This document shows positions 1-64,000 of a stretch of 64,000 bases of DNA, piece after piece. Numbering within the stretch: the first letter of the stretch is position 1; every line of letters begins with the position of its first letter. The notes beneath the pieces are model-generated. The model made no database searches. It was not told where the DNA came from and worked only from the letters and a program-made list of their open reading frames with translations. The DNA is from Candidatus Krumholzibacteriia bacterium (GTDB lineage: Bacteria > Krumholzibacteriota > Krumholzibacteriia > JAJRXK01). The stretch covers positions 1 through 64,000 of the forward strand of contig DATFKK010000129.1 of NCBI GenBank assembly GCA_035268685.1. Reading direction: 5' to 3'. The position numbers were made by a program, and so were the translations under genes.

Positions 1-775
1 ACGGGATTTCTCCCTCGAAGTGGAGTTCGTTCACGTTCTTCAAGGGGCCGAGGTCGAGGAAGAAGCGATAGCCGTCGTCGGTGCCGTGGTCGAACCACGG
101 CGCGCCCTTCTCCGCGGGCTCGGGACGCGGCACGCCGAAGCTGCTGAAGAAGTTGAACGCGAGGTTCAGGCCGAAGGCCCCGTGGTGGTGCATGTCGTCG
201 AACCACCAGTCGGCGATCGGGGCCTGCGGCGACACCGCCTTCAGCGCGGGATGGGTGTCGATCATGCCCGCGGCGGCGTAGAACCCGGGGTAGCTGATCC
301 CCCACATCCCCACGCGCCCGTTCGTGCGCGGCAGTTCGTCGACGATCCACTCGATCGTGTCCCAGGTGTCGGTGCTCTCGTCGACGCCGTCCTCGCCGCC
401 GGCGCGCTGCGGGCGCATGTTCACGAAGGTGCCCTCGCTCATGCGCTTGCCGCGGACGTCCTGGTAGACGAAGACGAACTTCTCGCGCGCGAAGTGCTCG
501 CTCGGCCCGAGACGGGTCCTGTAGTCCGAGGCTCCGTAGGGCCCGCTGCCGTAGGGTGTGCGCAAGAGCATGACCGGCCACTCACCCTCGAGGTCGTTCG
601 GCGTGTAGACCACCGTGTAGAGTCGCACGCCGTCGCGCATGGGCACGAGGTGTTCGGTCTTGGTGTAGTTCGCGCGGACGAAGGCGGCCAGATCGTCGGC
701 GGCGGCGGCCGGGGTGGCGGCGAGAATCGGCGCCGTGGCGACGATCGACAGACGGAGCAGGACACGGCGGAGCAC
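1..775 (-). CDS. CocE/NonD family serine hydrolase, N-terminal part (runs off the window)
   Basis: This is the first ~258 residues of an exported alpha/beta hydrolase of the X-Pro dipeptidyl-peptidase / cocaine-esterase (CocE/NonD) family; the rest lies beyond base 1. The GTG start at 775 has a GGAGG about 8 nt upstream and is followed by a signal peptide ending near ATPAAAA. The mature part begins with the family's MRDGVRLYTVVY strand, then YQDVRGKRMSEG, and the nucleophile elbow GMWGISYPGF (GxSxxG) near residue 160. The Asp and His of the triad would be in the missing part. Such enzymes cleave acyl-proline or ester bonds, but the substrate cannot be predicted. A second, longer and distantly related CocE-type gene lies at 44906-47188. 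Confidence 0.85.
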   Translation of the reverse strand, partial: MLRRVLLRLSIVATAPILAATPAAAADDLAAFVRANYTKTEHLVPMRDGVRLYTVVYTPNDLEGEWPVMLLRTPYGSGPYGASDYRTRLGPSEHFAREKFVFVYQDVRGKRMSEGTFVNMRPQRAGGEDGVDESTDTWDTIEWIVDELPRTNGRVGMWGISYPGFYAAAGMIDTHPALKAVSPQAPIADWWFDDMHHHGAFGLNLAFNFFSSFGVPRPEPAEKGAPWFDHGTDDGYRFFLDLGPLKNVNELHFEGEIP

Positions 776-1230
776 GGATCGGACCTCCGGGAGCGGGATA
801 GGGGCGAGTCTAGCGCAGGGATCCGCACCCGGCCACGGTGCGCTCCGGAAGATCAGGCAACCCCTTCTTCGGTAGATCTTCTTCGTCGTGACATGACCCC
901 GTCTTCTCACAGAATGGAGTCTCCGGGAATCCCGGGGCGATTCAATCCCGCGCGTGGATTCACCGGAGTCCCGTTCCGCCGCAACGCGGACATCCCCAGC
1001 TTTCGTCACGAGCCCATTGACAGCCTTCTGGGGGTGCACCTTCGCAAGGTGGCCATTCCACGACCGATGCGGTTCCTGACGCCACTGGTTCGACCTCCAC
1101 GGATGTTTCGGCGGTGCATTGCACTTCGACGCCATCCCGTGCCCCGAAACGCCCACCCACGCCCGCTCAGAGCGTCCGAAAACCGGGTGTACAATGCGCG
1201 CAGTCCACACGCCCTCCCGTGGAGTCCGCC
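776..1230. other. Gene-free 455-bp region with a degenerate repeat
   Basis: No convincing coding frame is seen here. Around 952-1001 there is a GC-rich repeat-like stretch that ends in GGACATCCCCAG. It resembles the repeats at 61224-61269 and 62331-62418. A TACAAT hexamer at 1190-1195 is a possible -10 element for the HNH gene that follows; no good -35 was found. Confidence 0.5.
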
Positions 1231-2244
1231 ATGCAGATCCTGAAGCGCCTCGAATCCCTGCGCGCCCGCGAACACGACGCGACCGTCGCGTTGATCGAAG
1301 GCCTCGTCGAATGCCATCGGACACGCGCGCACGTCGATGCGGGGTATCGCTCCGTGTTCCAATTGTTGGTCGAGCGCTTGAAGTACTCGCCCGCCGCGGC
1401 GTCGCGCCGGTTCGCGGCGATGCGGTGCGCGATGCGCTGTCCGTTCGTGATCGACATGTTGCGCGGGCATCGCACGAGCCTCACGGCACTGGCGAAGGTC
1501 GCGTCGTCGTTGGAGTCGTGCCCCGATCCCGATGCGCTGTTGCGCTCGATCGACGGGCTCACGCCCGACGACGTCGATGCGGTCGTGGCCGGACTGCGGC
1601 CGGTTCCGAAGCCGGCCGAGCGGGTGCGCCCGATCGCCGTTGCCCGCCCGGCGCGAAACAACGGTTCCGAGTTGGGGATGGATTGGGGAAGTTCCGCGTC
1701 GGAAGATACGGTGGGGAGTTCCGCTTCCGGGTCGAGGCCGCGCGTAGGGGCTTCGTCCGACACCAGCGAACCTGCGCGAGCTGCCGGACCCGCGACGGCC
1801 GTCGACAGGCCGACGTCTCCTGCAGCCCCGACGCCCTCCGAAGCCCGCGTCTCCGTCTCGTTCACCATGACGCGCGAGGACTTCGACGCTCTGCAGGCCG
1901 CGCGCACGCGCCTGAGTCGCACGCGGCCGAAACCGCTGACCCTCGAGGAGACCGTTCGGACGCTCGTGGCCTACCACGACGAACATCGACCGAAGCGACG
2001 CAGGCGGTCGAATCCTCCGACGGCCCGGCGCACGCGTCACATCCCGCGCGCCACGCGCGAAGCCGTGTTCGAGCGCGACGGTCATCGCTGCGCGTTCGTC
2101 GCACCGGAGGGGACGCGGTGTACGACGACGCACGATCTCCAGATCGATCACGTCGAGCCGTACTGTGAGGGGGGCACGAACGACGTCGCGAACCTCCGGC
2201 TGCTGTGCGGGACGCACAATCGGAGGGTGGCGGAGTTCGTGTGA
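1231..2244 (+). CDS. HNH endonuclease with embedded repeat-derived linker
   Basis: The protein is 337 aa. The ATG at 1231 is preferred over upstream starts because a GTGGAG ribosome site lies just before it and the upstream extension is low-complexity. The N-terminal ~150 residues form an all-helical region (including YSPAAASRRFAAMRCAMR and LRGHRTSLTALAKV) typical of a multicopy HNH family in myxobacteria-like and candidate-phylum genomes. The HNH nuclease is at the C-terminus: RDGHRCAF, a second Cys, the IDHVEPYCEGGTNDVANLR core (DH and N) and LLCGTHN, so the metal and zinc ligands appear intact. The middle linker contains two copies of GSSAS. It is encoded by a palindromic GC-rich stretch (about 1664-1733) related to intergenic repeats elsewhere in the window. 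Biological role unknown: mobile, homing-like or defensive functions are all possible. Confidence 0.8.
   Translation: MQILKRLESLRAREHDATVALIEGLVECHRTRAHVDAGYRSVFQLLVERLKYSPAAASRRFAAMRCAMRCPFVIDMLRGHRTSLTALAKVASSLESCPDPDALLRSIDGLTPDDVDAVVAGLRPVPKPAERVRPIAVARPARNNGSELGMDWGSSASEDTVGSSASGSRPRVGASSDTSEPARAAGPATAVDRPTSPAAPTPSEARVSVSFTMTREDFDALQAARTRLSRTRPKPLTLEETVRTLVAYHDEHRPKRRRRSNPPTARRTRHIPRATREAVFERDGHRCAFVAPEGTRCTTTHDLQIDHVEPYCEGGTNDVANLRLLCGTHNRRVAEFV
1664..1733 (+). repeat. Palindromic GC-rich repeat inside the HNH gene
   Basis: The stretch begins TTGGGGATG and continues with GGGGAAGTTCCGCGTCGGAAG-type and GGGGAGTTCCGC-type segments. The complement resembles the intergenic repeats at 61224-61269 and 62331-62418, which end ACATCCCCAA and contain CTTCCGCnGCGGAAG. 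It is read in frame as the GSSAS-rich linker of the nuclease. Similarity was judged by eye. Confidence 0.5.
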
Positions 2245-2485
2245 GGGGGGTCTCGCACCAGCGCGGGGAAGGGCCTCGAACCCACTCCGTCGAAGTGGTG
2301 CGCCGCGATGCGATTGCCTTCTGCACTGCCGCCGGATGGTGAGTGTCGCCGCCGCCTTTCGCCGACGCGCCGGCTGTACCCTGGTCGGGTGTTGGGCTCG
2401 CCGTGCCACCCGCTACAGGGATGTGAACCACCTCGCCACGACAACCTTTTCACCGCCCCGAATCATTGCACAATAGTCACTTCCG

Positions 2486-3301
2486 CTACGGCAACCCCTC
2501 GTTCCCGTAGTACTCCCAGAAGAAATGAAGATTGCCCTGGCCCTTGCCCAGCTGCACGCCCTCGGTGATGGCGCGGGTGACGTAGTCCTTGGCCTGGGTC
2601 ACCGCGTCGTCCATCGAACGACCACGCGCGAGCAGCGCCGCGATCGCCGAGCTGAGCGTGCACCCCGTTCCGTGCGTGACGTTGCCGGGAACCCGCTCGG
2701 CCTCGAGCACGTGCTCGGTGCCGGTGGTCACGAGGAGGTCGTCGGCATCGCCCCGCCGGTGTCCGCCCTTCAGCAGCACGGCCACATCGCAGCTCTGGTG
2801 CAGAGACTTCGCCGCGGCGCGGAGTTCGGTGTCGTCGTCGGCGAGCTCGCGCTCGAGCAGCATGCCGGCTTCGGGGACGTTCGGCGTCACGAGGTGCGCC
2901 AGCGGCAGCAGCCGATCCCGGACCGCTTCGACCGCGTCGTCCTCGAGCAGGGGATCGCCGCTGCCGGCGACCATCACCGGGTCGAGCACCACGTTCGGCA
3001 GCCCGTGTTCGCGTAGCGCGCGGGCCACGGCGTCGACGATCTCGGCGTTGGCCAGCATGCCGATCTTCACCGCGGCCACGTCGAAGTCCTCGACCACGGC
3101 GTCGATCTGCGCCCGCACGAAGGCCGGGTCCAGGGCCACGAAGCCCCGTACCCGCTGGGTGTTCTGCGCGGTGACGGCGGTGATCGCGCTGGTGCCGAAG
3201 ACGCCGAGCGCCGAGAAGGTCTTCAGGTCGGCCTGGATCCCGGCGCCGCCCCCGCTGTCGCTGCCGGCGATGGTCAGGGTGACGGGCATCGTGCTGCTCA
3301 T
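2486..3301 (-). CDS. thiD: Hydroxymethylpyrimidine/phosphomethylpyrimidine kinase ThiD
   Basis: The 271-aa ribokinase-fold enzyme phosphorylates HMP and HMP-P in cytosolic thiamine biosynthesis. Family features visible are the N-terminal [20 protein letters not shown] segment, the KIGML motif, [25 protein letters not shown] and the anion-hole/catalytic [13 protein letters not shown] near residue 215. The length matches stand-alone ThiD. The ATG at 3301 is chosen because a GGAGG lies just upstream and the protein then starts seven residues before the first conserved strand. It is transcribed divergently from the EamA transporter, with 73 bp between them. No TPP riboswitch was recognised, and no other thiamine gene is in the window. 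Confidence 0.95.
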
Positions 3302-3374
3302 GTGGACTCCTCCCTCGGAACGGTGATCGGGCGGAAGATGGCCGCGAAGTGCCGCCGCGTCTACCTTCGGCGCC

Positions 3375-4268
3375 ATGCGCTTCGACCGGGTGACCCTCGC
3401 GCTGCTCACGGTGCAGCTTCTCTTCGCGATCCACTACGTGGCCGCGAAGCACCTGCTCGAGCACATCCCGCCGCCGGCGTGGGCCGCGCTGCGGGTGACC
3501 GGGGCCGCCGCGATCATGCTGGCCTTCACCCGGCACGACTGGCCGCGGTGGCCGCGCTCACGAAGGATGTGGGCCCGCCTCGCCCTGCTCAGCGTGTTCG
3601 GTGTGATCGTCAACCAGATCCTCTTCGTCGAAGGCCTGTCGCGCACGGTGCCCTCGCACAGTGCGCTGATCAACACGTCGATCCCCGTCGTGACGCTGCT
3701 CGTCGCCGTCCTGCTCCGACAGGAACACTTCGACCGGCGCAAGGTCGCCGCGGTGGCGGTGGCCCTGACCGGCGTGCTGATCCTGCTTCGCGTCGAGGAC
3801 TTCGACCCATCGGCGGGAACCGTGCAGGGAGACCTGTTGACACTGGCCAACGCCAGTTCCTTCTCGGTCTTCCTGGTCTTGTCGCGGCCGGTGGCGCGCG
3901 AACTCGGGGCCAGGATCGTCACCCCGATCGTGTTCGGGATCGGGGCGATCGCGATCACCCTCTTCGGGCTGCCCTCGTTGGTCTCGACGAACTGGTCGGC
4001 GGTGCCCCCGCTGGTGTGGCTGCTGGCGGTCGTGATCGTGCTGGGGCCGACGGTCGGGACCTATGCGCTGAACGTGTGGGCCCTGCGACGGGTCGAATCG
4101 TCACGGGTGGCCCTGTTCGTGTACCTGCAATTCGTCCTGGCGGCTCCGTTGTCGGCGTGGTTGCTCGACGAACCGCTGTCGCTGCGGTTGATCCCGGCGG
4201 CCGCGTTGGTGTTCCTGGGCGTTGCGCTGACCCGGCGTCGTCCCACGCGACCGACGCCGGCGACCTGA
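3375..4268 (+). CDS. EamA/DMT-family membrane transporter
   Basis: The 297-aa protein is a drug/metabolite transporter superfamily member with about ten hydrophobic segments arranged as two EamA repeats. Each repeat shows typical features: the first-repeat segment YVAAKHLLEHIPPPAWAALR and the second-repeat end YLQFVLAAPLSAWLLDEPLS followed by AAALVFLGVALTRRR. It would sit in the inner membrane and export or import a small metabolite. The substrate cannot be inferred. It lies divergent to thiD, but this alone does not argue for a thiamine-related substrate. Length and topology match the family. Confidence 0.85.
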   Translation: MRFDRVTLALLTVQLLFAIHYVAAKHLLEHIPPPAWAALRVTGAAAIMLAFTRHDWPRWPRSRRMWARLALLSVFGVIVNQILFVEGLSRTVPSHSALINTSIPVVTLLVAVLLRQEHFDRRKVAAVAVALTGVLILLRVEDFDPSAGTVQGDLLTLANASSFSVFLVLSRPVARELGARIVTPIVFGIGAIAITLFGLPSLVSTNWSAVPPLVWLLAVVIVLGPTVGTYALNVWALRRVESSRVALFVYLQFVLAAPLSAWLLDEPLSLRLIPAAALVFLGVALTRRRPTRPTPAT

Positions 4269-4374
4269 CCCACCCGACCTCGAGCAACGGCGAAGAGCCG
4301 CCCTCTTCGCGAGAGCGGCCCTTCGACCCGAATCCCGATTCCGGGATCTGTGCTTCGTCTCGTTCGCGGTGGAT

Positions 4375-4995
4375 CTACTGGTAGTTCCGCTTCAGCTGGC
4401 CCCAGGTGCGAACTTCGCCGTCGACGATCGGATCGGAGGGCTCGACCTTGCCGTTCCAGTTCTCGTCGTACCCATCGAGGGTCACCGTGGTGCTGCTGCT
4501 GATGCTGACCACGAAGGCCCAGCCGAGCTGATCGGCCGGTGCGATCTCGCCGAGACGGGTGCCACCGGTCCAGTTGACCGTGCCGGCACCGCTCTGCACC
4601 GAACCGAAGTCGACGCGGCGGAACTGATCGAAGGTCCCGGTCAGAATGGCGGTGCCGTCGCTGAAGGTCGCGGCATCGCCGAAGTCGGCGAGCGTGCCGT
4701 CGTCCTCGTAGAGGGCGATCGTGCCCCCGGCGAAATCCTGCTGGGTCCCGCTGTCGGTGATCAGCTCGAGGCCTTCGATGACCAGGGTGTAACGAGCGTT
4801 CACGTCACCGGTCAGCGGCAGCGGCGTCTCGATGGAACCATTGTTGGTGATCTTCGACACCATCGTCAGGGTTCCACCGACTCCGCCGGGCAACAGGGCC
4901 TGGCCGTTGAAGTCGAACCACTGGGACTGAGCGGTCGCGGTGCCCGGAAGCGAGATCACCAGCGCCGCGAGAGACATCAGGAGCAAGTTCTTCAT
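4375..4995 (-). CDS. Secreted protein A with C-terminal WGQLK motif
   Basis: The 206-aa protein starts at the ATG at 4995, preceded by AAGGAG. A signal peptide (MKNLLLMSLAALVISLPGTATA) leads to a beta-rich body. A central block, GGTIALYEDDGTLADF then ATFSDGTAILTGTFDQF, is clearly homologous to the downstream-coded neighbour at 5034-5702. This block resembles secreted PEP-CTERM-type proteins, but no PEP-CTERM tail is present. The C-terminus instead ends EVRTWGQLKRNYQ, a pattern shared with the proteins at 5034-5702 and 33532-34002. It lies 38 bp after the neighbour on the same strand, so co-transcription is likely. Function unknown; an extracellular or outer-surface location is inferred. Confidence 0.8.
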   Translation of the reverse strand: MKNLLLMSLAALVISLPGTATAQSQWFDFNGQALLPGGVGGTLTMVSKITNNGSIETPLPLTGDVNARYTLVIEGLELITDSGTQQDFAGGTIALYEDDGTLADFGDAATFSDGTAILTGTFDQFRRVDFGSVQSGAGTVNWTGGTRLGEIAPADQLGWAFVVSISSSTTVTLDGYDENWNGKVEPSDPIVDGEVRTWGQLKRNYQ

Positions 4996-5033
4996 CGTGT
5001 CCGTTCTCCTTGGGTCGTTCGCGAGTGTCGGGT

Positions 5034-5702
5034 CTAGTTCCGGAACAGCGACTTCACGGCGCTGAAGCTGGACTCGTCGGTGTCGACGGCGGCGTCGACC
5101 TCGAGGGTCCCGGTGATCTGCAGGTCGTAACCCTCGGGCAGTTGCGTAGCCAGCGGCTTGGTGAAGGCACCGCCGAAGGTGTAGGCGCAATCGGCCTCGT
5201 TGTCGCAGATCTGGGCCGCGGTCCCACCGACACCGTCGATGTTCCCGGTGTACCCGCCGATCCCGAATCCGTCGATGCTCAGGTTGAAGTCGGTGAACTC
5301 ACCCTCGAACAGGAGCTGGCCGTCGGTGAAGGTCGTGAGCAGGCCGTTCGGCGGGTTGGTGCCCCATTCGTGGTTCAGGACGGGGTCCTCGTAGACCTCG
5401 ATGCGCCCGCCCGTGTAGGCGATGCGCTCGATGCCGTTGTCGTCGAAGCCACCATCGCTCACCAGATCGTAGATGTAGATGGTCACTTCCTGGCTCAGCG
5501 GATCGACGCCGAAGAGCTCGTCGTACTGGTCGGCGACGGCCGTGATGACCAGAACGTCACCGGGGTCGCTGGGCGCACCGTCACCGAGGCCACCGGTCTC
5601 GTACGAGAAGCCGGAGTAGTCCATGAGGATGACGTTCTGGGCCGACGCTGGCGCGGCGACGGCGAACACGAGTGCGAATGCGAAGAGGGCATGGAGCCGC
5701 AT
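5034..5702 (-). CDS. Secreted protein B, paralogue of protein A
   Basis: The 222-aa exported protein begins MRLHALFAFALVFAVAAPASA. The ATG at 5702 is preferred over the one two codons earlier because GGAGG is then 9 nt away rather than 3. The block GGRIEVYEDPVLNHEWG followed by TTFTDGQLLFEGEFTDF aligns with the same block in protein A. Two cysteines in AAQICDNEADCAYTF could form a disulfide. The protein ends ESSFSAVKSLFRN, matching the aromatic-x-x-hydrophobic-K-x-x-aromatic pattern of protein A and the 33532-34002 product. It is the first gene of a two-gene unit. I do not recognise a function. Confidence 0.8.
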   Translation of the reverse strand: MRLHALFAFALVFAVAAPASAQNVILMDYSGFSYETGGLGDGAPSDPGDVLVITAVADQYDELFGVDPLSQEVTIYIYDLVSDGGFDDNGIERIAYTGGRIEVYEDPVLNHEWGTNPPNGLLTTFTDGQLLFEGEFTDFNLSIDGFGIGGYTGNIDGVGGTAAQICDNEADCAYTFGGAFTKPLATQLPEGYDLQITGTLEVDAAVDTDESSFSAVKSLFRN

Positions 5703-6003
5703 GGGCATGGTCCTCCGGAATGGAGTCAGGTCGTCGAGTTGTACTCTCGGACGAGCGCCGCCGCGCGAGGGAGCGCCAGCTCGAGAGAGGCGATTGCTCG
5801 GGAGCCTGAGCGGGGTTCAGGTCCGGCACCGGCGGGACGGTACGTCGACCTCCACCGGAACCGCGGGGGCAACCTAACACAGATGGGAGCCCCGCGGGAA
5901 GCCTCTCGATTCCCCGGAGTTCCCCGATCCACCGGATTCTGCCGCCGGAATCGAAGAAACGGGGAAGAGAGAGTCGAAGCCAGGTGAAGACCCGGGCCGG
6001 GCC
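5703..6003. other. Intergenic region with a degenerate palindromic repeat
   Basis: This 301-bp spacer holds no convincing gene. The segment 5905-5955 (ATTCCCCGGAGTTCCCCG, then CCGGATTCTGCCGCCGGAAT) looks like a degenerate member of the dispersed GC-rich repeat family. It shares an ATTC-CCGGAGT-CCCG core with 956-975. No promoter could be assigned with confidence. Confidence 0.4.
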
Positions 6004-7011
6004 TCAGATCCGGCCGATGAAGTGGGTCCCGCCCTGACCGTCGATCGCAGCGTGCAGGCTCGCGGGATCGGTCACCAGGGCCCGCTTCCCCCCCTGCTCG
6101 AGGAAGTCGACCACGGCGTCGATCTTCGGCCCCATGCTCCCCGACGGGAAGTGCCCCTCGGCGCGGAGCCGCTGGATCTCCTGCAGCGTGACCGCGCCGA
6201 GCGCCCGCTCCTCGGGAGTGCCGAAGCCGACGTAGACCTGTGGCACCGCGGTCAGGATGATGAACAGGTCGGCCTCGATCTCGCGCGCGAGCACGGCACT
6301 CGTGAGGTCCTTGTCGATGACCGCCTCCACGCCCTTGTAGGCACGCGTCTCGGGATCGATCACGATCGGGATTCCCCCGCCCCCACCGGCCAGCACGATG
6401 TGCCCGCGCAGCGCGCTGTCGCGGATGGTGCGGCGCTGGATCACCTTGAGCGGTTTCGGAGACGGGACGAGCCGACGCCAGCCGCGCCCGGCGTCCTCGG
6501 TGATGCTCCATCCGAGTTCGCCCTTCCGTTCCTTCGCGGTGTCTTCGTCGTAGAAGGGGCCGATGGGCTTGGTCGGATCGTTGAAGGCCGGATCGTCGAC
6601 GTCGACGACCACCTGGGTGACGACGGTCTCGACGTAGCGCTTGATCTCGCGCTGGCGCAACTGGTTCAGCAGCGCCTGCTGCAGGATGTAGCCCAGCGAT
6701 CCCTCGGTCTGGGCGACCAGCACGTCGAGGGGCATCGATGGCACCTCGGCCGTGGCCGTCTCCTGGATCAGCATGAGGTTGCCCACCTGAGGACCGTTGC
6801 CATGCGTGATCACCAGGTTGTAGCCGCGCTCGATGAGCAGCAGGAGGTGATCGCAGAGGACCTGAGCGTTGCGCTCGTGGTCCTCGATCGTTCCCGTCTC
6901 CCCCTTCTGGATGAAGGCGTGGCCGCCCACCGCGACCACCGCGGTCGGTGTCGGCACGGGATGGGGATGCGATGCGGGATGGCCGGGGGCCTGCAGGGGA
7001 TCGACGTTCAT
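6004..7011 (-). CDS. arcC: Carbamate kinase
   Basis: The 335-aa amino-acid-kinase-fold enzyme interconverts ATP plus carbamate and ADP plus carbamoyl phosphate. Recognised motifs are AVGGHAFIQKGETGT near the N-terminus, LVITHGNGPQVGNLM, the VVDVDDPAFNDPTKPIGPFY stretch specific to carbamate kinases, HIVLAGGGGGIPIV, VIDKDLTSAVLA and the SGSMGPKIDA motif near the end. Length is slightly above the usual ~310 because of an N-terminal extension of about 25 residues rich in Pro and His. No arcA, arcB or other arginine-deiminase-pathway genes are nearby, so the direction of use (ATP formation or carbamoyl-phosphate supply) cannot be told. Confidence 0.95.
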   Translation of the reverse strand: MNVDPLQAPGHPASHPHPVPTPTAVVAVGGHAFIQKGETGTIEDHERNAQVLCDHLLLLIERGYNLVITHGNGPQVGNLMLIQETATAEVPSMPLDVLVAQTEGSLGYILQQALLNQLRQREIKRYVETVVTQVVVDVDDPAFNDPTKPIGPFYDEDTAKERKGELGWSITEDAGRGWRRLVPSPKPLKVIQRRTIRDSALRGHIVLAGGGGGIPIVIDPETRAYKGVEAVIDKDLTSAVLAREIEADLFIILTAVPQVYVGFGTPEERALGAVTLQEIQRLRAEGHFPSGSMGPKIDAVVDFLEQGGKRALVTDPASLHAAIDGQGGTHFIGRI

Positions 7012-7364
7012 CGAGACCTCTTGGGGAGAGCCGGACGGAGGACGGTCGGGTCCGGCACCCTCGCGGCGCCGGAACGGGCGGAAGCCCTAAGGATCGCGCA
7101 TCCGGGCCGGGGGCGCCACGATCCGGGCGTGGCCGCGTTCCGCCCCGGAGGACGCACGGAGGCACGCCCGCCCTCGCCCCACGCAAGAGGTTCATTCCAA
7201 TACAGTTACAGCCCCGGACGAGGCCATGGACTCCTACAGCGCGGACGCATCGGAACCGAGCCCGATCGACAGGGGCATTCCGCCGCCTTTCTGCTATTTT
7301 GTGACCTCGCTGGCCGGCGATCCCACGCCGGCCGGACCACCGGATTCCGAAGAGGGGGCACCCG
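7012..7364. other. 353-bp divergent intergenic region
   Basis: The region separates arcC (minus) from nfu (plus) and presumably holds both promoters. AT-richer patches occur at ~7191-7215 and ~7288-7305 (CTGCTATTTTGTG), but no hexamer pair with acceptable spacing was found. No gene or repeat is seen. Confidence 0.35.
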
Positions 7365-7922
7365 ATGACCGACGTTCGCATGCCGGACATCCAACCCATG
7401 GGCACGCCGAACCCGCGCAGCGTGAAGTTCCTCACCGATCGCACGCTGGTCGAGGTGGGCAGCGCGGACTTCCGCACACCGCAGAGCTGCGAGCGCTCCC
7501 CCCTGGCGCGCAAGCTCTTCGACCTCGACCACGTCGAGGGCGTCTTCCTGTGCCAGAACTTCGTCACCGTCACCGCCGATCGGGACGACCAGTGGACCAC
7601 GCTGTCGCCGACGATCGTCGATGTCCTGCGCGAGCACCTGATGGCCGATGAGCCGATCCTGACCGGTGAGGTCGACGACCACGGCGGCGAGCAGGGCGAG
7701 GTCGAGACCAAGGTCAAGGAGATCCTCGACAAGCAGATCCGCCCCGCCGTGGCCATGGACGGCGGCGACATCATGTTCGTGGGCTTCCAGAACGGCGTCG
7801 TGCAGCTGAAGATGCAGGGCGCCTGCGGCGGGTGCCCCTCGAGCACGGCCACTCTGCGCCAGGGCATCGAGGCGCGACTGCGCCACTTCATTCCCCAGGT
7901 GCAGAGCGTCGAGGCCGTCTGA
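7365..7922 (+). CDS. nfu: Nfu-type iron-sulfur cluster scaffold/carrier protein
   Basis: The 185-aa protein has two domains. The N-terminal Nfu_N domain covers about residues 10-95, with TPNPRSVKFLTDR and SPLARKLFDLDHVEGVFL. The C-terminal NifU-like domain covers about 110-185, with IRPAVAMDGGDIMFVGF and the cluster-binding QGACGGCPSS (CxxC). This architecture is that of eukaryotic NFU1 and many bacterial Nfu proteins, which deliver 4Fe-4S clusters to client enzymes. NadA (27936-29075) and LutA/B (50102-52244) in this window would be possible clients, which is inference. It is the first gene of a run with the rhomboid and outer-membrane-protein genes. Confidence 0.93.
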   Translation: MTDVRMPDIQPMGTPNPRSVKFLTDRTLVEVGSADFRTPQSCERSPLARKLFDLDHVEGVFLCQNFVTVTADRDDQWTTLSPTIVDVLREHLMADEPILTGEVDDHGGEQGEVETKVKEILDKQIRPAVAMDGGDIMFVGFQNGVVQLKMQGACGGCPSSTATLRQGIEARLRHFIPQVQSVEAV

Positions 7923-7924
7923 CC

Positions 7925-8749
7925 TTGCGAGGACCCGGTTCCGTCGTCTGTCCCGAGTGCGGGCGGCTCGTCGAACTCGGCGAGTCCCGGTGCCCGAACT
8001 GCGGGCGTTGGCAACCGTCCCTGTTCGGGCTCGCCCCGATCCTGCAGCGCACCTTCGGCACGCTCGAGGTCACACAGCTGATCTTCTGGGGTTGCTGCAT
8101 CCTGTACGCCCTGTCGCTCGTGCTCGATCCAGGGGCGGTCATGCAGAGCCGGGGCTTCTTCAACATCCTGTCGCCGAGCAGCCAGGCACTGTTGCAGCTG
8201 GGGATGACCAGCGGCGGCCTCGTCGATCGCTTCGGACTGTGGTGGACGCCGCTCTCGGCCACCTACCTGCACGGCAGCCTCCTGCACATCTTCTTCAACA
8301 TGATGTGGTTGCGGATCCTGGGTCCACAGCTCGAGCACGACCTCGGTCCGGGACGCTTCTTCCTGCTGTACACTCTCGCCGGTGCCGGCGGATTCGTCGT
8401 GTCCAACACGGTCACCGGGAATCCGACCGTCGGAGCCTCCGGTGCGATCTTCGGACTGCTCGCCGCCACCATCATCCTGGCGCGACACCACGGCGGCGCC
8501 TGGGGACAGGCGGTGGGCCAACAGGCGATCATGTACGCGGTACTGCTGTTCGCCTTCGGCTTCGTCTCGCGCACCACGAACAACTGGGCACACGCCGGCG
8601 GCTTCGTGGTCGGAGGCCTGGCGATGTTCGTCCTGCTCAAGCAGAGCCAACGTGCCGAGGGTCCGCTCGTGCAACTGGGGGCGCTGGCACTGGCGCTGGC
8701 CACCGTCGGTGCTGTGATCGCCAGCTTCGTCGCCGTCCGTTTCGGGTGA
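7925..8749 (+). CDS. Rhomboid-family intramembrane protease with N-terminal zinc ribbon
   Basis: The 274-aa product starts at a TTG two bases after the nfu stop, which suggests translational coupling; there is no ATG before the conserved region. Residues ~9-25 form a small zinc ribbon (CPECG then CPNCG). About six membrane helices follow. Rhomboid hallmarks are HGSLLHIFFNMMWLRILG (His/Asn of the oxyanion side), the catalytic serine in GASGAIFG near residue 178, and the catalytic His in NWAHAGGFVVGG. The catalytic pair is therefore present. The zinc ribbon faces the cytosol if the fold is standard. Substrates unknown. Confidence 0.88.
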   Translation: MRGPGSVVCPECGRLVELGESRCPNCGRWQPSLFGLAPILQRTFGTLEVTQLIFWGCCILYALSLVLDPGAVMQSRGFFNILSPSSQALLQLGMTSGGLVDRFGLWWTPLSATYLHGSLLHIFFNMMWLRILGPQLEHDLGPGRFFLLYTLAGAGGFVVSNTVTGNPTVGASGAIFGLLAATIILARHHGGAWGQAVGQQAIMYAVLLFAFGFVSRTTNNWAHAGGFVVGGLAMFVLLKQSQRAEGPLVQLGALALALATVGAVIASFVAVRFG

Positions 8750-8760
8750 GGAGGACCGCC

Positions 8761-9510
8761 ATGACGCGATGGATCACGACTCTCGCGCTGCTGACCGTCG
8801 CCACGATCGCCACTGCCCAGGACGTCCCGCGCTTCGAGTTCGAACTCGAGGGGGCCGCCGTCTGGCAGTCGAAGAACGACGTCCAGATCCCCAACGACGC
8901 CTCGGCCACGCGTTTCTCGCTGGTCGACCTGGTGGGCAACGGACCGGTGGCGGCGGGCAGGCTGACGTTGCGTTGGAACCTGAGCGACCGTCATCAGCTC
9001 CACGCGCTCGGCGCGCCGCTGCAGCTGGTGGAGTCGGGCACGCCGGACACCGGGATCTCCTTCGCCGGAGAGACCTTCGCCGCGGGGCGGGAGGCCGAGG
9101 CCACCTACCGGTTCAACTCGTGGCGCATCGGCTACCGCTACCGCCTGGTGTCGGGCCCACGTGGCGACGCCTGGATCGGTTTCACCGCCAAGCTGCGCGA
9201 TGCCGAGGTGAAGCTGGAACAGGACGGGCTGAGTGCGAACGACACCGACCTCGGCTTCGTCCCGCTGCTGCACCTCGCCGGCCGACGCTTCTTCACCGAC
9301 ACCTTCAGTGGCTCGCTCGAGGTCGAGGCCCTGGGTGGCGGGCCGGGAAGAGCGATCGACGGTGCCGCAACGCTGCGCTACGGCCGTCGACACGGCTGGG
9401 GTGTGAGCGTGGGCTACCGCACCATCGAGGGTGGGGCCGACGTCGATGCGGTCTACAACTTCGCCTGGTTGCACTTCGCGGTCGTGGCCGTCGACGTGCC
9501 GTTGCGTTGA
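8761..9510 (+). CDS. Predicted outer-membrane beta-barrel protein
   Basis: The 249-aa protein starts at an ATG behind GAGGAGG, 11 bp after the rhomboid gene. It has a clear signal peptide (ending ATIATAQ) and alternating polar/hydrophobic strands such as FEFELEGAAVWQSKND, WRIGYRYRLVSGPRGDAWIGF and HGWGVSVGYRTIEGG. The C-terminus finishes WLHFAVVAVDVPLR, like the closing strand of a small barrel. No family is recognised. It may be an eight- to ten-stranded OMP; position in the nfu-rhomboid run suggests co-transcription but gives no functional link. Confidence 0.65.
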   Translation: MTRWITTLALLTVATIATAQDVPRFEFELEGAAVWQSKNDVQIPNDASATRFSLVDLVGNGPVAAGRLTLRWNLSDRHQLHALGAPLQLVESGTPDTGISFAGETFAAGREAEATYRFNSWRIGYRYRLVSGPRGDAWIGFTAKLRDAEVKLEQDGLSANDTDLGFVPLLHLAGRRFFTDTFSGSLEVEALGGGPGRAIDGAATLRYGRRHGWGVSVGYRTIEGGADVDAVYNFAWLHFAVVAVDVPLR

Positions 9511-9529
9511 CGCAAGGTCGGAGTGGGCC

Positions 9530-9559
9530 CCTGGCTCGTTCTTCGAAGAACGAGCCAGG
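9530..9559. terminator. Perfect 30-bp palindrome, bidirectional terminator-like
   Basis: The stretch is a perfect 30-bp palindrome (arms CCTGGCTCGTTCTTC). It lies between the convergent OMP gene (ends 9510) and typA (ends 9610). As RNA it would need an opened centre of four bases. No U-tract follows. Confidence 0.55.
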
Positions 9560-9572
9560 CTCGAGCTCCCAT

Positions 9573-9596
9573 GACACGAACCCCTCGGTTCGTGTC
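9573..9596. terminator. Second hairpin before the typA 3' end
   Basis: The arms GACACGAAC and GTTCGTGTC with a 6-nt loop (CCCTCG) sit directly between the convergent genes. With the adjacent 30-bp palindrome this probably ends transcription from both sides. Confidence 0.55.
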
Positions 9597-9609
9597 GTGC
9601 GGGACAACA

Positions 9610-11439
9610 CTAGGGGCTCGTGCCCAGCTTCCGCCGCTTCGCCGCCTGCCGGCGGGCGTTCTCGTCGAGCAGGGTCTTGCGCAGGCGCATGTGGTTCGGG
9701 GTGACCTCGACCAGCTCGTCGTGATCGACGTACTCGAGCGCCTCTTCGAGCGACATCTTCACCGGCGGGGCGATCCGAAGCTTCCGGTCGCTGCCGGCGG
9801 CGCGCATGTTCGTGAGCTGCTTCGCCTTCTGGGCGTTCACGACCAGGTCCTCGTCCTTGTTCGACTCGCCGATGACCTGACCGGTGTAGAGCTCGTCGCC
9901 CGACTCCACGAAGAACACGCCGCGGTCCTGCAACGCATCGAGCGCGTAGGCGTTCGCCGGCCCCTTGGCCATGCTCACGATACTGCCCGTCTGCCGCTCG
10001 GGGATGCTTCCCTTGAAGAACTCGTACTCGTAGAAGCGGTGGTGCAGCACGACCTCGCCGCCGGTCGCCTGCAGCATGCGGCTGCGGAACCCGATGAGGC
10101 CGCGACTCGGAATGTGGAACTCGATGCGCGTCCGCCCGTCCCCCGGCTGCATGTCGACCATCTCGCCCCGACGCGATCCGGCGTATTCGATCACCGTGCC
10201 CGCCAGGTCGGACGGCACGTCCACGGTGAGCACCTCGACCGGCTCGGCCTTGCGGCCGCCGATCTCCCGGTAGATCACCTGCGGCTGGCCGACCATGAAC
10301 TCGAAGCCCTCGCGCCGCATGGTCTCCATGAGAATGGAGATGTGCAGGATGCCGCGGCCACTGACCTCGAACTGGTCGGCCGTGCGTCCGTCGCGCACGC
10401 GGAGGGCGACGTCCCGCTCGGCCTCGCGCTGGAGCCGCTCCCGCAGCTGCCGGCTGGTGACGTACTTGCCATCCTGTCCGTAGAAGGGACTGTCGTTCAC
10501 CATGAACGTCATGCTCAACGTGGGCTCGTCGACGGCGATGATCGGGAGCGGTTCGGGCCGCTCGACGTCGGCCAGCGTGTCGCCGATGTCCACGTCGTCG
10601 AGACCCACGACCGCACAGATGTCGCCGCAGTCCACCCCCTCGACCTCACGCCGGCCCAGGTTGTCGAACACGAACAGCTGTTTGACCTGCGTGTTCACGC
10701 GGCTGCCGTCGCGCTTGAGCAGCACCACCCGGTCGCGCACCGAAAGGGAGCCACGCACGATGCGACCCACCCCGATACGGCCGAGGAAATTGCTGTGATC
10801 CATGGCGGCCACCAGCATCTGCAACGGTCCGTCCTCCACCGCGGGAGCCGGAACGACCTGCACGATCCGGTCGAGCAGAGGTCCGAGATCCTCGCGGACG
10901 TCGTCGAGCTCCGTGGCGGCCCAACCGTCGCGCCCGCTCGCGTACACGACTGCGAAGTCGAGCTGTTCGTCGGTGGCGTCCAGTTGGGTGAACAGGTCGA
11001 AGACCTCGTCGAGCACCTCGTGCGGACGCGCGTGCGGGCGGTCGACCTTGTTGATCACCACCAGCGGCGTCAGGCCCAGGTGCAGCGCCTTCTGCAGGAC
11101 GAAGCGGGTCTGCGGCATCGGGCCCTCGAAGGCGTCGACCAGCAGCAGTACTCCGTCGGCCATCTTCAGCACCCGCTCGACCTCGCCCCCGAAGTCGGCG
11201 TGACCGGGGGTGTCGATCAGGTTGATCCGGGTCTCGCCGCCACCGTGGGCGTAGGTGACCGCGAAGTTCTTCGAGGTGATGGTGATCCCGCGCTCGCGTT
11301 CGAGGTCGCCGGAGTCCATCACGCGCTCCTGCACGACCTGGTGATCGCGGAAGGCATGGCACTGGCGCAGGATCTGGTCGACCAGGGTCGTCTTGCCGTG
11401 GTCGACGTGCGCGATGATCGCGACGTTGCGGATGTCCAA
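9610..11439 (-). CDS. typA: Ribosome-associated translational GTPase TypA/BipA
   Basis: The 609-aa protein has TypA's usual length when started at the TTG at 11439, directly before [22 protein letters not shown] lies about 9 nt upstream, and longer readings only add Arg-rich sequence. The GTPase domain shows G1 AHVDHGKTT (residues 10-18), the switch region [12 protein letters not shown]3 [15 protein letters not shown] and G4 NKVDRP. It is followed by the elongation-factor domains and the TypA-specific C-terminus ([33 protein letters not shown]). The protein binds the ribosome under stress and assists 50S assembly. The gene stands alone, convergent with the OMP gene. Confidence 0.97.
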
Positions 11440-11650
11440 GATCGGAGGCCTCGGCCGGAGAGAACGGAATCGGGAGCGGCACGTTAGGTGGGCCGGGGCC
11501 CCGGCGCCAGACGCCGAGACCCCGGAGGCTTCCCCCCGGGGTCTCGCGTCGCGATCGAGGGCGAGCCGAGCCACCCTCCGGTCGAGGTTCCGCGATCCGC
11601 CGCAGCGGCCGATCGAATCCAGCCGCCGCAGCGAACGCCGGAACCGGTTC

Positions 11651-12244
11651 CTACTTTCCCGCCTCGGCCTTGGCCGCGGCGATGTCGATCTGGATCTCGA
11701 CCTCGTCACCGAGCACCACGCCGCCCTGGTCGAGGTTCTGGTTCCAGACGATGCCGAAGTCCTTGCGATCAATGGTCACGGTGCCGCTGAACCCGGCCTT
11801 GGTGTTCCCCCACGGGTCGGTGGCGGTGCCGTGGAACTCGAAGGGGATCTCCACCGGTTGGGTCACACCGTGCATGGTCAGGTTGCCGTGCAGGACGTAG
11901 TTGTCGCCGTCCATCTCCACCTTCGTGCTCTCGAAGGTCAGGGTCGGGTAGGTCTCCACGTCGAAGAAGTCGGCGCTGCGCAGGTGCTCGTCGCGCTTCT
12001 CGTCACGCGTGTCGATGCTGGCCGCCTGGATCTCGATGTTCACCGAGCCCTTCGTCAGGTCGTCACCGGCCTCGATGGTGCCGCTCCAGTCGGTGAACTG
12101 CCCGCCGGTCTTGCTGAGCATGTGACGGATCTTGAAGCTGAGCGTCGAATGGGTCGTGTCGATCTGCCAGGTCGCCGCGGTGGCCTGGCCGGCCAGCATG
12201 ACGACGAGGGCGAGGGCGCCGAAGGTCGACAGGATCTTCTTCAT
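11651..12244 (-). CDS. yceI: YceI-family periplasmic lipocalin-like protein
   Basis: The 197-aa exported protein has a signal peptide (MKKILSTFGALALVVMLAGQATA). The YceI domain follows directly with WQIDTTHSTLSFKIRHM, the SADFFDVETYPTLTFES motif, HGNLTMHGVTQPVEIPFEF and DFGIVWNQNLDQGG. YceI proteins bind isoprenoid-type lipids in a beta-barrel; the exact ligand here is unknown. The ATG at 12244 follows GAGGAA. A well-formed promoter with an overlapping palindrome lies about 125 bp upstream, so expression is probably repressor-controlled. Confidence 0.93.
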   Translation of the reverse strand: MKKILSTFGALALVVMLAGQATAATWQIDTTHSTLSFKIRHMLSKTGGQFTDWSGTIEAGDDLTKGSVNIEIQAASIDTRDEKRDEHLRSADFFDVETYPTLTFESTKVEMDGDNYVLHGNLTMHGVTQPVEIPFEFHGTATDPWGNTKAGFSGTVTIDRKDFGIVWNQNLDQGGVVLGDEVEIQIDIAAAKAEAGK

Positions 12245-12367
12245 GGTCGGAATTCCTCGGGTCGAAGGGGGCGTCGGGTGTTCCAGGGCCGTCGCCGGGA
12301 CTCGGCCGCGGGTCCGCCCTTGCGAAGGCGACCCTCGGGCTCGCCGGGTTCCGGCCGTGAGACATTT

Positions 12368-12384
12368 ATTGTTATAACGACAAT
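12368..12384. promoter_or_regulatory. Palindromic operator over the yceI -10 element
   Basis: ATTGT-N7-ACAAT is an inverted repeat of 17 bp that covers the -10 hexamer of the predicted yceI promoter. Its position fits a repressor site (MarR-like regulators use similar sequences, by analogy only). The gene for the regulator is not evident nearby. Confidence 0.55.
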
Positions 12385-12399
12385 CGGACGAACTGCCAA
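12371..12399 (-). promoter_or_regulatory. Sigma-70-like promoter of yceI
   Basis: Reading on the minus strand, TTGGCA (12399-12394) and TATAAC (12376-12371) are separated by 17 bp. This is the best hexamer pair seen in the window and sits in a locally AT-rich patch. It leaves a leader of about 120 nt before the yceI ATG. Confidence 0.7.
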
Positions 12400-12558
12400 A
12401 GCCTGGGGTGTGACGAGAGTGCAAAACCCGGCCGGACGTGCGGTGGTGTTCGCTCGCAACCGGTGTCCCGATGCAGGGGGGGCGGTGTCGCCCGCAGCCT
12501 CGTGCGCCTATCTTGGCGGGCCGCATCGCCCCTCCCGTCGCCCCGGAGCGCATCTCTC

Positions 12559-13749
12559 GTGGCCCGCCGCCTTCCCGCGCAGCTCGAACTCCTGTCGTTC
12601 GGCTTCCTGGCCACGCTGGCCTCGGGATTCGGCCAGACCTACTTCGTGGGACTCTTCGGCGGCCAGTGGCGGGCGGACTTCGCCCTGAGCAACGCGGGGC
12701 TCGGCACCGTGTACAGTGCGGCCACCCTGGTCAGCGGTCTGACAATGATCGAGGCCGGACGGTGGCTGGACCGTACGCCGCTCCGGAGCTTCACCGCCGT
12801 CGTCGTGGCGTCCTTCGCCGTCGCCTGCGGGCTGATCGCGGTGGCGCCCGAGGCCTGGATGCTGTTCCCGGGGCTGCTCCTGCTGCGTTTGTGCGGCCAG
12901 GGCCTCATGGGACACATCGCCATCACCACCGTGGCCCGCCACGCGACCAAGGCGCGCGGGCGGAGTCTCTCCATCGCCCAGCTCGGCTTCCCGGTCGGAG
13001 AGGCCGTGCTACCGAGCCTGGTGGTGGCCGCGCTCGCACTCACCTCGTGGAGAGGCGTATGGTGGGCCTGTGCCGTCGTCCTGGTGACCCTGGTGCTCCC
13101 GGCACTGGTCCGGCTCGGTCGTGGTGTCTCTTCGGCCCCGGACGGGCCCGACGACTCCGAGCCCGGCGCCAGCCGGCGTGACGTGGTCCGCGATCGTCGA
13201 TTCCATCGTGTCCTGCCGGTGGTCCTGGCCCCACCCTTCGTCGTGACCGGGCTGTTCTTCCATCAGGCCGCCGTGGCCGACGGAATGGGCTGGCCGCTGT
13301 CGCTCCTGGCGACCGCTTTCCTCGCGTACGCCGTCACCCAGGTGTGCGGTGGACTGCTCGGCGGCTGGGCGGTGGACCGATGGTCCGCCCGGCGCATCGT
13401 GCGCCTCGTCCTGGTGCCCATGGCATTCGGACTGGCCTCGCTGGCCGTCGCCGATGCACGACCGGTGGCCTTCGTGTACATGGCCCTCGTCGGCTTCTCG
13501 GCGGGCATGGGCTCGACGGTGGCCGGGGCCCTGTGGGTCGAGCTCTACGGGCGCCGGCATCTCGGCGCGATCCGGGCGATGCAGCACGCGCTCATGGTCG
13601 TGAGTACTGCCGCGTCGCCGGTACTCTTCGGCCTGGCGATCGACGCGGGCCTCGACGTTCGCCACCTGACCCTCCTGTTGGCGGCGGGAGCGGTCCTGGC
13701 GATGGCCGGCGTCGGCAGGATCGCATCGACCGGGCAGGAAGCGCCGTAG
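12559..13749 (+). CDS. Major facilitator superfamily transporter
   Basis: The 396-aa protein has about twelve membrane helices. The GTG at 12559 is preferred because it leaves a short hydrophilic N-terminus (ARRLPAQLELLS) before the first helix; an ATG at 12463 would add 32 residues of Arg/Pro-rich sequence. MFS features include GRWLDRTPLRS between helices 2 and 3, the helix-4/5 segment LRLCGQGLMGHIAITTVARH, and GGWAVDRWSARRI in the second half. It is most like unassigned MFS permeases. The substrate is unknown. It lies upstream of, and in the same direction as, the ABC exporter. Confidence 0.8.
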   Translation: MARRLPAQLELLSFGFLATLASGFGQTYFVGLFGGQWRADFALSNAGLGTVYSAATLVSGLTMIEAGRWLDRTPLRSFTAVVVASFAVACGLIAVAPEAWMLFPGLLLLRLCGQGLMGHIAITTVARHATKARGRSLSIAQLGFPVGEAVLPSLVVAALALTSWRGVWWACAVVLVTLVLPALVRLGRGVSSAPDGPDDSEPGASRRDVVRDRRFHRVLPVVLAPPFVVTGLFFHQAAVADGMGWPLSLLATAFLAYAVTQVCGGLLGGWAVDRWSARRIVRLVLVPMAFGLASLAVADARPVAFVYMALVGFSAGMGSTVAGALWVELYGRRHLGAIRAMQHALMVVSTAASPVLFGLAIDAGLDVRHLTLLLAAGAVLAMAGVGRIASTGQEAP

Positions 13750-13766
13750 ACGGCTCCATTGGCCGT

Positions 13767-13794
13767 GGGACACACCGCAGATCGATGCTATAGC
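13767..13794 (+). promoter_or_regulatory. Possible promoter of the ABC exporter gene
   Basis: GGGACA (13767-13772) and TATAGC (13789-13794) are 16 bp apart, about 40 bp before the ATG at 13836. The -35 match is weak. Confidence 0.3.
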
Positions 13795-13835
13795 TCCCCC
13801 GGAGCGCTCCCGCAGATCCACCCCCCGAGGCCCGC

Positions 13836-15635
13836 ATGTCCGACCCCTTCCGCGACGCCGAGGAGATCCGCGACGATCTCGCGCCGCCCGCCGACCTGAA
13901 GCGGATCCTGGGCCTGGCGCGCCCCTACGTGGGATCGCTGATCGCCGCCACGTCGCTCATGCTGATCGGAACCGCGATCGGCCTGGTGACGCCACGCGTG
14001 GCCGGGGGCGTGGTCGACGCCGCACTGGTGGACGGAAACCTCGATCGTCTCAATCGTATCGTCAGCGCATTGATCGCTCTCTTCGCCGCCCTGGGCGTGA
14101 CGACCTACGTCGAGCACTACGTGCTGCGTACCACCGGCGCACGCATGCTCCTGGACCTTCGCCACCATCTGTTCGACCACCTGGCCGTCCTGTCACCCGA
14201 CTTCTACGAGAACCGTCCGGTCGGCGAATTGCTCAGCCGCATGGGAACCGATCTCGGACAGGTCCAGGCCTCGCTCACCAACCGTATCCCGAGTGGGATC
14301 TCCGCGGTGCTGCGCTTCATCGGCACGTTGGCCATCCTGCTCGTCCTGCAGACGAAGCTCACGCTGGTGGCCCTGATCGTGGTGCCGCCGGTGGTGCTGC
14401 TGGCGGTGTACTTCGGGCGCAAGCTCGAGCGCCTGTCGCAGCAGGAGCGCGACGCGACCGCGGCCGCGGGAGCGCGGGCCGAGGAGACCCTGAGCGGCAT
14501 CCGGACGGTGCAGGCCTTCCAGCGCGAGGGCGAGGAGGTCCGCCGCTACTTCGGCAAGCTGCGTTCGCTGCTCGGCGTGCAGATCCGCAACGCGCACGTC
14601 GAGGGTGCGTTCAGTGGCACCGTGCAGTTCGCCGCCTACAGCGCCTTCGCCGTGGTCATGTGGTACGGCGGCCGCCTCATGCTCGACGGTGCGCTCACGC
14701 CGGGAGAACTGACGTCCTTCCTGCTGTACACCTTCTCGATCGCCGTCTCGGTCGGAACACTGGGATCGCTGTACGCCGCCTTCCGCGAGCTGCGCGGTTC
14801 GAGCGCGCGGATCTTCCAGCTGCTCGACACACTGCCCACGATCTCCGATCCGGAGCACCCCGTTCCGCTGCGGGACGCCCGCGGAGAGCTGCGGCTCGAC
14901 CACGTCGACTTCGCCTACGGTGACGATCCCGAGCGCCTCGCCCTTCGCGACGTCGATCTGGTGATCGAACCGGGCGAAGTGGTCGGCTTGGTCGGACCGA
15001 GCGGCGCCGGCAAGAGCACGGTGTTCAACCTGCTGCTGCGCTACCACGATCCCGTCGCCGGCAACGTCCAGCTCGACGGGATCGACCTGCGCCACCTGCG
15101 CGTGGACGACGTGCGCCGGCACATCGCAGTGGTGCCCCAGGACATCTTCCTGATGAGCGGGTCGATCGAGGAGAACCTGCGGATCGGCCGTCTCGACGCG
15201 AGCGACGACGAGATCCGGCGCGCGGCCGAGATGGCCGGCGCGGCCGAGTTCATCGAGCGGCTGCCCGACGGCTACGGTTCGGAGATCGGACAGCGCGGCG
15301 TACGGTTGTCGGGCGGACAGCGCCAGCGCCTGGCGATCGCGCGGGCATTCCTGCGCGATCCCACCATCCTGCTCCTGGACGAGGCGACGAGTGCCCTGGA
15401 CCCCGACTCCGAGCAGCGCGTGCAGGAAGCCCTGACCGAACTGATGAAGGGGCGCACCACACTGGTGATCGCCCACCGCCTGGTCACCGCGCGTCGGGCC
15501 GATCGCATCCTCGTCTTCGACGATGGGCGGATCGTGGCTTCGGGCACGCACGACGAACTCTACGAGGCGAACGAGCTCTACCGGCGGTACTGGACCCTGC
15601 AGTCGATGCAGTTCCAGGAGGGAACCTCTCCGTGA
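13836..15635 (+). CDS. ABC exporter, fused permease and ATPase (half transporter)
   Basis: The 599-aa half-transporter has a six-helix type-I exporter membrane domain (about residues 30-320) followed by a nucleotide-binding domain. Walker A GPSGAGKS lies near residue 387, the Q-loop in VVPQDIFLMSGSIEEN, signature LSGGQRQR near 491, Walker B ILLLDEATSALD near 510 and the switch His in IAHRL. It should work as a homodimer in the inner membrane, MsbA/lipid- or multidrug-exporter-like. The substrate is not predictable. Its stop codon overlaps the GTG start of the Nramp-like gene by 4 bp, indicating an operon and coupled translation. Confidence 0.93.
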   Translation: MSDPFRDAEEIRDDLAPPADLKRILGLARPYVGSLIAATSLMLIGTAIGLVTPRVAGGVVDAALVDGNLDRLNRIVSALIALFAALGVTTYVEHYVLRTTGARMLLDLRHHLFDHLAVLSPDFYENRPVGELLSRMGTDLGQVQASLTNRIPSGISAVLRFIGTLAILLVLQTKLTLVALIVVPPVVLLAVYFGRKLERLSQQERDATAAAGARAEETLSGIRTVQAFQREGEEVRRYFGKLRSLLGVQIRNAHVEGAFSGTVQFAAYSAFAVVMWYGGRLMLDGALTPGELTSFLLYTFSIAVSVGTLGSLYAAFRELRGSSARIFQLLDTLPTISDPEHPVPLRDARGELRLDHVDFAYGDDPERLALRDVDLVIEPGEVVGLVGPSGAGKSTVFNLLLRYHDPVAGNVQLDGIDLRHLRVDDVRRHIAVVPQDIFLMSGSIEENLRIGRLDASDDEIRRAAEMAGAAEFIERLPDGYGSEIGQRGVRLSGGQRQRLAIARAFLRDPTILLLDEATSALDPDSEQRVQEALTELMKGRTTLVIAHRLVTARRADRILVFDDGRIVASGTHDELYEANELYRRYWTLQSMQFQEGTSP

Positions 15636-16867
15636 GATGGCTGCGCATCGTCGGGCCGGGCCTGGCGATCGCGGCCACGGGCGTGGGTGCGGGCGACCTC
15701 ATGGCCGCCCTGATCGCCGGCGCCGAACACGGAACGCCGCTGCTGTGGGTGATCGTGGTCGGTGCGGCGCTGAAGTTCGCCATGAACGAAGGTCTCGCCC
15801 GCTGGCAACTGGCGACCGGCACGCCATTGCTCGAGGGATGGTTCCGGTACCTGGGCCCGGTCCTGCGGATCTACTTCACGGTGTACCTGGTGGTGTGGGG
15901 ATTCATCGTGGCCGGAGGCCTCATGAGCGCCTGCGGCGTGGCCGCGCACGCGCTGGTGCCGCAGGTTCCGATCGCGGCGTGGGCGATGCTCCACTCGCTG
16001 GCCGCGGCCGCGCTCGTGTCGACCGGGCGCTACGGTCTCTTCGAGTCGACCATGAAGGGTCTGATCGGCCTGATGGTGGCCACACTCCTCGGCAGCGTGC
16101 TCCTGATCGGCGTGGATCCCGGGGCCACGCTGCGCGGGCTGACGGTGCCGACCCTGCCGACCGGTTCGGCGCCGAGCGCGCTGGCGCTCATGGGCGGCGT
16201 CGGCGGCAGCGTGACGCTCCTGAGCTACGGCTACTGGATCCGCGAAAAGCGGTGGTCGTCGATCGAACGACTTCGTGACGTGCGCATCGACCTGGGCGTG
16301 GGATACGCGCTGACCGCGCTGTTCGGTGTGGCCATGCTGTTGCTCGCGACCTCGGTCCTCGGTGGCGGCGACGGGCTGCCCGCGGGTTCGCGGGGGTTGG
16401 TCGCGTGCGGCGACGCGATCGGAGCCGCGGGGGCGGAGCGCTTCGGAACCGACGCCGGCACCGCGCTGCGCGCGGTCTTCCTGATCGGTGCGTGGGCGGC
16501 GATCGCCACGAGCACCCTCGGTGTGTGGCAGGGTGTGCCCTACCTGTTCGCCGACACCGCGCAGGCATGGCGCGGCGAATTCGACACGCCGGTCGACACG
16601 CACGGGCGCGCGTACCGTCTGGGCCTGGCCTACCTGGCGATTCCTCCCATGTTGCTGCTTGCGCTCGACCGGCCGGTGTGGGTGATCCGTCTGTACACGG
16701 TGACCGGCGCGTTGTTCATGCCCCTGCTCGCCGCCTCGCTGCTGTGGATGAACGGGCGGGCCCGCTGGCTCGGCGCCGTCCGCAATCGTCGGGCGGCCAA
16801 CGGCGCGCTCGCGCTGGCCCTGCTGCTCTTCGGCATGATCCTCGTGCGCCAGCTGCTGGACACCTGA
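15632..16867 (+). CDS. Nramp-related transporter lacking the canonical metal motif
   Basis: The 411-aa protein has about eleven membrane helices and begins RWLRIVGPGLAIAATGVGAGD, the pattern of Nramp-superfamily members. Classical MntH proteins have Asp-Pro-Gly-Asn in helix 1 and Met-Pro-His in helix 6. Here helix 1 reads GVGAGDLMAALIAGAEHG and helix 6 reads GGVGGSVTLLSYGYWIREK, so the usual Mn/Fe ligands are missing. It probably belongs to a divergent Nramp-like clade; transport of Mg, another ion or something else is possible. It overlaps the ABC exporter stop by 4 bp (GTGA). Confidence 0.75.
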   Translation: MRWLRIVGPGLAIAATGVGAGDLMAALIAGAEHGTPLLWVIVVGAALKFAMNEGLARWQLATGTPLLEGWFRYLGPVLRIYFTVYLVVWGFIVAGGLMSACGVAAHALVPQVPIAAWAMLHSLAAAALVSTGRYGLFESTMKGLIGLMVATLLGSVLLIGVDPGATLRGLTVPTLPTGSAPSALALMGGVGGSVTLLSYGYWIREKRWSSIERLRDVRIDLGVGYALTALFGVAMLLLATSVLGGGDGLPAGSRGLVACGDAIGAAGAERFGTDAGTALRAVFLIGAWAAIATSTLGVWQGVPYLFADTAQAWRGEFDTPVDTHGRAYRLGLAYLAIPPMLLLALDRPVWVIRLYTVTGALFMPLLAASLLWMNGRARWLGAVRNRRAANGALALALLLFGMILVRQLLDT

Positions 16868-16880
16868 CCCGGCGCACGGC

Positions 16881-16910
16881 TTGTTCGGCACCCTTCGATG
16901 GCCGTACACT
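16881..16910 (+). promoter_or_regulatory. Possible promoter of the lipoprotein gene
   Basis: TTGTTC (16881-16886) and TACACT (16905-16910) are separated by 18 bp, about 100 bp before the ATG at 17008. The match to consensus is modest. Confidence 0.35.
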
Positions 16911-17007
16911 GATCCCCGGAAGCAGCCGGCGGCCGGCGCGCCGCCGTCTCGTGCATCCCCTCTCCGCGCGGTCGACGACCGGGTGGAACCGCCACGAGGA
17001 GAATCCC

Positions 17008-18315
17008 ATGTCTCGGACTCTACGCCGCTTCCTGTTCCTTCCATTCCTCTTGTTCCCGATCGCCGCGTTCCTGGGATGTGGCGAGGACCCGTCGTCGACG
17101 AACCCACCGAGCGGTGACGACGCGACCCTGGCCTTCGGTGGGGCCTTCGACGGCGACGAGGTCGTCCTCGAACGACTGGTGACCGACACGCCCGAAGGGC
17201 CGGTCCGGATCGACCTCGTGGCCGACCGCGTCGAGGTCGACGTCACGACCGGCGTCGTCGAGGCCGACGTCGCTCTCCGCAATCGCTCCGACCGAACGGT
17301 GGGCCTGCCGGCGCTGGTGTTCCTGGGCGCCTACGATCCGTCGACCGTTCGCCTGCTCAACGGCGACAACCAGGTCGTCGACTTCGGGCCGGACGACGTA
17401 CCGCCCGAAGGGCCCTACCCCGACTGGTTCGACTACGGCGGCACCTTCGGCGACGACGGTCTGCTCGGACCCGGCGAGACCTCCGATGCGCGCACGTGGC
17501 GCTTCGAGGTGCCGGGCGGCGTGTCCTTCGCCTTCGGCGCGGCGGTACGGGTCGGGCTCGATCCGAGCCGGCCCACGATCTCGGGCCGTGTGTTCTTCGA
17601 CGACGATCTCGACGGCGAGCTCGACGACGACGAGCTGCCGTTCGGCGCGGGCATGGTGCAGGTCACCCACGCCGACGGATACCTGCAGCGCACCATGGTC
17701 GACGACACCGGCCGTTGGCGGGTGCCGATCCGCCGGACGGGCCTGTACAGCGCGCTGTACCTGCCGCCGCCGACGGCCGGGCCGCTTCCCTGGTCGTTCT
17801 CGACGCCGAATCCGCTCGAGATCCTGATCACGCCGTCGTCGACGGGCGAACCGCAGGGATTCGACGGCGCCGACTTCGGGATCGCCGAGGAGCTTCCGCC
17901 ACCACCACCGCCGCCCGACGACGTGGTCATCCTGTCCGACGGTCCCGCCGATTCGGTGCAGACCGATCCGTACCGTCTGCTCGACGCGCGGATCACGATG
18001 GCGCCGCCGGCCGACGGAACCCGGCCGGTGCGGTACCTGCTCGAGGTCCGGGTCGGCTACAGCGGATGCAGCCCCGGCCATCCGCTGCTGGCCTATGCCG
18101 GTCGCAACTTCGTGGAGACCGCTCCGCCGCAGACCTGGCTCCGCCTGTCGCACGACGACCGTGGCGAGCTGTGTGACGCGTGGTGGGAGGAGTGGCGGCG
18201 CTTCGACCTGACCCCACTGGTGGAGCACTACCTGCAGGTGTACGGCGGGCCCGTGGAGTTCGTGGTGAAACTGGAGGCGCCGGACGGAACCGAATTCTCG
18301 TTGCCGGTCCGCTGA
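17008..18315 (+). CDS. Lipoprotein with an SdrD/Cna-B-like domain
   Basis: The 435-aa protein starts at an ATG behind GAGGAG and has a lipoprotein signal ending FLGC (Cys ~26). Residues ~60-190 form an acidic beta-rich domain. SGRVFFDDDLDGELDDDELP starts a segment like SdrD B / Cna-B repeats (Asp-rich calcium-type loop, then VTHADGYLQRTMVDDTGRW). A PPPPPPDD hinge near residue 300 leads to a C-terminal domain with a paired-Cys region (YSGCSPGH and ELCDAWW). It is likely anchored in the outer membrane and surface- or periplasm-facing. No specific function is recognised. Confidence 0.7.
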   Translation: MSRTLRRFLFLPFLLFPIAAFLGCGEDPSSTNPPSGDDATLAFGGAFDGDEVVLERLVTDTPEGPVRIDLVADRVEVDVTTGVVEADVALRNRSDRTVGLPALVFLGAYDPSTVRLLNGDNQVVDFGPDDVPPEGPYPDWFDYGGTFGDDGLLGPGETSDARTWRFEVPGGVSFAFGAAVRVGLDPSRPTISGRVFFDDDLDGELDDDELPFGAGMVQVTHADGYLQRTMVDDTGRWRVPIRRTGLYSALYLPPPTAGPLPWSFSTPNPLEILITPSSTGEPQGFDGADFGIAEELPPPPPPPDDVVILSDGPADSVQTDPYRLLDARITMAPPADGTRPVRYLLEVRVGYSGCSPGHPLLAYAGRNFVETAPPQTWLRLSHDDRGELCDAWWEEWRRFDLTPLVEHYLQVYGGPVEFVVKLEAPDGTEFSLPVR

Positions 18316-18335
18316 TCCGCGCCCACGACCCGACA

Positions 18336-18378
18336 CGGACGCGAGGCCGGTGGACATCCACCGGCCTCGTCGCGTCCG
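18336..18378. terminator. Long GC-rich hairpin between convergent genes
   Basis: The perfect arms GAGGCCGGTGGA (18343-18354) and TCCACCGGCCTC (18357-18368) are extended by CGGACGCG/CGCGTCCG with a small bulge. The element lies between the lipoprotein gene and the minus-strand transglycosylase gene and can act on both strands. Confidence 0.7.
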
Positions 18379-18388
18379 GGGCCTCGGG

Positions 18389-20446
18389 CTACCGTGTTCC
18401 GTTGCGCAGCAACTCGACGTAGGCCCGATAGCGATCACGGATCGATCGGACGTACTGCACCGGCTCCCGCCCGCGCACGAAACCGTGGCGGGCCCGGTTC
18501 GCGTGCTCCGGCTCGGACAGCTTCAGCATGGCGTGCTCGACGTGACCGAGCCACCGGTCGGGGTCGTAGCCGAGTCGTCGCGCCAATCGGCGGGCGTCGC
18601 GCACGTGCCCGTGCCCGGCGTTGTAGCCGGCCAGCGTGAACCACATGCGCTCGGCCGGATCGAGCGACGCGGGGAAGCGCTCGCGCACCCACTCCAGGTA
18701 GCGCAGGCCGGCCTCGATACTCTTCTCGGGATCGTGCAGGTCGTCGATCCCCAGCTCCTGCGCGGTGCGCGGCAACACCTGCATGAGACCGCGCGCCCCC
18801 GCCCACGACTCGGCGTCGGGGTCGAAACGACTCTCCTGGTACATCTGGGCCACCACCAGTCGCCAGTCGAAGCCGTGCGCCTCGGCAGTGCGGCGCACGA
18901 GGTCGTCGTAGGGACTGATGCTACCGTCGCCCCGCAACTCGGCGCCGCCGTCGCTCAGGTGCCGCACCCGTTCGAAGTACTTGGTGTAGCGCATGTTGTA
19001 GAACAGTCCCCGCACCTGCTGGTCGAAGTAGGCGTCGATCGCCGCCAGCAGCTCGCGGTTGTCGGGGTGAACGGCCCAGGCGTGTCCCTGCGGTTCGCCG
19101 AGCGTCAGCAGACCCGCGATGTCGTCGCGGATGGTCATCTCGAGTTCGAGCAGGTGCGAGTCGGCCACGGTGAGATCGATCTCGCCCTCGCCCACGGCGT
19201 GCAGGATCGCTTCGGTCTCCATGTCGGCCGGCGCGGCGCGCAGCTCGAAGTCGATGCCCGTCGAATCGCGGAGGGCCTCGAGGTGGGTCCAGTAGGCGCT
19301 CGAGCGCCGCACGGTGACGGTGCGGCCACCGAGATCGGCGATCGAGTCGATCGCGGCCTCGCCCCGGCGACCCACGAGGACCTCGGACGCCCAGTGGTAG
19401 GGACGGCTGAAGGCCACACCGGCGTCACGCCGCTCGTCGGTGGGCGTGAGGAAGGCCGCGGCGAAGTCCCCCTCGCCCGCGCGGAGCATCGGCAACAGGT
19501 CATCGTGCGACGGTGCCACCACCACCTCGAGACGCAGTCCCTGATCGGCGGCGAACTTCTTCGCGAGCTCGTACTCGAAGCCCATGAGCTGCCCGCGCCA
19601 CAGGAAGTAGGTGGCCGCGTTGTTGCGCGTGATCATGCGCAGATGCCCGCGCTCGCGCAGAGCCGAGAGATCCTCGACGTAGATCCGTTCCTCGGGTTGC
19701 AGCAGGTGCAATTCGAACAGGAAGGCGTCGAGGGCCTGCAGCAGGGCGGGATTGTCGGGACGTACGGCCCAGGCGAGCGGCCGGGCCGACGTGATCACCG
19801 GGCCCCGACGGATGCCCTCACGGTAGCCAAGCAGGACGTCCAGCCGATTGCTGTCCTGGATCGTGTAGTCGACGACGCCGGCGACGAGTGAGTCGAGCAC
19901 GTCCTCGTTGCCGATCGACCCCTCGAAGACGCGCACGTCGACGGCGTCGTGCTCGGCGGCGAGCAGCTCGGCCGTCTCCAGGAAGCTGGTCCCGCGCCGC
20001 ACGCCGATGGTGCCGTCCATGTCGTCGATCGTCGACGGGACGGGCGAATCGGCCGCGGCGACCACGGTCTCGTGGCTACGATCGATCGGCTGGGTGAAGG
20101 CCACGCGTTCGCTGCGAGCATCGGTCACGGTGAGGTTCGCCGCCAACACGTCGCCCCGTCCCTCGAGCAGGGCGGGCACGAGGTCGGCGAAGCGGTCGAG
20201 CGACACGAACTCCACTTCGAGGCCGCGACGCCGCGCGAACTCGCGCGCGATCTCGCGCTCGCGCACCAGGGGATCGCCGCGTCGCGGCAGGTACTGGTCG
20301 TCGTCCACCTCCACCAGCACCCGCAGCGTCCCCCGCGCCTCGATGCCGGTGAGGTCGTCGGTGTAGCGCGGCGCCGGCCGTTCGTCGCCGTCGCCGGGGC
20401 CGCAGGCGGCCAACGTCACGATCAGGATGCAGATCCAGTACCTCAC
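18389..20446 (-). CDS. MltF-like lytic transglycosylase with two substrate-binding domains
   Basis: The 685-aa protein has a lipoprotein signal (lipobox LAAC, Cys15). Two successive periplasmic solute-binding (SBP_bac_3) domains follow: the first from RGTLRVLVEVDDDQYL (~residue 39), the second from RGHLRMITRNNAATY (~residue 278). The SLT lytic transglycosylase domain occupies ~510-650, with the catalytic Glu538 in QMYQESRFDP, then GLMQVLP and AGYNAGHGHV. Ordinary MltF has a single regulatory SBP domain and is about 480-520 aa. The enzyme would cleave peptidoglycan glycan strands at the outer membrane, perhaps under control of bound ligands. It overlaps the stop of the membrane-protein gene by 4 bp (ATGA). 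Confidence 0.88.
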   Translation of the reverse strand: MRYWICILIVTLAACGPGDGDERPAPRYTDDLTGIEARGTLRVLVEVDDDQYLPRRGDPLVREREIAREFARRRGLEVEFVSLDRFADLVPALLEGRGDVLAANLTVTDARSERVAFTQPIDRSHETVVAAADSPVPSTIDDMDGTIGVRRGTSFLETAELLAAEHDAVDVRVFEGSIGNEDVLDSLVAGVVDYTIQDSNRLDVLLGYREGIRRGPVITSARPLAWAVRPDNPALLQALDAFLFELHLLQPEERIYVEDLSALRERGHLRMITRNNAATYFLWRGQLMGFEYELAKKFAADQGLRLEVVVAPSHDDLLPMLRAGEGDFAAAFLTPTDERRDAGVAFSRPYHWASEVLVGRRGEAAIDSIADLGGRTVTVRRSSAYWTHLEALRDSTGIDFELRAAPADMETEAILHAVGEGEIDLTVADSHLLELEMTIRDDIAGLLTLGEPQGHAWAVHPDNRELLAAIDAYFDQQVRGLFYNMRYTKYFERVRHLSDGGAELRGDGSISPYDDLVRRTAEAHGFDWRLVVAQMYQESRFDPDAESWAGARGLMQVLPRTAQELGIDDLHDPEKSIEAGLRYLEWVRERFPASLDPAERMWFTLAGYNAGHGHVRDARRLARRLGYDPDRWLGHVEHAMLKLSEPEHANRARHGFVRGREPVQYVRSIRDRYRAYVELLRNGTR

Positions 20447-21102
20447 GCGTCGCCTTCCCTTTCACTCCGCCGCCACGCCGACGCCGCGGCCGCGGTCGGG
20501 ACGGCGAGGACCAGCAGGAACCAGATCCACGGGAACGGACCCGGCATCTCGCCCTCGATCACCGCCGGCGCCTCGAGCACGAAGATCCCGATCAACGCCA
20601 GCGCGCCGCCGATGGTCAGCGCCCACTCCAGGCGCGTGACGCGGACCCGCCGGCCGCGGTCGCGCAGCGATTCGAGTACCAGACCGCTGCCCATCATGAT
20701 CGCCGCGATCGTCATGGGCGCCAGGCACGGCCCGATCCACGGTGCCGGGATCAGGAACAGCACGTCGGTGGTCAACAGACTGGCCGGCCAGTCGAGCATG
20801 ACCCACAACCAGAAGTAGTACAGGATGTCCCACAGCCCGAAGGCCCACAGGAAGGCCGCGAACTGGCGCCACGCGTCGCGCGGGGCGGCCAGCTTGGCAA
20901 CGGCCACGAGCATGACCACGGTCGAGACCTCGCGGCCGATCTCGATCCAGGCGATCGATCCCCGGATGATCTTCAGGGGGAACTCGAAGCCCTCGGGGTA
21001 GAAGAGTTCGCGCAGGTACACGACGACCGTGGCCTCGAGCTGGGCCATGGCCACGGTGAAGATCGACAGCCAGATCAGGCGGCGGCGCGTCTCGGCGAGC
21101 AT
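20443..21102 (-). CDS. Six-helix inner-membrane protein, unknown function
   Basis: The 219-aa protein has about six hydrophobic segments, with charged loops such as RDRGRRVRVTRLEW. The helix-rich sequence contains ELFYPEGFEFPLK and WDILYYFWLW, and resembles uncharacterised membrane proteins without assigned function. It lies 69 bp after the TPR kinase and overlaps the MltF-like gene by 4 bp, so it is translationally coupled to the transglycosylase. I do not recognise a family. Confidence 0.7.
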   Translation of the reverse strand: MLAETRRRLIWLSIFTVAMAQLEATVVVYLRELFYPEGFEFPLKIIRGSIAWIEIGREVSTVVMLVAVAKLAAPRDAWRQFAAFLWAFGLWDILYYFWLWVMLDWPASLLTTDVLFLIPAPWIGPCLAPMTIAAIMMGSGLVLESLRDRGRRVRVTRLEWALTIGGALALIGIFVLEAPAVIEGEMPGPFPWIWFLLVLAVPTAAAASAWRRSEREGDA

Positions 21103-21171
21103 GGTGTGGTGGTTCGGGAACGCGAGGATGAACTCCGACCCGGAGAGCTTCGGACCCCGGTCCCCGGACTG

Positions 21172-23409
21172 TCAATCGCCCTCTGCGGCGCGCGCCTTCG
21201 CCTGGTCGACCCATGCGAGTACTTCGGCGTAGCGCGGGTGCGCGCGGACCGCCTCGAGATCCGGATCGTTCACGATCCACCCCCGCTGGACCAGACCACC
21301 ACGCACGGCGCGGTCCAGACAGTCCAGCGCGTCGTCGACCTCGCCGGCCTTCGAGAAGATGCAGGCGAGGTTGTACAGCACCATCGGGTCGTCCGGTTCG
21401 ATCGAACGCGCCAACTCCGCCCATTCCAGGGCGCGGCGCGGTTCGTCGATCGAGATCAGACAGTTGGCACCCATGTACAGGGCGCGCACGTCGCCCGGGT
21501 GCCGCTTCAGGTGCTCCTCGATCAGGTCGACGGCGCAGCGCCGTGCACGCAGCGCCGGTGCGGGCTGGTCCAATCCGTCGTGGACCATGGCCAGCAGTGC
21601 GGGCGACTGGTAGTCGCGCGGGTCGAGTTCCTGGGCCCGCGTGAACAACGCCGCCGCCTCCTCGAGCCGTCCCTGCGCGAAGCAGTCGCGCGCGTACAGG
21701 TATGCCGCATCGAAGAGGCGCGGGTCGAGATCCATGGCGCGGCGGAACTCCTGCTCGGCCTCGTCGTGCCGCTCGGACAACGACAACACCTGACCGCGGG
21801 CCACGTGCGCCTCGGCCAGGTCGGGGTCGAGCTCCAGCGCCCGCAGACTGGCCTCGTCGGCCTTCTGCAGGCTCTCCGAGCGCCGATCGGCGTAGAGGAA
21901 CAGGTACGACCAGCAGTTCGTCATGCCCGTGTAGGCCAGGGCGAAGTCGGGATCGTGTTCGACGGCCAGGCCGAACATCTTCAGCGCCAGCTCCATGCCG
22001 CGACGGTGGTACAGGTAGAAGAACTGACGTCCGCGCAGATAGTAGTCGTAGGCCTCGGGATCGCGGGCGCGACGGTAGGCGCGGGGCATCGACTCGCCAG
22101 GCTGCAGGGTGACCTCGAGCGCGCGCACGATGTTGCGGGCGATCTCGTCCTGCACGGCGAGGACGTCACGCAGCTGACGGTCGTAGCTCTCCGACCACAG
22201 CGGGTTGCCGCTGGCCACGTCGATCAGTTGCGCGGTGATCCGCAGACGCTCGCCGGCCTTGCGCACGCTGCCCTCGAGCACGGCGTCGGCGCCGAGGTCG
22301 TGGCCGATGCGCCGGATGTCCATGGGACTGTTCTTGTAACGGAACACCGAGGTCCGCGCGATCACGTCGAGCTTCGCCACGTGCGACAGCCCCAGGATCA
22401 ATTCCTCGGTGATACCGTCGCAGAAGTACGCCTGGTCACCTTCGGCGCTCATGTCGACGAAGGGAAGCACGGCCAGCCGCTGCGTTCCGTGCAACGACCG
22501 GCGCAGGTGCCGGTGCGCGAGGGCTTCGAGCTCGTCGGCGACGAAACCCGCCGACGAGGGCCGGTGCGTGGGTTCCTTCTCGAGGCAGTCCTCGATCAGG
22601 CGCTCGAGTTCGCGGGGCAGATCCGGATGGAACTGGCCCGGGCGCGGCGCCCGGTCACAGAGGATCTTCGCCACCAGTTCGGGCCGATTCGCGGCGGTGA
22701 AGGGAAGACTGCCGCAGCACATGCGGTAGAGCATCACGCCCAGGGCGTAGACGTCCATCGAGGGATCGGGCGGAGCGCCCGACAACTGCTCGGGCGCCAT
22801 GTACGAGAGGGTTCCCGAGATCCCGTCGGCGATCTCGAGCGTCTTCTCCTGGCCCGCCGCCCAGGCCCTCGACGCGATGTCGCCTCTGACGGTACCGGCC
22901 GGCGTGGCCTCGGGACCACATGCGCGGTCCTTGTTCGCGACCGGCACCCGGGCCAGCCCGAAGTCGAGGATCTTGACGTCGCCGCGCGGTGAGAGCATGA
23001 CGTTGGCCGGCTTCACGTCGCGGTGGACGATCCCGTGCGCGTGGGCCTCGGCCAATCCGCGTGCCACACCGATGCCGACACGCAGGATCTCGTCGAGGCC
23101 CATGGAACCGTGGGCGAGGCGAAGGTCGAGCGACTCGCCCTCGAGGAACTCGAGCACGAGGAAGATCGTCTCCGGCGTCCGCACGATCTCGTAGAGCGTG
23201 GCGATGTTCGGATGCGCCATCCGAGCGATCGCCCGCGCCTCACGGTGCAGGCGCTCGACCGCGGCGTCCTCGTGCAGGAGCTCGTCGTTGAGGAACTTCA
23301 GGGCGACGGGCCGATCGAGTTGCAGATCGACCGCGCGATAGACGTCGCCCATCCCCCCGCTTCCGATCTTCTCGCGCACGCGGTAGTGCGAGATCGTGCG
23401 ACCGAGCAT
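21172..23409 (-). CDS. Ser/Thr protein kinase with TolB-like and TPR domains
   Basis: The 745-aa cytosolic protein starts MLGRTISHYRVREKIGSGGM. The kinase domain (~8-300) has the Gly-rich loop GSGGMGDVY, catalytic Lys in VALKFL, the HRDVKPANVM loop, DFG in ILDFGLARV and the activation-segment end YMAPEQ. The segment between DFG and APE is about 30 residues longer than usual. Next comes a TolB/FlgO-like domain (RLAVLPFVDMSAEGDQAYF to about 450), common in kinases and adenylate cyclases of Acidobacteria-type genomes. TPR-like repeats fill ~480-740 (for example ALELDPDLAEAHVARGQVL). No transmembrane helix is evident. It precedes the membrane protein and transglycosylase genes on the same strand. 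Confidence 0.92.
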   Translation of the reverse strand: MLGRTISHYRVREKIGSGGMGDVYRAVDLQLDRPVALKFLNDELLHEDAAVERLHREARAIARMAHPNIATLYEIVRTPETIFLVLEFLEGESLDLRLAHGSMGLDEILRVGIGVARGLAEAHAHGIVHRDVKPANVMLSPRGDVKILDFGLARVPVANKDRACGPEATPAGTVRGDIASRAWAAGQEKTLEIADGISGTLSYMAPEQLSGAPPDPSMDVYALGVMLYRMCCGSLPFTAANRPELVAKILCDRAPRPGQFHPDLPRELERLIEDCLEKEPTHRPSSAGFVADELEALAHRHLRRSLHGTQRLAVLPFVDMSAEGDQAYFCDGITEELILGLSHVAKLDVIARTSVFRYKNSPMDIRRIGHDLGADAVLEGSVRKAGERLRITAQLIDVASGNPLWSESYDRQLRDVLAVQDEIARNIVRALEVTLQPGESMPRAYRRARDPEAYDYYLRGRQFFYLYHRRGMELALKMFGLAVEHDPDFALAYTGMTNCWSYLFLYADRRSESLQKADEASLRALELDPDLAEAHVARGQVLSLSERHDEAEQEFRRAMDLDPRLFDAAYLYARDCFAQGRLEEAAALFTRAQELDPRDYQSPALLAMVHDGLDQPAPALRARRCAVDLIEEHLKRHPGDVRALYMGANCLISIDEPRRALEWAELARSIEPDDPMVLYNLACIFSKAGEVDDALDCLDRAVRGGLVQRGWIVNDPDLEAVRAHPRYAEVLAWVDQAKARAAEGD

Positions 23410-23521
23410 GGTCGCCTCCCGGTCCGGACCGGGGCGGGGGCGTCGGGGAGGCGCTCCCGTCCGGAGTCACCCGATGCGAGGCCTACGTGGCGGCTGTGAT
23501 GCGGGTTGCAGCTCGTGTTCG

Positions 23522-23550
23522 TCGACGCGTTCCGGCCGCACCACTATACT
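23522..23550 (+). promoter_or_regulatory. Probable promoter of the propeller-phosphatase gene
   Basis: TCGACG (23522-23527) and TATACT (23545-23550) are separated by 17 bp. The pair lies 58 bp before the ATG at 23608, in the divergent region shared with the kinase gene. Confidence 0.5.
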
Positions 23551-23607
23551 ACCCCGTCCTGTCCCGACTCGACCCGATCGCTCCTCGGTTCCGGCCCGGA
23601 AGGATCC

Positions 23608-25437
23608 ATGAAGACCACCGCCATCGTCCTCGTCCTGCTCGTCGCCCTGTTCACCGCGCACCCGGCCGTCGCGGCCACCGGGCCCGAACCCGGCACCCTG
23701 ATCGTGCTGAACAAGGACGAGGCCTCGGCCTCGATCCTCGACCTGGCCACCGGCGAGGAGATCGCGAAGCTCCCCACCGGCGTCGGGCCGCACGAGGTGG
23801 CCGTGGCCGGCGACATGCGCACGGCCGTGGTCGCCGACTACGGCCAGGAGGAGCCGGGCCACACGCTCACGGTGATCGACCTGGCCACGCTCGAGGTGGT
23901 GCGCACCATCGAACTCGGTGAGCACACCCGACCGCACGGCATCGTCTTCCTGCGCGACGACCGCCACGTGATCGTCACCACGGAGGGTTCGGAACACCTG
24001 CTCGAGGTCGACGTCCTCGCCGGCGAGATCACGCGCGCCATGCCGACCGGTGGACAGCTCGGTCACATGGTGGCGATCACGCCCGACGAGCGCTGGGCCT
24101 ACGTGCCGCACATGCGCTCCGACGACGTCGCGGTCATCGACCTGCACGCCGGCGAGCGCTTCGCCCTGCTCGAGCTGCAGTCCCAGCCCGAGGGCATCGA
24201 CACCCATCCGTCGGGCGAGGAGGTGTGGATCACCAACCGCGGCAGCGACACGATCAGTATCGTCGACACCGACGACCACGAGGTGATCGAGACCATCCCC
24301 TGCGGCTCGTTCCCCATCCGCCTGAAGTTCACGCACGACGGTCGCCATGCGATGGTCAGCAACGCGCGCACGGGCGACGTGGCCGTATTCGACGCCGAGA
24401 CCCGCGAGGAACTGCACCGCGTGCCCATGCTGGCCGAGACGGTGGCCGGCATCGACGAGCGCCTGTTCGGCGACCAGTTCGACGACAGCCCCGTTCCGGT
24501 GGGTATCCTCGTGCATCCGCACGGCGACCGGGCCTTCGTCGCGAACACCAACGCCGACGTGGTGAGCGTGATCGACCTGGAGAGCTTCGAGGTCGTCGAT
24601 CGACTGGTCGGCGGCAAGGAGCCCGACGGCCTGGCCCACTCGCCGCTCGCGCCGACCCGCACGGGCGGCCTGGAGCACGAGGGACTCATGGCCACGCTCT
24701 GGGCGCAGGAGGCCGCCGAGTACGACGCCCTGACCCTGGGCGTGTACCGGTCCGCCACACGCGCGCTCGACGCCCTGCTCGCCGATCGTTCCATGAGCGC
24801 GTCGCTCGAACAGCTCGAGACGGGCGACTACCAGGACCTGCCCCCGGCGGTGATCCTCGACGTCGACGAGACCGTCCTCGACAACGTGGCCTACCAGGCG
24901 CGGCTGATCCTCGACGAGGACGAGTACGGCTCGGAGACCTGGACGGCGTGGTGCGAGGAACGGGCCGCGGTGCCCGTGCCCGGCGCCCTGGAGTTCTGCC
25001 GCGCCGCCGATGCGCGCGGCGTGGCCGTCTTCTACGTCACCAATCGGCGCGCGAACGTCGACGAGGCCACCACCGACAACCTGCGCCTGCAGGGCTTCCC
25101 GTTGTCCGACGAGGAGGACCGCGTGCTCACCCGCGGCGAGCGCGAGGGCTGGACGGGCGACAAGACCTCGCGCCGGGCCTTCGTGGCCGAGCGCTACCGC
25201 GTGGTCGCCATGTTCGGCGACAACCTCGGCGACTTCGTCGACATCGAGGATCTCGGATCCGAAGAGCGCGACGCGCGCGTGGCCGCCCACGCCGACTGGT
25301 GGGGCCAGCGCTGGTTCGTGCTGCCCAACCCCATGTACGGCTCGTGGGACGGCACCCTGATCGACGGCGACTGGGGCGCCTCGCGCGCCGAGAAGCTGCA
25401 GCGCAAGCGCGCGTGGCTGGAGCCGCTGCGCGACTGA
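23608..25437 (+). CDS. Exported beta-propeller fused to e(P4)-type acid phosphatase
   Basis: The 609-aa protein has a signal peptide (MKTTAIVLVLLVALFTAHPAVA) and no lipobox. Residues ~35-370 form a YVTN-type propeller with repeats like SASILDLATGEEIAKLPTG, DVAVIDLHAGE and DTISIVDTDDHEVIETIP. A short linker leads into a HAD-superfamily class C acid phosphatase / lipoprotein e(P4) domain: LMATLWAQEAAEYDALTLGV, the nucleophile motif DVDETVLDN (Asp418, Asp420), FYVTNRRANVDEAT, KTSRRA and FGDNLGDF. All four HAD motifs are visible. The reading frame is continuous through the junction. It would dephosphorylate nucleotides or similar esters in the periplasm. The propeller may give binding or localisation. 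Confidence 0.88.
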   Translation: MKTTAIVLVLLVALFTAHPAVAATGPEPGTLIVLNKDEASASILDLATGEEIAKLPTGVGPHEVAVAGDMRTAVVADYGQEEPGHTLTVIDLATLEVVRTIELGEHTRPHGIVFLRDDRHVIVTTEGSEHLLEVDVLAGEITRAMPTGGQLGHMVAITPDERWAYVPHMRSDDVAVIDLHAGERFALLELQSQPEGIDTHPSGEEVWITNRGSDTISIVDTDDHEVIETIPCGSFPIRLKFTHDGRHAMVSNARTGDVAVFDAETREELHRVPMLAETVAGIDERLFGDQFDDSPVPVGILVHPHGDRAFVANTNADVVSVIDLESFEVVDRLVGGKEPDGLAHSPLAPTRTGGLEHEGLMATLWAQEAAEYDALTLGVYRSATRALDALLADRSMSASLEQLETGDYQDLPPAVILDVDETVLDNVAYQARLILDEDEYGSETWTAWCEERAAVPVPGALEFCRAADARGVAVFYVTNRRANVDEATTDNLRLQGFPLSDEEDRVLTRGEREGWTGDKTSRRAFVAERYRVVAMFGDNLGDFVDIEDLGSEERDARVAAHADWWGQRWFVLPNPMYGSWDGTLIDGDWGASRAEKLQRKRAWLEPLRD

Positions 25438-25473
25438 TCGCGCGGTGCGGTCGAACGCACGGTGCGGCGTCGT

Positions 25474-26997
25474 TCAGAGATGGCGCCGCACCCAGCCCGA
25501 CAACTGGAACAGGGCCATCAGCGACGGCCAGGTCTTCTGCAGCGCCGCCGGCCGGTCGAGCTGCCGGTCGATCACCCCGCGCACCGCACCACTCCACAGC
25601 GGACACTGCGTGATCTCGTGTTCCACCCAGCGGCGATGCTGCGTGAGGAAGCGCGGGCCGTCGAACTGGAAGGTGCGCTTGCCGATCCGCGCGTCGTCGT
25701 AGCCCACGCGTTCTCGCAGCAGCTGCCGGAGCAGGACCTTGTTCACCAGTCGCTCGCGGTCGAAGCGGCTGGCTTCGGGCAAGTGGAACCAGAAATCGAT
25801 CAGATCGCGGTCGACGAAGGGGAACAGGGCGCGCGTGCCGGTGATCTCGGCCGCCACGTAGGCCTTCACCACCATCGCGTTCTGATCGGCGTGCCGGCCA
25901 CGGACCTCCGACCGGAAGTCGAAATCGTCGAGGTCGCGCCGCGCGCGGCTCTCGCGCGCCCACTCGGCGTGGGTGTCGATCGAGCCGTCGAAGAAGCGCT
26001 TGGTGTCGGTGTGGCGCAGCCAGCGCCCGCCGAAGAAGTGCCACTCCGCCCGCGTGCGCAGCGCCGCGCTCAGGGGATGCTCGGGCGGGAACATCCCGCG
26101 GAACGGCCGCAGCCACGCCAGCCACCGGTCGGCGATCCGCGAGTTGCGGTGCTCGGCCGCCGACGGCACGTAGCCGATCCACGAGTCGTTGTTCAGACCG
26201 TCGATCAGTCCCTCGCCCGGCTGCATGCCCGCGCGCGCCACCCCGAGCAGGTAGGGAACGAGCGTCGGATCCCCGCAGGGCTCGGTGGCGTGCTCGAAAC
26301 AGCGCGTGACGATCGGTTCGATCTCCGTGCGGTCGTCGGGCAGGACCACCGTCTCGTGCGGCACGCCCAGTTGCTTCGCGAAGGCCGCCGCGTCGACTGC
26401 CTCGTCCTCGTCGGGCTCCGAGGCGAAGGTGATCGCCCGCACGTCGTCGCGCCCCGCCTCGCGACAGGCCAGGGCCAGGGCCACCGAGTCCTTCCCCGAG
26501 CTGAGCATGAGCACCGACGAGCGATCACCGAGCCAGCGCTGGACGGCCCCGACGAGCAGTTCGAGCAGGCGGTCGGTCGAGGGGACCCGGTCCTCGCGGC
26601 TGCGCGCGTTGCGGAAGATCGGCTCGTACGTGAAGGACGCTTCGAAGGTCTCGCCGCGGCGCGTCACGCGGAGCCGGTCGCCGAAGCCGAGCCGGGCGAC
26701 GTCGACGTGGACGGTGCCCGGCGCCGGGACGAAACCGTGGTGCAGGAAGTGCGAGAGGGCGCGGTCGGAGAGCGCGGGATCGAGCCCGGCGAGCAGCGCC
26801 CTCGGGTCACGGCTCATCCGGCAGCGGCCGGGCCGCAGGTCGGCGAAGAGACGGCCGAGACCGGGATCGACGGTCAGGGTGTCGGTCTCGGCGCCGGTGA
26901 CGGCGTCGCGCAGGTCGTCGGGCAGGGCCGCGCCCGCGCTCCAGTCGAAGACCTGGTCCTTGTCGGACTGCACACCCGGCCTCCTGTTCCGCGGCAT
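25474..26997 (-). CDS. Asparagine-synthase-like ATP pyrophosphatase without glutaminase Cys
   Basis: The 507-aa product (ATG at 26997) carries an asparagine synthase C-terminal domain with the PP-loop LMLSSGKDSVALALA near residue 195. Further family features are AITFASEPDEDEAVDAAAFA, GLNNDSWIG and LFPFVDRDLIDFWFHLP. The N-terminal ~150 residues look like a shortened glutaminase-fold remnant. There is no Cys2, so glutamine hydrolysis in cis is not expected. Such proteins often amidate or cyclise unusual substrates (surface polysaccharide, peptide or natural-product pathways). No partner gene is next to it. It is convergent with the propeller-phosphatase gene. Confidence 0.82.
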   Translation of the reverse strand: MPRNRRPGVQSDKDQVFDWSAGAALPDDLRDAVTGAETDTLTVDPGLGRLFADLRPGRCRMSRDPRALLAGLDPALSDRALSHFLHHGFVPAPGTVHVDVARLGFGDRLRVTRRGETFEASFTYEPIFRNARSREDRVPSTDRLLELLVGAVQRWLGDRSSVLMLSSGKDSVALALACREAGRDDVRAITFASEPDEDEAVDAAAFAKQLGVPHETVVLPDDRTEIEPIVTRCFEHATEPCGDPTLVPYLLGVARAGMQPGEGLIDGLNNDSWIGYVPSAAEHRNSRIADRWLAWLRPFRGMFPPEHPLSAALRTRAEWHFFGGRWLRHTDTKRFFDGSIDTHAEWARESRARRDLDDFDFRSEVRGRHADQNAMVVKAYVAAEITGTRALFPFVDRDLIDFWFHLPEASRFDRERLVNKVLLRQLLRERVGYDDARIGKRTFQFDGPRFLTQHRRWVEHEITQCPLWSGAVRGVIDRQLDRPAALQKTWPSLMALFQLSGWVRRHL

Positions 26998-27105
26998 CGG
27001 CGACCCGTTCGCCGGATCCGGCGGCGGAGTATCGCAGGGTGCCCGGCGGGCGACCAGGGCGGATCCGTGGGCGGCGGTCGGCGGTCGGACCCGGGGCATT
27101 CCCCC

Positions 27106-27134
27106 TTGCCTTCGTGTCCTTCTCACACTATTCG
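27106..27134 (+). promoter_or_regulatory. Predicted promoter of nrtR-nadA
   Basis: TTGCCT (27106-27111) and TATTCG (27129-27134) are 17 bp apart. The -10 match is weak, but a perfect palindrome (27122-27140) covers it, as expected for an autoregulated promoter. Confidence 0.45.
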
Positions 27135-27140
27135 TGTGAG
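27122..27140. promoter_or_regulatory. Candidate NrtR operator
   Basis: CTCACAC-N5-GTGTGAG is a perfect 19-bp inverted repeat lying 55 bp before the nrtR start. A 9-bp piece of it (ATTCGTGTG, 27131-27139) recurs in inverted form at 27172-27180, giving a possible second half-site. Binding by NrtR is inferred from position. Confidence 0.6.
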
Positions 27141-27194
27141 GCGCCGATTAAGTGTCGGCTGCACACGAATCCTGGTCCCCCTCGGAACACGCCC

Positions 27195-27908
27195 GTGCCC
27201 CACACCGTCCGCCAGCCGAGCCGCCGCAGCCGGCCCCTGCCGGATCTGCCCGTGACCGTGGACACGGTGATCTTCACCGTGCTCGACGCCACGTTGCAGG
27301 TGCTGCTCGTGCGCCGGGGCGAGGACGCGTTCGAGGGCCTGTGGTCGCTGCCGGGCGGCTTCGTCGAGCCGAGCGAACCGCTCGAGGCAGCGGCGCTGCG
27401 CGAGCTGCGCGACGCCACCGGCGTGACCGACGTGTACCTCGAGCAGCTCTACACCTTCGGCGATCCCGGCCGCGACACCCGCGGCCGCGTGATCAGCGTG
27501 GCCTACGTCGCCCTTCTCGACGCCGACCGCTGCCCGCTGGTCCCCAACGAACTCGAGGCCGAGGCCCGTTGGTGGCCGGTGTACGAGCTGCCGCCGCTGG
27601 CCTTCGACCACCCGCGCATGATCGAGGTCGCGCTGGCCCGTGTGCGCACCAAGCTCGAGTACACCACCATCGGTTTCCAGCTCATGCCCCACGACTTCAC
27701 GCTGGGCGAGCTGCAGCGCGTGTACGAGGTCGTGCTCGACCGTCCGATCGACAAACGCAACTTCCGCCGGCGGCTCAAGCTGCTCGAGCTGGTCGAGGAG
27801 ACCGGCGAGATGCGCAGCGAAGGACCCGGCCGTCCGGCCGCACTCCATCGCTTCCATCACGTGGACTTCGTCCATCTGCGCGATCGCGGCTTCCACTCGC
27901 CGTTCTGA
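27195..27908 (+). CDS. nrtR: NrtR-type Nudix-domain transcriptional regulator of NAD metabolism
   Basis: The 237-aa protein has an N-terminal Nudix fold (VTVDTVIFTVLDATLQVLLV; GGFVEPSEPLEAAALRELRD) and a C-terminal winged helix (MPHDFTLGELQRVYEVVL, DKRNFRRRLKLLELVEETGE). The Nudix box REUxEExG is degenerate here (RELRDATG, with the catalytic Glu pair replaced by Asp-Ala). That fits NrtR proteins that sense ADP-ribose rather than hydrolyse it. nadA follows after 27 bp, supporting a role as repressor of NAD synthesis. The start is uncertain: GTG 27195 is used, but GTG 27253 is also possible. Confidence 0.88.
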   Translation: MPHTVRQPSRRSRPLPDLPVTVDTVIFTVLDATLQVLLVRRGEDAFEGLWSLPGGFVEPSEPLEAAALRELRDATGVTDVYLEQLYTFGDPGRDTRGRVISVAYVALLDADRCPLVPNELEAEARWWPVYELPPLAFDHPRMIEVALARVRTKLEYTTIGFQLMPHDFTLGELQRVYEVVLDRPIDKRNFRRRLKLLELVEETGEMRSEGPGRPAALHRFHHVDFVHLRDRGFHSPF

Positions 27909-27935
27909 ACCCGCCCCTCCGAACCGAGGCCCGTC

Positions 27936-29075
27936 ATGAGCACCCGCACCTGGACCCCGCTGCCCGAAGAGATCACGTCGCTGTCCCCCGACGCGATGCA
28001 GGAACGCATCGCCGCGGCGAAACGCGAACTCGGCAACGACGTGGTCCTCCTCGGCCACCACTACCAGGCCGACGACGTGATCCGTCACGCCGACGCCACC
28101 GGCGACAGCTTCAAGCTGGCCCAGCACGCCCAGGCCCAGACCCAGGCGAAGTACGTAGTCTTCTGCGGCGTGCACTTCATGGCCGAGAGCGCCGACATCC
28201 TCACCGGCGACGACGTGACCGTGGTCCTGCCCGACATGGGCGCCGGGTGTTCGATGGCCGACATGGCCGACGTGGTCGACGTCGAGGAGGCGTGGGACAT
28301 CCTCGCCGAGATGGGCGTGCGCGACATCGTGCCGATCACCTACATGAACTCGACGGCGGCCATCAAGGACTTCTGCGGGCGCAACGGCGGTATCGTGTGC
28401 ACCAGCAGCAATGCCGAGAAGGTCCTGCGCTGGGCCTTCGAGCGCGGCGAGCGGGTGATGTTCTTCCCCGACCAGCACCTCGGCCGCAACACCGGCTACT
28501 CCATGGGCATCGACCTCGAGCAGATGCCCCTGTGGAATCCCCACGCCGTCGACGGCGGCGCGACGCCCGAGCATTACCTGGACTCGAAGATCATCCTGTG
28601 GAAGGGCCACTGCTCCGTGCACCAGAAGTTCGACGTGACCAACGTCTGGACCCTGCGCGAGGCCGATCCCGACATCCAGATCCTGGTGCATCCCGAGTGC
28701 AACTTCGAGGTCGTGCAGAACGCCGACCTCGTCGGCAGCACCGAGTTCATCATCGAGCAGGTGGAGAACGCGTCCGCGGGTTCGAAGTGGGCGATCGGTA
28801 CCGAGTTCCACCTCGTGAACCGCCTGGCCGAACAACACCCCGAGCAGCAGATCACCTCGTTGAGCGGCATCCAGTGCGCCTGCGCGACCATGTACCGCAT
28901 CGACCCGCCCCACCTGCTGTGGGCCCTCGAGAGCCTGGTTCGTGGCGAGGTCGTCAACCCGATCCGCGTGCCGCGCGACGTCACCGAAGGCGCGACGGTG
29001 GCGCTGGAGCGGATGCTGGCCCTGAAGGGCGACGGCGCGGTCGGACAGCGGCGGGCTCGAGCCCATGTGGGATGA
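27936..29075 (+). CDS. nadA: Quinolinate synthase
   Basis: The 379-aa enzyme condenses iminoaspartate with dihydroxyacetone phosphate to form quinolinate, the NAD ring precursor. It needs a 4Fe-4S cluster. The three cluster-ligand regions are visible: VVFCGVHFMAES (Cys77), WKGHCSVHQKF (Cys226) and IQCACATMYRI (Cys314/316). Other conserved parts are LLGHHYQADDVIRHADATGDS, TYMNSTAAIKDFCGRNGG, FFPDQHLGRNTG and HPECNFEVV. The length fits the longer NadA subgroup. It is the second gene of the nrtR-nadA operon; nadB and nadC are not in the window. Confidence 0.96.
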   Translation: MSTRTWTPLPEEITSLSPDAMQERIAAAKRELGNDVVLLGHHYQADDVIRHADATGDSFKLAQHAQAQTQAKYVVFCGVHFMAESADILTGDDVTVVLPDMGAGCSMADMADVVDVEEAWDILAEMGVRDIVPITYMNSTAAIKDFCGRNGGIVCTSSNAEKVLRWAFERGERVMFFPDQHLGRNTGYSMGIDLEQMPLWNPHAVDGGATPEHYLDSKIILWKGHCSVHQKFDVTNVWTLREADPDIQILVHPECNFEVVQNADLVGSTEFIIEQVENASAGSKWAIGTEFHLVNRLAEQHPEQQITSLSGIQCACATMYRIDPPHLLWALESLVRGEVVNPIRVPRDVTEGATVALERMLALKGDGAVGQRRARAHVG

Positions 29076-29153
29076 CCGGCCACGGAGTCATTCCCACGCC
29101 GTGCCCGGGTGGAGTTGCCTGTCCGCGTCACTGTTCTCTGCTATCCTCGTCCG

Positions 29154-30800
29154 ATGATCACGCTGAACGACATCTCGAAACAGTACGGCCGGCAGATCCT
29201 CTTCGTGGAGACGTCGGTCCAGATCAACTCCGGAGAGAAGGTCGGACTCGTCGGACCGAACGGCGCGGGGAAGTCCACCGTCTTCCGGATGATCGTCGGC
29301 GACGAGTCCCCCGACGAAGGCACGGTGTCCGTGCCCAGGCGCACGACGATCGCCTACTTCCGGCAGGATGCGAGCGAGGCCTCCGGGCGCAGCGTCCTCG
29401 ACGAGGCCATCGCCGGTGCCGGACGGGTCGGTGAACTGCACCACGAACTCGCGGCACTCCAGGAGACCATGGCCGACCCCGCGCGCGCCGACGAGATGGA
29501 CGGGTCGCTCGCGCGCTACGGGGAGATCCTCGACGAGTACCAGCACGGCGGAGGCTACGAACTCGAGTCCATGGCGCGCGAGGTCCTCCAGGGTCTGGGC
29601 TTCGACGACGACCAGATCGACGGCCCGGTCGACACGCTCTCCGGCGGTTGGAAGATGCGCGTGGCGATCGCCCGCGTCCTGTTGGCCCGGCCCGAGGTCC
29701 TCCTGCTCGACGAGCCGACGAACCATCTCGACATCGAGTCGATCCTCTGGCTCGAGAAGTTCATCCGGGATTACCCGGGGACCGTGGTCATGACCTGCCA
29801 CGACAAGGACTTCATGAACCGCGTGGTGACGAGGATCGTCGACATCGACGGGGGCGAGTTCGTCTCGTACGCCGGCAACTACGACACGTACGTGGAGCAA
29901 CGAGCCCTGGCCGACGCCAATCGCGAGGCCGCGCACGCCCGCCAGCAGGCGATGCTGGCGAAGGAACGCCGGTTCATCGATCGATTCTCGACCCACGCGG
30001 CCAAGGCGTCGCAGGTCCAGAGCCGGGTGAAGAAGCTCGAGAAGATCGAGACCGTCGAGCCACCACGCACGCGACGCGTGGTCCGCTTCGAGTTCCGCGA
30101 GCCGCCCCGCTCCGGCGAGGATGTCGCCGTGCTCGAGGGTGTGGGCAAGGCCTACGGTGCCCGGGTGATCTACGAGGACTTCGACCTGGTGGTCCGGCGC
30201 CGCGAACGATGGTGCGTGATGGGACGAAACGGGGCCGGCAAGACCACTTTGCTGAAGCTCGTCGCCGGCGCAGCGGATCCCGACGGCGGCAGCGTGCGCC
30301 TGGGCCCGTCGGTGAAGATGGGCTACTTCGCACAGCAATCGGTCGACCTGCTCGATCCGACGCTGACCGTCTTCGAAGCCGCGCAGCAGGCCTTCCCGGC
30401 CGAGGGGCAGGGGGCACTGCGTACGCTGTTGGGTGCGTTCCACTTCATCGGCGAGGACGTCGACAAGCCCACGCGGATCCTCTCGGGGGGTGAGAAGACG
30501 CGCCTGATCCTGGCCCTGATGCTGTTCGACCCGCCCAACTTCCTCGTACTCGACGAGCCCACGAACCACCTGGATCTCGAGACCAAGGAAATGCTCGTCG
30601 AGGCGCTGTCGGACTTCGAGGGAACGATGCTCTTCGTGAGCCACGACCGCACCTTCCTGCGCGGTCTGAGCAACCGCGTGCTCGAACTCCGTCCCGGCGA
30701 CGGCAACGGCACGCCGGCGGAGCCGCCGCGCGTCTTCGACGGGTCGTACGGCGAATTCGTGGTCGCGACGGGAGACGAAGCGCCGGGCGTGCACGGTTGA
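29154..30800 (+). CDS. ABC-F family ATPase
   Basis: The 548-aa cytosolic protein has two ABC ATPase domains and no membrane helices. Domain 1 has Walker A GPNGAGKS, signature LSGGWKMR and Walker B LLLDEPTNHLD; domain 2 has Walker A GRNGAGKT, signature LSGGEKTR and FLVLDEPTNHLD. The linker between them (~240-320, KKLEKIETVEPPRTRRV) is the Uup/EttA-type P-site-tRNA interaction motif region. ABC-F proteins act on ribosomes in translation control or antibiotic protection; which role applies here is open. The ATG at 29154 is chosen because MITLNDISKQYG is the natural domain start. Confidence 0.93.
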   Translation: MITLNDISKQYGRQILFVETSVQINSGEKVGLVGPNGAGKSTVFRMIVGDESPDEGTVSVPRRTTIAYFRQDASEASGRSVLDEAIAGAGRVGELHHELAALQETMADPARADEMDGSLARYGEILDEYQHGGGYELESMAREVLQGLGFDDDQIDGPVDTLSGGWKMRVAIARVLLARPEVLLLDEPTNHLDIESILWLEKFIRDYPGTVVMTCHDKDFMNRVVTRIVDIDGGEFVSYAGNYDTYVEQRALADANREAAHARQQAMLAKERRFIDRFSTHAAKASQVQSRVKKLEKIETVEPPRTRRVVRFEFREPPRSGEDVAVLEGVGKAYGARVIYEDFDLVVRRRERWCVMGRNGAGKTTLLKLVAGAADPDGGSVRLGPSVKMGYFAQQSVDLLDPTLTVFEAAQQAFPAEGQGALRTLLGAFHFIGEDVDKPTRILSGGEKTRLILALMLFDPPNFLVLDEPTNHLDLETKEMLVEALSDFEGTMLFVSHDRTFLRGLSNRVLELRPGDGNGTPAEPPRVFDGSYGEFVVATGDEAPGVHG

Positions 30801-30905
30801 CGGGCGTCGGAGCGGGTACACGAGGGCTTCCGGCAGTTCGCCCGTAGCGGTGACACGGCCCTGGGATCCCCCGCAGACGGCAACGTCTGTGGCCTTCGCG
30901 ACTCT

Positions 30906-30938
30906 GCGCGAGGTCCTCGCGCCTCATCTTCCCGTTTT
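30906..30938 (+). terminator. Intrinsic-terminator-like hairpin
   Basis: The arms GCGCGAG and CTCGCGC with a 3-nt loop (30906-30922) are followed by a T-rich tail (CTCATCTTCCCGTTTT). A smaller hairpin CAGACG-GCAA-CGTCTG with a GNRA loop sits just upstream at 30874-30889. The pair could terminate abc-F transcription or act as a leader/attenuator of the transporter gene at 31007. Confidence 0.5.
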
Positions 30939-31006
30939 CCCCCTGTCCCCCCCGAAGCACCTGTGGCAGCCTCGTCGGGTTCCACGACCCCGAACCGAAC
31001 CACGCC

Positions 31007-33508
31007 ATGCCACGCGACCAGAAGTCCGGACTCGGCACCTTCGCCGGTGTGTTCACGCCGAGCATCCTCACCATCCTCGGCATCATCCTGTTCCTCCGCG
31101 TGGGCTACGTGGTCGGCAACGCGGGTCTGGGCAACACGCTGCTGATCATCGCGATCGCGAACGTGATCACGATCCTCACCAGCTTCTCGTTGGCCACCAT
31201 CGCCACGAACCTGCGGGTGAAGAGCGGCGGGGACTACTACCTGATCTCGCGCACGCTCGGTGTGGAGTTCGGCGGCGCGCTCGGCATCGTGCTCTTCGCG
31301 GCCCAGGCGATCTCGATCGCCTTCTACACGATCGGTTTCTCCGAGGCGGTCACGACCGTCGTGGGGCTGGAGTCCGCCTGGGCGGCGCAGCTCGTGGCCG
31401 CGGGTGCTGTTCTCGCGTTGTTCGTCCTGGCGTGGGTGGGCGCCGACGCGGCCACCACCTTCCAGTACGGCGTGATGACCGTGCTCGGGCTGGCCCTCGT
31501 CACGTTCTTCGTCGGCGGCCTGGGCGACTTCGACCCGCGGTTGGCGCGCGACAACTGGGTGGTGAGCAGCGATCAGCCCTTCTGGCTGTTGTTCGCGATC
31601 TTCTTTCCCGCCGTCACGGGATTCACGCAGGGCGTGAGCATGTCGGGCGACCTGGCCGACTCGTCGCGCAGCCTGCCGCGGGGGACCTTCGCCGCGGTGG
31701 GTCTGTCGATCGTCGTCTACCTGGCGACGGCGGTCGTCTTCGCGGGGGCGATGCCGGCGAGCGAACTGGCCTCGGACACCGGCGCCATGCGGCGGGTGTC
31801 GATCCTTCCCTGGCTGGTCGACGCCGGAGTGATCGCCGCGACGCTGTCGTCGGCGCTGGCGTCGTTCCTGGGCGCCCCGCGCATCCTGCAGTCGCTCGCC
31901 CGCGACCGCGTGTTCCCGGTGCTGAATCCCTTCGCCGCCGGTCACGGTCCGAGCGAGAACCCGCGGCGCGGCGTGCTCCTGGCCCTGGTCATCGCGCTGG
32001 TCACCGTGGCGCTGGGCAACCTGAACGTGATCGCGCCGCTGGTATCGATGTTCTTCCTCGTGTCCTACGGACTGCTGAACTTCGCGACCTACTACGAGGC
32101 CAGCGCGGGCAGCCCGTCGTTCCGGCCGACCTTCCGGTTCAGCCATCCGCGCATCGGCCTGGCCGGGGCGATCGCCTGCGGCGCCGTCATGCTGGCGATC
32201 GACCCCGTGGCGGCGGCGGTGGCGGGAGCGATCCTCTTCGGGATCCTGCAGTACGTCCGGCGATCGACCACGGTGACGCGCTGGGCCGACAGCAGCCGGT
32301 CGGCGCGGCTGCGTTCGATCCGCGAGAACCTCCACGGTCTGAGCGCCCAGCCCGAGCACCCGCGGGACTGGCGGCCGGTGATCCTGGCCTTCTCCGAACA
32401 GTCGGAACGTCGCGTGGCCCTGCTGCGCTTCGCGGGGTGGATCGACGGTCGGAGCGGCTTCACCACCGCCGTCCAGATCCTGGACGACGAAACCGGCCCG
32501 GCGACGCGTGGACGCATCCACGAGGTCGAGGAGCAGCTCCGCAGCGACATCGCCACTGCCGACGTGCCCGCCTTCGCGCGCTGCGTCGACACCGACCCGA
32601 GCGCCAGCGCGCTTCCGACACTGTTGCGTGCACACGGCCTGGGGACGATCCGCGCCAACACCGTCCTGGTGAATCGCCTCGACGACGGGGCCGACGACCC
32701 CGACCGCGCGCGGGCGTTCGCGCGCCGGTTGCGGACCGCGCTGCGATCCGAGTGCCACCTGGTGGTCCTCGACGCCACGCGTGAGGAGATCGACGCGCTC
32801 GACGAGGCCCCGATCGACCAGCGCCGCATCGACGTCTGGACCGAACGCGACGCGACCGGCCGTCTGTGCCTGCTGCTCGCCTACTTGACCACGCGCACGC
32901 CCGACTGGAAGGACGCCACCATCCGCCTGATCGCGACCCGGCACGGTTCGCGGCGCGCGCGCGAGCGGCTCGAGGAGCAGTTGCGCACCATGCTCGAGGA
33001 GGTCCGCATCGACGCCGAGGTCGTGATCGTCGACGACGAACCGATCGACGCCGTTTCGGGCAATGCCTCGCTCGTGTTCCTGCCCATGCGGCTGCACGGC
33101 GACCGCGCCGTGGGCCCGACGGGTCGTTCCTTCGCCGAGGCTGGCCGAGGTCTGGCGGTGGTGGCCTTCTGCATGGCCGCCCAGGACCTCGAGCTCGACG
33201 CCGAACCCGAGGAGGGCGAGGCCGCCGAGATCGCCGCGGCGGTCGATCGCGCCGAGGAGGCCGAGCGCGAGGCGGAACAGGCCCGCGAACGCGCCGACGC
33301 GGCCGAGGAGGAACTCGCATCCCACGGCGGCGACGAGCCGGGCGACGACCAGCTCCGACGAAAGGCGAAGAAGGCGCGCTCCGAGGCCGAGCGGGCAACC
33401 GAACACGCACGCCACGCTCGGGCGCAGGCCGACGAGATGGCGCCGGAACATCGAGCCGCGGACGAGGACGAGGACCGGAGCGAGCGGAGCGACTCCACGC
33501 ACCCTTGA
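31007..33508 (+). CDS. Cation-chloride-cotransporter-like APC-superfamily permease
   Basis: The 833-aa protein starts GTFAGVFTPSILTILGIILFLRVGYVVG, the signature opening of SLC12-type cation-chloride cotransporters (NKCC/KCC relatives). About twelve helices extend to residue ~420, including FPAVTGFTQGVSMSGDL and ASFLGAPRILQSLARD, both diagnostic. A soluble C-terminal domain (~430-720) follows, and then a very charged Glu/Ala/Arg coiled-coil-like tail to the end (EEAEREAEQARERADAAEEE). Bacterial members are poorly characterised; the transported ions cannot be stated. A hairpin/terminator-like leader precedes it. Confidence 0.88.
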   Translation: MPRDQKSGLGTFAGVFTPSILTILGIILFLRVGYVVGNAGLGNTLLIIAIANVITILTSFSLATIATNLRVKSGGDYYLISRTLGVEFGGALGIVLFAAQAISIAFYTIGFSEAVTTVVGLESAWAAQLVAAGAVLALFVLAWVGADAATTFQYGVMTVLGLALVTFFVGGLGDFDPRLARDNWVVSSDQPFWLLFAIFFPAVTGFTQGVSMSGDLADSSRSLPRGTFAAVGLSIVVYLATAVVFAGAMPASELASDTGAMRRVSILPWLVDAGVIAATLSSALASFLGAPRILQSLARDRVFPVLNPFAAGHGPSENPRRGVLLALVIALVTVALGNLNVIAPLVSMFFLVSYGLLNFATYYEASAGSPSFRPTFRFSHPRIGLAGAIACGAVMLAIDPVAAAVAGAILFGILQYVRRSTTVTRWADSSRSARLRSIRENLHGLSAQPEHPRDWRPVILAFSEQSERRVALLRFAGWIDGRSGFTTAVQILDDETGPATRGRIHEVEEQLRSDIATADVPAFARCVDTDPSASALPTLLRAHGLGTIRANTVLVNRLDDGADDPDRARAFARRLRTALRSECHLVVLDATREEIDALDEAPIDQRRIDVWTERDATGRLCLLLAYLTTRTPDWKDATIRLIATRHGSRRARERLEEQLRTMLEEVRIDAEVVIVDDEPIDAVSGNASLVFLPMRLHGDRAVGPTGRSFAEAGRGLAVVAFCMAAQDLELDAEPEEGEAAEIAAAVDRAEEAEREAEQARERADAAEEELASHGGDEPGDDQLRRKAKKARSEAERATEHARHARAQADEMAPEHRAADEDEDRSERSDSTHP

Positions 33509-33531
33509 TCCCGCCACGACCCCGACCCCGA

Positions 33532-34002
33532 TCAGAACCGTGCCTTCACCGCTCCCCACGTGACCGATGTGCCCGGCACGGATTGATCGATCTGCATCAG
33601 CACGATCACGCGCGTGACGACGCCGTCGGCGTCGGTGACCTGGACGACGAAGTTCGGCACTCCCTGGAGGAACTGCCTCACGTCGGAACAGGTCTCCGTG
33701 CCGTCGTACGACGTCTCCGGGATCGACCAGCCCGGATCGTCCTCGTCGGCGAAGTCCACGACGTGCCAGCCGTAGCGCATGGTCGCGAGCGGAGCGGCGG
33801 TCTCGGCGGCGGTCCAGCAGTATTCGACCGGAGTGCCCGCGAGAACGACGATCCGCAGGAGGACGTCCGAGCCCACGCTCGTGGTCTCGGGAATGCCGGT
33901 GCCGCTCACGGTCAGGGCCGGACCGACATCGGCGACCGCGGGAGCGGCGCAGAACAGGATGAGAGCGGCGGCAAGAGCGAACGAGCAGAGGGCGTGGCGC
34001 AT
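33532..34002 (-). CDS. Small secreted protein with C-terminal WGAVK motif
   Basis: The 156-aa protein starts at the ATG at 34002 (MRHALCSFALAAALILFCAAPAVA, signal peptide). The mature part, about 130 residues, is beta-rich with Cys residues in VEYCWTAAE and TETCSDVRQ that may pair. The sequence closes with TSVTWGAVKARF. This tail matches those of the secreted proteins at 4375-4995 and 5034-5702, although the bodies are not obviously similar. No function is recognised. Confidence 0.7.
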   Translation of the reverse strand: MRHALCSFALAAALILFCAAPAVADVGPALTVSGTGIPETTSVGSDVLLRIVVLAGTPVEYCWTAAETAAPLATMRYGWHVVDFADEDDPGWSIPETSYDGTETCSDVRQFLQGVPNFVVQVTDADGVVTRVIVLMQIDQSVPGTSVTWGAVKARF

Positions 34003-34110
34003 GGCGGACTCCCTGAGCAAGGGGGAACCGGGAGTGCGCAGGAAAGGTCCGGAATCGCGTCGGGCGAGGCAAGGGACGGCGATCACGACGCACCGACCTT
34101 CCCGCGCCGC

Positions 34111-34578
34111 TCAGCCTCGCCGTGCCTCCGTCAGGTCACCACCCCGCACCGTCGCGCCCACCACCAGCGCCGCCGCGATCAGCACCAGGTTCTTCACGAT
34201 GTACTGCCCTTCGAGCGTGAGCCCGTAGGGAAACACCGTGAACACCTGTTCCGGCAGGAGGACGATCGGCGACAGCGTGCCCGGCATCTGGAGCATGAGC
34301 AGCAGGATCGCCACGCGCAGACCGCGCCCCGTGAGGAAGAGGATCCCGATCGCCACTTCCCAGACACCGAGGAAGGGGACGAACACGTTGGCCGGGATGA
34401 TGGGGACGGTGGCCCGGACCAGGTCCTCGGCCGGGCTCAGGCCCGGCACCAGCTTGAGCCCGCCGAACCAGACGTACACGATGCCGACGGCGATCCGGAG
34501 GAACCGGACGCCGGCGACGGCCATCCAATGCGTGATGGCCCGGTCCAGCCGGCCGAACCAGCCTCCTCCACGTCTCAA
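34111..34578 (-). CDS. DoxX/DUF417-like four-helix membrane protein
   Basis: The 155-aa protein has the look of DoxX/YkgB-type membrane proteins: an amphipathic start ([19 protein letters not shown]), then [40 protein letters not shown] and two more helices. A TTG start at 34578 is proposed: GGGAG lies 7 nt upstream and the protein then begins just before the conserved amphipathic segment. An ATG at 34674 would add 32 poorly conserved residues. Function unknown. About 200 bp upstream of it lies the 31-bp-period palindromic array. Confidence 0.72.
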
Positions 34579-34748
34579 CGTCTCACTCCCGATCGGGTCG
34601 TCGTTCCGGTCTCGGGGAGATGATAATCCACCACGGCCCGCGCGCTCGCCGGAACCAGCGTGAACGACGGCCACGGCCCGAACTGCGCGTGGAGGGGGGC
34701 AACCGTGTGCGGTGTTGCGGGATCGGGTCGAGCGACATGTCGGGGAAG

Positions 34749-34850
34749 TGCCGATTCACGTTCGTCAGCCCGGACAGGCTGACATCGGCCCGGTGTCAGT
34801 CCCAGTCGGCTGACACCGGGCCGATGTCAGCCAACCGTGACTGACATGCG
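34749..34850. repeat. Tandem palindromic array with 31-bp period
   Basis: Two full 20-bp near-palindromes, TGACAyCGGsCCGrTGTCAG, start at 34780 and 34811. Partial copies occur at 34749 (only the GTCAG end kept) and at 34842 (only TGACAT kept). The starts are spaced exactly 31 bp and the 11-bp spacers differ. The two full copies are also exact inverted complements: 34777-34799 and 34810-34832 form a perfect 23-bp inverted repeat with a 10-nt loop. Confidence 0.85.
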
Positions 34851-35191
34851 CAAAACCGCCCCAACCAGGATATGTATCCCCCCGGCATGCAAGGCCGCCG
34901 ATTCGCTGCGATCGTCCTGCCCCCTCCCGGCGCGGGTCCCGATGCCGGCGAGCCTCCTCTGGACTCTGGAATCCAGAATCGACGAGTCGCGAGAGCGCGT
35001 CCACGCGACGATGATCGCCTTTGCCCTGGTCGCCCGCGCTGGACATGGCCCGTGCCGGATGGGCCGGGCGCAAGCTCCAGGATCGCGCCACCGCGACCGA
35101 GTCGCTCGCCGACCGAGCACGGGCACGAAGCCTTGGGACACCTGCTGGCGCAGAACCTCGAGCACCAGTCGCACCGCCCCCGCCGCGGTCG

Positions 35192-35220
35192 ATGACGTGT
35201 GCGGTCGACCTTGCTAGAAT
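35192..35220 (+). promoter_or_regulatory. Probable promoter of the first efflux operon
   Basis: ATGACG (35192-35197) and TAGAAT (35215-35220) are separated by 17 bp, about 150 bp before the tolC-like start at 35373. It is one of the better hexamer pairs in the window. Confidence 0.5.
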
Positions 35221-35372
35221 GCGTCCTCGCAACTCTTGACTCGAACCTCCGCGGCTCCGGGTCGTCGTCGTCGCCTGCCGTGCCCAGGAGGCCGGCGCCT
35301 TCGTCGACGAGCGGTGCCGAGGGGTGGATTCAGCACCATCACCGCAGCCAGGAGTAACGAGGGGTCTCTGCC

Positions 35373-36758
35373 GTGACTCATGCGCCTGCGCCGAAAAGTC
35401 CTCGATCGCCAATCGCATTGCGCTGGATATTCCCGGGTCTGCTGGCCCTGTTCGCGGCCTCGGCCATGGCCGCAGGCCCGGAGCCTGCCGACGGTGAACT
35501 GACCCTGTCGCTGGATCGGGCGCTGGAGATCGCGCGCCAGGAAAACCCTCGCATCGCCATCGGCCGGGCACGCCGGGCCGGCGCCGAGGGCGCGCGGGTC
35601 CGCTCACGCCAGGTATTCTCACCGAGGCTGACCCTGGACGCCTATCACCTCCGCCTCGACACATCGGTGCTCGACAACATTCCGACCTTCGAGCCGGACT
35701 TCCCGCCGGTCTTCGTCGGGCTCGATTTCGGGCCGCTGGAGGGCAACGTGGCCAGCGTCGAGCTGGTGCAGCCGCTGATCAACGTCGGCGCCTGGAGTGC
35801 GCGGCGACAGGCCGGCCGGGCACTCGAAGCCGCCGACCTCGAATTGCAGCGGGCACGACGTGAAGTGGATGTCGCCGTTCTCGAGGCGTATTTCGGCGCC
35901 TGCACCGCACAGCGCCAGGTGGAAGCGGAACAGAAGGGACTGGCCACCGCCCGACGGGTGTTGCGCCGAGCCGAGGCCGGGTTCGAGCAGGAACTCATCG
36001 CACCGGTCGACGTGCTCAGCGCGCGTACGCGGGTTTCCGCAATGCAGGCAAGGGTCGCGGCTGCCGAGGCCCGCGTGGTCGCCGCGCATGCCATCCTGCG
36101 TCAGGTGCTGGGTATCGACGAAGATCCGGAATTGATCCTGACCGACCGTGTTCCGCAGCCGAGCCCACCGGTGGACGAAGCACCGCAGCGCCGCGAGATG
36201 CTTTCCGGCAGACGTGATCTGCAAGCGTTGCAGAAGGGCCTGGAAGCGGCCGAACACGGAGTCGAGCGTGCGCGTGCGACATGGCTTCCCGATCTCAACC
36301 TCTACGCACGCTTCGACCACGTCGATGTCAACGATCCTTTGTCCTTCGACGAAACCGGCTGGCTCGTCGCAGTCAACCTGCACTGGACACCGTTCCTCGG
36401 GTTCGACCAGGTCGGCGCGCTCGGCGAGGCCCGGGCCACGGAAGCCGAAACGCGGGCCCGATTGCGTGCCCTGCGCCAGCGCGCCTGGGCCGAAGCGCAG
36501 ACCGAACACGCCAACTGGCAGGCCGAAGTCCAGCGCTGGCGAGCGGCTTCGAAAGGTGTGCTGGAAGCCGAGGAGGCACTGGAGTTGACCGAGGCGCGCT
36601 ACGCCGAGGGGCTGGACGACATCACCGCGCTCTTGCGCGCCCAGGCCGAGGAACTGGCGGCACGCACGCGTGAGATCAGCGCACGGTTCGAGGCGGTGGT
36701 CGCCGCCGAGCGATACCGGCTTGCCGTGTCCCACGACGTCGGGAAGGTGCAACCATGA
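35373..36758 (+). CDS. TolC-family outer-membrane efflux protein
   Basis: The 461-aa protein starts at a GTG with GAGGGG about 8 nt upstream. It has a signal peptide (IFPGLLALFAASAMA) and two outer-membrane-factor repeats: LSLDRALEIARQENPRIAIGR, then helical pairs such as RREVDVAVLEAYFGACTAQRQ and the second-half mirror LRALRQRAWAEAQTEHANWQ. It forms the trimeric channel of the pump with the next two genes. The stop overlaps the adaptor ATG by 4 bp. Codon use has clearly more GAA and fewer GAG codons than the neighbouring genes outside this operon. Confidence 0.9.
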   Translation: MTHAPAPKSPRSPIALRWIFPGLLALFAASAMAAGPEPADGELTLSLDRALEIARQENPRIAIGRARRAGAEGARVRSRQVFSPRLTLDAYHLRLDTSVLDNIPTFEPDFPPVFVGLDFGPLEGNVASVELVQPLINVGAWSARRQAGRALEAADLELQRARREVDVAVLEAYFGACTAQRQVEAEQKGLATARRVLRRAEAGFEQELIAPVDVLSARTRVSAMQARVAAAEARVVAAHAILRQVLGIDEDPELILTDRVPQPSPPVDEAPQRREMLSGRRDLQALQKGLEAAEHGVERARATWLPDLNLYARFDHVDVNDPLSFDETGWLVAVNLHWTPFLGFDQVGALGEARATEAETRARLRALRQRAWAEAQTEHANWQAEVQRWRAASKGVLEAEEALELTEARYAEGLDDITALLRAQAEELAARTREISARFEAVVAAERYRLAVSHDVGKVQP

Positions 36759-37918
36759 TCGTCCTGCCGATCAACCGTGTTCGCCCGATCCCCGGTCGAA
36801 GTGTCCTCTTGATCGTGCTGGGCGCAGCCATGGTGATCGTGCTGTCGGCCTGCGAAGGGAATCCGGGCTCGGGCGGTGAAACTGCGGATGGCCTCGCCGA
36901 CAGCGAGCCCCTGGAAGTCCGTACCTTCGTGGTCGAACAGCGCGCGGAAACGTCTTCGTTCGTCGCCGCCGGTGCGGTGGCGCCGGTTCGACGAGCCCGC
37001 ATGGGAACCCGCCAGGCCGGCAATGTCGAGCAGATCATGGTCGAAGCCGGCGACACGGTCGAAGCCGGCCAGGCCTTGCTGCGAGTCGATGCCCGCGACC
37101 TGGAAGCCGCGCTGCGGGCGGCGCGTCTGCAGCACCAGGCTGCTCGAACGGCCTGGGAGACGGCTCGCCGCAATCGCGAACGGTTCCAACGCCTCTACGA
37201 CCAGCGCCTGATCGCAAAGGCCGAGCTCGAAGAGGCGACACTGGCCGCCGAAGACGCGCGCGGTCGGCTGGAGCAGGTCGCCGCCGAGATTGCAGCCGTC
37301 GAAGTCAACCTCGACTACGCAACACTGCGTGCGCCATTTGCCGGCGTGGTCAGCGAGGTGCTCACCGACGTCGGCACTTTCGTCGCACCGGGCCCGCCGC
37401 TGATCGTGTTCGAGGACCGCAAGCGGTTGGAAATCAACGTCGGAATCGCCCAGGCGAGGACTGCCGACCTGGCCGTGGGCGACACGCTTCAGGTCGGCGT
37501 CGAAGGCCTGGGAGACGGGATCGAGGGCCATGTCCAGGCCATCGTTCCGGCGCTCGAATCTCCCGGGGTCGGACAGGTGCTGCGGCTCGTCGTCGAAGAC
37601 CCACCACCGTCGCTGGAGCCGGGCATGATCGCCGAAGTGCAATTGCCGGCGGCGCGATCGGCGCAGTCGTTCGTCGTCGTTCCGGCCTCCGCGATTCTGC
37701 AACGAGGACAGCTCGATGGCGTCTTCCTGGTCGGCGAAGACGCGCAAGGCAATGCGCGGGCAACGTTGCGTTGGGTTGCAGTGGCCCCGACGCCGACGCA
37801 CGGCGATGACGGTGAAGTCCGGGTCCTGCGCGGTCTCGTGAGCGGAGACCGGGTCGTCGTCGGCGAGGCCGTGGATGCGCTGGTCGATGGCCAGCCGGTC
37901 GTGCTGGCCGAACCATGA
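36755..37918 (+). CDS. RND efflux periplasmic adaptor, lipoprotein
   Basis: The 387-aa membrane-fusion protein has an N-terminal hydrophobic segment with a lipobox (LSAC). The barrel-sandwich halves are RMGTRQAGNVEQIMVEAGDTV and DYATLRAPFAGVVSEVLTDVG. A helical hairpin of about 60 residues lies between them (LQHQAARTAWETARRNRERF). A beta-barrel and membrane-proximal domain follow, with the end DRVVVGEAVDALVDGQPVVL. It links the RND pump and the TolC-like channel. It overlaps both neighbours by 4 bp (ATGA). Codon bias matches that of the flanking operon genes. Confidence 0.92.
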   Translation: MIVLPINRVRPIPGRSVLLIVLGAAMVIVLSACEGNPGSGGETADGLADSEPLEVRTFVVEQRAETSSFVAAGAVAPVRRARMGTRQAGNVEQIMVEAGDTVEAGQALLRVDARDLEAALRAARLQHQAARTAWETARRNRERFQRLYDQRLIAKAELEEATLAAEDARGRLEQVAAEIAAVEVNLDYATLRAPFAGVVSEVLTDVGTFVAPGPPLIVFEDRKRLEINVGIAQARTADLAVGDTLQVGVEGLGDGIEGHVQAIVPALESPGVGQVLRLVVEDPPPSLEPGMIAEVQLPAARSAQSFVVVPASAILQRGQLDGVFLVGEDAQGNARATLRWVAVAPTPTHGDDGEVRVLRGLVSGDRVVVGEAVDALVDGQPVVLAEP

Positions 37919-40900
37919 GCGGGCTTGGCTTTGCCGGTCGAATTGCAGACCGTCTGATCGATTCGAAGCTGGTCCCGCTGATCGTTGTCGGGACCCTGAT
38001 CGCGGGTGCCTGGGGGCTGACGGTAACTCCGCGCGAAGACCGTCCGGAGATCGAGGTGCCGACCGCGCGTGTCGTCGTTCCCTTCGCCGGCGCCGGTGTC
38101 GAGCGCGTCGACGAACTGGTTGCGCGCCCGGTCAGTGCCTGGGCGCGACAGCTCGAGCAGGTCGTCGAGGTCAGTGCGGTCTCTTCCAGCGACGCCGCGT
38201 TGATCGAGGTCGAGTTCGTCACGGGCCTGAACGATTCGCGTGCCTACGGCCTGCTCTCGGAAGTCGTCGCCAGCAACGCGCACCGGCTGCCACGATCGGC
38301 CGGACCTGTCGAAATCCGGACCTTGGGTGACGAGATCCTGACCGGTCTGATGATCACGCTGTCGAGTGCCGAGCTGGGCGGCGAGGTCCTGCATCGCATT
38401 GGCGATGAACTGGCGGTCGAACTCGAGCAGATCCGGGGCGTCCGCAGCGTCGACGTGATCGGCGGCAAGCCGCGACAGATCCGGGTGTTGCCGGATCCGG
38501 CCCGCCTGGCGGCCTACGAAATCGGCCTGGTCGAACTCACCGAAGCCATCGAGGCGGCCAGTCTGCGTTTGCCCACCGAACCAGTGCGCGGCCAGTCCAC
38601 GAAGAACCTCCGGGCGGGATCGCTGCCTGCCGATGTGGCCGACGTCGAACGGATCCAGGTGGGAGCAGGACCGACCGGCGCCGTCTACGTCGGCGACGTC
38701 GCCGCTGTCATCGACGGCCCGGCACCGCCGGAGTCTGCCAGCCTGCACTGGGAGCGCGGCGGGATCGGCACGGTGCCGGCCGTCAGCCTGGCGCTGACCA
38801 GCGTGCCCAACGCCAACATCAGCGCAGTGACCGAGAGCGCGCTCGCCCGACTGGACCGGCTGGCCGGTGAACTGCTCCCGTCGAACGTGGACGTCACGAT
38901 CGCCTACGACGCCGGCGCAATGGCGACCGAGACCGTGATCAGCGTGCTCGAGAACTTCGGGATCGCCGCGGCCACTGTCATCGCGATCATCCTGCTCGGG
39001 CTGGGTTGGCGCGCCGCCGTCGGCGTCTCGCTGCAGCTCCCCTCCAGCCTGGCGATCGTTCCGGTCGCCTACATGTGGCTCGGCTTCACGCTCAATCCGG
39101 TTTCCATTGCGGCCATGATCCTGGCCATCGGTCTGCTGGCCGACGACAACGTCATCATCATGGAGAACATCCGGCGACACTTCGCCGCTGCCGGACGAAG
39201 CAGCCGCGACGTCGCCGTTCGGGCCGTGGACGAGGTCGGCAACCCGACCGTGCTCGCGGTGTTCCTGATCATCGCCACGTTCCTGCCCACCGCGTTCATC
39301 ACCGGAGAGATGGGCCAGTACACCCGCGCCATTCCGGTCGGGACGTCGCTGGCCATCGGCTTCTCTCTGGTCATCGCGCTGACCGTGACACCTTACGTGG
39401 CCTATCGAATCCTGCGGCCGCCCTCGAGCGCGCAGACGGCCCGCCGTGATGCCCGAAACGATGACGACGACGGCGACGCAGATGACGCCGACGACGGCAA
39501 CCAGGACGATGCCGCGACGGCCGGGAACGAAGAGGGCCGCCGCGGCCGCGAATCGGCCGACGAGAACGAAGTTCCTTCCGGACGCCTGGCGGGAATCTAC
39601 CGCGGTGTGTTGGATCCGTTCTTCGATCGGCCCATGCTGCGCTGGGCGCTCTACCTGGTGCTGCTCCTGCTGTTCGTCGCCAGCATTGCCATGGTGGGCC
39701 TGCGCGCGGTGCAGCTCACGCTGGTGCCGACACTGGACCGGGAGACATTCGTGCTCGAGCTGGAACTGCCGCCGGACAGCGCGCTGGAGGAGACGCTGGA
39801 GGCGGCTTCGACGGTCGGCCGGGCACTGCGCGAATACCCGGAGATCGAGGGCTATACCCTGTTCGCGGGCACGGATGGGCCGCTGCTGTTGCCTCCGCCC
39901 GGACCACCCGACCTGCCACGCGCTTCCGACCACCGGGCCAGCCTCTACGTACAGCTGCTTCCCGAACAGCATCGCGAGCGTCTGAGCTTCGAGATCAGTC
40001 GTGAACTTGCGTTCTCGCGGTTGCCGGGGTTGCTGGAGCGCTTCGATGCGAGCGCCTGGATTCGCAGCATTCCGTCGGGCCCGTCGAGCGACAACGATCT
40101 GCAGGCCGAGATCATCGGCGAGGACATGCAGCAGAGAGACCGGCTGGCCGATACCGTCGCCCGGCTCTTCGAGGAACACGAAGCAGTGGGCGCCGTGGAG
40201 CGCTTCCCCAAGCCGGCCGGGCCCGAGCTTCGGCTGGAGGTCGATCTGGCTCGGGCTTCGGCGCACGGGGTGCCACCGGCTCGCGTGGCCGCCGCGGTCC
40301 GGATCGCGCTGACCGGTCGCGAGGCTGCGCACCTGGACGTCCCGTCCGAACGTCGGCCGCTACCGGTGGTCGTGCGGCTCGAACCCGCGCTGCGCGACCG
40401 CGCCACGGACCTGGCGGGGTTGTACGTCAAGAACCAGGCGGGCGCGTCGGTGCCACTTCCCGACCTGGTGAATGTTTCCGAGCGTTCCTGGAATCCCAAC
40501 CGGCATCGCCACGAGCAACTGCCAACCGTGTTCGTTGCCGGGCGGGTGAACCGCGCACTCAGCCAGCCCGTTTCGGTGCAGCGCGACATCGTCGGGCAGC
40601 TCGAACGCGCACAGGTGCCGATGCCGGAAATCGAGTGGACCGGCCTGCCGTCCGGCGACCGCGAAACGACACTGTACTGGGGTGGCGAGTGGGCGATGAC
40701 GCAGCAGGTCTATCGGGATCTGTCCGTCGCCGGGCTGGTGGTCGTACTGCTGATCTACGTCGTACTGGCCGGTTGGTTCGGTTCCTACCGCGTGCCGTTG
40801 CTGATCATGATTCCGATTCCGCTGGTGTTCATCGGCGTGATTCCGGGCCACTGGCTGGCCGGCTTGGACATTGCGGGCCTGGGGGTGCTGGGCGTCATCG

Positions 40901-41260
40901 CATTGGCCGGCATCGTGGTGCGCAATGCGCTGCTACTGGTCGACTTCACCCGGCTTCGCCGCGAACAGGGCATGGCATTGCGCGATGCGCTGATCACCGC
41001 CGGGGTCGTTCGCACGCGCCCGATCCTGCTCACCGCCGGCACCGTCGTGCTGGGCAGCGGTGCCCTGGTATTCGAGCCGGCGCTGAAACCGCTCGGCGTA
41101 ACCCTCGTCGGCGGCGTTCTGGTCTCGACGCTGCTGACGCTGATCCTGACCCCGGCGCTGTACTTCCACATGTACAGCGAAGGCGATGGTGCGGGCGAAG
41201 ACCAGAACGGGATTCCGTTCAGCTCCGGAAGTCCCCGCTCCGGTCGCGCGCCGGATGGGA

Positions 41261-43972
<2,712 letters not shown>

Positions 43973-44093
43973 GCGGACTCCGGGACCAGGGGTATCGATC
44001 GATTTTAGAGCAGGCTCGGCAGGGGTGTCGACGAAAACCCGTCGCGGACGGTGTCAGGAGAAGGGAGCGCTTTTCGCGTAGAGCAGAAAGCCG

Positions 44094-44887
44094 GTCCACC
44101 GCGCCCGCGACACCCGCCTCGACCGGGACGTCGCGATCAAGATCCTACCGCGCGAGATGAGCGGTGATCCCAAACGTACGAAGGCCGGGCCGGCACCCCG
44201 GTCTGGAGTCCGGACGGCGAGCGGGTCGCCTACGCCCGCATCGGTTCGGAGGGAGTGGAGACGGTCGTGCGGACGGTCGGCAGCGCCTCCGACGCCGAGG
44301 TCCTCCTGCCCGTGGGCGCGGGAGGTTCACCCTACGTCTGGCACGAGACCGCCGGACTCTTCGTGACCGGGTGGGGGGCGAGCTGGAACATCGGACGCAT
44401 CCTGCCCGACGAGGACGAACGCGAGTTCGAGATCCTGGTCTCGACGTCCGCCTCCAACTGGGGTCCCGACGTCTCGCCCGACGGCCGCTGGATGGCCTAC
44501 ACCTCCGACGAGTCCGGCCGCTACGAGATCTACGTCCGCAGCCTCGGCCCGGACGCCCGCACCTGGCCCGTTTCGGTCGACGGCGGCGAGGAGCCCCTCT
44601 GGTCGTCGGACGGAGCGGCGCTGTTCTGGCGCAACGGCAATCGTTTCATGCGCGCCGCCGTGCTCGAGGGCGGCGACCGTTTCCGCACCGGGGCACCGGA
44701 GGTCCACGTCGAAGGCGCCTACTCGAACGTGCCGGGCATCTCGTTCAACGTCGCGGGCGACGACGAGCGCCTGCTGCTCCTTCGCATCGAAGGCGGCACC
44801 GAGCGTGCGCGCCACCTGAACGTGGTGCTGAACTGGGACGTCGAGCTGGAGCACCGCATGAGCGAGGGTACCGCGGACGTGCGATGA
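44094..44887 (+). pseudogene. Remnant of a Ser/Thr kinase-propeller gene
   Basis: Translating from 44094 gives VHRARDTRLDRDVAIKILPR, the N-lobe of a kinase like the one at 41261-43972. It stops resembling a kinase after about 30 codons. From 44201, in a different frame, VWSPDGERVAYARIGSEG begins a C-terminal propeller that runs to the stop at 44887 (VSPDGRWMAYTSDESGRYEIYV; DGGEEPLWSSDGAALFWRNG). The catalytic loop, DFG, APE and transmembrane segment are missing, and no good start exists. An internal deletion with frameshift of a paralogue, oriented divergently to the intact kinase, explains this best. Confidence 0.8.
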
Positions 44888-44905
44888 ACGACGGCGTCGC
44901 GGTCG

Positions 44906-47188
44906 TCAATCCACCCAGGTGACGGGCAACTCGACATAGCTGTCGTTGGCCCACTCGATCCGCAGTGGCGCGCCGGCGTCGGCGATCGATTCCTCGCTGA
45001 CGTCGGCGCCCGTGCCGTAGTTGAGCTGGTGCCAGGGGTTCTTGTTCACGTCCACCACGACCAGGAGCCGATGGCCAGCCTCGATCCGGCGACTGACGAG
45101 GTAGGAACGGTCGAACGCGACGTCGGTCGGCTCACCGGGCGTCAGCAGACGGCGCTCCGTCGGATCGTCGGCATGACTCGCCCTGCCGAGCCAGTAGGAG
45201 AGATGGAACAGCGATCCATCGGCCTGCACCTCGTAGAACCGGACGCCCAGATCGACGTCCCGCTTGTTGATCGTGATCGTGAGTTGGCCGCTCGGGAATC
45301 CGCTCAGCTCGCTCGCCCGGGGCAGGGGATCGCTGATGAAGACGAGTCCGGTCTCGAAATCCGGCGAGCCGCCGTCGATCACCTCGGGATAGTAGTCGTT
45401 GTGGATGACGTCCCGGTCGGCGAGGTCGACGGTCTGGACGAGTGCATCCGGGCGTTCCGGCGGCGATTCCGAGAGCCGGTGAAAGGCCTCGTCGCGGGCG
45501 GGGGTGAGGTGGAGTCGCCAGCGCTCCTCCGCCATTTCGTCCAGCGAGGCAGCATGGCCCCAGCGGTCGGCGCCCATCACCTGATGATTGATCCGGTCCT
45601 GGAGCAGCACCGGGCGATCGGCACCACGGAGCACGTGGTCGAACCAGGCGAAGGTCAGGGCCTCGGTGTCGAACCGCGCCGTCGGGTCGATGCCGTACCC
45701 GCGCAGCTCGCGCGCCTTCCGCGACGCAGCGACCCCGAAGTGATCGTAGGGACCGATCACCAGGAAGTGCTCGGCGTCCGGACGGAACCGGTCGTGCTCG
45801 CGCAGATAGTGGACCGCGGAGATCTGGCCGTCGTCGTAGTAGCCGGTGATCGACAGGACCGGGATGTCGATCCGGGCGAACTCGGCGCCGTAGGGTGCCA
45901 TGGATTGCCAGTAGGAATCGAAGGCGGGATGATCCAACCAGCGCTGGAAGAAGGGGTTGGGCACCCCGTCGATCGCGTCGAGGTCACGATAGGGACGACC
46001 GCTGGCGAACCACTCCTGATGGAGCGCCTCCCAGCGCTCGAGGTCGTTGTAGGTCTCGAAGTCCAGCGTGCGATTGTTCGCGACGAAGAACGGCCAACCG
46101 TAGTTCGCGCTGAGGAAGACGTTGTTCATCATCGGCAGGCCCTGCCCCGGCAGGGCAGCGGCATGGGCTGCGATGGCGCGCAACGCGTCGGGCATGCTCT
46201 TCGCGGCCGCCCAGGCCGCGAAGCCTTCGTAGCTGGCGCCGTACATTCCGACTTCGCCGTTCGACCAGGATTGGTCGGCGATCCACTCCACGACCGCGGG
46301 CGCATCCTCGGCCTCGTGCTCGTAGGGCATGATCTCGGCATCGCTGGAGCCTTTGCCGCGGGAGAGGGCCACCATGCCGACGTAGCCGTAGGACGCCGCC
46401 GCCAGTGCGCGCTGCCGACTCGCAGCAGCATCGGCGTAGATCGTGAAGACCAGCGCCGTCGGCAGTCGGGCTTCGGTGCGCGGCCGCACCAGCGTCGCCG
46501 AGAGCGTCACCCCGGCCGGCGTTGGAATCCGGACGTTCTCGTCGATCACGTACCGGCGCGTCCGGTCCCGTGCGAGAAGGTCTGCGAGACGGGGCGCCGC
46601 GGCGGCGTCGACCCGGGTGCTGATCCACGCCCGCACGAGTCTCGTTGCTCCCGCCCGGTCCAGAGTCGGCGCGCCACCCGTGCGCGCCAGAGCGGCCTGC
46701 AGCCGTCGCTCGAAGACGAAGCCCGGCGTTTCGAGGTACCAGGCGAGTTCGTGCGCGCCGCGATCGTCGACCTCGGCGAACACCCTGTCGAAGGCATCAG
46801 TGTAGGCGGCGGCGAAGTCCGCGCCGTCGTCCTCCACCGCGCGCGCTGCTTCGGCATGGATGCGATACACAAAGGCGGCCGGCGTCTCCACCGGCACGGC
46901 GGCATCGCCCATCCGGGCGAAGGCGGCGAGCGCCGCATCGGGACGTCCCGCGGCGAGTGCGAGCTCCATGCGCCGGATCAGCGCGTGGGGAGTGTCGTCG
47001 CCGGGAGCATCGGCCAACAGCTTCTCCGCGAGTACGGGCATGGCCGCGGTGAGCGTCTCGGGCCGATCGTCCTGCGGGGCGGGATATCGAAGAGTCGCCT
47101 GTCCTGCGGCCCGGTCGTCGCTCGCGACGGAAGCCGCCGCGCCAACGAGCACGACGGCTGCGAACGCCGCTTCGAGACATCTGCGCAT
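44906..47188 (-). CDS. Exported CocE/NonD-type hydrolase with N-terminal extension
   Basis: The 760-aa product (ATG at 47188) has a signal peptide (CLEAAFAAVVLVGAAASVAS), then an unusual ~200-residue helical extension. The alpha/beta hydrolase part starts near IPTPAGVTLSATLVRPR. The nucleophile elbow is GMYGASYEGFAAW (GxSxxG), the acid candidate is in ISGYY-like SITGYYDDGQISA, and the His lies in VIGPYDHFGVAAS. The C-terminal jelly-roll (X-Pro dipeptidyl-peptidase C-terminal domain) contains TVDLADRDVIHND and SGFPSGQLTITINKRDVDLG. It probably cleaves acyl or peptide bonds in the periplasm. The substrate is unknown. Confidence 0.9.
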   Translation of the reverse strand: MRRCLEAAFAAVVLVGAAASVASDDRAAGQATLRYPAPQDDRPETLTAAMPVLAEKLLADAPGDDTPHALIRRMELALAAGRPDAALAAFARMGDAAVPVETPAAFVYRIHAEAARAVEDDGADFAAAYTDAFDRVFAEVDDRGAHELAWYLETPGFVFERRLQAALARTGGAPTLDRAGATRLVRAWISTRVDAAAAPRLADLLARDRTRRYVIDENVRIPTPAGVTLSATLVRPRTEARLPTALVFTIYADAAASRQRALAAASYGYVGMVALSRGKGSSDAEIMPYEHEAEDAPAVVEWIADQSWSNGEVGMYGASYEGFAAWAAAKSMPDALRAIAAHAAALPGQGLPMMNNVFLSANYGWPFFVANNRTLDFETYNDLERWEALHQEWFASGRPYRDLDAIDGVPNPFFQRWLDHPAFDSYWQSMAPYGAEFARIDIPVLSITGYYDDGQISAVHYLREHDRFRPDAEHFLVIGPYDHFGVAASRKARELRGYGIDPTARFDTEALTFAWFDHVLRGADRPVLLQDRINHQVMGADRWGHAASLDEMAEERWRLHLTPARDEAFHRLSESPPERPDALVQTVDLADRDVIHNDYYPEVIDGGSPDFETGLVFISDPLPRASELSGFPSGQLTITINKRDVDLGVRFYEVQADGSLFHLSYWLGRASHADDPTERRLLTPGEPTDVAFDRSYLVSRRIEAGHRLLVVVDVNKNPWHQLNYGTGADVSEESIADAGAPLRIEWANDSYVELPVTWVD

Positions 47189-47249
47189 GATCGTCCCCGC
47201 CGGTGAGGGTCGGATTTCGTGGAGTCGGGAAGCTGGACGGAGCCGGATG

Positions 47250-47585
47250 TCATGTCGGCCCATCGTGGATTCCACGATTGCACGCTCCCCCACCTCGAGT
47301 GCGGCCCCGACCGAAGAACCGTCGCACCAGGGGAATGTGAAGGAGCAGACCGTAGGGAACGTAGAGAGGGACGTGCATGCAGACCTCGCGTGTCGCCTCG
47401 ATGCCGGTGTGGACCCGGCCGGAAGCGGTGTGGACCACGGCGATCTCGCCCCCGTCGAGGGGACCACAGGGAGGAAGATCCGTCGACAATTCGATGCGAC
47501 CGAGCCAGTCGAGTCGCCGGGTACGCCGCGCCATCCGGTCGCAGTCCCCGCAGGAACCATTGTAGAACAGCTTGATGACGCTCAT
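47250..47585 (-). CDS. DCC-family (DUF393) thiol-disulfide-like protein
   Basis: The 111-aa protein begins VIKLFYNGSCGDCDRMARR, matching the DCC family pattern (YDGxCxxC, with Asn in place of the usual Asp). It continues with a thioredoxin-like layout and ends with a hydrophobic segment (PYGLLLHIPLVRRFFGRGR). The CxxC is intact. The ATG at 47585 has GGAG 8 nt upstream. It lies 61 bp before the hydrolase gene on the same strand. No physiological partner is known for the family. Confidence 0.78.
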   Translation of the reverse strand: MSVIKLFYNGSCGDCDRMARRTRRLDWLGRIELSTDLPPCGPLDGGEIAVVHTASGRVHTGIEATREVCMHVPLYVPYGLLLHIPLVRRFFGRGRTRGGGACNRGIHDGPT

Positions 47586-47683
47586 CCGGATCGCTCCGGT
47601 CTGCCGAATCCGTCGACCTGTGACGGGCACGGACCCCTTACCGCCGGATTCACAGAGTCGACACAGATCCGGCTACGAACGAC

Positions 47684-48607
47684 CTACGGTTCCGTCGCGG
47701 ACGAGTGACACGCGGCGTCCCCGTCACGTGCCACGATTGCATCCCGGTCGACGGCTTCGCTTCGCGCCGCCGACGACATGCGCGCCACGACCGCCCCCAT
47801 GTCCGTCGTGAGCTTCCGTGCCATCATGGCAAGCACGAAGGGATGCGCCAGGCCGTACTTCGGCGTGACCGTGAACCAGACGATGACCGTCGACCCCGAC
47901 CCGCACGGCTCGATCTCCCAACCACCGGACATCGTCTCGAACGGGAACGGGAACCCCGGCTCGTCGGCGAGGAATTCGAACTCCAGGAGCAGTTCGTCGG
48001 GGTCGAAGCGCCGGCACCGTTCTGCCCACGTCCTACCCCCGGTATCCGTGCACTCGCGAACCGCATCGACACCGGGCTCGGTGTCCTCGCGCAGGACGAC
48101 TCGGGCCAACTTCGGCGCATAGCGACCGATACCGCGCAGGTCGGCGACCCTCGGCCAGAGACGTTCCGGCGCCACCGGACTTTCGACCTCGAGGCACAGG
48201 ACGTGTGCCCTCGATCCGTTCGCGTCACGGTACAGCTCTCCGATGCCTTGCAGTTGGCGTAGGCCGAAGAAGAGCACGGCCGCGGCGATCGCCAGCAGCG
48301 CGAGAATCGCGTGCGCCTCCAACGTTCCGAGGGTCATCAAGATCAACACGACGGTCCCGATCACCCACGAGAAATCCGCCAGGCTGATGAGGGCGGCCCG
48401 GAACGTGTCGACCGCACGTCGCGTCCCGGTCCAAGCCACGAAACCGGCGAACACGAGCAGGGCGCCGCCGAGAATCCGATGGACGAACGGCGTCCCGACA
48501 CCGATCCATCCGGCGATCGGCTCGCCGAAGACGAGCAGCGCCGCCCCCGTCAGCGCCGAGAACACCGCATTGGCCACGAGAGCCGTCCTCAGGGTCTTCG
48601 TGCGCAC
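47684..48607 (-). CDS. Membrane protein with C-terminal SRPBCC domain
   Basis: The 307-aa protein starts at a GTG with GGAGG 7 nt upstream. Residues 1-125 form four hydrophobic helices (TALVANAVFSALTGAALLVF, ILGGALLVFAGFVAW, ADFSWVIGTVVLILMTLG, LLAIAAAVLFFGL). Residues ~140-290 form an SRPBCC/polyketide-cyclase-like ligand-binding fold (LEVESPVAPERLWPRVADLR; GGWEIEPCGSGSTVIVWFTV). The fusion of a small membrane domain to an SRPBCC lipid-binding fold is uncommon. It is divergent from the XRE regulator, with a shared 23-bp palindrome. Confidence 0.75.
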   Translation of the reverse strand: MRTKTLRTALVANAVFSALTGAALLVFGEPIAGWIGVGTPFVHRILGGALLVFAGFVAWTGTRRAVDTFRAALISLADFSWVIGTVVLILMTLGTLEAHAILALLAIAAAVLFFGLRQLQGIGELYRDANGSRAHVLCLEVESPVAPERLWPRVADLRGIGRYAPKLARVVLREDTEPGVDAVRECTDTGGRTWAERCRRFDPDELLLEFEFLADEPGFPFPFETMSGGWEIEPCGSGSTVIVWFTVTPKYGLAHPFVLAMMARKLTTDMGAVVARMSSAARSEAVDRDAIVARDGDAACHSSATEP

Positions 48608-48677
48608 GCTCCGACCTCCGCCGTCGTGGGACCTTCTCAACACCTCACGGTCAGGGTACTCGCGAAAAGTAACGAGA

Positions 48678-48700
48678 ACGATTACCTCATGGGTAATCGT
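48678..48700. promoter_or_regulatory. Candidate operator between SRPBCC and XRE genes
   Basis: ACGATTACC-TCATG-GGTAATCGT is a perfect inverted repeat with 9-bp arms and a 5-bp centre in the 114-bp divergent spacer, 21 bp before the XRE start. Autoregulation by the XRE protein is inferred from position. Confidence 0.6.
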
Positions 48701-48721
48701 CAGGATTCCAGGAGAGAGACA

Positions 48722-49510
48722 ATGTCCCGGTTCGGAGACCTCTTGAGACACTGGCGGGGCGTCCGCCGCTTCAGTCAGATGGAGCTCGCTCTGGCGGCTG
48801 GCGTGTCCACACGTCACCTGAGCTTCGTCGAGACCGGACGCTCCCGGCCGGGACGAGAGCTGGTCCTTCGTCTGGCCGAGGCCCTGGACCTGCCGCTGCG
48901 TCACGTCAACTCACTGCTGGTCGCCGCGGACTACGCTCCGCGCTACACGGCCTGGTCGCTCGACGACGACCCGACCGGTATGGTCCGCGCCGCACTCGAT
49001 CGCATGCTGGCGCGACACGAGCCCGACCCGGCCCTCGTCACGACACGCGACTACGACGTGATCATGACCAACGAGGGCGCACGTCGACTGCTGTCATGGC
49101 TGACCGACGGCGACGACCTGTTGACGCGCCACGACAACACCTACCGGATGCTCTTCGACGCCGATGGTCTCCGCCCGTACCTGGTGGACTTCGAGAGACT
49201 CCAGCCCGCGCTCCTGAAGCGACTGCACGAGGAGAGCATGCGCTACCAGAGCGACACCCTCCTCGGCTTGTACGAGGAGTGCGCCGCCCACGTCTCGTCG
49301 GGTACGCCGGCGGAGACAGACCCCGCGGACGACTCGATCCCAGTGATCACCCTGGGGCTGCGCAAGGGCCATGTCGAACTGTGGTTCCTCTCCACGGTGA
49401 CGACCTTCGGAACCGCGATCGACGTGACGACGGAGGAACTGCGGGTCGAGTGCCTCTTCCCGGCCGACGAGGCAACGCGAGAGTTCGTGGAGTCGGAGAT
49501 CGCCGGGTGA
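48722..49510 (+). CDS. XRE-family regulator with MmyB-like ligand domain
   Basis: The 262-aa protein has an N-terminal helix-turn-helix (FGDLLRHWRGVRRFSQMELA; STRHLSFVETGRSRPGREL) and a C-terminal MmyB-like ligand-binding domain (~95-255: LDRMLARHEPDPALVTTRDY, NEGARRLLSWLTDG, ECLFPADEATREF). MmyB-type XRE regulators bind small hydrophobic molecules. The ATG at 48722 is chosen because AGGAGAG precedes it directly. It is divergent to the SRPBCC membrane protein, its probable target. Confidence 0.9.
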   Translation: MSRFGDLLRHWRGVRRFSQMELALAAGVSTRHLSFVETGRSRPGRELVLRLAEALDLPLRHVNSLLVAADYAPRYTAWSLDDDPTGMVRAALDRMLARHEPDPALVTTRDYDVIMTNEGARRLLSWLTDGDDLLTRHDNTYRMLFDADGLRPYLVDFERLQPALLKRLHEESMRYQSDTLLGLYEECAAHVSSGTPAETDPADDSIPVITLGLRKGHVELWFLSTVTTFGTAIDVTTEELRVECLFPADEATREFVESEIAG

Positions 49511-49535
49511 CGCCGAGCCAGGCACCAACCGAAAC

Positions 49536-50105
49536 TCACACCAGATACACCGTCGCGCTGCACGCACCGTGCGCACCGATCACGAGCGCCTGCTCGATGT
49601 CCGCGGTCTTCGACGGCCCGGCAATGAACACGCCCATGCGAGCCTGCGGCAATTCGATCGCCTGCATCGCCGCGTGCATGTCGGCCACGATCCGATCGGC
49701 GGGCAGCACCAGTCCGAGGTGTTCGGTGATGAAGGGTGTGATCCGGTGTCCGAGGCTCTCGTCGCGGACCCAGACGGCGCCGTTCTCCGCGACTCCCCAG
49801 TCGGCCGAGAACACCGCGTAGTCGACGTCACCGAGATCGCGCGGGTCGTCGTCGATCTCTCGATTGCCCCGCAGGCCGTCGACCCTGCACACGACCTGCT
49901 CGCCACGTGCGATGCGCTCGTCGAGATCGTCCTGGATCTCGGAGAGCTGCCCGACGCGGACCAACCGTCCGGCGACTGACTCGAGACCGGCCTCGAACGC
50001 CGCCACGAGATCGGCGGGAACCGCGGAGGGAACGACCTCCGGCTTCGGCACGTCGGGAACGTCGACCTGGCGGAGTGCGCCGAGGATCTCTTCGCGCGCG
50101 TTCAT
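49536..50105 (-). CDS. lutC: Lactate utilization protein LutC (LUD domain)
   Basis: The 189-aa protein is the third subunit of the L-lactate oxidase complex LutABC. It shows the LUD fold (MNAREEILGALRQVDVP; YAVFSADWGVAENGAVWV; GLVLPADRIVADMHAAM; VFIAGPSKTADIEQALVIG). The length matches LutC. The ATG at 50105 overlaps the lutB stop by 4 bp (ATGA), so lutB and lutC are translationally coupled. The gene is convergent with the XRE regulator (25 bp apart). Confidence 0.94.
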   Translation of the reverse strand: MNAREEILGALRQVDVPDVPKPEVVPSAVPADLVAAFEAGLESVAGRLVRVGQLSEIQDDLDERIARGEQVVCRVDGLRGNREIDDDPRDLGDVDYAVFSADWGVAENGAVWVRDESLGHRITPFITEHLGLVLPADRIVADMHAAMQAIELPQARMGVFIAGPSKTADIEQALVIGAHGACSATVYLV

Positions 50106-51481
50106 CGGCCACCTCGATTCCTGCGGTACCAGCTCTCGAAGGACTCCGGAGGTGCTTCGGGAAGCTCGCGCGTGTCCGTCCAGAACCCGGCGAAGGGCCG
50201 AAGCATCGCCCCCGGCAGACGGCGCACGGCGAAGCGAGCGAGCCCCATCGAACGGTTCATCGCGGTCTCGCTCCCGAGTACCTTGCCGATGCGCGGCATC
50301 AGCCGGGTCTTCCCGTAGGGCAGGTCGCCGGAGCGCGCGAGATCGCGGCGCCAGGCACTGATCATCTCGTGCAGAGGGACCTGCACGGGGCACACGGCGG
50401 TGCAACTCCCACACAAGGTGCACGCGAACGGAAGCGTGTGCGTGGCGTCGCCGCCGGTCTCGGTCGCGATGCCGATCGGGCCCGGGATCAACGAATTGTA
50501 GCTGTAGCCACCGGAGCGTCGATAGACGGGGCACGTGTTCAGGCATCCACCGCAGCTGATGCACTTCATCGACTCGAACTTCTCGGCATCACCCAGACGA
50601 GCCGAGCGTCCGTTGTCCACCAGTACCAGATGCATCTCGCCGTCCGGCCGGGGTCCCGCGTAGAAGCTGGAGTACACGGTCACCGGCTGGCCGGTGGCAC
50701 TGCGGGCGAGCAGGCGCAGGATCACGCCCGCGCTGTCGAGATCGGGAACCACCTTGTGCAGACCCATGCTGTGGATCTGCACGCGGGGCACGTTCGCGCC
50801 CATGTCGGCGTTGCCCTCGTTCGTGCACACGACCACCGCGCCCTCCGACGCGATCCCCATGTTCACGCCCGTGAGACCGGCTTCGGCGCCGAGGAACTTC
50901 TGGCGCAGGTGCCGCCGGGCCGCCTTGGTGAGATAGGTTGGATCGCTGTTGCCGGGCTCGGTACCGAGCTTCTCCTCGAACAGCTCGCCGACCTGCTCCT
51001 TCTTCAGGTGGATGGCCGGGACCACGCTGTGCGACGGCGGCTCGTGGCGGAACTGGATGATGCGTTCGCCGAGGTCGGTGTCGACGACCTCGATCCCCCG
51101 CTCCTCGAGATAGGGGTTGAGGTGGCACTCCTCGGTGAGCATCGACTTCGATTTGACCAGTCGCTCCAGACCGTTCCGTTCGAGGATGCCGTGCACGATC
51201 GCGTTGTGCTCCTCGGCCGTCCGCGCCCAGTGCACGACGATCCCGTTGCGCGTGCAGTTGCGCTCGAACTCCTCGAGGTAATCGGCGAGGTGCGCCAGCG
51301 TGTGACGCTTGATCGCGCTCGCGGTCTCGCGCAGCGATTCCCAGCCCTCGACCTTCGCGCTCGCTGCGTCGCGCTTGGCGCGCAGCGCCCAGAGGGCGCC
51401 GTTGTGCCAGTCGACGTGGGCTTCGTCCCGGCAGAACTCCTCGGCCGCGGCGGCGTGGGTGCGGATGGCTTCGGTCGGCAC
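50102..51481 (-). CDS. lutB: Lactate utilization iron-sulfur protein LutB
   Basis: The 459-aa protein starts at a GTG (51481) with GGGAG 7 nt upstream. The N-terminal two-thirds carry a LUD domain (SKSMLTEECHLNPYLEERG; GASEGAVVVCTNEGN-type loop). The C-terminus has two ferredoxin-type clusters, CISCGGCLNTCPV and CTLCGSCTAVCPV, for 4Fe-4S binding. It passes electrons from lactate oxidation in the LutABC complex at the inner face of the membrane. It lies 19 bp after lutA and overlaps lutC. Confidence 0.95.
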   Translation of the reverse strand: MPTEAIRTHAAAAEEFCRDEAHVDWHNGALWALRAKRDAASAKVEGWESLRETASAIKRHTLAHLADYLEEFERNCTRNGIVVHWARTAEEHNAIVHGILERNGLERLVKSKSMLTEECHLNPYLEERGIEVVDTDLGERIIQFRHEPPSHSVVPAIHLKKEQVGELFEEKLGTEPGNSDPTYLTKAARRHLRQKFLGAEAGLTGVNMGIASEGAVVVCTNEGNADMGANVPRVQIHSMGLHKVVPDLDSAGVILRLLARSATGQPVTVYSSFYAGPRPDGEMHLVLVDNGRSARLGDAEKFESMKCISCGGCLNTCPVYRRSGGYSYNSLIPGPIGIATETGGDATHTLPFACTLCGSCTAVCPVQVPLHEMISAWRRDLARSGDLPYGKTRLMPRIGKVLGSETAMNRSMGLARFAVRRLPGAMLRPFAGFWTDTRELPEAPPESFESWYRRNRGGR

Positions 51482-51500
51482 GTGCGGTCTCCCTTCCCGG

Positions 51501-52244
51501 TCAGAGGGCTTCGGCGAGGATCTGGGCCACGTGTCGGGTGCGCACGGGCAGTTCTTCACGCCGGATCACACCGTCGAGGTGCAGCAGACACGACGGGTCG
51601 AAGCCGACGACCGTGTCGGCGCCGGTGGCCACGTGGGCGCGGGCGCGGTCGCGGCCCATCTTGCCCGAGACCGCGGCCTCGTCCTTGACGTAGCTGCCGC
51701 CGAAGCCGCAGCACTCGTCGATCGGTTCGGGGTAGAGGATCTCGAGGCCGTCGACGCGGCCGAGCAGGTTCGCGAGTTTGTCGTCGCGTGTGCCGCGGAT
51801 CTCGCTCGGCGTCGCCAGGCCCAGCATCCGCACCCCATGACACGAGAGTTGGAGACTGACCCTGCGCTCGACCCGGCGCGGGAAGCCGTCCACCGGGGCC
51901 ACGTCGTGCAGGAACTCCGTGAACTCGTGGATCCGCCCGGTCAGTTCGCGCGTGCGCGATCCGGGTTCGAAGTGCTCGAAGTTCTCCTTCGCCGCGACCG
52001 TGCAACTCGCCGACGGACAGACGATCGCGTCGCAGTCCGTCTCCTGCAGCAGGTGGAGCATGTGCCACGCGGCGTCCTCGGCCTCGTCGTAGCAGCCGGA
52101 GTTCGTCATCGGCTGCCCGCAGCAGGTCTGCCCGAGCGGCACCACCACCTCGTGTCCCAGTTTCTCGAGCACCTCGAGGGTGGCGATGCCCACGGCCGGG
52201 CTCCAGTGGTTGACCAGGCAGGGGACGAACAGGGTAACGCGCAT
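51501..52244 (-). CDS. lutA: Lactate utilization protein LutA (CCG domains)
   Basis: The 247-aa protein carries two CCG (heterodisulfide-reductase-like) cysteine-rich domains. The first has FVPCLVNHWSP and QTCCGQPMTNSG; the second has SCHGVRMLG and IDECCGFGGSY. These ligate a non-cubane 4Fe-4S cluster, as in the GlpC/HdrB family. Start ATG at 52244. It is the first gene of lutA-lutB-lutC. A lactate permease or LutR-type regulator was not recognised beside it; the XRE regulator at 48722 has no demonstrated link. Confidence 0.94.
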   Translation of the reverse strand: MRVTLFVPCLVNHWSPAVGIATLEVLEKLGHEVVVPLGQTCCGQPMTNSGCYDEAEDAAWHMLHLLQETDCDAIVCPSASCTVAAKENFEHFEPGSRTRELTGRIHEFTEFLHDVAPVDGFPRRVERRVSLQLSCHGVRMLGLATPSEIRGTRDDKLANLLGRVDGLEILYPEPIDECCGFGGSYVKDEAAVSGKMGRDRARAHVATGADTVVGFDPSCLLHLDGVIRREELPVRTRHVAQILAEAL

Positions 52245-52471
52245 GGAAACCTCGCATCGATCGGCGCCGGCCCCAGCGTAGTCCGAAATGGATCCGAGAT
52301 GTGGAGACCCGGGGTGTGGAGTTGTGAGACCGAGGCTCCGACGGGGAGCGTCGATCCGCGCCCTCTTCCCTTGACGCCGCAACGCGCCCCCGGAACCGTG
52401 CGTAGACACCAGGATGCGACTACGGTGACACTTCGTTCGCCCCGATCCCTCCGGAGACCCGCAGAGACGCC

Positions 52472-54100
52472 ATGTCCCAGACCATGCTGTCGACGGCCTC
52501 GCGCTGGACGATCCCGCTCTTCACCGTCGTGTTGCTCGCCGGCGCCCACGCCGGACCCTCGAGGGGCCAGGACCCCGACGGCGTGCCGGACGTGCCCCCA
52601 CTCGCGCGGGCGGTCCTCGATTCCGCCGTGAGTGCCGAGCTGGCCAATCTGCCCGGCGCTCCCCTGACCCTGGACGAAGCCCGGGCGCTGGCCCGGACCG
52701 GGGCGACCCGGGTGCGCCTGGCCCGGGCCGCGGTCGACGCCGCCCGTGGCTCCGTGCGGCGCGAGCGCGGGGCCTACGACCCCGAGCTGTACGGCGAGGG
52801 CTCGCACCGCGACCGCGAGGAACCCGCCGCGTCGTTCTTCTCGGGTGCCGACGTGGTGCAGACCACCGAGACGCGTGGCGAGGCCGGTCTGCGCTGGCGT
52901 GCACCCCTGGGCAGCCGATTCTCGGCATCGCTGGGCGCGGTGCGGCTGGAGACCAACAACGCCTTCTCCCTGCTGCAGCCCCAGTACGACACCTTCGGCG
53001 AGCTCCGCCTGACCCAGCCGCTGCTCGACGGCTTCGGTGCCGGCGAGCGCGGTGACCTGACCGCCGCCGAACGCCGTCTGGAAGCGGCCGAGGCGCGGCT
53101 CGCCGATGCACGGCTGGGCACGGAGTCCGCGGTGGAAGTGGCGTACTGGGCCCTCTACGCGGCCGGACGCGACTTCTCGGTGCAGCGCCTGATCACCCAA
53201 CGCGCCGAGGCACTCCTCGAGCAGGCCCGGACGCGCCAGCGGGCGGGCCTGGTGGGTCCGGCCGATGCGGCCAGCGCACGGGTCTTCCTCGCCGAGCAAC
53301 GCCAGGCCCTGCTCGACCGTGAGGAGGACCTGGGCCGGGCCAGCGACGCCCTCGCCGACCTCATCGGCCAGCGTCCCGTCCCCGAGGACCTGTACCGCCC
53401 GGTCGACGAACCGCCGGCCGACTTCCCGGCCCCACCGGCCACCGAGTTGATCGCGGCGGCCACGGCCGAGAACCTGCAGCTGAAGGCCCTCGCCGACGAG
53501 GTGGCCGCCGTCGAGGCCCGCGCCGACCGCGCCTCGCGGAACGCACTGCCCAGCCTCGACGTCTTCGGTGTCCTGGGGGGCACCGGTCTTTCGGGCACGC
53601 CCCAGGACGTCCAGTTCGGCGACGAGACCTTCACCACCGAGTTCTCCGGCAACGTGGGCGACGGTCTCTCCCAGGTGTTGGGCTACGACTACCCCACCTG
53701 GGAGGTGGGCTTCACCTTCGCCGCGCCCATCGGCGGCCGTGCCGACGGGGGCGAGGCCGATCGGCTGGTCGCCGAGGTGGTCCGCGCCGAGCAGCAGCTC
53801 GAGGCAGCGCGACGCCAACTGGAGTCGGACGTTCGTGACACTCGTCGGGCCCTGGCCAACGGGCGCGAGCGGCTGGCCGCGGCCCGCTTCGGCGTGGAAG
53901 CGGCCTCGGAGCAGGTACGCATCGGCGTGCTCCAGTACGAGAGCGGACAGACCTCGGCCTTCGAGCTGGTGCGGCTGTCCGGCGACCTGGCCGCGGCCCA
54001 GCAACGCTATTCCCGTGCCCTGGTGCGCACCGCCCGCGCCGCAGCGGTGCTGCGGCAGCTGACCGGTGGCGCCTATCCCGAAGAGGAGACCGGCCCTTGA
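52472..54100 (+). CDS. TolC-family outer-membrane efflux protein (second system)
   Basis: The 542-aa protein has a signal region (TIPLFTVVLLAGAHAGPSRG) and two OMF repeats: LTLDEARALARTGATRVRLA, then FGELRLTQPLLDGFGAGERG, and in the second half LDVFGVLGGTGLSG and RQLESDVRDTRRALANGRERL. It is about 80 residues longer than the channel at 35373, mainly in the N-terminal part and the loop near residue 375. Its stop overlaps the TTG start of the adaptor gene by 4 bp. GAG and GAC dominate, as in most of the window. Confidence 0.9.
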   Translation: MSQTMLSTASRWTIPLFTVVLLAGAHAGPSRGQDPDGVPDVPPLARAVLDSAVSAELANLPGAPLTLDEARALARTGATRVRLARAAVDAARGSVRRERGAYDPELYGEGSHRDREEPAASFFSGADVVQTTETRGEAGLRWRAPLGSRFSASLGAVRLETNNAFSLLQPQYDTFGELRLTQPLLDGFGAGERGDLTAAERRLEAAEARLADARLGTESAVEVAYWALYAAGRDFSVQRLITQRAEALLEQARTRQRAGLVGPADAASARVFLAEQRQALLDREEDLGRASDALADLIGQRPVPEDLYRPVDEPPADFPAPPATELIAAATAENLQLKALADEVAAVEARADRASRNALPSLDVFGVLGGTGLSGTPQDVQFGDETFTTEFSGNVGDGLSQVLGYDYPTWEVGFTFAAPIGGRADGGEADRLVAEVVRAEQQLEAARRQLESDVRDTRRALANGRERLAAARFGVEAASEQVRIGVLQYESGQTSAFELVRLSGDLAAAQQRYSRALVRTARAAAVLRQLTGGAYPEEETGP

Positions 54101-55188
54101 GACGAGCGAGCCTGTTCGCAGCGAACATCCTGCTGATCACCACCCTCGTCGCGTGCGATGGCGGCGACGAGCAGGCCGGTGGCCCTTCCGGCGGCGGGGG
54201 CCCGGGGGGTGGCGGCGAGGCCCCGCCCATGCCCGTGGAGACGGCCACGGTGGAGGCGGCCGGCATGGCCGACGAGTTCACCGTGGTGGGCAACCTCGAC
54301 GCGGAATTCGAGATCGCCGTGGTGACCGAGATCGCCGCCCGCGTGGTCGCCCTGCCCTTCGCCGAGGGGGAGGCCGTCGAGCGCGGCGATCTGCTCGCGC
54401 GGCTGGACGACGCCCAGATCCGGGCCGAGGTCCAGCGCGCCGAGGCGCTGGTGCAGCAGCGACGCACCAACTACGAGCGCGTGCGCACGGTGGTGTCGGA
54501 ACAGGCCGGCGCCCCGCAGGACCTGGACGACGCGGCCGCGGCGCTCGCCGTCGCGGAGGCCGATCTGGCCCTGGTCCGCGCGCGGCTCGACAAGACGCGC
54601 ATCACCGCACCCTTCGACGGCGTCGTCGGCGCGCGCCAGGTCAGCCCCGGTGCGTACCTGCGCCCCGGCGACACCATCACGCAGCTCGCCCAGATCGACA
54701 GCCTGCGGGTCACCTTCAGCGCGCCCGAGCTGTACCTCGGCCGGCTCGGTCCGGGATCGCCCGTGCGGGTGCGCACCTCGCCCTTCCCCGATCTCGTGGT
54801 CACGGGATCCGTCGACGTGATCGCGCCCGTGCTCGAACGCACGTCGCGCAGCGCCGAGCTGGTGGCGCGCGTCGGCAACCCCGAGCAGAAGCTGCGTCCC
54901 GGCATGTCGGCCGAGGTCACGGTGATCCTCGAGCAGCGCCCGGGCGCGCTGACGATCCCGGCCGAATCGGTGTTCTTCCAGGGCCAGCAGGCCTTCGTCT
55001 ACACCATCGGTGACGACGACACCGTGTCCATGACGCCCATCGAACTGGGAACCCGCAGCGCGGCGCGCGTGGAGGTCGTGTCCGGCCTCGATGCCGGGCA
55101 GGCAGTGGTGCGCGCCGGCCACCAGAAACTGTTCCCCGGTGCGCGCGTGATGCCGGTCGGCGGCGGGGACGAGGAGGCCGGAGCGTGA
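54097..55188 (+). CDS. RND efflux periplasmic adaptor (second system)
   Basis: The 363-aa protein begins at a TTG (54097, TTGA overlap) and has a lipobox (LVAC). A Gly-rich stretch follows, then lipoyl-type halves (AARVVALPFAEGEAVERGD and ARLDKTRITAPFDGVVGARQ) with a short helical hairpin between them. The beta-barrel domain contains LRVTFSAPELYLGRL, and the end is VVRAGHQKLFPGARVMPVGG. It is shorter than the adaptor at 36755. It couples the RND pump to the TolC-like channel. The stop overlaps the RND start by 4 bp. Confidence 0.92.
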   Translation: MRRASLFAANILLITTLVACDGGDEQAGGPSGGGGPGGGGEAPPMPVETATVEAAGMADEFTVVGNLDAEFEIAVVTEIAARVVALPFAEGEAVERGDLLARLDDAQIRAEVQRAEALVQQRRTNYERVRTVVSEQAGAPQDLDDAAAALAVAEADLALVRARLDKTRITAPFDGVVGARQVSPGAYLRPGDTITQLAQIDSLRVTFSAPELYLGRLGPGSPVRVRTSPFPDLVVTGSVDVIAPVLERTSRSAELVARVGNPEQKLRPGMSAEVTVILEQRPGALTIPAESVFFQGQQAFVYTIGDDDTVSMTPIELGTRSAARVEVVSGLDAGQAVVRAGHQKLFPGARVMPVGGGDEEAGA

Positions 55189-58100
55189 AGCTGAGCGAGA
55201 TCGCCATCGGACGTCCCGTTCTCGCGGCCGTGATGAGCCTGGCCATCGTCCTGCTCGGGGCGATCTCGTTCGGCCGGATCGGCGTGCGCGAGTACCCCGA
55301 CGTCGACCCGCCGGTGGTGTCGGTGACCACGTTCTACCGTGGCGCGAGCCCCAGCGTGGTCGAGACCGAGATCACCGACGTCCTCGAGGAGCAGTTCGCG
55401 ACGCTCGAGGACGTGAAGACCATGACCAGCAGCAGCCGCGAGCAGGGCTCGAGCATCACCATCGAGTTCGAGCTCGGCCGCGACGTCGACCAGGCCGCCA
55501 ACGACGTCCGCGATCGCGTCTCGCGCATCCGGGGCAGCCTTCCACGCGAGGCCGAGGATCCGGTGATCGCCAAGGTCGACGTCGACGCCCAGCCGATCAT
55601 GTGGATCGCGCTCAACAGCGAGACGCACACCACGCTCGAGTTGAGCGACGTGGCCGAACGCGTGGTCAAGGATCGTCTGCAACGCCTTCCCGGAGTGGGC
55701 AGCATCTTCATCGGCGGCGAGCGCCGCTACGCCATGCGCGTCTGGCTCGATCCGCAGCGCATGGCCGCGCGCGGACTCACCGCCCAGGACGTCGAACGCG
55801 CGGTCGGCCGGGCCAACGCCGAGATCCCTGGGGGTCGGGTCGAGGGCGAGGAACGCGAGTTCTCCGTGCGCACCATGGGCGAGCTCGAGACGCCCGAGGA
55901 GTTCGCGCGCATCATCGTGCGCCGACAGGGCGAGAACGTGGTGCGTCTGGGCGACGTGGCCACCGTGGAGATCGGCGCCGAGGACGAACGTACCGCCACG
56001 CGGTACAACGGCCGACCAACGGTGGGTCTGGGCGTGGTCAAACAGAAGAACGCCAGCACCGTGGCGGTGGCCCAGGAGGTCCGCGCAGCGATCCCGCGCC
56101 TGCAGGAGGAACTGCCCGCGGGCATGCGGCTCGAGCAGGCCTTCGACTCGGCGGTGTTCATCGAGGAATCCATCGCCGAGGTGCGCAACACCTTCCTCAT
56201 CGCGCTCGGACTGGTGATCCTGACGGTGCTCGTGTTCCTGAAGAGCGTGCGCGCCACGCTGATCCCCGTCGTGGCCATTCCGGTGGCCATCGTGGGCACG
56301 TTCACCGCGGTCTACGCCCTCGACTTCTCCATCAACATCATCACCATGCTGGCGCTGGTGCTCGCCATCGGACTGGTGGTCGACGACGCCATCGTGGTGC
56401 TCGAGAACATCTTCCGGCACCGCGAGATGGGACGCACGCGGCGGCAGGCCGCCTTCGCCGGCATGCAGGAGATCGGCTTCGCGGTGATCGCCACCACCAT
56501 CTCGCTGGTCTCGGTGTTCCTGCCGGTGGCCTTCCTCACGGGCACCGTGGGCCGCCTGTTCCGCGAGTTCGGCATCTCGCTGGCCCTGGCCGTGATCATC
56601 TCGAGTTTCGTGGCCCTGACCCTCACGCCGGTGCTCTGTTCGCTGCTGCTCGGCGAGGTGCGCAAGCGCACGGCTCGCAACTGGCGCGAACGTTCCTTCG
56701 AGGCCTTCTTCGACGGCCTGAACCGTTCCTACGCCGCGACCCTGCGCTGGGTCATGGCACGGCCCCTGGTGCTGCTGGCGGCGATCGTGGTGGTGGTCGG
56801 TACCTCGGGTTGGTTCTACCAGCAGCTCCCGCGCGAGCTGGTCCCCACGGAAGATCGTGGCGCGGCCTTCGGTATCGTCATCGCTCCGGAAGGTGCCACG
56901 CTCGACTACACCGACCGGTACATGCGACAGGTCGAGCAGGTCCTGCTCGACGTTCCCGAGCGGCAGTCATTGTTCACGGCCACCGGACTGGGTTTCGGCG
57001 GGCCCGGGCGGGTGACCAACGGCTTCCTGTTCCTGCGCCTGAAGCCCCGGGACGAGCGCGATCGCAGCCAGCAGGAGATCGTCCAGTCGGTCTTCCCACG
57101 CCTGATGGGCATTCCCGGCGTGCTCGCCTTCGTGATCAATCCACCCAGCCTGGGTGGCCGCGGCAACACGTCGCCCGTGGAGTACGTGTTGCAGGGCGAC
57201 GACTACCAGACCCTCGGCCAGGCCGTCCAGGCGTTCATGGAACGCGCCAACGAGCTTGGCTACCTGGTGAATCTGGACACCGACCTGCGCCTGAACAAAC
57301 CGCAGCTCGAGATCCGCATCGATCGCGAGCGGGCGGCGCAGCTGGGCGTGTCGGTGACCGACATCGGCACCACCCTGGAGACCTTCCTGGGCGGCCGCGT
57401 CGCCAGCGAGTTCACGCGGGGCAACAAGAAGTACGACGTGATCACCCAGGTGCGGCCGAGCGATCGCGCCCGTCCCGACGTGATCCGCAACCTGTACCTG
57501 CGCGGCGAGGCCGGACTCGTGCAGTTGGCCAACGTGGTGAAGGTGACCGAGACCGTGGCCCCGAAGGAGCTCAACCACTACAACCGCGTGCGCTCGGCCA
57601 CCATCACCGCGAACCTCGCCCCGGGCGCCGACCTGGGACAGGCGCTCGACGATCTCGACGCCATCGCCGCCGACGTGTTGCCCGGGGGTGTCCGTACCGA
57701 CCTCGCCGGGCAGTCACTCGAGTTCCGCGAGAGCACCGGCAGTCTGACCTTCATGTTCGGACTGGCCGTGGTGTTCATCTTCCTGGTGCTGGCGGCACAG
57801 TTCGAGAGCTTCGTGCATCCGGTGACCATCCTGCTGTCGGTGCCGCTGGCGGTGGTGGGTGCGATCGTCTCGCTGTTCTTCCTGGGCCAGAGCCTGAACA
57901 TCTTCTCGCAGATCGGCCTGGTCATGCTGGTGGGGCTGGTGGCGAAGAACGCCATCCTCATCGTGGAGTTCGCCAACCAGTTGCGCGCGCGGGGACTCGA
58001 GGTCGGAGACGCGGTGGTCGAAGCCGCATCGATCCGCCTGCGGCCCATCCTCATGACCAGTCTGTCGACCGTGTTCGGCATCCTGCCCATCGCCATCGGC

Positions 58101-58367
58101 TTCGGCGCCGGTGCGGAGTCGCGACGCCCCCTGGGCATCGCCGTGGTCGGCGGCGTGCTGTTCTCGACCTTCCTGACGCTGGTGGTGGTGCCGGTGGTCT
58201 ACCGCCTGCTCGCCCGCTTCACCGAGGCGCGCCGGGGAACCGAGATCGAGGAGGACCGGATCGCGGCGAAGGAACCGCCGCCACGGCCGGCGGGAAGTTC
58301 TGTGGCGGCGGCCGTGGGAACCGGCCCCGACTCCGCTCCGGCGCGTTCCGCCGCATCGCAGAAATGA
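55185..58367 (+). CDS. RND-superfamily efflux permease, AcrB/MexB-like (second system)
   Basis: The 1060-aa hydrophobe/amphiphile-efflux-type pump starts at a GTG and shows IAIGRPVLAAVMSLAIVLLG, REYPDVDPPVVSVTT, the helix-4 proton relay LAIGLVVDDAIVVLENIFRH (Asp pair), periplasmic domains and QIGLVMLVGLVAKNAILIVE. The length matches AcrB/MexD-type pumps. It is likely to export drugs, bile-like amphiphiles or signals. It is not closely related to the 37915-41301 pump. It is convergent with the zinc-ribbon kinase gene, with a hairpin in the 68-bp gap. Confidence 0.95.
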   Translation: MKLSEIAIGRPVLAAVMSLAIVLLGAISFGRIGVREYPDVDPPVVSVTTFYRGASPSVVETEITDVLEEQFATLEDVKTMTSSSREQGSSITIEFELGRDVDQAANDVRDRVSRIRGSLPREAEDPVIAKVDVDAQPIMWIALNSETHTTLELSDVAERVVKDRLQRLPGVGSIFIGGERRYAMRVWLDPQRMAARGLTAQDVERAVGRANAEIPGGRVEGEEREFSVRTMGELETPEEFARIIVRRQGENVVRLGDVATVEIGAEDERTATRYNGRPTVGLGVVKQKNASTVAVAQEVRAAIPRLQEELPAGMRLEQAFDSAVFIEESIAEVRNTFLIALGLVILTVLVFLKSVRATLIPVVAIPVAIVGTFTAVYALDFSINIITMLALVLAIGLVVDDAIVVLENIFRHREMGRTRRQAAFAGMQEIGFAVIATTISLVSVFLPVAFLTGTVGRLFREFGISLALAVIISSFVALTLTPVLCSLLLGEVRKRTARNWRERSFEAFFDGLNRSYAATLRWVMARPLVLLAAIVVVVGTSGWFYQQLPRELVPTEDRGAAFGIVIAPEGATLDYTDRYMRQVEQVLLDVPERQSLFTATGLGFGGPGRVTNGFLFLRLKPRDERDRSQQEIVQSVFPRLMGIPGVLAFVINPPSLGGRGNTSPVEYVLQGDDYQTLGQAVQAFMERANELGYLVNLDTDLRLNKPQLEIRIDRERAAQLGVSVTDIGTTLETFLGGRVASEFTRGNKKYDVITQVRPSDRARPDVIRNLYLRGEAGLVQLANVVKVTETVAPKELNHYNRVRSATITANLAPGADLGQALDDLDAIAADVLPGGVRTDLAGQSLEFRESTGSLTFMFGLAVVFIFLVLAAQFESFVHPVTILLSVPLAVVGAIVSLFFLGQSLNIFSQIGLVMLVGLVAKNAILIVEFANQLRARGLEVGDAVVEAASIRLRPILMTSLSTVFGILPIAIGFGAGAESRRPLGIAVVGGVLFSTFLTLVVVPVVYRLLARFTEARRGTEIEEDRIAAKEPPPRPAGSSVAAAVGTGPDSAPARSAASQK

Positions 58368-58386
58368 GGGATCGGTTCCCGCGCGC

Positions 58387-58416
58387 GACGGGGAGGCCGC
58401 ATGCCGCCTCCTCGTC
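58387..58416. terminator. Bidirectional terminator-like hairpin
   Basis: GACGGGGAGGC (58387-58397) pairs with GCCTCCTCGTC (58406-58416) except for one G-T wobble, around an 8-nt loop. It lies between the convergent RND and kinase genes. Confidence 0.55.
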
Positions 58417-58435
58417 GCAGGCGGGAACTCCGGTC

Positions 58436-61147
58436 TCAGGCCACCCGTGTGGCCCGCCCCGTCGCCGCCCACGCCCCGTACACCGCGAGCAGGACGATCA
58501 CGACGACGGCCATCACGGCGCCCTCGCTCGTCCAGTGCGTGTAGTCGACCGCGCGCGCGTGGTAGGCGAGGACGCGCGCCATGTTCGCCACCACCAGGGC
58601 GAGGATGCCGAAGCGCAGCAGCACGAACATGAACAGGGCGTTGCGAACGAACTCGACGCCGAACCACAGGGGCGATCCGGTTCCCTCGATCAGGGTCCAG
58701 ACCACGACCGCCAGGACGACGGCCAGCCAGCGTCGCTTCACGACGCGCTCGATCACCACCAGCGCGCCAACTTCGACGAAGGTCATGCCGATCAGCATGG
58801 TCACGTTGAGCACCTGGGACAGCGCGACGCTTCCGCCGTGGACGAGATCGAGATTGATTCCCATGGGCCAGGGTGGCTCGTCCCCCATGAAGCCCCGCAG
58901 CCAGTGCACGCCGGGGGCGAGCAGTGCGAACATCACTCCGGCCGAGATCAGCCCGGCCAGCGCCGAGCGGCCGAGCAGGGGGTCACGCAGGGTCGGTTTC
59001 TCGCGGCTGAGCAGCCGGCTCATCGACACACACATGCTGGGCCAGACGCGTCGCGCGAGCGGCTCCACGGCGACGTACAGGGCGAAGGTGATCACCGCCA
59101 CGAAGGTGGCACCCGCGATCAGGTTCCAGAGTTCGGCGGCGATGCCCCATCCGTAGAGTTCGTGCGAGCGCAGGCCCGCCGACACGAGGAACATCGCGAA
59201 GATGGCCACCGTCGCCCGCCACGCGCCGCGGCTGTCGACGCTCCGGCCCTCCACGTTCCGCGACCCGAACGTCGCGACGAGGATCACCACCACGAGGATC
59301 ATCAGGCCGGGCAGGACCTCGACGAGCAGGGCACCGATGCCTCGTGACGTGCGCTCGGGCGGGGCCGCGAGGTCCTCGAGCGACGTCGCCTCGGCCACGT
59401 TGAACAGGATCGGCCGGCCCTCGGACGCACCCGCCTCGACGCGGTACTCGATGTCCGGCGTGGCGGCCGGCGACCCGATCCACGCGCGCCGCAGGTCCGG
59501 GGCCTGGAAGCGCGAATAGCGCGGTTCGACCGGCCGGAAGCGCGCGGTGTCGAACTCGGCAGCCTCGAACAACGGCGTCCAGTCGGGCTCGGACGGCGGT
59601 TCGACGGTGAAGCGCCGCGGCATGACCTCGAAGCGCCGCAGCGTGCCGTCGAGATCGAACAGCACCGCGACCTCGCCCGGGGTCGACGGCAGCGGGTCGG
59701 TCAGATCCACGCGCCCACGGGTGGGGACCGGAACTCCGTCTGGGGCCGGCCGCAACAATGTCGGCGATTGCCGGTACCAGAATCCGCCCACGTCCGGCCG
59801 CTCGCGCGCGGCCTCCCAGCGACCGGCCGTCGAGTCGTCCGCGGCGACCTGACGCATCACGTCGTTCCAGAGGAGCCAGCCCCACGCCGTGTCGACCGGT
59901 TCGGCGTAGGCCTCGTCGGTGTAACCGAGCTCGCCGAGGATCTCGACCGCGCGGTCCTGCAGGACCTCCGGACGCTTCTCGAAGGGCAGGTAGGCGATCC
60001 AGCTCATCGTGGCCGCCCAGTACGAACCGGCCACCAGCACGAACAACCCCAGCACGGCCAGGCCGAAGGCGGAGGCCGGCGACAATGATTCGCGCGCCCC
60101 GGCCTCGGCCACGAGTTCGGGGGACGGCGTCTCGCCGGCGGCTACCGCAGCGGCGAGGGGGTCGCCCCCGGGCAGCGCCGCCGCGACGGCGTGGGCCGAC
60201 GGCGGCCGCTCCCGCGGATCCTTCTCCAGACAACGCAACACCGCCCGCTCGATCGTCGGATCGAGCGAGCCGACATGCGTGGTCGGTCGCGAGGGAGCGA
60301 CCGAGGCGTGCATGGAGCTGAGTTCGGCCACGGTGTCGGCCTGGAACACAGGGCGGCCGGTGAACAGCTCGTAGAGGACGAGGCCCAGGGCGTAGACGTC
60401 GCTGCGCGCGCTGACGTCGCGTCCGGCGATCTGTTCGGGCGCCATGTACGCCGGTGTGCCCGCACGCACCTCGGTGCCGGCCGCATCGGCGGCCAGGCTG
60501 GCCAGGCCGAAGTCGGTGAGCTTGACCTGCCCGCGTCCGTCGAGCATGACGTTCGCCGGTTTGAGGTCGCGGTGCAGCACGCCCGCCTCGTGCGCGGCGG
60601 CGAGCCCCGCGCAGATCTGCCGCGCGACCTCGACCGCGCGCTCCTCGGGCAACCGTCCGATCCGCCGCAGCAACGACGAAAGGTCCTCGCCGTCGACGTA
60701 CTCCATGCTCAGGAAGTGCTGGCCCTCGAACTCGTCGACGTCGTGCACACGGCACACGTTCGGGTGGCTGACCTGACGCGCGGTGCGGACCTCGGCCAGG
60801 AAGCGCTGCAGCCGATCGGCGTCGGTCTCGAGTCCGCGCGGCAGGAACTTCAGCGCGACCGACTGGCCCAGCTTGAGATCGTCGGCGCGGTAGACCTCGC
60901 CCATGCCACCGCGCCCGAGCAGCGCGACCACGCGGTACCGGCCGGCGATCACCGTGCCCGGAGCGAAACGATCGTCGGGCGCCGGCGACGATCCCGCGGA
61001 GCCGGCCCCCGTGGCGTCGGATCCGACCACGCGGGTGGCATCGGTGGCCCCCGGCACGACGACGGTCCGGTCGAGCGCGGCGCCACACCGCGGGCAGGCG
61101 GTGGCGTCGGGTGGAAGGGGAGCCGAGCAGTCGGGGCAGGCGCTCAT
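58436..61147 (-). CDS. Ser/Thr kinase with zinc ribbon and multi-pass membrane C-terminus
   Basis: The 903-aa protein starts with a zinc ribbon (CPDC-x12-CPRC, residues 4-22). The kinase domain spans ~65-330, with GRGGMGEVYRADD, VALKFLP, LHRDLKPANVML, DFGLAS and AYMAPEQIAGRDV. A helix near residue 375 leads to an extracytoplasmic domain (~400-600), and then about eight membrane helices (LLVEVLPGLMILVVVILVA onward). A conserved stretch WPSMCVSMSRLLSREKPTLR, then DPLLGRSALAGL, resembles C-termini of acidobacterial-type kinases. Catalytic residues are intact, and the signal sensed is unknown. Confidence 0.92.
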   Translation of the reverse strand: MSACPDCSAPLPPDATACPRCGAALDRTVVVPGATDATRVVGSDATGAGSAGSSPAPDDRFAPGTVIAGRYRVVALLGRGGMGEVYRADDLKLGQSVALKFLPRGLETDADRLQRFLAEVRTARQVSHPNVCRVHDVDEFEGQHFLSMEYVDGEDLSSLLRRIGRLPEERAVEVARQICAGLAAAHEAGVLHRDLKPANVMLDGRGQVKLTDFGLASLAADAAGTEVRAGTPAYMAPEQIAGRDVSARSDVYALGLVLYELFTGRPVFQADTVAELSSMHASVAPSRPTTHVGSLDPTIERAVLRCLEKDPRERPPSAHAVAAALPGGDPLAAAVAAGETPSPELVAEAGARESLSPASAFGLAVLGLFVLVAGSYWAATMSWIAYLPFEKRPEVLQDRAVEILGELGYTDEAYAEPVDTAWGWLLWNDVMRQVAADDSTAGRWEAARERPDVGGFWYRQSPTLLRPAPDGVPVPTRGRVDLTDPLPSTPGEVAVLFDLDGTLRRFEVMPRRFTVEPPSEPDWTPLFEAAEFDTARFRPVEPRYSRFQAPDLRRAWIGSPAATPDIEYRVEAGASEGRPILFNVAEATSLEDLAAPPERTSRGIGALLVEVLPGLMILVVVILVATFGSRNVEGRSVDSRGAWRATVAIFAMFLVSAGLRSHELYGWGIAAELWNLIAGATFVAVITFALYVAVEPLARRVWPSMCVSMSRLLSREKPTLRDPLLGRSALAGLISAGVMFALLAPGVHWLRGFMGDEPPWPMGINLDLVHGGSVALSQVLNVTMLIGMTFVEVGALVVIERVVKRRWLAVVLAVVVWTLIEGTGSPLWFGVEFVRNALFMFVLLRFGILALVVANMARVLAYHARAVDYTHWTSEGAVMAVVVIVLLAVYGAWAATGRATRVA

Positions 61148-61223
61148 GGTGCGATCCTACCCGGGCGGGACGGTCGGGGGAAGACCGGAGGTCACTCGAC
61201 GAGTGACCAATCGCTCCGTCCCG

Positions 61224-61269
61224 ACTTCCGCTGCGGAAGCGCCGACTTCCCCCGCGGAACATCCCCAAT
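61224..61269 (+). repeat. Palindromic GC repeat, copy A
   Basis: ACTTCCGCTGCGGAAGCG (hairpin CTTCCGC-T-GCGGAAG) is followed by ACTTCC, then CGCGGAACATCCCCAA. It lies between the kinase start (61147) and the propeller gene end (61281). It is in the same orientation as copy B at 62331-62418. Confidence 0.75.
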
Positions 61270-61280
61270 CGGTCCCCATC

Positions 61281-62285
61281 TCAGTCGGGCGAATCACCGT
61301 CGGCGATCCGGAGCTCGTACCGGGTCACGGTCGGAACGTCGTCCTGGTCGCGGTTGAAGATCAGGACCCGATTCTTCCGGTCGACGCCCACCACGCTGTG
61401 CAGACCCTCGAGCACGGTCTTCGCCACGAGCTCGAGTTCGGCGTCGTACAGGGTGAGCAGGGTCTCGCGGGTCGTGTCGCCGATGCTGCGGGTCGCGGTG
61501 TTCAGGACGTGATCGCCCACCCGGCGGATGTCGATCGACGACCCGGGGAGTCGAACGCTGAAGGTCTCCCGATCGGTCTGCGGCTCCGGGGGCGCGGGCA
61601 GCCAACCGGCCCCGCCTTCGTCGTTCTCGTCGAGCAGGTCACCGTGCGGGGAGAAGCGCTGGACGAGGTACGGGTACTGCTGCGTGTAGAGGATCGATCC
61701 GTCCGGCTCCACGTCGACGGAACCACCCCCGAAGAACGGCCGCACGCGAGGGTCGTCTCCGTGGACGGGATCGCGGGTCGCGGGGATCGAGATCAGGTGT
61801 TCGCCGTCCGGGCGGTACACGTCGGCGACCGTGTTCCCGAACGGATCGTAGGCCGCGAGGACGACATCGCCCGCCGGCGTCACGGCGATCGACTTGACCG
61901 TGCCGTCCGGGTTCCGGCGCCGGAACTCGTCGAGGTGGTTGCCGTCGGTGTCCCAGATCGCCACGCGGCCGCCGGCACCGGCCACGACCAGACGATCGTT
62001 CGCGTCGATGGCGAGGACGAAGGGGATCATCAGCATGCCGGGGCCCTCGCCCGGCCCCGAGATCTGGCGCAGGAACGTTCCGGCGGCGGAGAACACGTGA
62101 ATGGTGGTGAATCCGGAATCGGCGAGGTAGAGCCGTCCCCGCGAGTCCTCGACCGCTTCGAGGACGATGCCGATCGGCCGGTCGTGGCCGACGACGAGAT
62201 CGGCCACGAGGTGCAGATCGGCCTCGGCAGCGCACGGCTCGGCGGTGCCCAGGATGGCGACCAACGCGATGCACAGAAGGCGCAT
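61281..62285 (-). CDS. Exported six-bladed beta-propeller protein (NHL-like)
   Basis: The 334-aa product (ATG 62285, GGAGGA upstream) has a signal peptide (LLCIALVAILGTAEPCAAEA). NHL/6-bladed propeller strands follow, for example EDSRGRLYLADSGFTTIHVF, IDANDRLVVAGAGGRVAIWD, VTPAGDVVLAAYDPFGN and VGVDRKNRVLIFNRDQDD. Proteins of this sort (often annotated 6-bladed beta-propeller) bind ligands or partners in the periplasm; no catalytic residues can be named. It is bracketed on both sides by direct copies of a palindromic repeat. It lies upstream of the kinase gene on the same strand. Confidence 0.78.
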   Translation of the reverse strand: MRLLCIALVAILGTAEPCAAEADLHLVADLVVGHDRPIGIVLEAVEDSRGRLYLADSGFTTIHVFSAAGTFLRQISGPGEGPGMLMIPFVLAIDANDRLVVAGAGGRVAIWDTDGNHLDEFRRRNPDGTVKSIAVTPAGDVVLAAYDPFGNTVADVYRPDGEHLISIPATRDPVHGDDPRVRPFFGGGSVDVEPDGSILYTQQYPYLVQRFSPHGDLLDENDEGGAGWLPAPPEPQTDRETFSVRLPGSSIDIRRVGDHVLNTATRSIGDTTRETLLTLYDAELELVAKTVLEGLHSVVGVDRKNRVLIFNRDQDDVPTVTRYELRIADGDSPD

Positions 62286-62330
62286 GGATTCCTCCGTCAT
62301 CCCCCGTGAGAGCCGAGAGCCCTCCGCCCG

Positions 62331-62418
62331 ACTTCCGCCGCGGAAGCGCACCCACTTTCGCTGCGGAAGCGCGAACCCCGTCGCACGTGCGCCCACTTCC
62401 GCACCGGAACATCCCCAA
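62331..62418 (+). repeat. Palindromic GC repeat, copy B
   Basis: Three modules occur in order: ACTTCCGCCGCGGAAGCG, ACTTTCGCTGCGGAAGCG, then ACTTCCGCACCGGAACATCC and CCAAC. The first two are hairpins. The end module matches the end of copy A. The repeat lies between the lipoprotein gene end (62449) and the propeller gene start (62285). Confidence 0.75.
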
Positions 62419-62448
62419 CCGTCTCCGGATCGACCCACCCCTGGCGAC

Positions 62449-63624
62449 TCACCCACCGCCTGACACCGCATCCAGATCCACGACGACCTGTGTCGTGCCC
62501 TGCACGTCGACGAAGCGGGTGACCATGTCACCGGTGTCGGTGTCGACCACGGTCAGGCGGTACAGGCCGAGTGGCACCGTGAAGTACACCGGTTCCGGAT
62601 CGAAGGGATACTCGTACGCGGTGCCGACGTCGGGACCGTAGAGGGTGACGTCGACCCGCTCCTGCAGCGTACCGCTGCGGACCACGTCGACCCGCAGGGT
62701 CGCCTCGCCCAGATCGAGGACGAGGGGAACGTCTGCGTCGACATCCGGCCCGAGCGGGCCGAGGCCCGGCCGAACCACGTTGACCGCGTCGGCCCCGACG
62801 TGGATTCCGTCGGGATCCGCGACGACCCACACACTGTCGGGAGGGCTCGCGAGGTCGAACACCGCCTCGGCCAGGATCCCGTCCTCGCCCGGAGTCACCG
62901 TGGCCCGTCGGGTGGACAGCCCGAGGTCGGCGGCGTCGGGAAGTCCGCCCGGGGCCTCGAGATCGAAGGGCCGCTGCACGCAGGGAACGTCGAGCGTGAT
63001 CGCGGTCGAGGCCACGACGGGCGGCCAGCTCGCCGCCACTCTCGTCGAGCGATCGGCGGTCTCGGCCAGCAGACGTAGGCCGTAGACCGCACGCGGTAGC
63101 ACGGCGCGGAAGGCGCCTCGCACGTCGGGTTCGACCTCGGCGATCCGCCAGAACCCGGGCTCGTCGATCCGGAAGAACTCGAGTTCGGCGTTCGACCGCA
63201 GTTCGACGTCCATCGCCGCCGGCCACTCCACACGGCCTTCGAAGACCGCCGCGTCGTAGGCCAGTTCCATGGTCCGTCCCGCGAGCGGCACACCGACGAG
63301 GACGACGTCTTCGAGTTCGCTGACGTCGACCCAGTCGATCTCGACGTCGGCGAGGCCTCCGGTCCCGCGCGGAACGCTCGTGGTGAAGTGTCCGCGTTCG
63401 TCGGTCAGGATCGTCCAGCCGAGTACGCTGTCGGCGTCGGACACGTACCGTTGGTTCTGGAAGCTCAACTGGGCGACTCCGAACCGGAAGCCCTCGACGC
63501 CCGTGATGCGCCCCTCGATGGTACGCATGAATTCCAGATCTTCGACCGCCCCCGGTCCGACGAGGTCGCGGCAGCCCACGGAGGCGACCAGCAGCAGAAG
63601 CCCGACCACGGCCACGCGCCTCAC
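62449..63624 (-). CDS. Lipoprotein, unknown function
   Basis: The 391-aa protein starts at a GTG overlapping the upstream stop by 4 bp (GTGA). It has a lipoprotein signal (lipobox SVGC). The body is beta-rich with several Ig-like segments, such as FRTIEGRITG-type MRTIEGRITGVEGFRFGVAQ, FEGRVEWPAAMDVELRSNAE and VDVTLYGPDVGTAYEYPFDP. One Cys (VPCVQRPF) is internal. It is probably anchored to the outer membrane. I do not recognise a family. It is translationally coupled to the preceding gene. Confidence 0.7.
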   Translation of the reverse strand: MRRVAVVGLLLLVASVGCRDLVGPGAVEDLEFMRTIEGRITGVEGFRFGVAQLSFQNQRYVSDADSVLGWTILTDERGHFTTSVPRGTGGLADVEIDWVDVSELEDVVLVGVPLAGRTMELAYDAAVFEGRVEWPAAMDVELRSNAELEFFRIDEPGFWRIAEVEPDVRGAFRAVLPRAVYGLRLLAETADRSTRVAASWPPVVASTAITLDVPCVQRPFDLEAPGGLPDAADLGLSTRRATVTPGEDGILAEAVFDLASPPDSVWVVADPDGIHVGADAVNVVRPGLGPLGPDVDADVPLVLDLGEATLRVDVVRSGTLQERVDVTLYGPDVGTAYEYPFDPEPVYFTVPLGLYRLTVVDTDTGDMVTRFVDVQGTTQVVVDLDAVSGGG

Positions 63625-64000
63625 GGCTGCAACTCCACGCGCAGGGTGTCGTCGCGCGCCACGTAGGCCGTCGCGCGGGTCGGGGTCTCCTCGCCGGACA
63701 GACTCACGACCACGTCGTAGAAGTCCTGCCCCACCGCGTAGGTGACGCGGCCCTCGGCGCCGGTGACGTTGCGGGCCGGAGTGGCGAAGGACGCGGCGGG
63801 GGCGACGCCGACCTCCGCCCCGCCCACGGCGCGACCGGCGGAGTCGACGACTTCGACCACCAGGTCGAACTCGCCGAGCTCGTGGACCACCACGCCCGGA
63901 CGCGTGAAGTCCCCGGCGTAGGCCCGCTGCGACACGAACCACTGTCCCGCCTGCAGACAGACCACATCGACGATTCCTCTGTCCGCGAGGCCGATCATCT
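63621..64000 (-). CDS. C-terminal part of an exported protein, carboxypeptidase-regulatory-like domain
   Basis: This is the last ~125 residues of a gene that enters from beyond base 64000. The segment FDLVVEVVDSAGRAVGGAEV, then VTGAEGRVTYAVGQDFYDVV has the pattern of CarboxypepD_reg / Ig-like surface domains. The end YVARDDTLRVELQP closes a beta-sandwich. It overlaps the GTG start of the lipoprotein gene by 4 bp, so the two form an operon. Nothing can be said about the missing N-terminus. Confidence 0.7.
   Translation of the reverse strand, partial: MIGLADRGIVDVVCLQAGQWFVSQRAYAGDFTRPGVVVHELGEFDLVVEVVDSAGRAVGGAEVGVAPAASFATPARNVTGAEGRVTYAVGQDFYDVVVSLSGEETPTRATAYVARDDTLRVELQP

Follow-up and report, generated by a model that had tools for sequence, protein, structure and literature searches.

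Our results reveal an association between a family of multi-copy HNH nucleases and short palindromic repeats, and the co-diversification of the two partners. We consider the chances about even that the nuclease, which has a DUF222-like N-terminal domain, and a lineage-specific double-stranded palindrome form a pair comparable to REP/RAYT but built on an unrelated enzyme. A broader reading, to which we give somewhat less than an even chance, is that of a widespread system, selfish or domesticated, that spans several phyla as an unrelated counterpart of REP/RAYT: each DUF222-like HNH nuclease would recognise the palindrome of its own lineage, which lies inside and at the edges of the nuclease gene, and would spread it. 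With Y1 transposases missing from most palindrome-rich genomes, the HNH protein is the likeliest partner of the palindromes.

In the mechanism that we propose, the protein, which is probably a dimer, would recognise the palindrome through its N-terminal helical domain, and the HNH domain would nick or cut at or near the palindrome, with TTCCGCNGCGGAA or CTTGCGCCGGCGCAAG as candidate sites for the window protein and a homologue from the genus named g7 here. Repair and recombination at such sites could then convert and duplicate the nuclease genes and, besides, copy palindromes into intergenic DNA. Recognition, cleavage and nuclease-driven spread of the palindromes are what we infer, cutting and copying being deduced from the nuclease domain, the multi-copy state and the location of the repeat. 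If true, the HNH-palindrome system could also explain palindromic repeats that have no known transposase, and nuclease genes with a matching palindrome in each lineage offer a candidate, open to testing, for a second mechanism by which such repeats are made and maintained. Because the gene sequence itself indicates the probable site, they would also supply many natural enzyme-site pairs. No earlier description of a pairing between HNH nucleases and palindromes was found in the open-licence literature.

Repeat modules inside an HNH gene and between genes

The window, i.e. the whole stretch of DNA that was analysed (64 kb), contains an HNH nuclease gene and two kinds of repeat module, named here the A-type palindrome (CTTCCGCNGCGGAAG) and the B module (TTCCNNCGCGGAACATCCCCAA, with 20 fixed bases). 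Their coordinates are collected in Table 1. A-type palindromes are matched seven times in the window for 0.86 matches expected, and none of 100 shuffles scored as high. For the B module, nothing close was found in the 64 kb beyond the in-gene copy and the two intergenic ones. The in-gene copy lies on the minus strand with a single mismatch, in line with the first-pass annotation, which had seen in this coding segment a reverse-complement match to the intergenic repeats. The same annotation had placed degenerate relatives near 952-1001 and 5905-5955. The first is genuine though degenerate (TTCCGCCGCAACGCGGACATCCCCAG); the second was rejected, no repeat copy being present there. Finally, its view that the repeat encodes a linker agrees with the AlphaFold model, in which residues 145-202 are disordered (mostly pLDDT <50).

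Table 1. Coordinates of the HNH gene and of the repeat modules in the window
Feature	Position	Strand	Remarks
Degenerate B module 5' of the HNH gene	974-999	+	TTCCGCCGCAACGCGGACATCCCCAG; similarity of paralogous HNH units starts about here
Leader common to the C190, C158 and C184 HNH copies	990-1230	+	TTGACAG, CAGGGTGTACAAT
HNH nuclease gene, 337 aa	1231-2244	+	16 stretches match in the genome
N-terminal helical domain, residues 1-126	1231-1608	+	pLDDT 94; weak DUF222 match
B module copy of the HNH gene	1683-1704	minus	reads TTCCGACGCGGAACTTCCCCAA; 1 mismatch over the 20 fixed bases of TTCCNNCGCGGAACATCCCCAA
Palindrome core within the HNH gene	1691-1705	.	GTTCCGCGTCGGAAG; 2 mismatches to the A type
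Second module piece of the linker, degenerate	1713-1729	.	GGGGAGTTCCGCTTCCG; direct reading
HNH domain core, residues 297-328	2119-2214	+	Pfam PF01844, 26.5 bits vs cut-off 21.4
Degenerate A palindrome 3' of the HNH gene	2479-2494	+	3 mismatches
A palindrome, intergenic	61225-61239	.	exact
B module, intergenic	61247-61268	+	exact (0 mismatches)
A palindrome, intergenic	62332-62346	.	exact
A palindrome, intergenic	62355-62369	.	1 mismatch
B module, intergenic	62397-62418	+	2 mismatches

The HNH protein and its gene family

The HNH protein is composed of a DUF222-like N-terminal helical domain, a disordered linker, a two-helix middle segment and a C-terminal HNH domain. The window protein reaches 18.8 bits against DUF222 (PF02720), below the cut-off of 24.4, and this family is matched by 12 of the 24 N-terminal domains of relatives (best E 8.6e-9). 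Most top-ranked fold matches of the N-terminal model belong to ParB/Spo0J-parS at a non-significant level (E about 1, TM 0.39-0.50 by query), and the N-terminal domains gave no sequence match to ParB families. Since this resemblance is not significant, palindrome binding by the N-terminal domain is put forward as hypothetical. At the other end of the protein, the HNH part resembles IscB and the HNH domain of Cas9, and PADLOC reports a type II restriction enzyme match across it. The IscB match (34.8 bits vs a cut-off of 175) is confined to this HNH part and falls short of the full-length model. A phage-borne element was also considered and rejected, as 34 viral contigs match the HNH part only and never the full protein.

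Sixteen stretches matching the protein are found on 13 contigs of the source genome. Ten contigs are cut at their ends, which is what near-identical repeats that disrupt assembly should produce. Contigs that break inside HNH genes are C132, C25, C139, C49, C54, C17, C27, C192, C184 and C119. The 3' HNH parts are 97-100% identical within C17/C49/C54 and within C27/C119/C192, which suggests, from sequence comparison, recent duplication or gene conversion. Relatives are spread over Krumholzibacteriota, Eisenbacteria, Latescibacterota, Elusimicrobia, Myxococcota and Bdellovibrionota, among others. A genome of the same genus (G001) is devoid of both the nuclease and the repeat.

Distribution of the repeat in the source genome

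The source genome of the window (G000; 4.59 Mb, 202 contigs, 99% complete) contains 56 exact sites of the A palindrome CTTCCGCNGCGGAAG (TTCCGC type), whereas the reversed control has none and each of 57 relatives has 0 or 1; the absence of the repeat elsewhere in the genome, which the first-pass annotation had regarded as fatal to its proposal, is thus not what is found. Allowing at most 1 mismatch, 172 forward plus reverse matches were counted genome-wide vs 2 for the control pattern. The module tail GGAACATCCCCA occurs at 32 sites and its control at none.

The location of the modules was analysed in a 368-kb sample with a simple codon-usage gene caller (87% coding), where 54 of the 65 modules are intergenic. 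Their density is 0.90/kb in HNH CDS, 0.016/kb in other CDS and 1.09/kb in intergenic DNA; the sample was picked partly around repeats and HNH genes, so that the comparison between classes is fair, while the absolute values should not be taken as averages over the genome. HNH CDS are 57-fold denser than other CDS (p=3e-8), and control patterns with the gap altered by one gave almost no matches. The modules are also present at the edges of HNH units. Indeed, when paralogous HNH units are compared, their upstream similarity starts close to a module-like tail (CATCC[AC]CAG), and several copies stop at a module just past HNH, some of these edge modules being degenerate. On the first-pass question of whether repeats cluster inside or next to HNH copies, the answer is thus a concentration in HNH genes relative to other genes and an occurrence at unit edges. 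Among intergenic modules with a gene on both sides, convergent gaps host 14 modules vs 5.0 expected by length and divergent gaps 6 vs 15.1. Modules also form pairs and arrays. Outside HNH genes, the sample contains a single clear coding array, which belongs to an outer-membrane-like protein on C165. At this locus (L111, 6447-6640), six palindrome copies with a 36-nt spacing, most or all of them in open frame, sit in the N-terminal part of the protein (TSAAEV.. repeats).

These features could alternatively result from REP-like palindromes mobilised by another enzyme, the HNH genes merely tolerating them, having flexible linkers and being under weak selection. The disorder of the HNH linker, the array hosted by one other gene linker (C165) and the REP-like intergenic and mainly convergent position of the dispersed copies are in its favour. 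Nevertheless, the 57-fold excess in HNH CDS over other CDS speaks against mere tolerance, and this explanation appears unlikely to us.

Comparison with known systems

Bacteria commonly have short dispersed palindromes; to our knowledge, the GTAG type is the sole class with an accepted enzyme partner. The HNH-palindrome layout is REP/RAYT-like in that short dispersed palindromes are mostly intergenic, enriched at convergent ends, paired or arrayed, and lineage-specific. Moreover, the enzyme gene resides in the same genome and is often flanked by the repeat: several copies in the source genome display a module-like 5' boundary and a 3' module, some of them degenerate, and 6 of 8 genes sampled in g7 have the repeat upstream. 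Yet the layout fails two defining features, the tag and the Y1 enzyme. By inspection, no GTAG tag is common to the palindrome contexts, the flanks being GAC/CAC..GAAG or a CATCCCCAA tail. An HNH nuclease takes the place of the Y1 (HUH) transposase; besides, the dyads are loopless and perfect or near-perfect, copies lie within the enzyme's own CDS and the enzyme genes are many. No Y1 transposase (PF01797) was detected in G000, G007, G011, G034, G026, G043 and G049, with positive controls; G052, a member of g7, has one weak match interrupted by a stop, and G005 has some. A RAYT was consequently rejected as mobiliser, the genome of the window having no Y1 transposase, and the lack of this enzyme in most palindrome-bearing genomes also argues against mobilisation from outside the HNH family. 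The first-pass likening to RAYT/REP in spirit accordingly stands for the intergenic, convergent, paired and enzyme-flanking layout, and fails for the tag and the enzyme.

Mobile palindromes of organelles (GC clusters, double-hairpin elements) share genomes with homing endonuclease genes. They differ from the present case in being organellar and in involving other nuclease families. The DUF222/13E12 HNH proteins (REP13E12 of mycobacteria) offer a parallel with their multi-copy repeat-like genes, DUF222 N-terminus and C-terminal HNH, except that the window protein is under the DUF222 cut-off. REP13E12/HNH/DUF222 is listed as a repetitive element (PMC10589994), and no palindrome association of DUF222/13E12 proteins was found in the open-licence literature. 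REPs located inside genes are known too (PMC3733652, PMC8266576). CGTC-tagged REPs, including Rickettsia palindromic elements, likewise have in-gene copies, apparently without a dedicated transposase (PMC3733652). The likeness lies in palindromic repeats that are found in genes as well; the difference lies in the absence of a visible CGTC tag here and in the concentration of in-gene copies in one nuclease family.

Lineage-specific palindromes in other HNH genes

HNH genes of several phyla carry different palindromes, a situation that mobilisation by another enzyme does not readily account for. Those found within HNH ORFs elsewhere include ACTCCCN6GGGAGT, TTACCGNCN6GNCGGTAA, GTCTCAACGTTGAGAC, ACTCCCGCNGCGGGAGT, CTTGCGCCGGCGCAAG, ACTTGTCCCGGGACAAGT and ACCTCCGCAGCGGAGGT. 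The four species of g7 have 126, 171, 113 and 82 copies of the palindrome CTTGCGCCGGCGCAAG, which is missing from 54 other genomes. ACTCCCN6GGGAGT has 12 copies in G005, 8 in G026, 8 in G049 and 6 in G043, with 3 and 3 in two further HNH-bearing genomes; the TTACCG type has 6 in G039 and one in each of three other genomes. Genome searches thus indicate that the dispersal of four palindrome types is genome-specific, i.e. that they are scattered only where the nuclease carries them; as every palindrome used in these searches had first been noticed in an HNH gene, this result is a test of specificity and not an unbiased census. In some lineages, the palindrome is mainly or only in HNH genes (3/3 in G031, also G020 and G053), and lineages where it occurs only there again speak against an external mobiliser. 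In G026, a palindrome-spacer-palindrome element of ~62 bp is found both in an HNH linker and in intergenic DNA. Conservation of the GSSAS linker in orthologues from repeat-free genomes, which would have told against the earlier proposal, is not observed: linkers differ, often with another lineage-specific palindrome. One palindrome, ACTTCGCTGGCGAAGT, recurs in HNH genes from distant phyla (L245, Spirochaetaceae; L224, Deltaproteobacteria); these genes do not group as sisters in the tree. A 58-bp direct repeat array lies directly 3' of an HNH gene at L118 (G022, 3578-3836).

DNA-level selection and co-diversification

Selection on the palindromes acts at the level of DNA and not of protein, as indicated by codon shuffles, by their being read in several frames and by the dyad symmetry that their centres retain. 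When synonymous codons were shuffled with the protein kept fixed, the palindrome of 19 of 54 HNH genes (some being the same gene fetched twice) was reached by at most 1 of 100 shuffles, for about 0.5 such genes expected. These shuffles led us to reject a protein-level coincidence, in which low-complexity Ser/Ala/Gly linkers of a GC-rich genome would be encoded by palindromic DNA by chance. The imperfect palindrome of the window gene and the C158 copy, which taken alone is not unusual (64/100 shuffles), would suit such a coincidence; 19 genes at 1% or better, the match of the in-gene copy to the long B module beyond the palindrome alone, and intergenic copies that encode nothing leave it hardly any credibility. 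Many HNH genes have no significant palindrome in this test (L056, L060, L074, L077, L195, L202 and others), which implies that the palindrome is not obligatory.

The search pattern did not constrain the six-base centres of the ACTCCC type, and 6 of the 13 distinct types have a perfectly self-complementary centre, for 1/64 expected (p=2e-8). Such centres would be easier to reconcile with a protein dimer bound to DNA than with a loop in RNA. Their bearing is on the view that the palindromes are RNA hairpins acting in termination or mRNA stability, or in autoregulation within the HNH mRNA. The location at convergent 3' ends is what one would expect from hairpins; these would nonetheless leave the centre free, and the dyad centres stay self-complementary and loopless even where the pattern did not require it. 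An RNA role is therefore disfavoured and seems very improbable.

Mapped onto a tree built from 46 HNH regions, palindrome types require 19 changes for a minimum of 17 and a shuffled mean of 33.3, and none of 200 shuffles was as low, species relatedness contributing to and confounding this co-inheritance of palindrome and nuclease. Two sister paralogues of G053 carry different palindromes, showing that switching happens.

Recurring palindrome positions in genus g7

All eight HNH genes sampled in g7 carry the palindrome, with 18 copies at three recurring positions in differing frames: around codons 135-163 (read LRRRKS), around codon 250 (LAPAQV) and downstream of the HNH domain. Elsewhere, 33 copies fall between genes and 4 at the edges of other CDS. 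In several genes, two copies about 260 bp apart bracket the HNH-coding segment. The recurring positions overlie conserved segments without obvious length change, which is a further point against palindromes of foreign origin being tolerated in permissive linkers. In an empty-site comparison, homologous blocks were found in g7 and intergenic orthology could not be established.

A palindrome is also located 90-230 bp 5' of the HNH gene in 6 of the 8 sampled genes. Together with the weak ParB-parS resemblance and the PADLOC restriction enzyme match over the HNH part, this upstream position could betray a protein acting mainly as a DNA-binding regulator or a domesticated restriction-like enzyme, with own-gene palindromes as self-control operators and intergenic ones as a regulon or chromosome-organising sites. 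Such a role is at odds with the preference for convergent gaps and the avoidance of divergent, promoter-bearing ones (6 vs 15.1 expected), with the rapid turnover between lineages, including a same-genus genome without both parts, and with multi-copy genes that, many being cut by contig ends, resemble a repeat family. We regard it as quite unlikely, more so than mobilisation by another enzyme, and retain the pairing of nuclease and palindrome as the preferred reading. Other dispersed repeat families, unrelated to the palindrome, occupy ~8520-8820 and 6540-6810 of locus L247 (G034:C11) and have tens of copies across three g7 genomes.

Follow-up and report, generated by a model that had tools for sequence, protein, structure and literature searches.

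The window, i.e. the whole stretch of 64,000 nucleotides that was analysed, carries on its reverse strand three genes for secreted proteins which share a short C-terminal tail; their features are listed in Table 1, together with those of a second locus of the same genome, described below. Each of the three genes starts with ATG and is preceded by a purine-rich stretch resembling a ribosome-binding site. A Sec signal peptide is found at the start of each, and the C-termini read TWGQLKRNYQ in protein 1, SSFSAVKSLFRN in protein 2 and VTWGAVKARF in protein 3, as stated by the initial annotation, which had described three exported proteins with these endings.

Table 1. Tailed proteins of the window and tail genes adjoining the peptidase gene C25-2 in the same genome. 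Signal peptide cleavage sites are readings of the sequence.
Feature	Position	Strand	Remarks
Secreted tail protein 1	4375..4995	-	206 aa; beta-sandwich body; weak floc_PepA similarity
Tail motif WGQLKRNY of protein 1	4381..4404	-	stop one residue further
Sec signal peptide of protein 1	4930..4995	-	MKNLLLMSLAALVISLPGTATA, cleaved before Q
Secreted tail protein 2	5034..5702	-	222 aa; weak homologue of protein 1
Variant tail motif FSAVKSLF of protein 2	5043..5066	-	stop two residues further
Sec signal peptide of protein 2	5640..5702	-	MRLHALFAFALVFAVAAPASA, cleaved before Q
Secreted tail protein 3	33532..34002	-	156 aa; stand-alone domain
Tail motif WGAVKARF of protein 3	33535..33558	-	stop directly after
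Sec signal peptide of protein 3	33931..34002	-	MRHALCSFALAAALILFCAAPAVA, cleaved before D
Tail genes at C25-2 locus, contig C135	L153:8421-9002, 9166-9774, 10185-10841		
C25-2, contig C135	L153:10939-15228		

A weak homology links proteins 1 and 2 (E 3e-5 when the two sequences were compared with each other; a joint alignment was also made), and the pair of their genes recurs at three other loci (L008, L016, L077), in this genome and in a relative. Protein 3, which had been described as not obviously related to the first two apart from the tail, showed no relationship to protein 1 when the sequences were compared. None of the three proteins matches a Pfam family; the one NCBIfam similarity of protein 1, to the PEP-CTERM protein PepA in its body, stays below the threshold, and a fold search with the predicted model of protein 1 gave no significant match. 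The F-S form found in protein 2 is a variant of the same tail, because homologues of the protein 2 body carry the tails SWGGVKSTFQR, SFGAIKGRYGN, SWGNVKSLYGER and SWGYVKSFFGEDN.

The 4.6 Mb genome from which the window derives was searched with a DNA pattern encoding W-G-x-[VILM]-K-x-x-[FY], using the same pattern backwards as a control. The motif was found 23 times and the reversed pattern once. By reading the surrounding DNA, 22 of the 23 matches were seen to end open reading frames which have a signal-peptide-like start, with the stop codon 0-4 residues further on; the last one (L021) sits within a 28-aa fragment. The motif is present in all 80 genomes of a set from the phylum, comprising one class, 8 families and 43 genera, with 1 to 66 matches per genome, against 0 to 4 for the control. 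From 109 distinct tails the consensus P-[VI]-x-[TV]-E-x-x-[ST]-[WF]-G-x-[VI]-K-[SAG]-[LR]-[FY]-x(0-5)-stop was established, roughly 15 residues long. In 93 of these 109 tails, the invariant Lys is followed by Ser, Ala or Gly, and 68 of the 109 extend 1-5 residues beyond the aromatic residue. Since the codons vary and the residues remain constant, selection appears to act on the protein level. Genus g36 has nearly no W-G matches; at its loci of the peptidase gene C25-2, described below, W-S, W-T, L-S or L-T replace W-G (L167, L168, L200), which suggests that the motif drifts by genus.

Tails were also scored by a profile in 1262 gene models, taken from fetched DNA, with signal peptides called by a simple hydrophobicity rule and not by SignalP. 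Tails of at least 18 bits end 156 of 631 signal-peptide proteins and 7 of 631 proteins without one; part of the scored set had served to train the profile and the sampled regions were partly chosen for their tails, so that 156/631 is not a genome frequency. The 7 tailed genes without a signal peptide are contig-edge, masked or mis-started, and not one of the 237,084 internal windows of the same gene models reached 18 bits. The initial annotation had proposed that a common tail on different secreted proteins suggests a sorting or attachment signal, to be recognised by its enrichment at C-termini in the same genome and by its restriction to signal-peptide proteins, and to be refuted if the enrichment were missing or if protein 3 were homologous to the first two along its whole length. 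Both the enrichment and the restriction were observed, protein 3 is not homologous to protein 1, and the proposal is thus supported.

By the same simple rule, a Sec signal peptide was called in 101 of 104 tail proteins. Gln follows the AxA site in 19 of the 77 tail proteins with such a site (104 examined), which we take to recall the Q-rule of Bacteroidetes. A tail-like stretch, ATWGRIKHVF or ATWGRVKAAF, was also seen deep inside two lipoproteins (L239, L240; genomes G019, G015).

At an E-value of 0.001, 89 tail proteins match 21 Pfam families; the bodies under the tails include beta-helix, Calx-beta, LTD (Lamin Tail Domain), CBM20, malectin, PPC and cytochrome c7 domains. Choice-of-anchor F, X and Z, fibro-slime, XDD4, GlyGly-CTERM and PEP-CTERM proteins are among the NCBIfam matches. 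The tailed bodies, diverse and joined by the tail alone, are of kinds known elsewhere with varied C-terminal anchors. Their median length is about 198 residues, compared to 1327 for proteins with ends resembling the C-terminal domains (CTDs) of the type IX secretion system (T9SS).

The same body may carry different anchors. LTD proteins of about 210 residues bear the tail, or a variant of it, in 18 of 20 sampled genomes, and LTD proteins of at least 550 residues show a T9SS CTD-like end wherever the C-terminus is readable, which is the case for some only, the longer loci being often cut by the locus edge; one LTD protein of 516 aa is tailed. The domain of protein 3, when standing alone, is tailed in five of six cases (own genome, G022, G052, G055, G070), the sixth (G059) having a degraded tail, and when contained within proteins of about 770-890 residues it is untailed in all six cases read. 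Five of these six large proteins, two of them in the own genome, carry a lipobox; no signal peptide was found in the sixth. More generally, tails end 2 of 45 lipoproteins, called by a simple lipobox rule, versus 154 of 586 other signal-peptide proteins (Fisher p-value 0.0005). One of the two, L063:9401-10033, is a clear lipoprotein and yet tailed, an exception to the rule; the other, L065:12574-13458, is a doubtful lipoprotein call. The tail, therefore, swaps with known surface anchors, namely the T9SS CTD on LTD proteins and the lipid anchor on the protein 3 domain.

Structures predicted by AlphaFold are available for two unrelated families. In a tail protein with a cohesin fold, most of the body reaches pLDDT values above 90, and the tail has values of 56-59, with a helix at residues 196-202. 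For protein 1 of the window, whose body is unrelated to the cohesin-fold family, the model shows a beta-sandwich whose end is disordered (pLDDT 31-35), the motif being covered by a helix at 199-203. Because a flexible tail with a short helix is seen in both models, the tail is predicted to be, in either family, an appended peptide lying outside the fold.

The initial annotation had recommended to look for a co-occurring membrane protease or secretion gene family. A candidate reader of the tail is a second C25 peptidase besides PorU, here called C25-2, whose gene lies directly downstream of tail genes. Its roughly 1400 residues comprise a propeptide of gingipain type, a C25 domain and a T9SS CTD of FlgD type. 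It belongs to peptidase family C25, as indicated by the match to PF01364 and by the catalytic His and Cys, conserved in all 23 C25-2 proteins. In the tree, C25-2 forms one clade apart from PorU with a support of 100, and its scores against the PorU model NF033707 (146 bits for the best piece in the own genome, 177 for L064) are well below the curated cut-off of 420. A PorU homologue is present in all 80 genomes, and the C25-2 profile matches 76 of them, a few matches being partial or possibly PorU. A tandem pair of full-length PorU homologues was seen in one genome (G034:C121:57837-66184).

At 52 of the 57 loci that include 600 bases or more upstream of C25-2, this gene is directly preceded, on the same strand, by one to several tail genes; three loci (L064, L070, L072) had been located via their tails, and leaving these out gives 49 of 54. 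No tail gene adjoins any of 20 PorU loci, and canonical PorU was discarded as the neighbour of tail genes. The difference has a Fisher p-value of 4e-14, which overstates independence, the genomes being related. Five C25-2 loci have no upstream tails: those of both f2 genomes and of both g14 genomes, although one of these genomes (G015) has 66 tail matches, and a broken gene (L214), where the 5' half of C25-2 is in another frame and the upstream side is not visible. A conserved order of cohesin-fold tail proteins, C25-2 and MurQ was noted (L153:8400-15228, L064, L070, L072).

The tail proteins adjoining C25-2 are all one homologous family, and their fold is that of cohesins (Foldseek E 3e-5). 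The 52 cases are not independent, the neighbourhood going back largely to a single inherited association, and the link to C25-2 could concern cohesins instead of the tail, because every tail protein beside C25-2 is of this family. Dockerin-like genes occur near the C25-2 locus in several genomes. A dockerin-cohesin account of the whole system was rejected: dockerin_GC gives just one weak match in the own genome.

Other secretion and sorting systems of the phylum were surveyed in the 80 genomes. The T9SS translocon SprA (TIGR04189) is found in all of them; its gene is regularly flanked, in conserved order, by an M28-family peptidase gene and by LptF/LptG-like genes (L091-L102). Type A CTDs are abundant, from 14 to more than 62 per genome. 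The number of CTDs was rejected as a predictor of the number of tails: in g36, CTDs are numerous and WG matches scarce, but this genus uses the W-S, W-T and L variants. Exosortase, a third, patchy sorting system within the phylum, occurs in 28 genomes, mostly of f3, f4 and f7 and none of f5, and sortase in 8. Both are absent from the own genome, and from 52 and 72 of the 80 genomes, respectively, and they were discarded as readers of the tail.

Taken together, the tail is somewhat probably a surface-sorting signal for small Sec-exported proteins, read and cut by C25-2, the protein being then presumably fixed at the cell surface. The wider proposal, that across the phylum a second surface-sorting pathway stands beside T9SS, made of a helical tag of about 15 residues and a dedicated C25 transpeptidase, and serving mainly small secreted proteins, is judged to have about even chances. 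Recognition and cleavage of the tail by C25-2, surface attachment and the route through the outer membrane are steps that we infer, as follows. After export by Sec, the folded body would bear a flexible linker and a small amphipathic helix, with W, V/I and F/Y on one face. The tail would be recognised and cut at the cell surface by C25-2, a PorU paralogue itself equipped with a T9SS-type CTD, which would probably fix the protein to the surface, as PorU does for CTD cargo; the outer membrane would be crossed probably via T9SS. Cleavage between the invariant Lys and the following Ser, Ala or Gly may be guessed because of the prevalence of these three residues in the tails, of the specificity of Lys-gingipain, which cuts after Lys and which we take to be a relative of C25-2, and of a preference of PorU. 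For PorU, the preferred residues following the cleavage site are Gly, Ala or Ser (PMC11969387).

A real sorting or retention signal could also be read by another factor, such as PorV, an outer-membrane receptor not yet described or an S-layer, with C25-2 merely a neighbour of cohesin genes. This explanation, which we hold to be possible though rather doubtful, draws on the tail genes elsewhere in the genomes, beside which no recurrent machinery was found, on the f2 and g14 genomes, where C25-2 is without nearby tails, and on the single cohesin-fold family adjoining C25-2; it is opposed by the fact that C25-2 is the only gene found linked to tail genes across six families, that its catalytic pair is intact, and that the known T9SS sortase is a member of its peptidase family. 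Since the linked gene encodes a peptidase, and hydrophobic C-termini can activate periplasmic proteases, the tail might instead be a recognition peptide for degradation or protease-linked quality control, and not for anchoring; this appears improbable, a destruction tag being hard to reconcile with dozens of tailed secreted proteins, in which the tail replaces a T9SS CTD or a lipid anchor. Even less credible is a BAM beta-signal for the insertion of outer-membrane beta-barrels, suggested by the F or Y in or close to the last position: residues follow this aromatic position in most of the 109 tails, the bodies are soluble cohesin, LTD, beta-helix and CBM-type folds, and the models show a flexible helix, not a strand, for the tail. 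A product of chance or composition, conceivable for so short a motif, is practically dismissed by the counts over the controls in the own genome and in the 80 genomes, by the C-terminal position wherever it was read and by the empty internal windows.

By means of the tag, which is short enough for direct testing, dozens of proteins labelled 'hypothetical' can already be annotated in each genome. If the reading by C25-2 is true, it would provide a readable address label for the surface proteome of an uncharacterised phylum, along with the name of the probable reading enzyme, and a T9SS-type sortase family would be able to serve a minimal peptide tag in place of a folded domain.

No Pfam or NCBIfam model matches the tail, PDB sequences are hit only at E about 0.5, and no description of it was found in the open-access literature. 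With exosortase missing from the own genome as well, the earlier view that the tail is neither PEP-CTERM nor a known T9SS domain is borne out. The closest parallel is the T9SS type A CTD (TIGR04183, PF18962) with PorU: a C-terminal signal on Sec-exported proteins, linked to a C25 peptidase, present in the same genomes and interchangeable with the tail on LTD bodies. The tail proteins also share two features with T9SS cargo, a Sec signal peptide and the presence of SprA in the genome. The CTD, however, is a beta-sandwich of 70-80 residues, whereas the tail has about 15 and is modelled with a short helix; the C25 clade differs, no motif is in common, the number of tails does not track that of CTDs, and TIGR04183 is not among the families matched by the 89 tailed proteins. 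Prevotella intermedia has short T9SS CTDs of 40-55 residues, forming a three-stranded sheet with motifs B, D and E (PMC11969387). These resemble the tail as shortened C-terminal signals of T9SS cargo, but have no W-G-x-[VI]-K helix and are longer. PEP-CTERM/exosortase and LPXTG/sortase similarly rely on short sorting signals at the C-termini of exported proteins that are unrelated to one another; unlike the tail, these signals have their own transmembrane helix and a basic end, and neither LPXTG nor a hydrophobic helix was found in the 109 tails. On the enzyme side, C25-2 shares with the gingipains Kgp and RgpB the propeptide type, the C25 fold, the His-Cys pair and the T9SS-type CTD, but its best overall match is PorU and it adjoins tailed cohesin-fold genes. 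The cohesin fold of these tailed proteins, with a dockerin-like gene nearby (below the curated cut-off), recalls the surface-anchored cohesins of cellulosomes; the anchor here, however, would be the tail and not LPXTG. The tail is concluded to be a real, undescribed sorting signal, which works like the known C-terminal ones and belongs to none of those tested.
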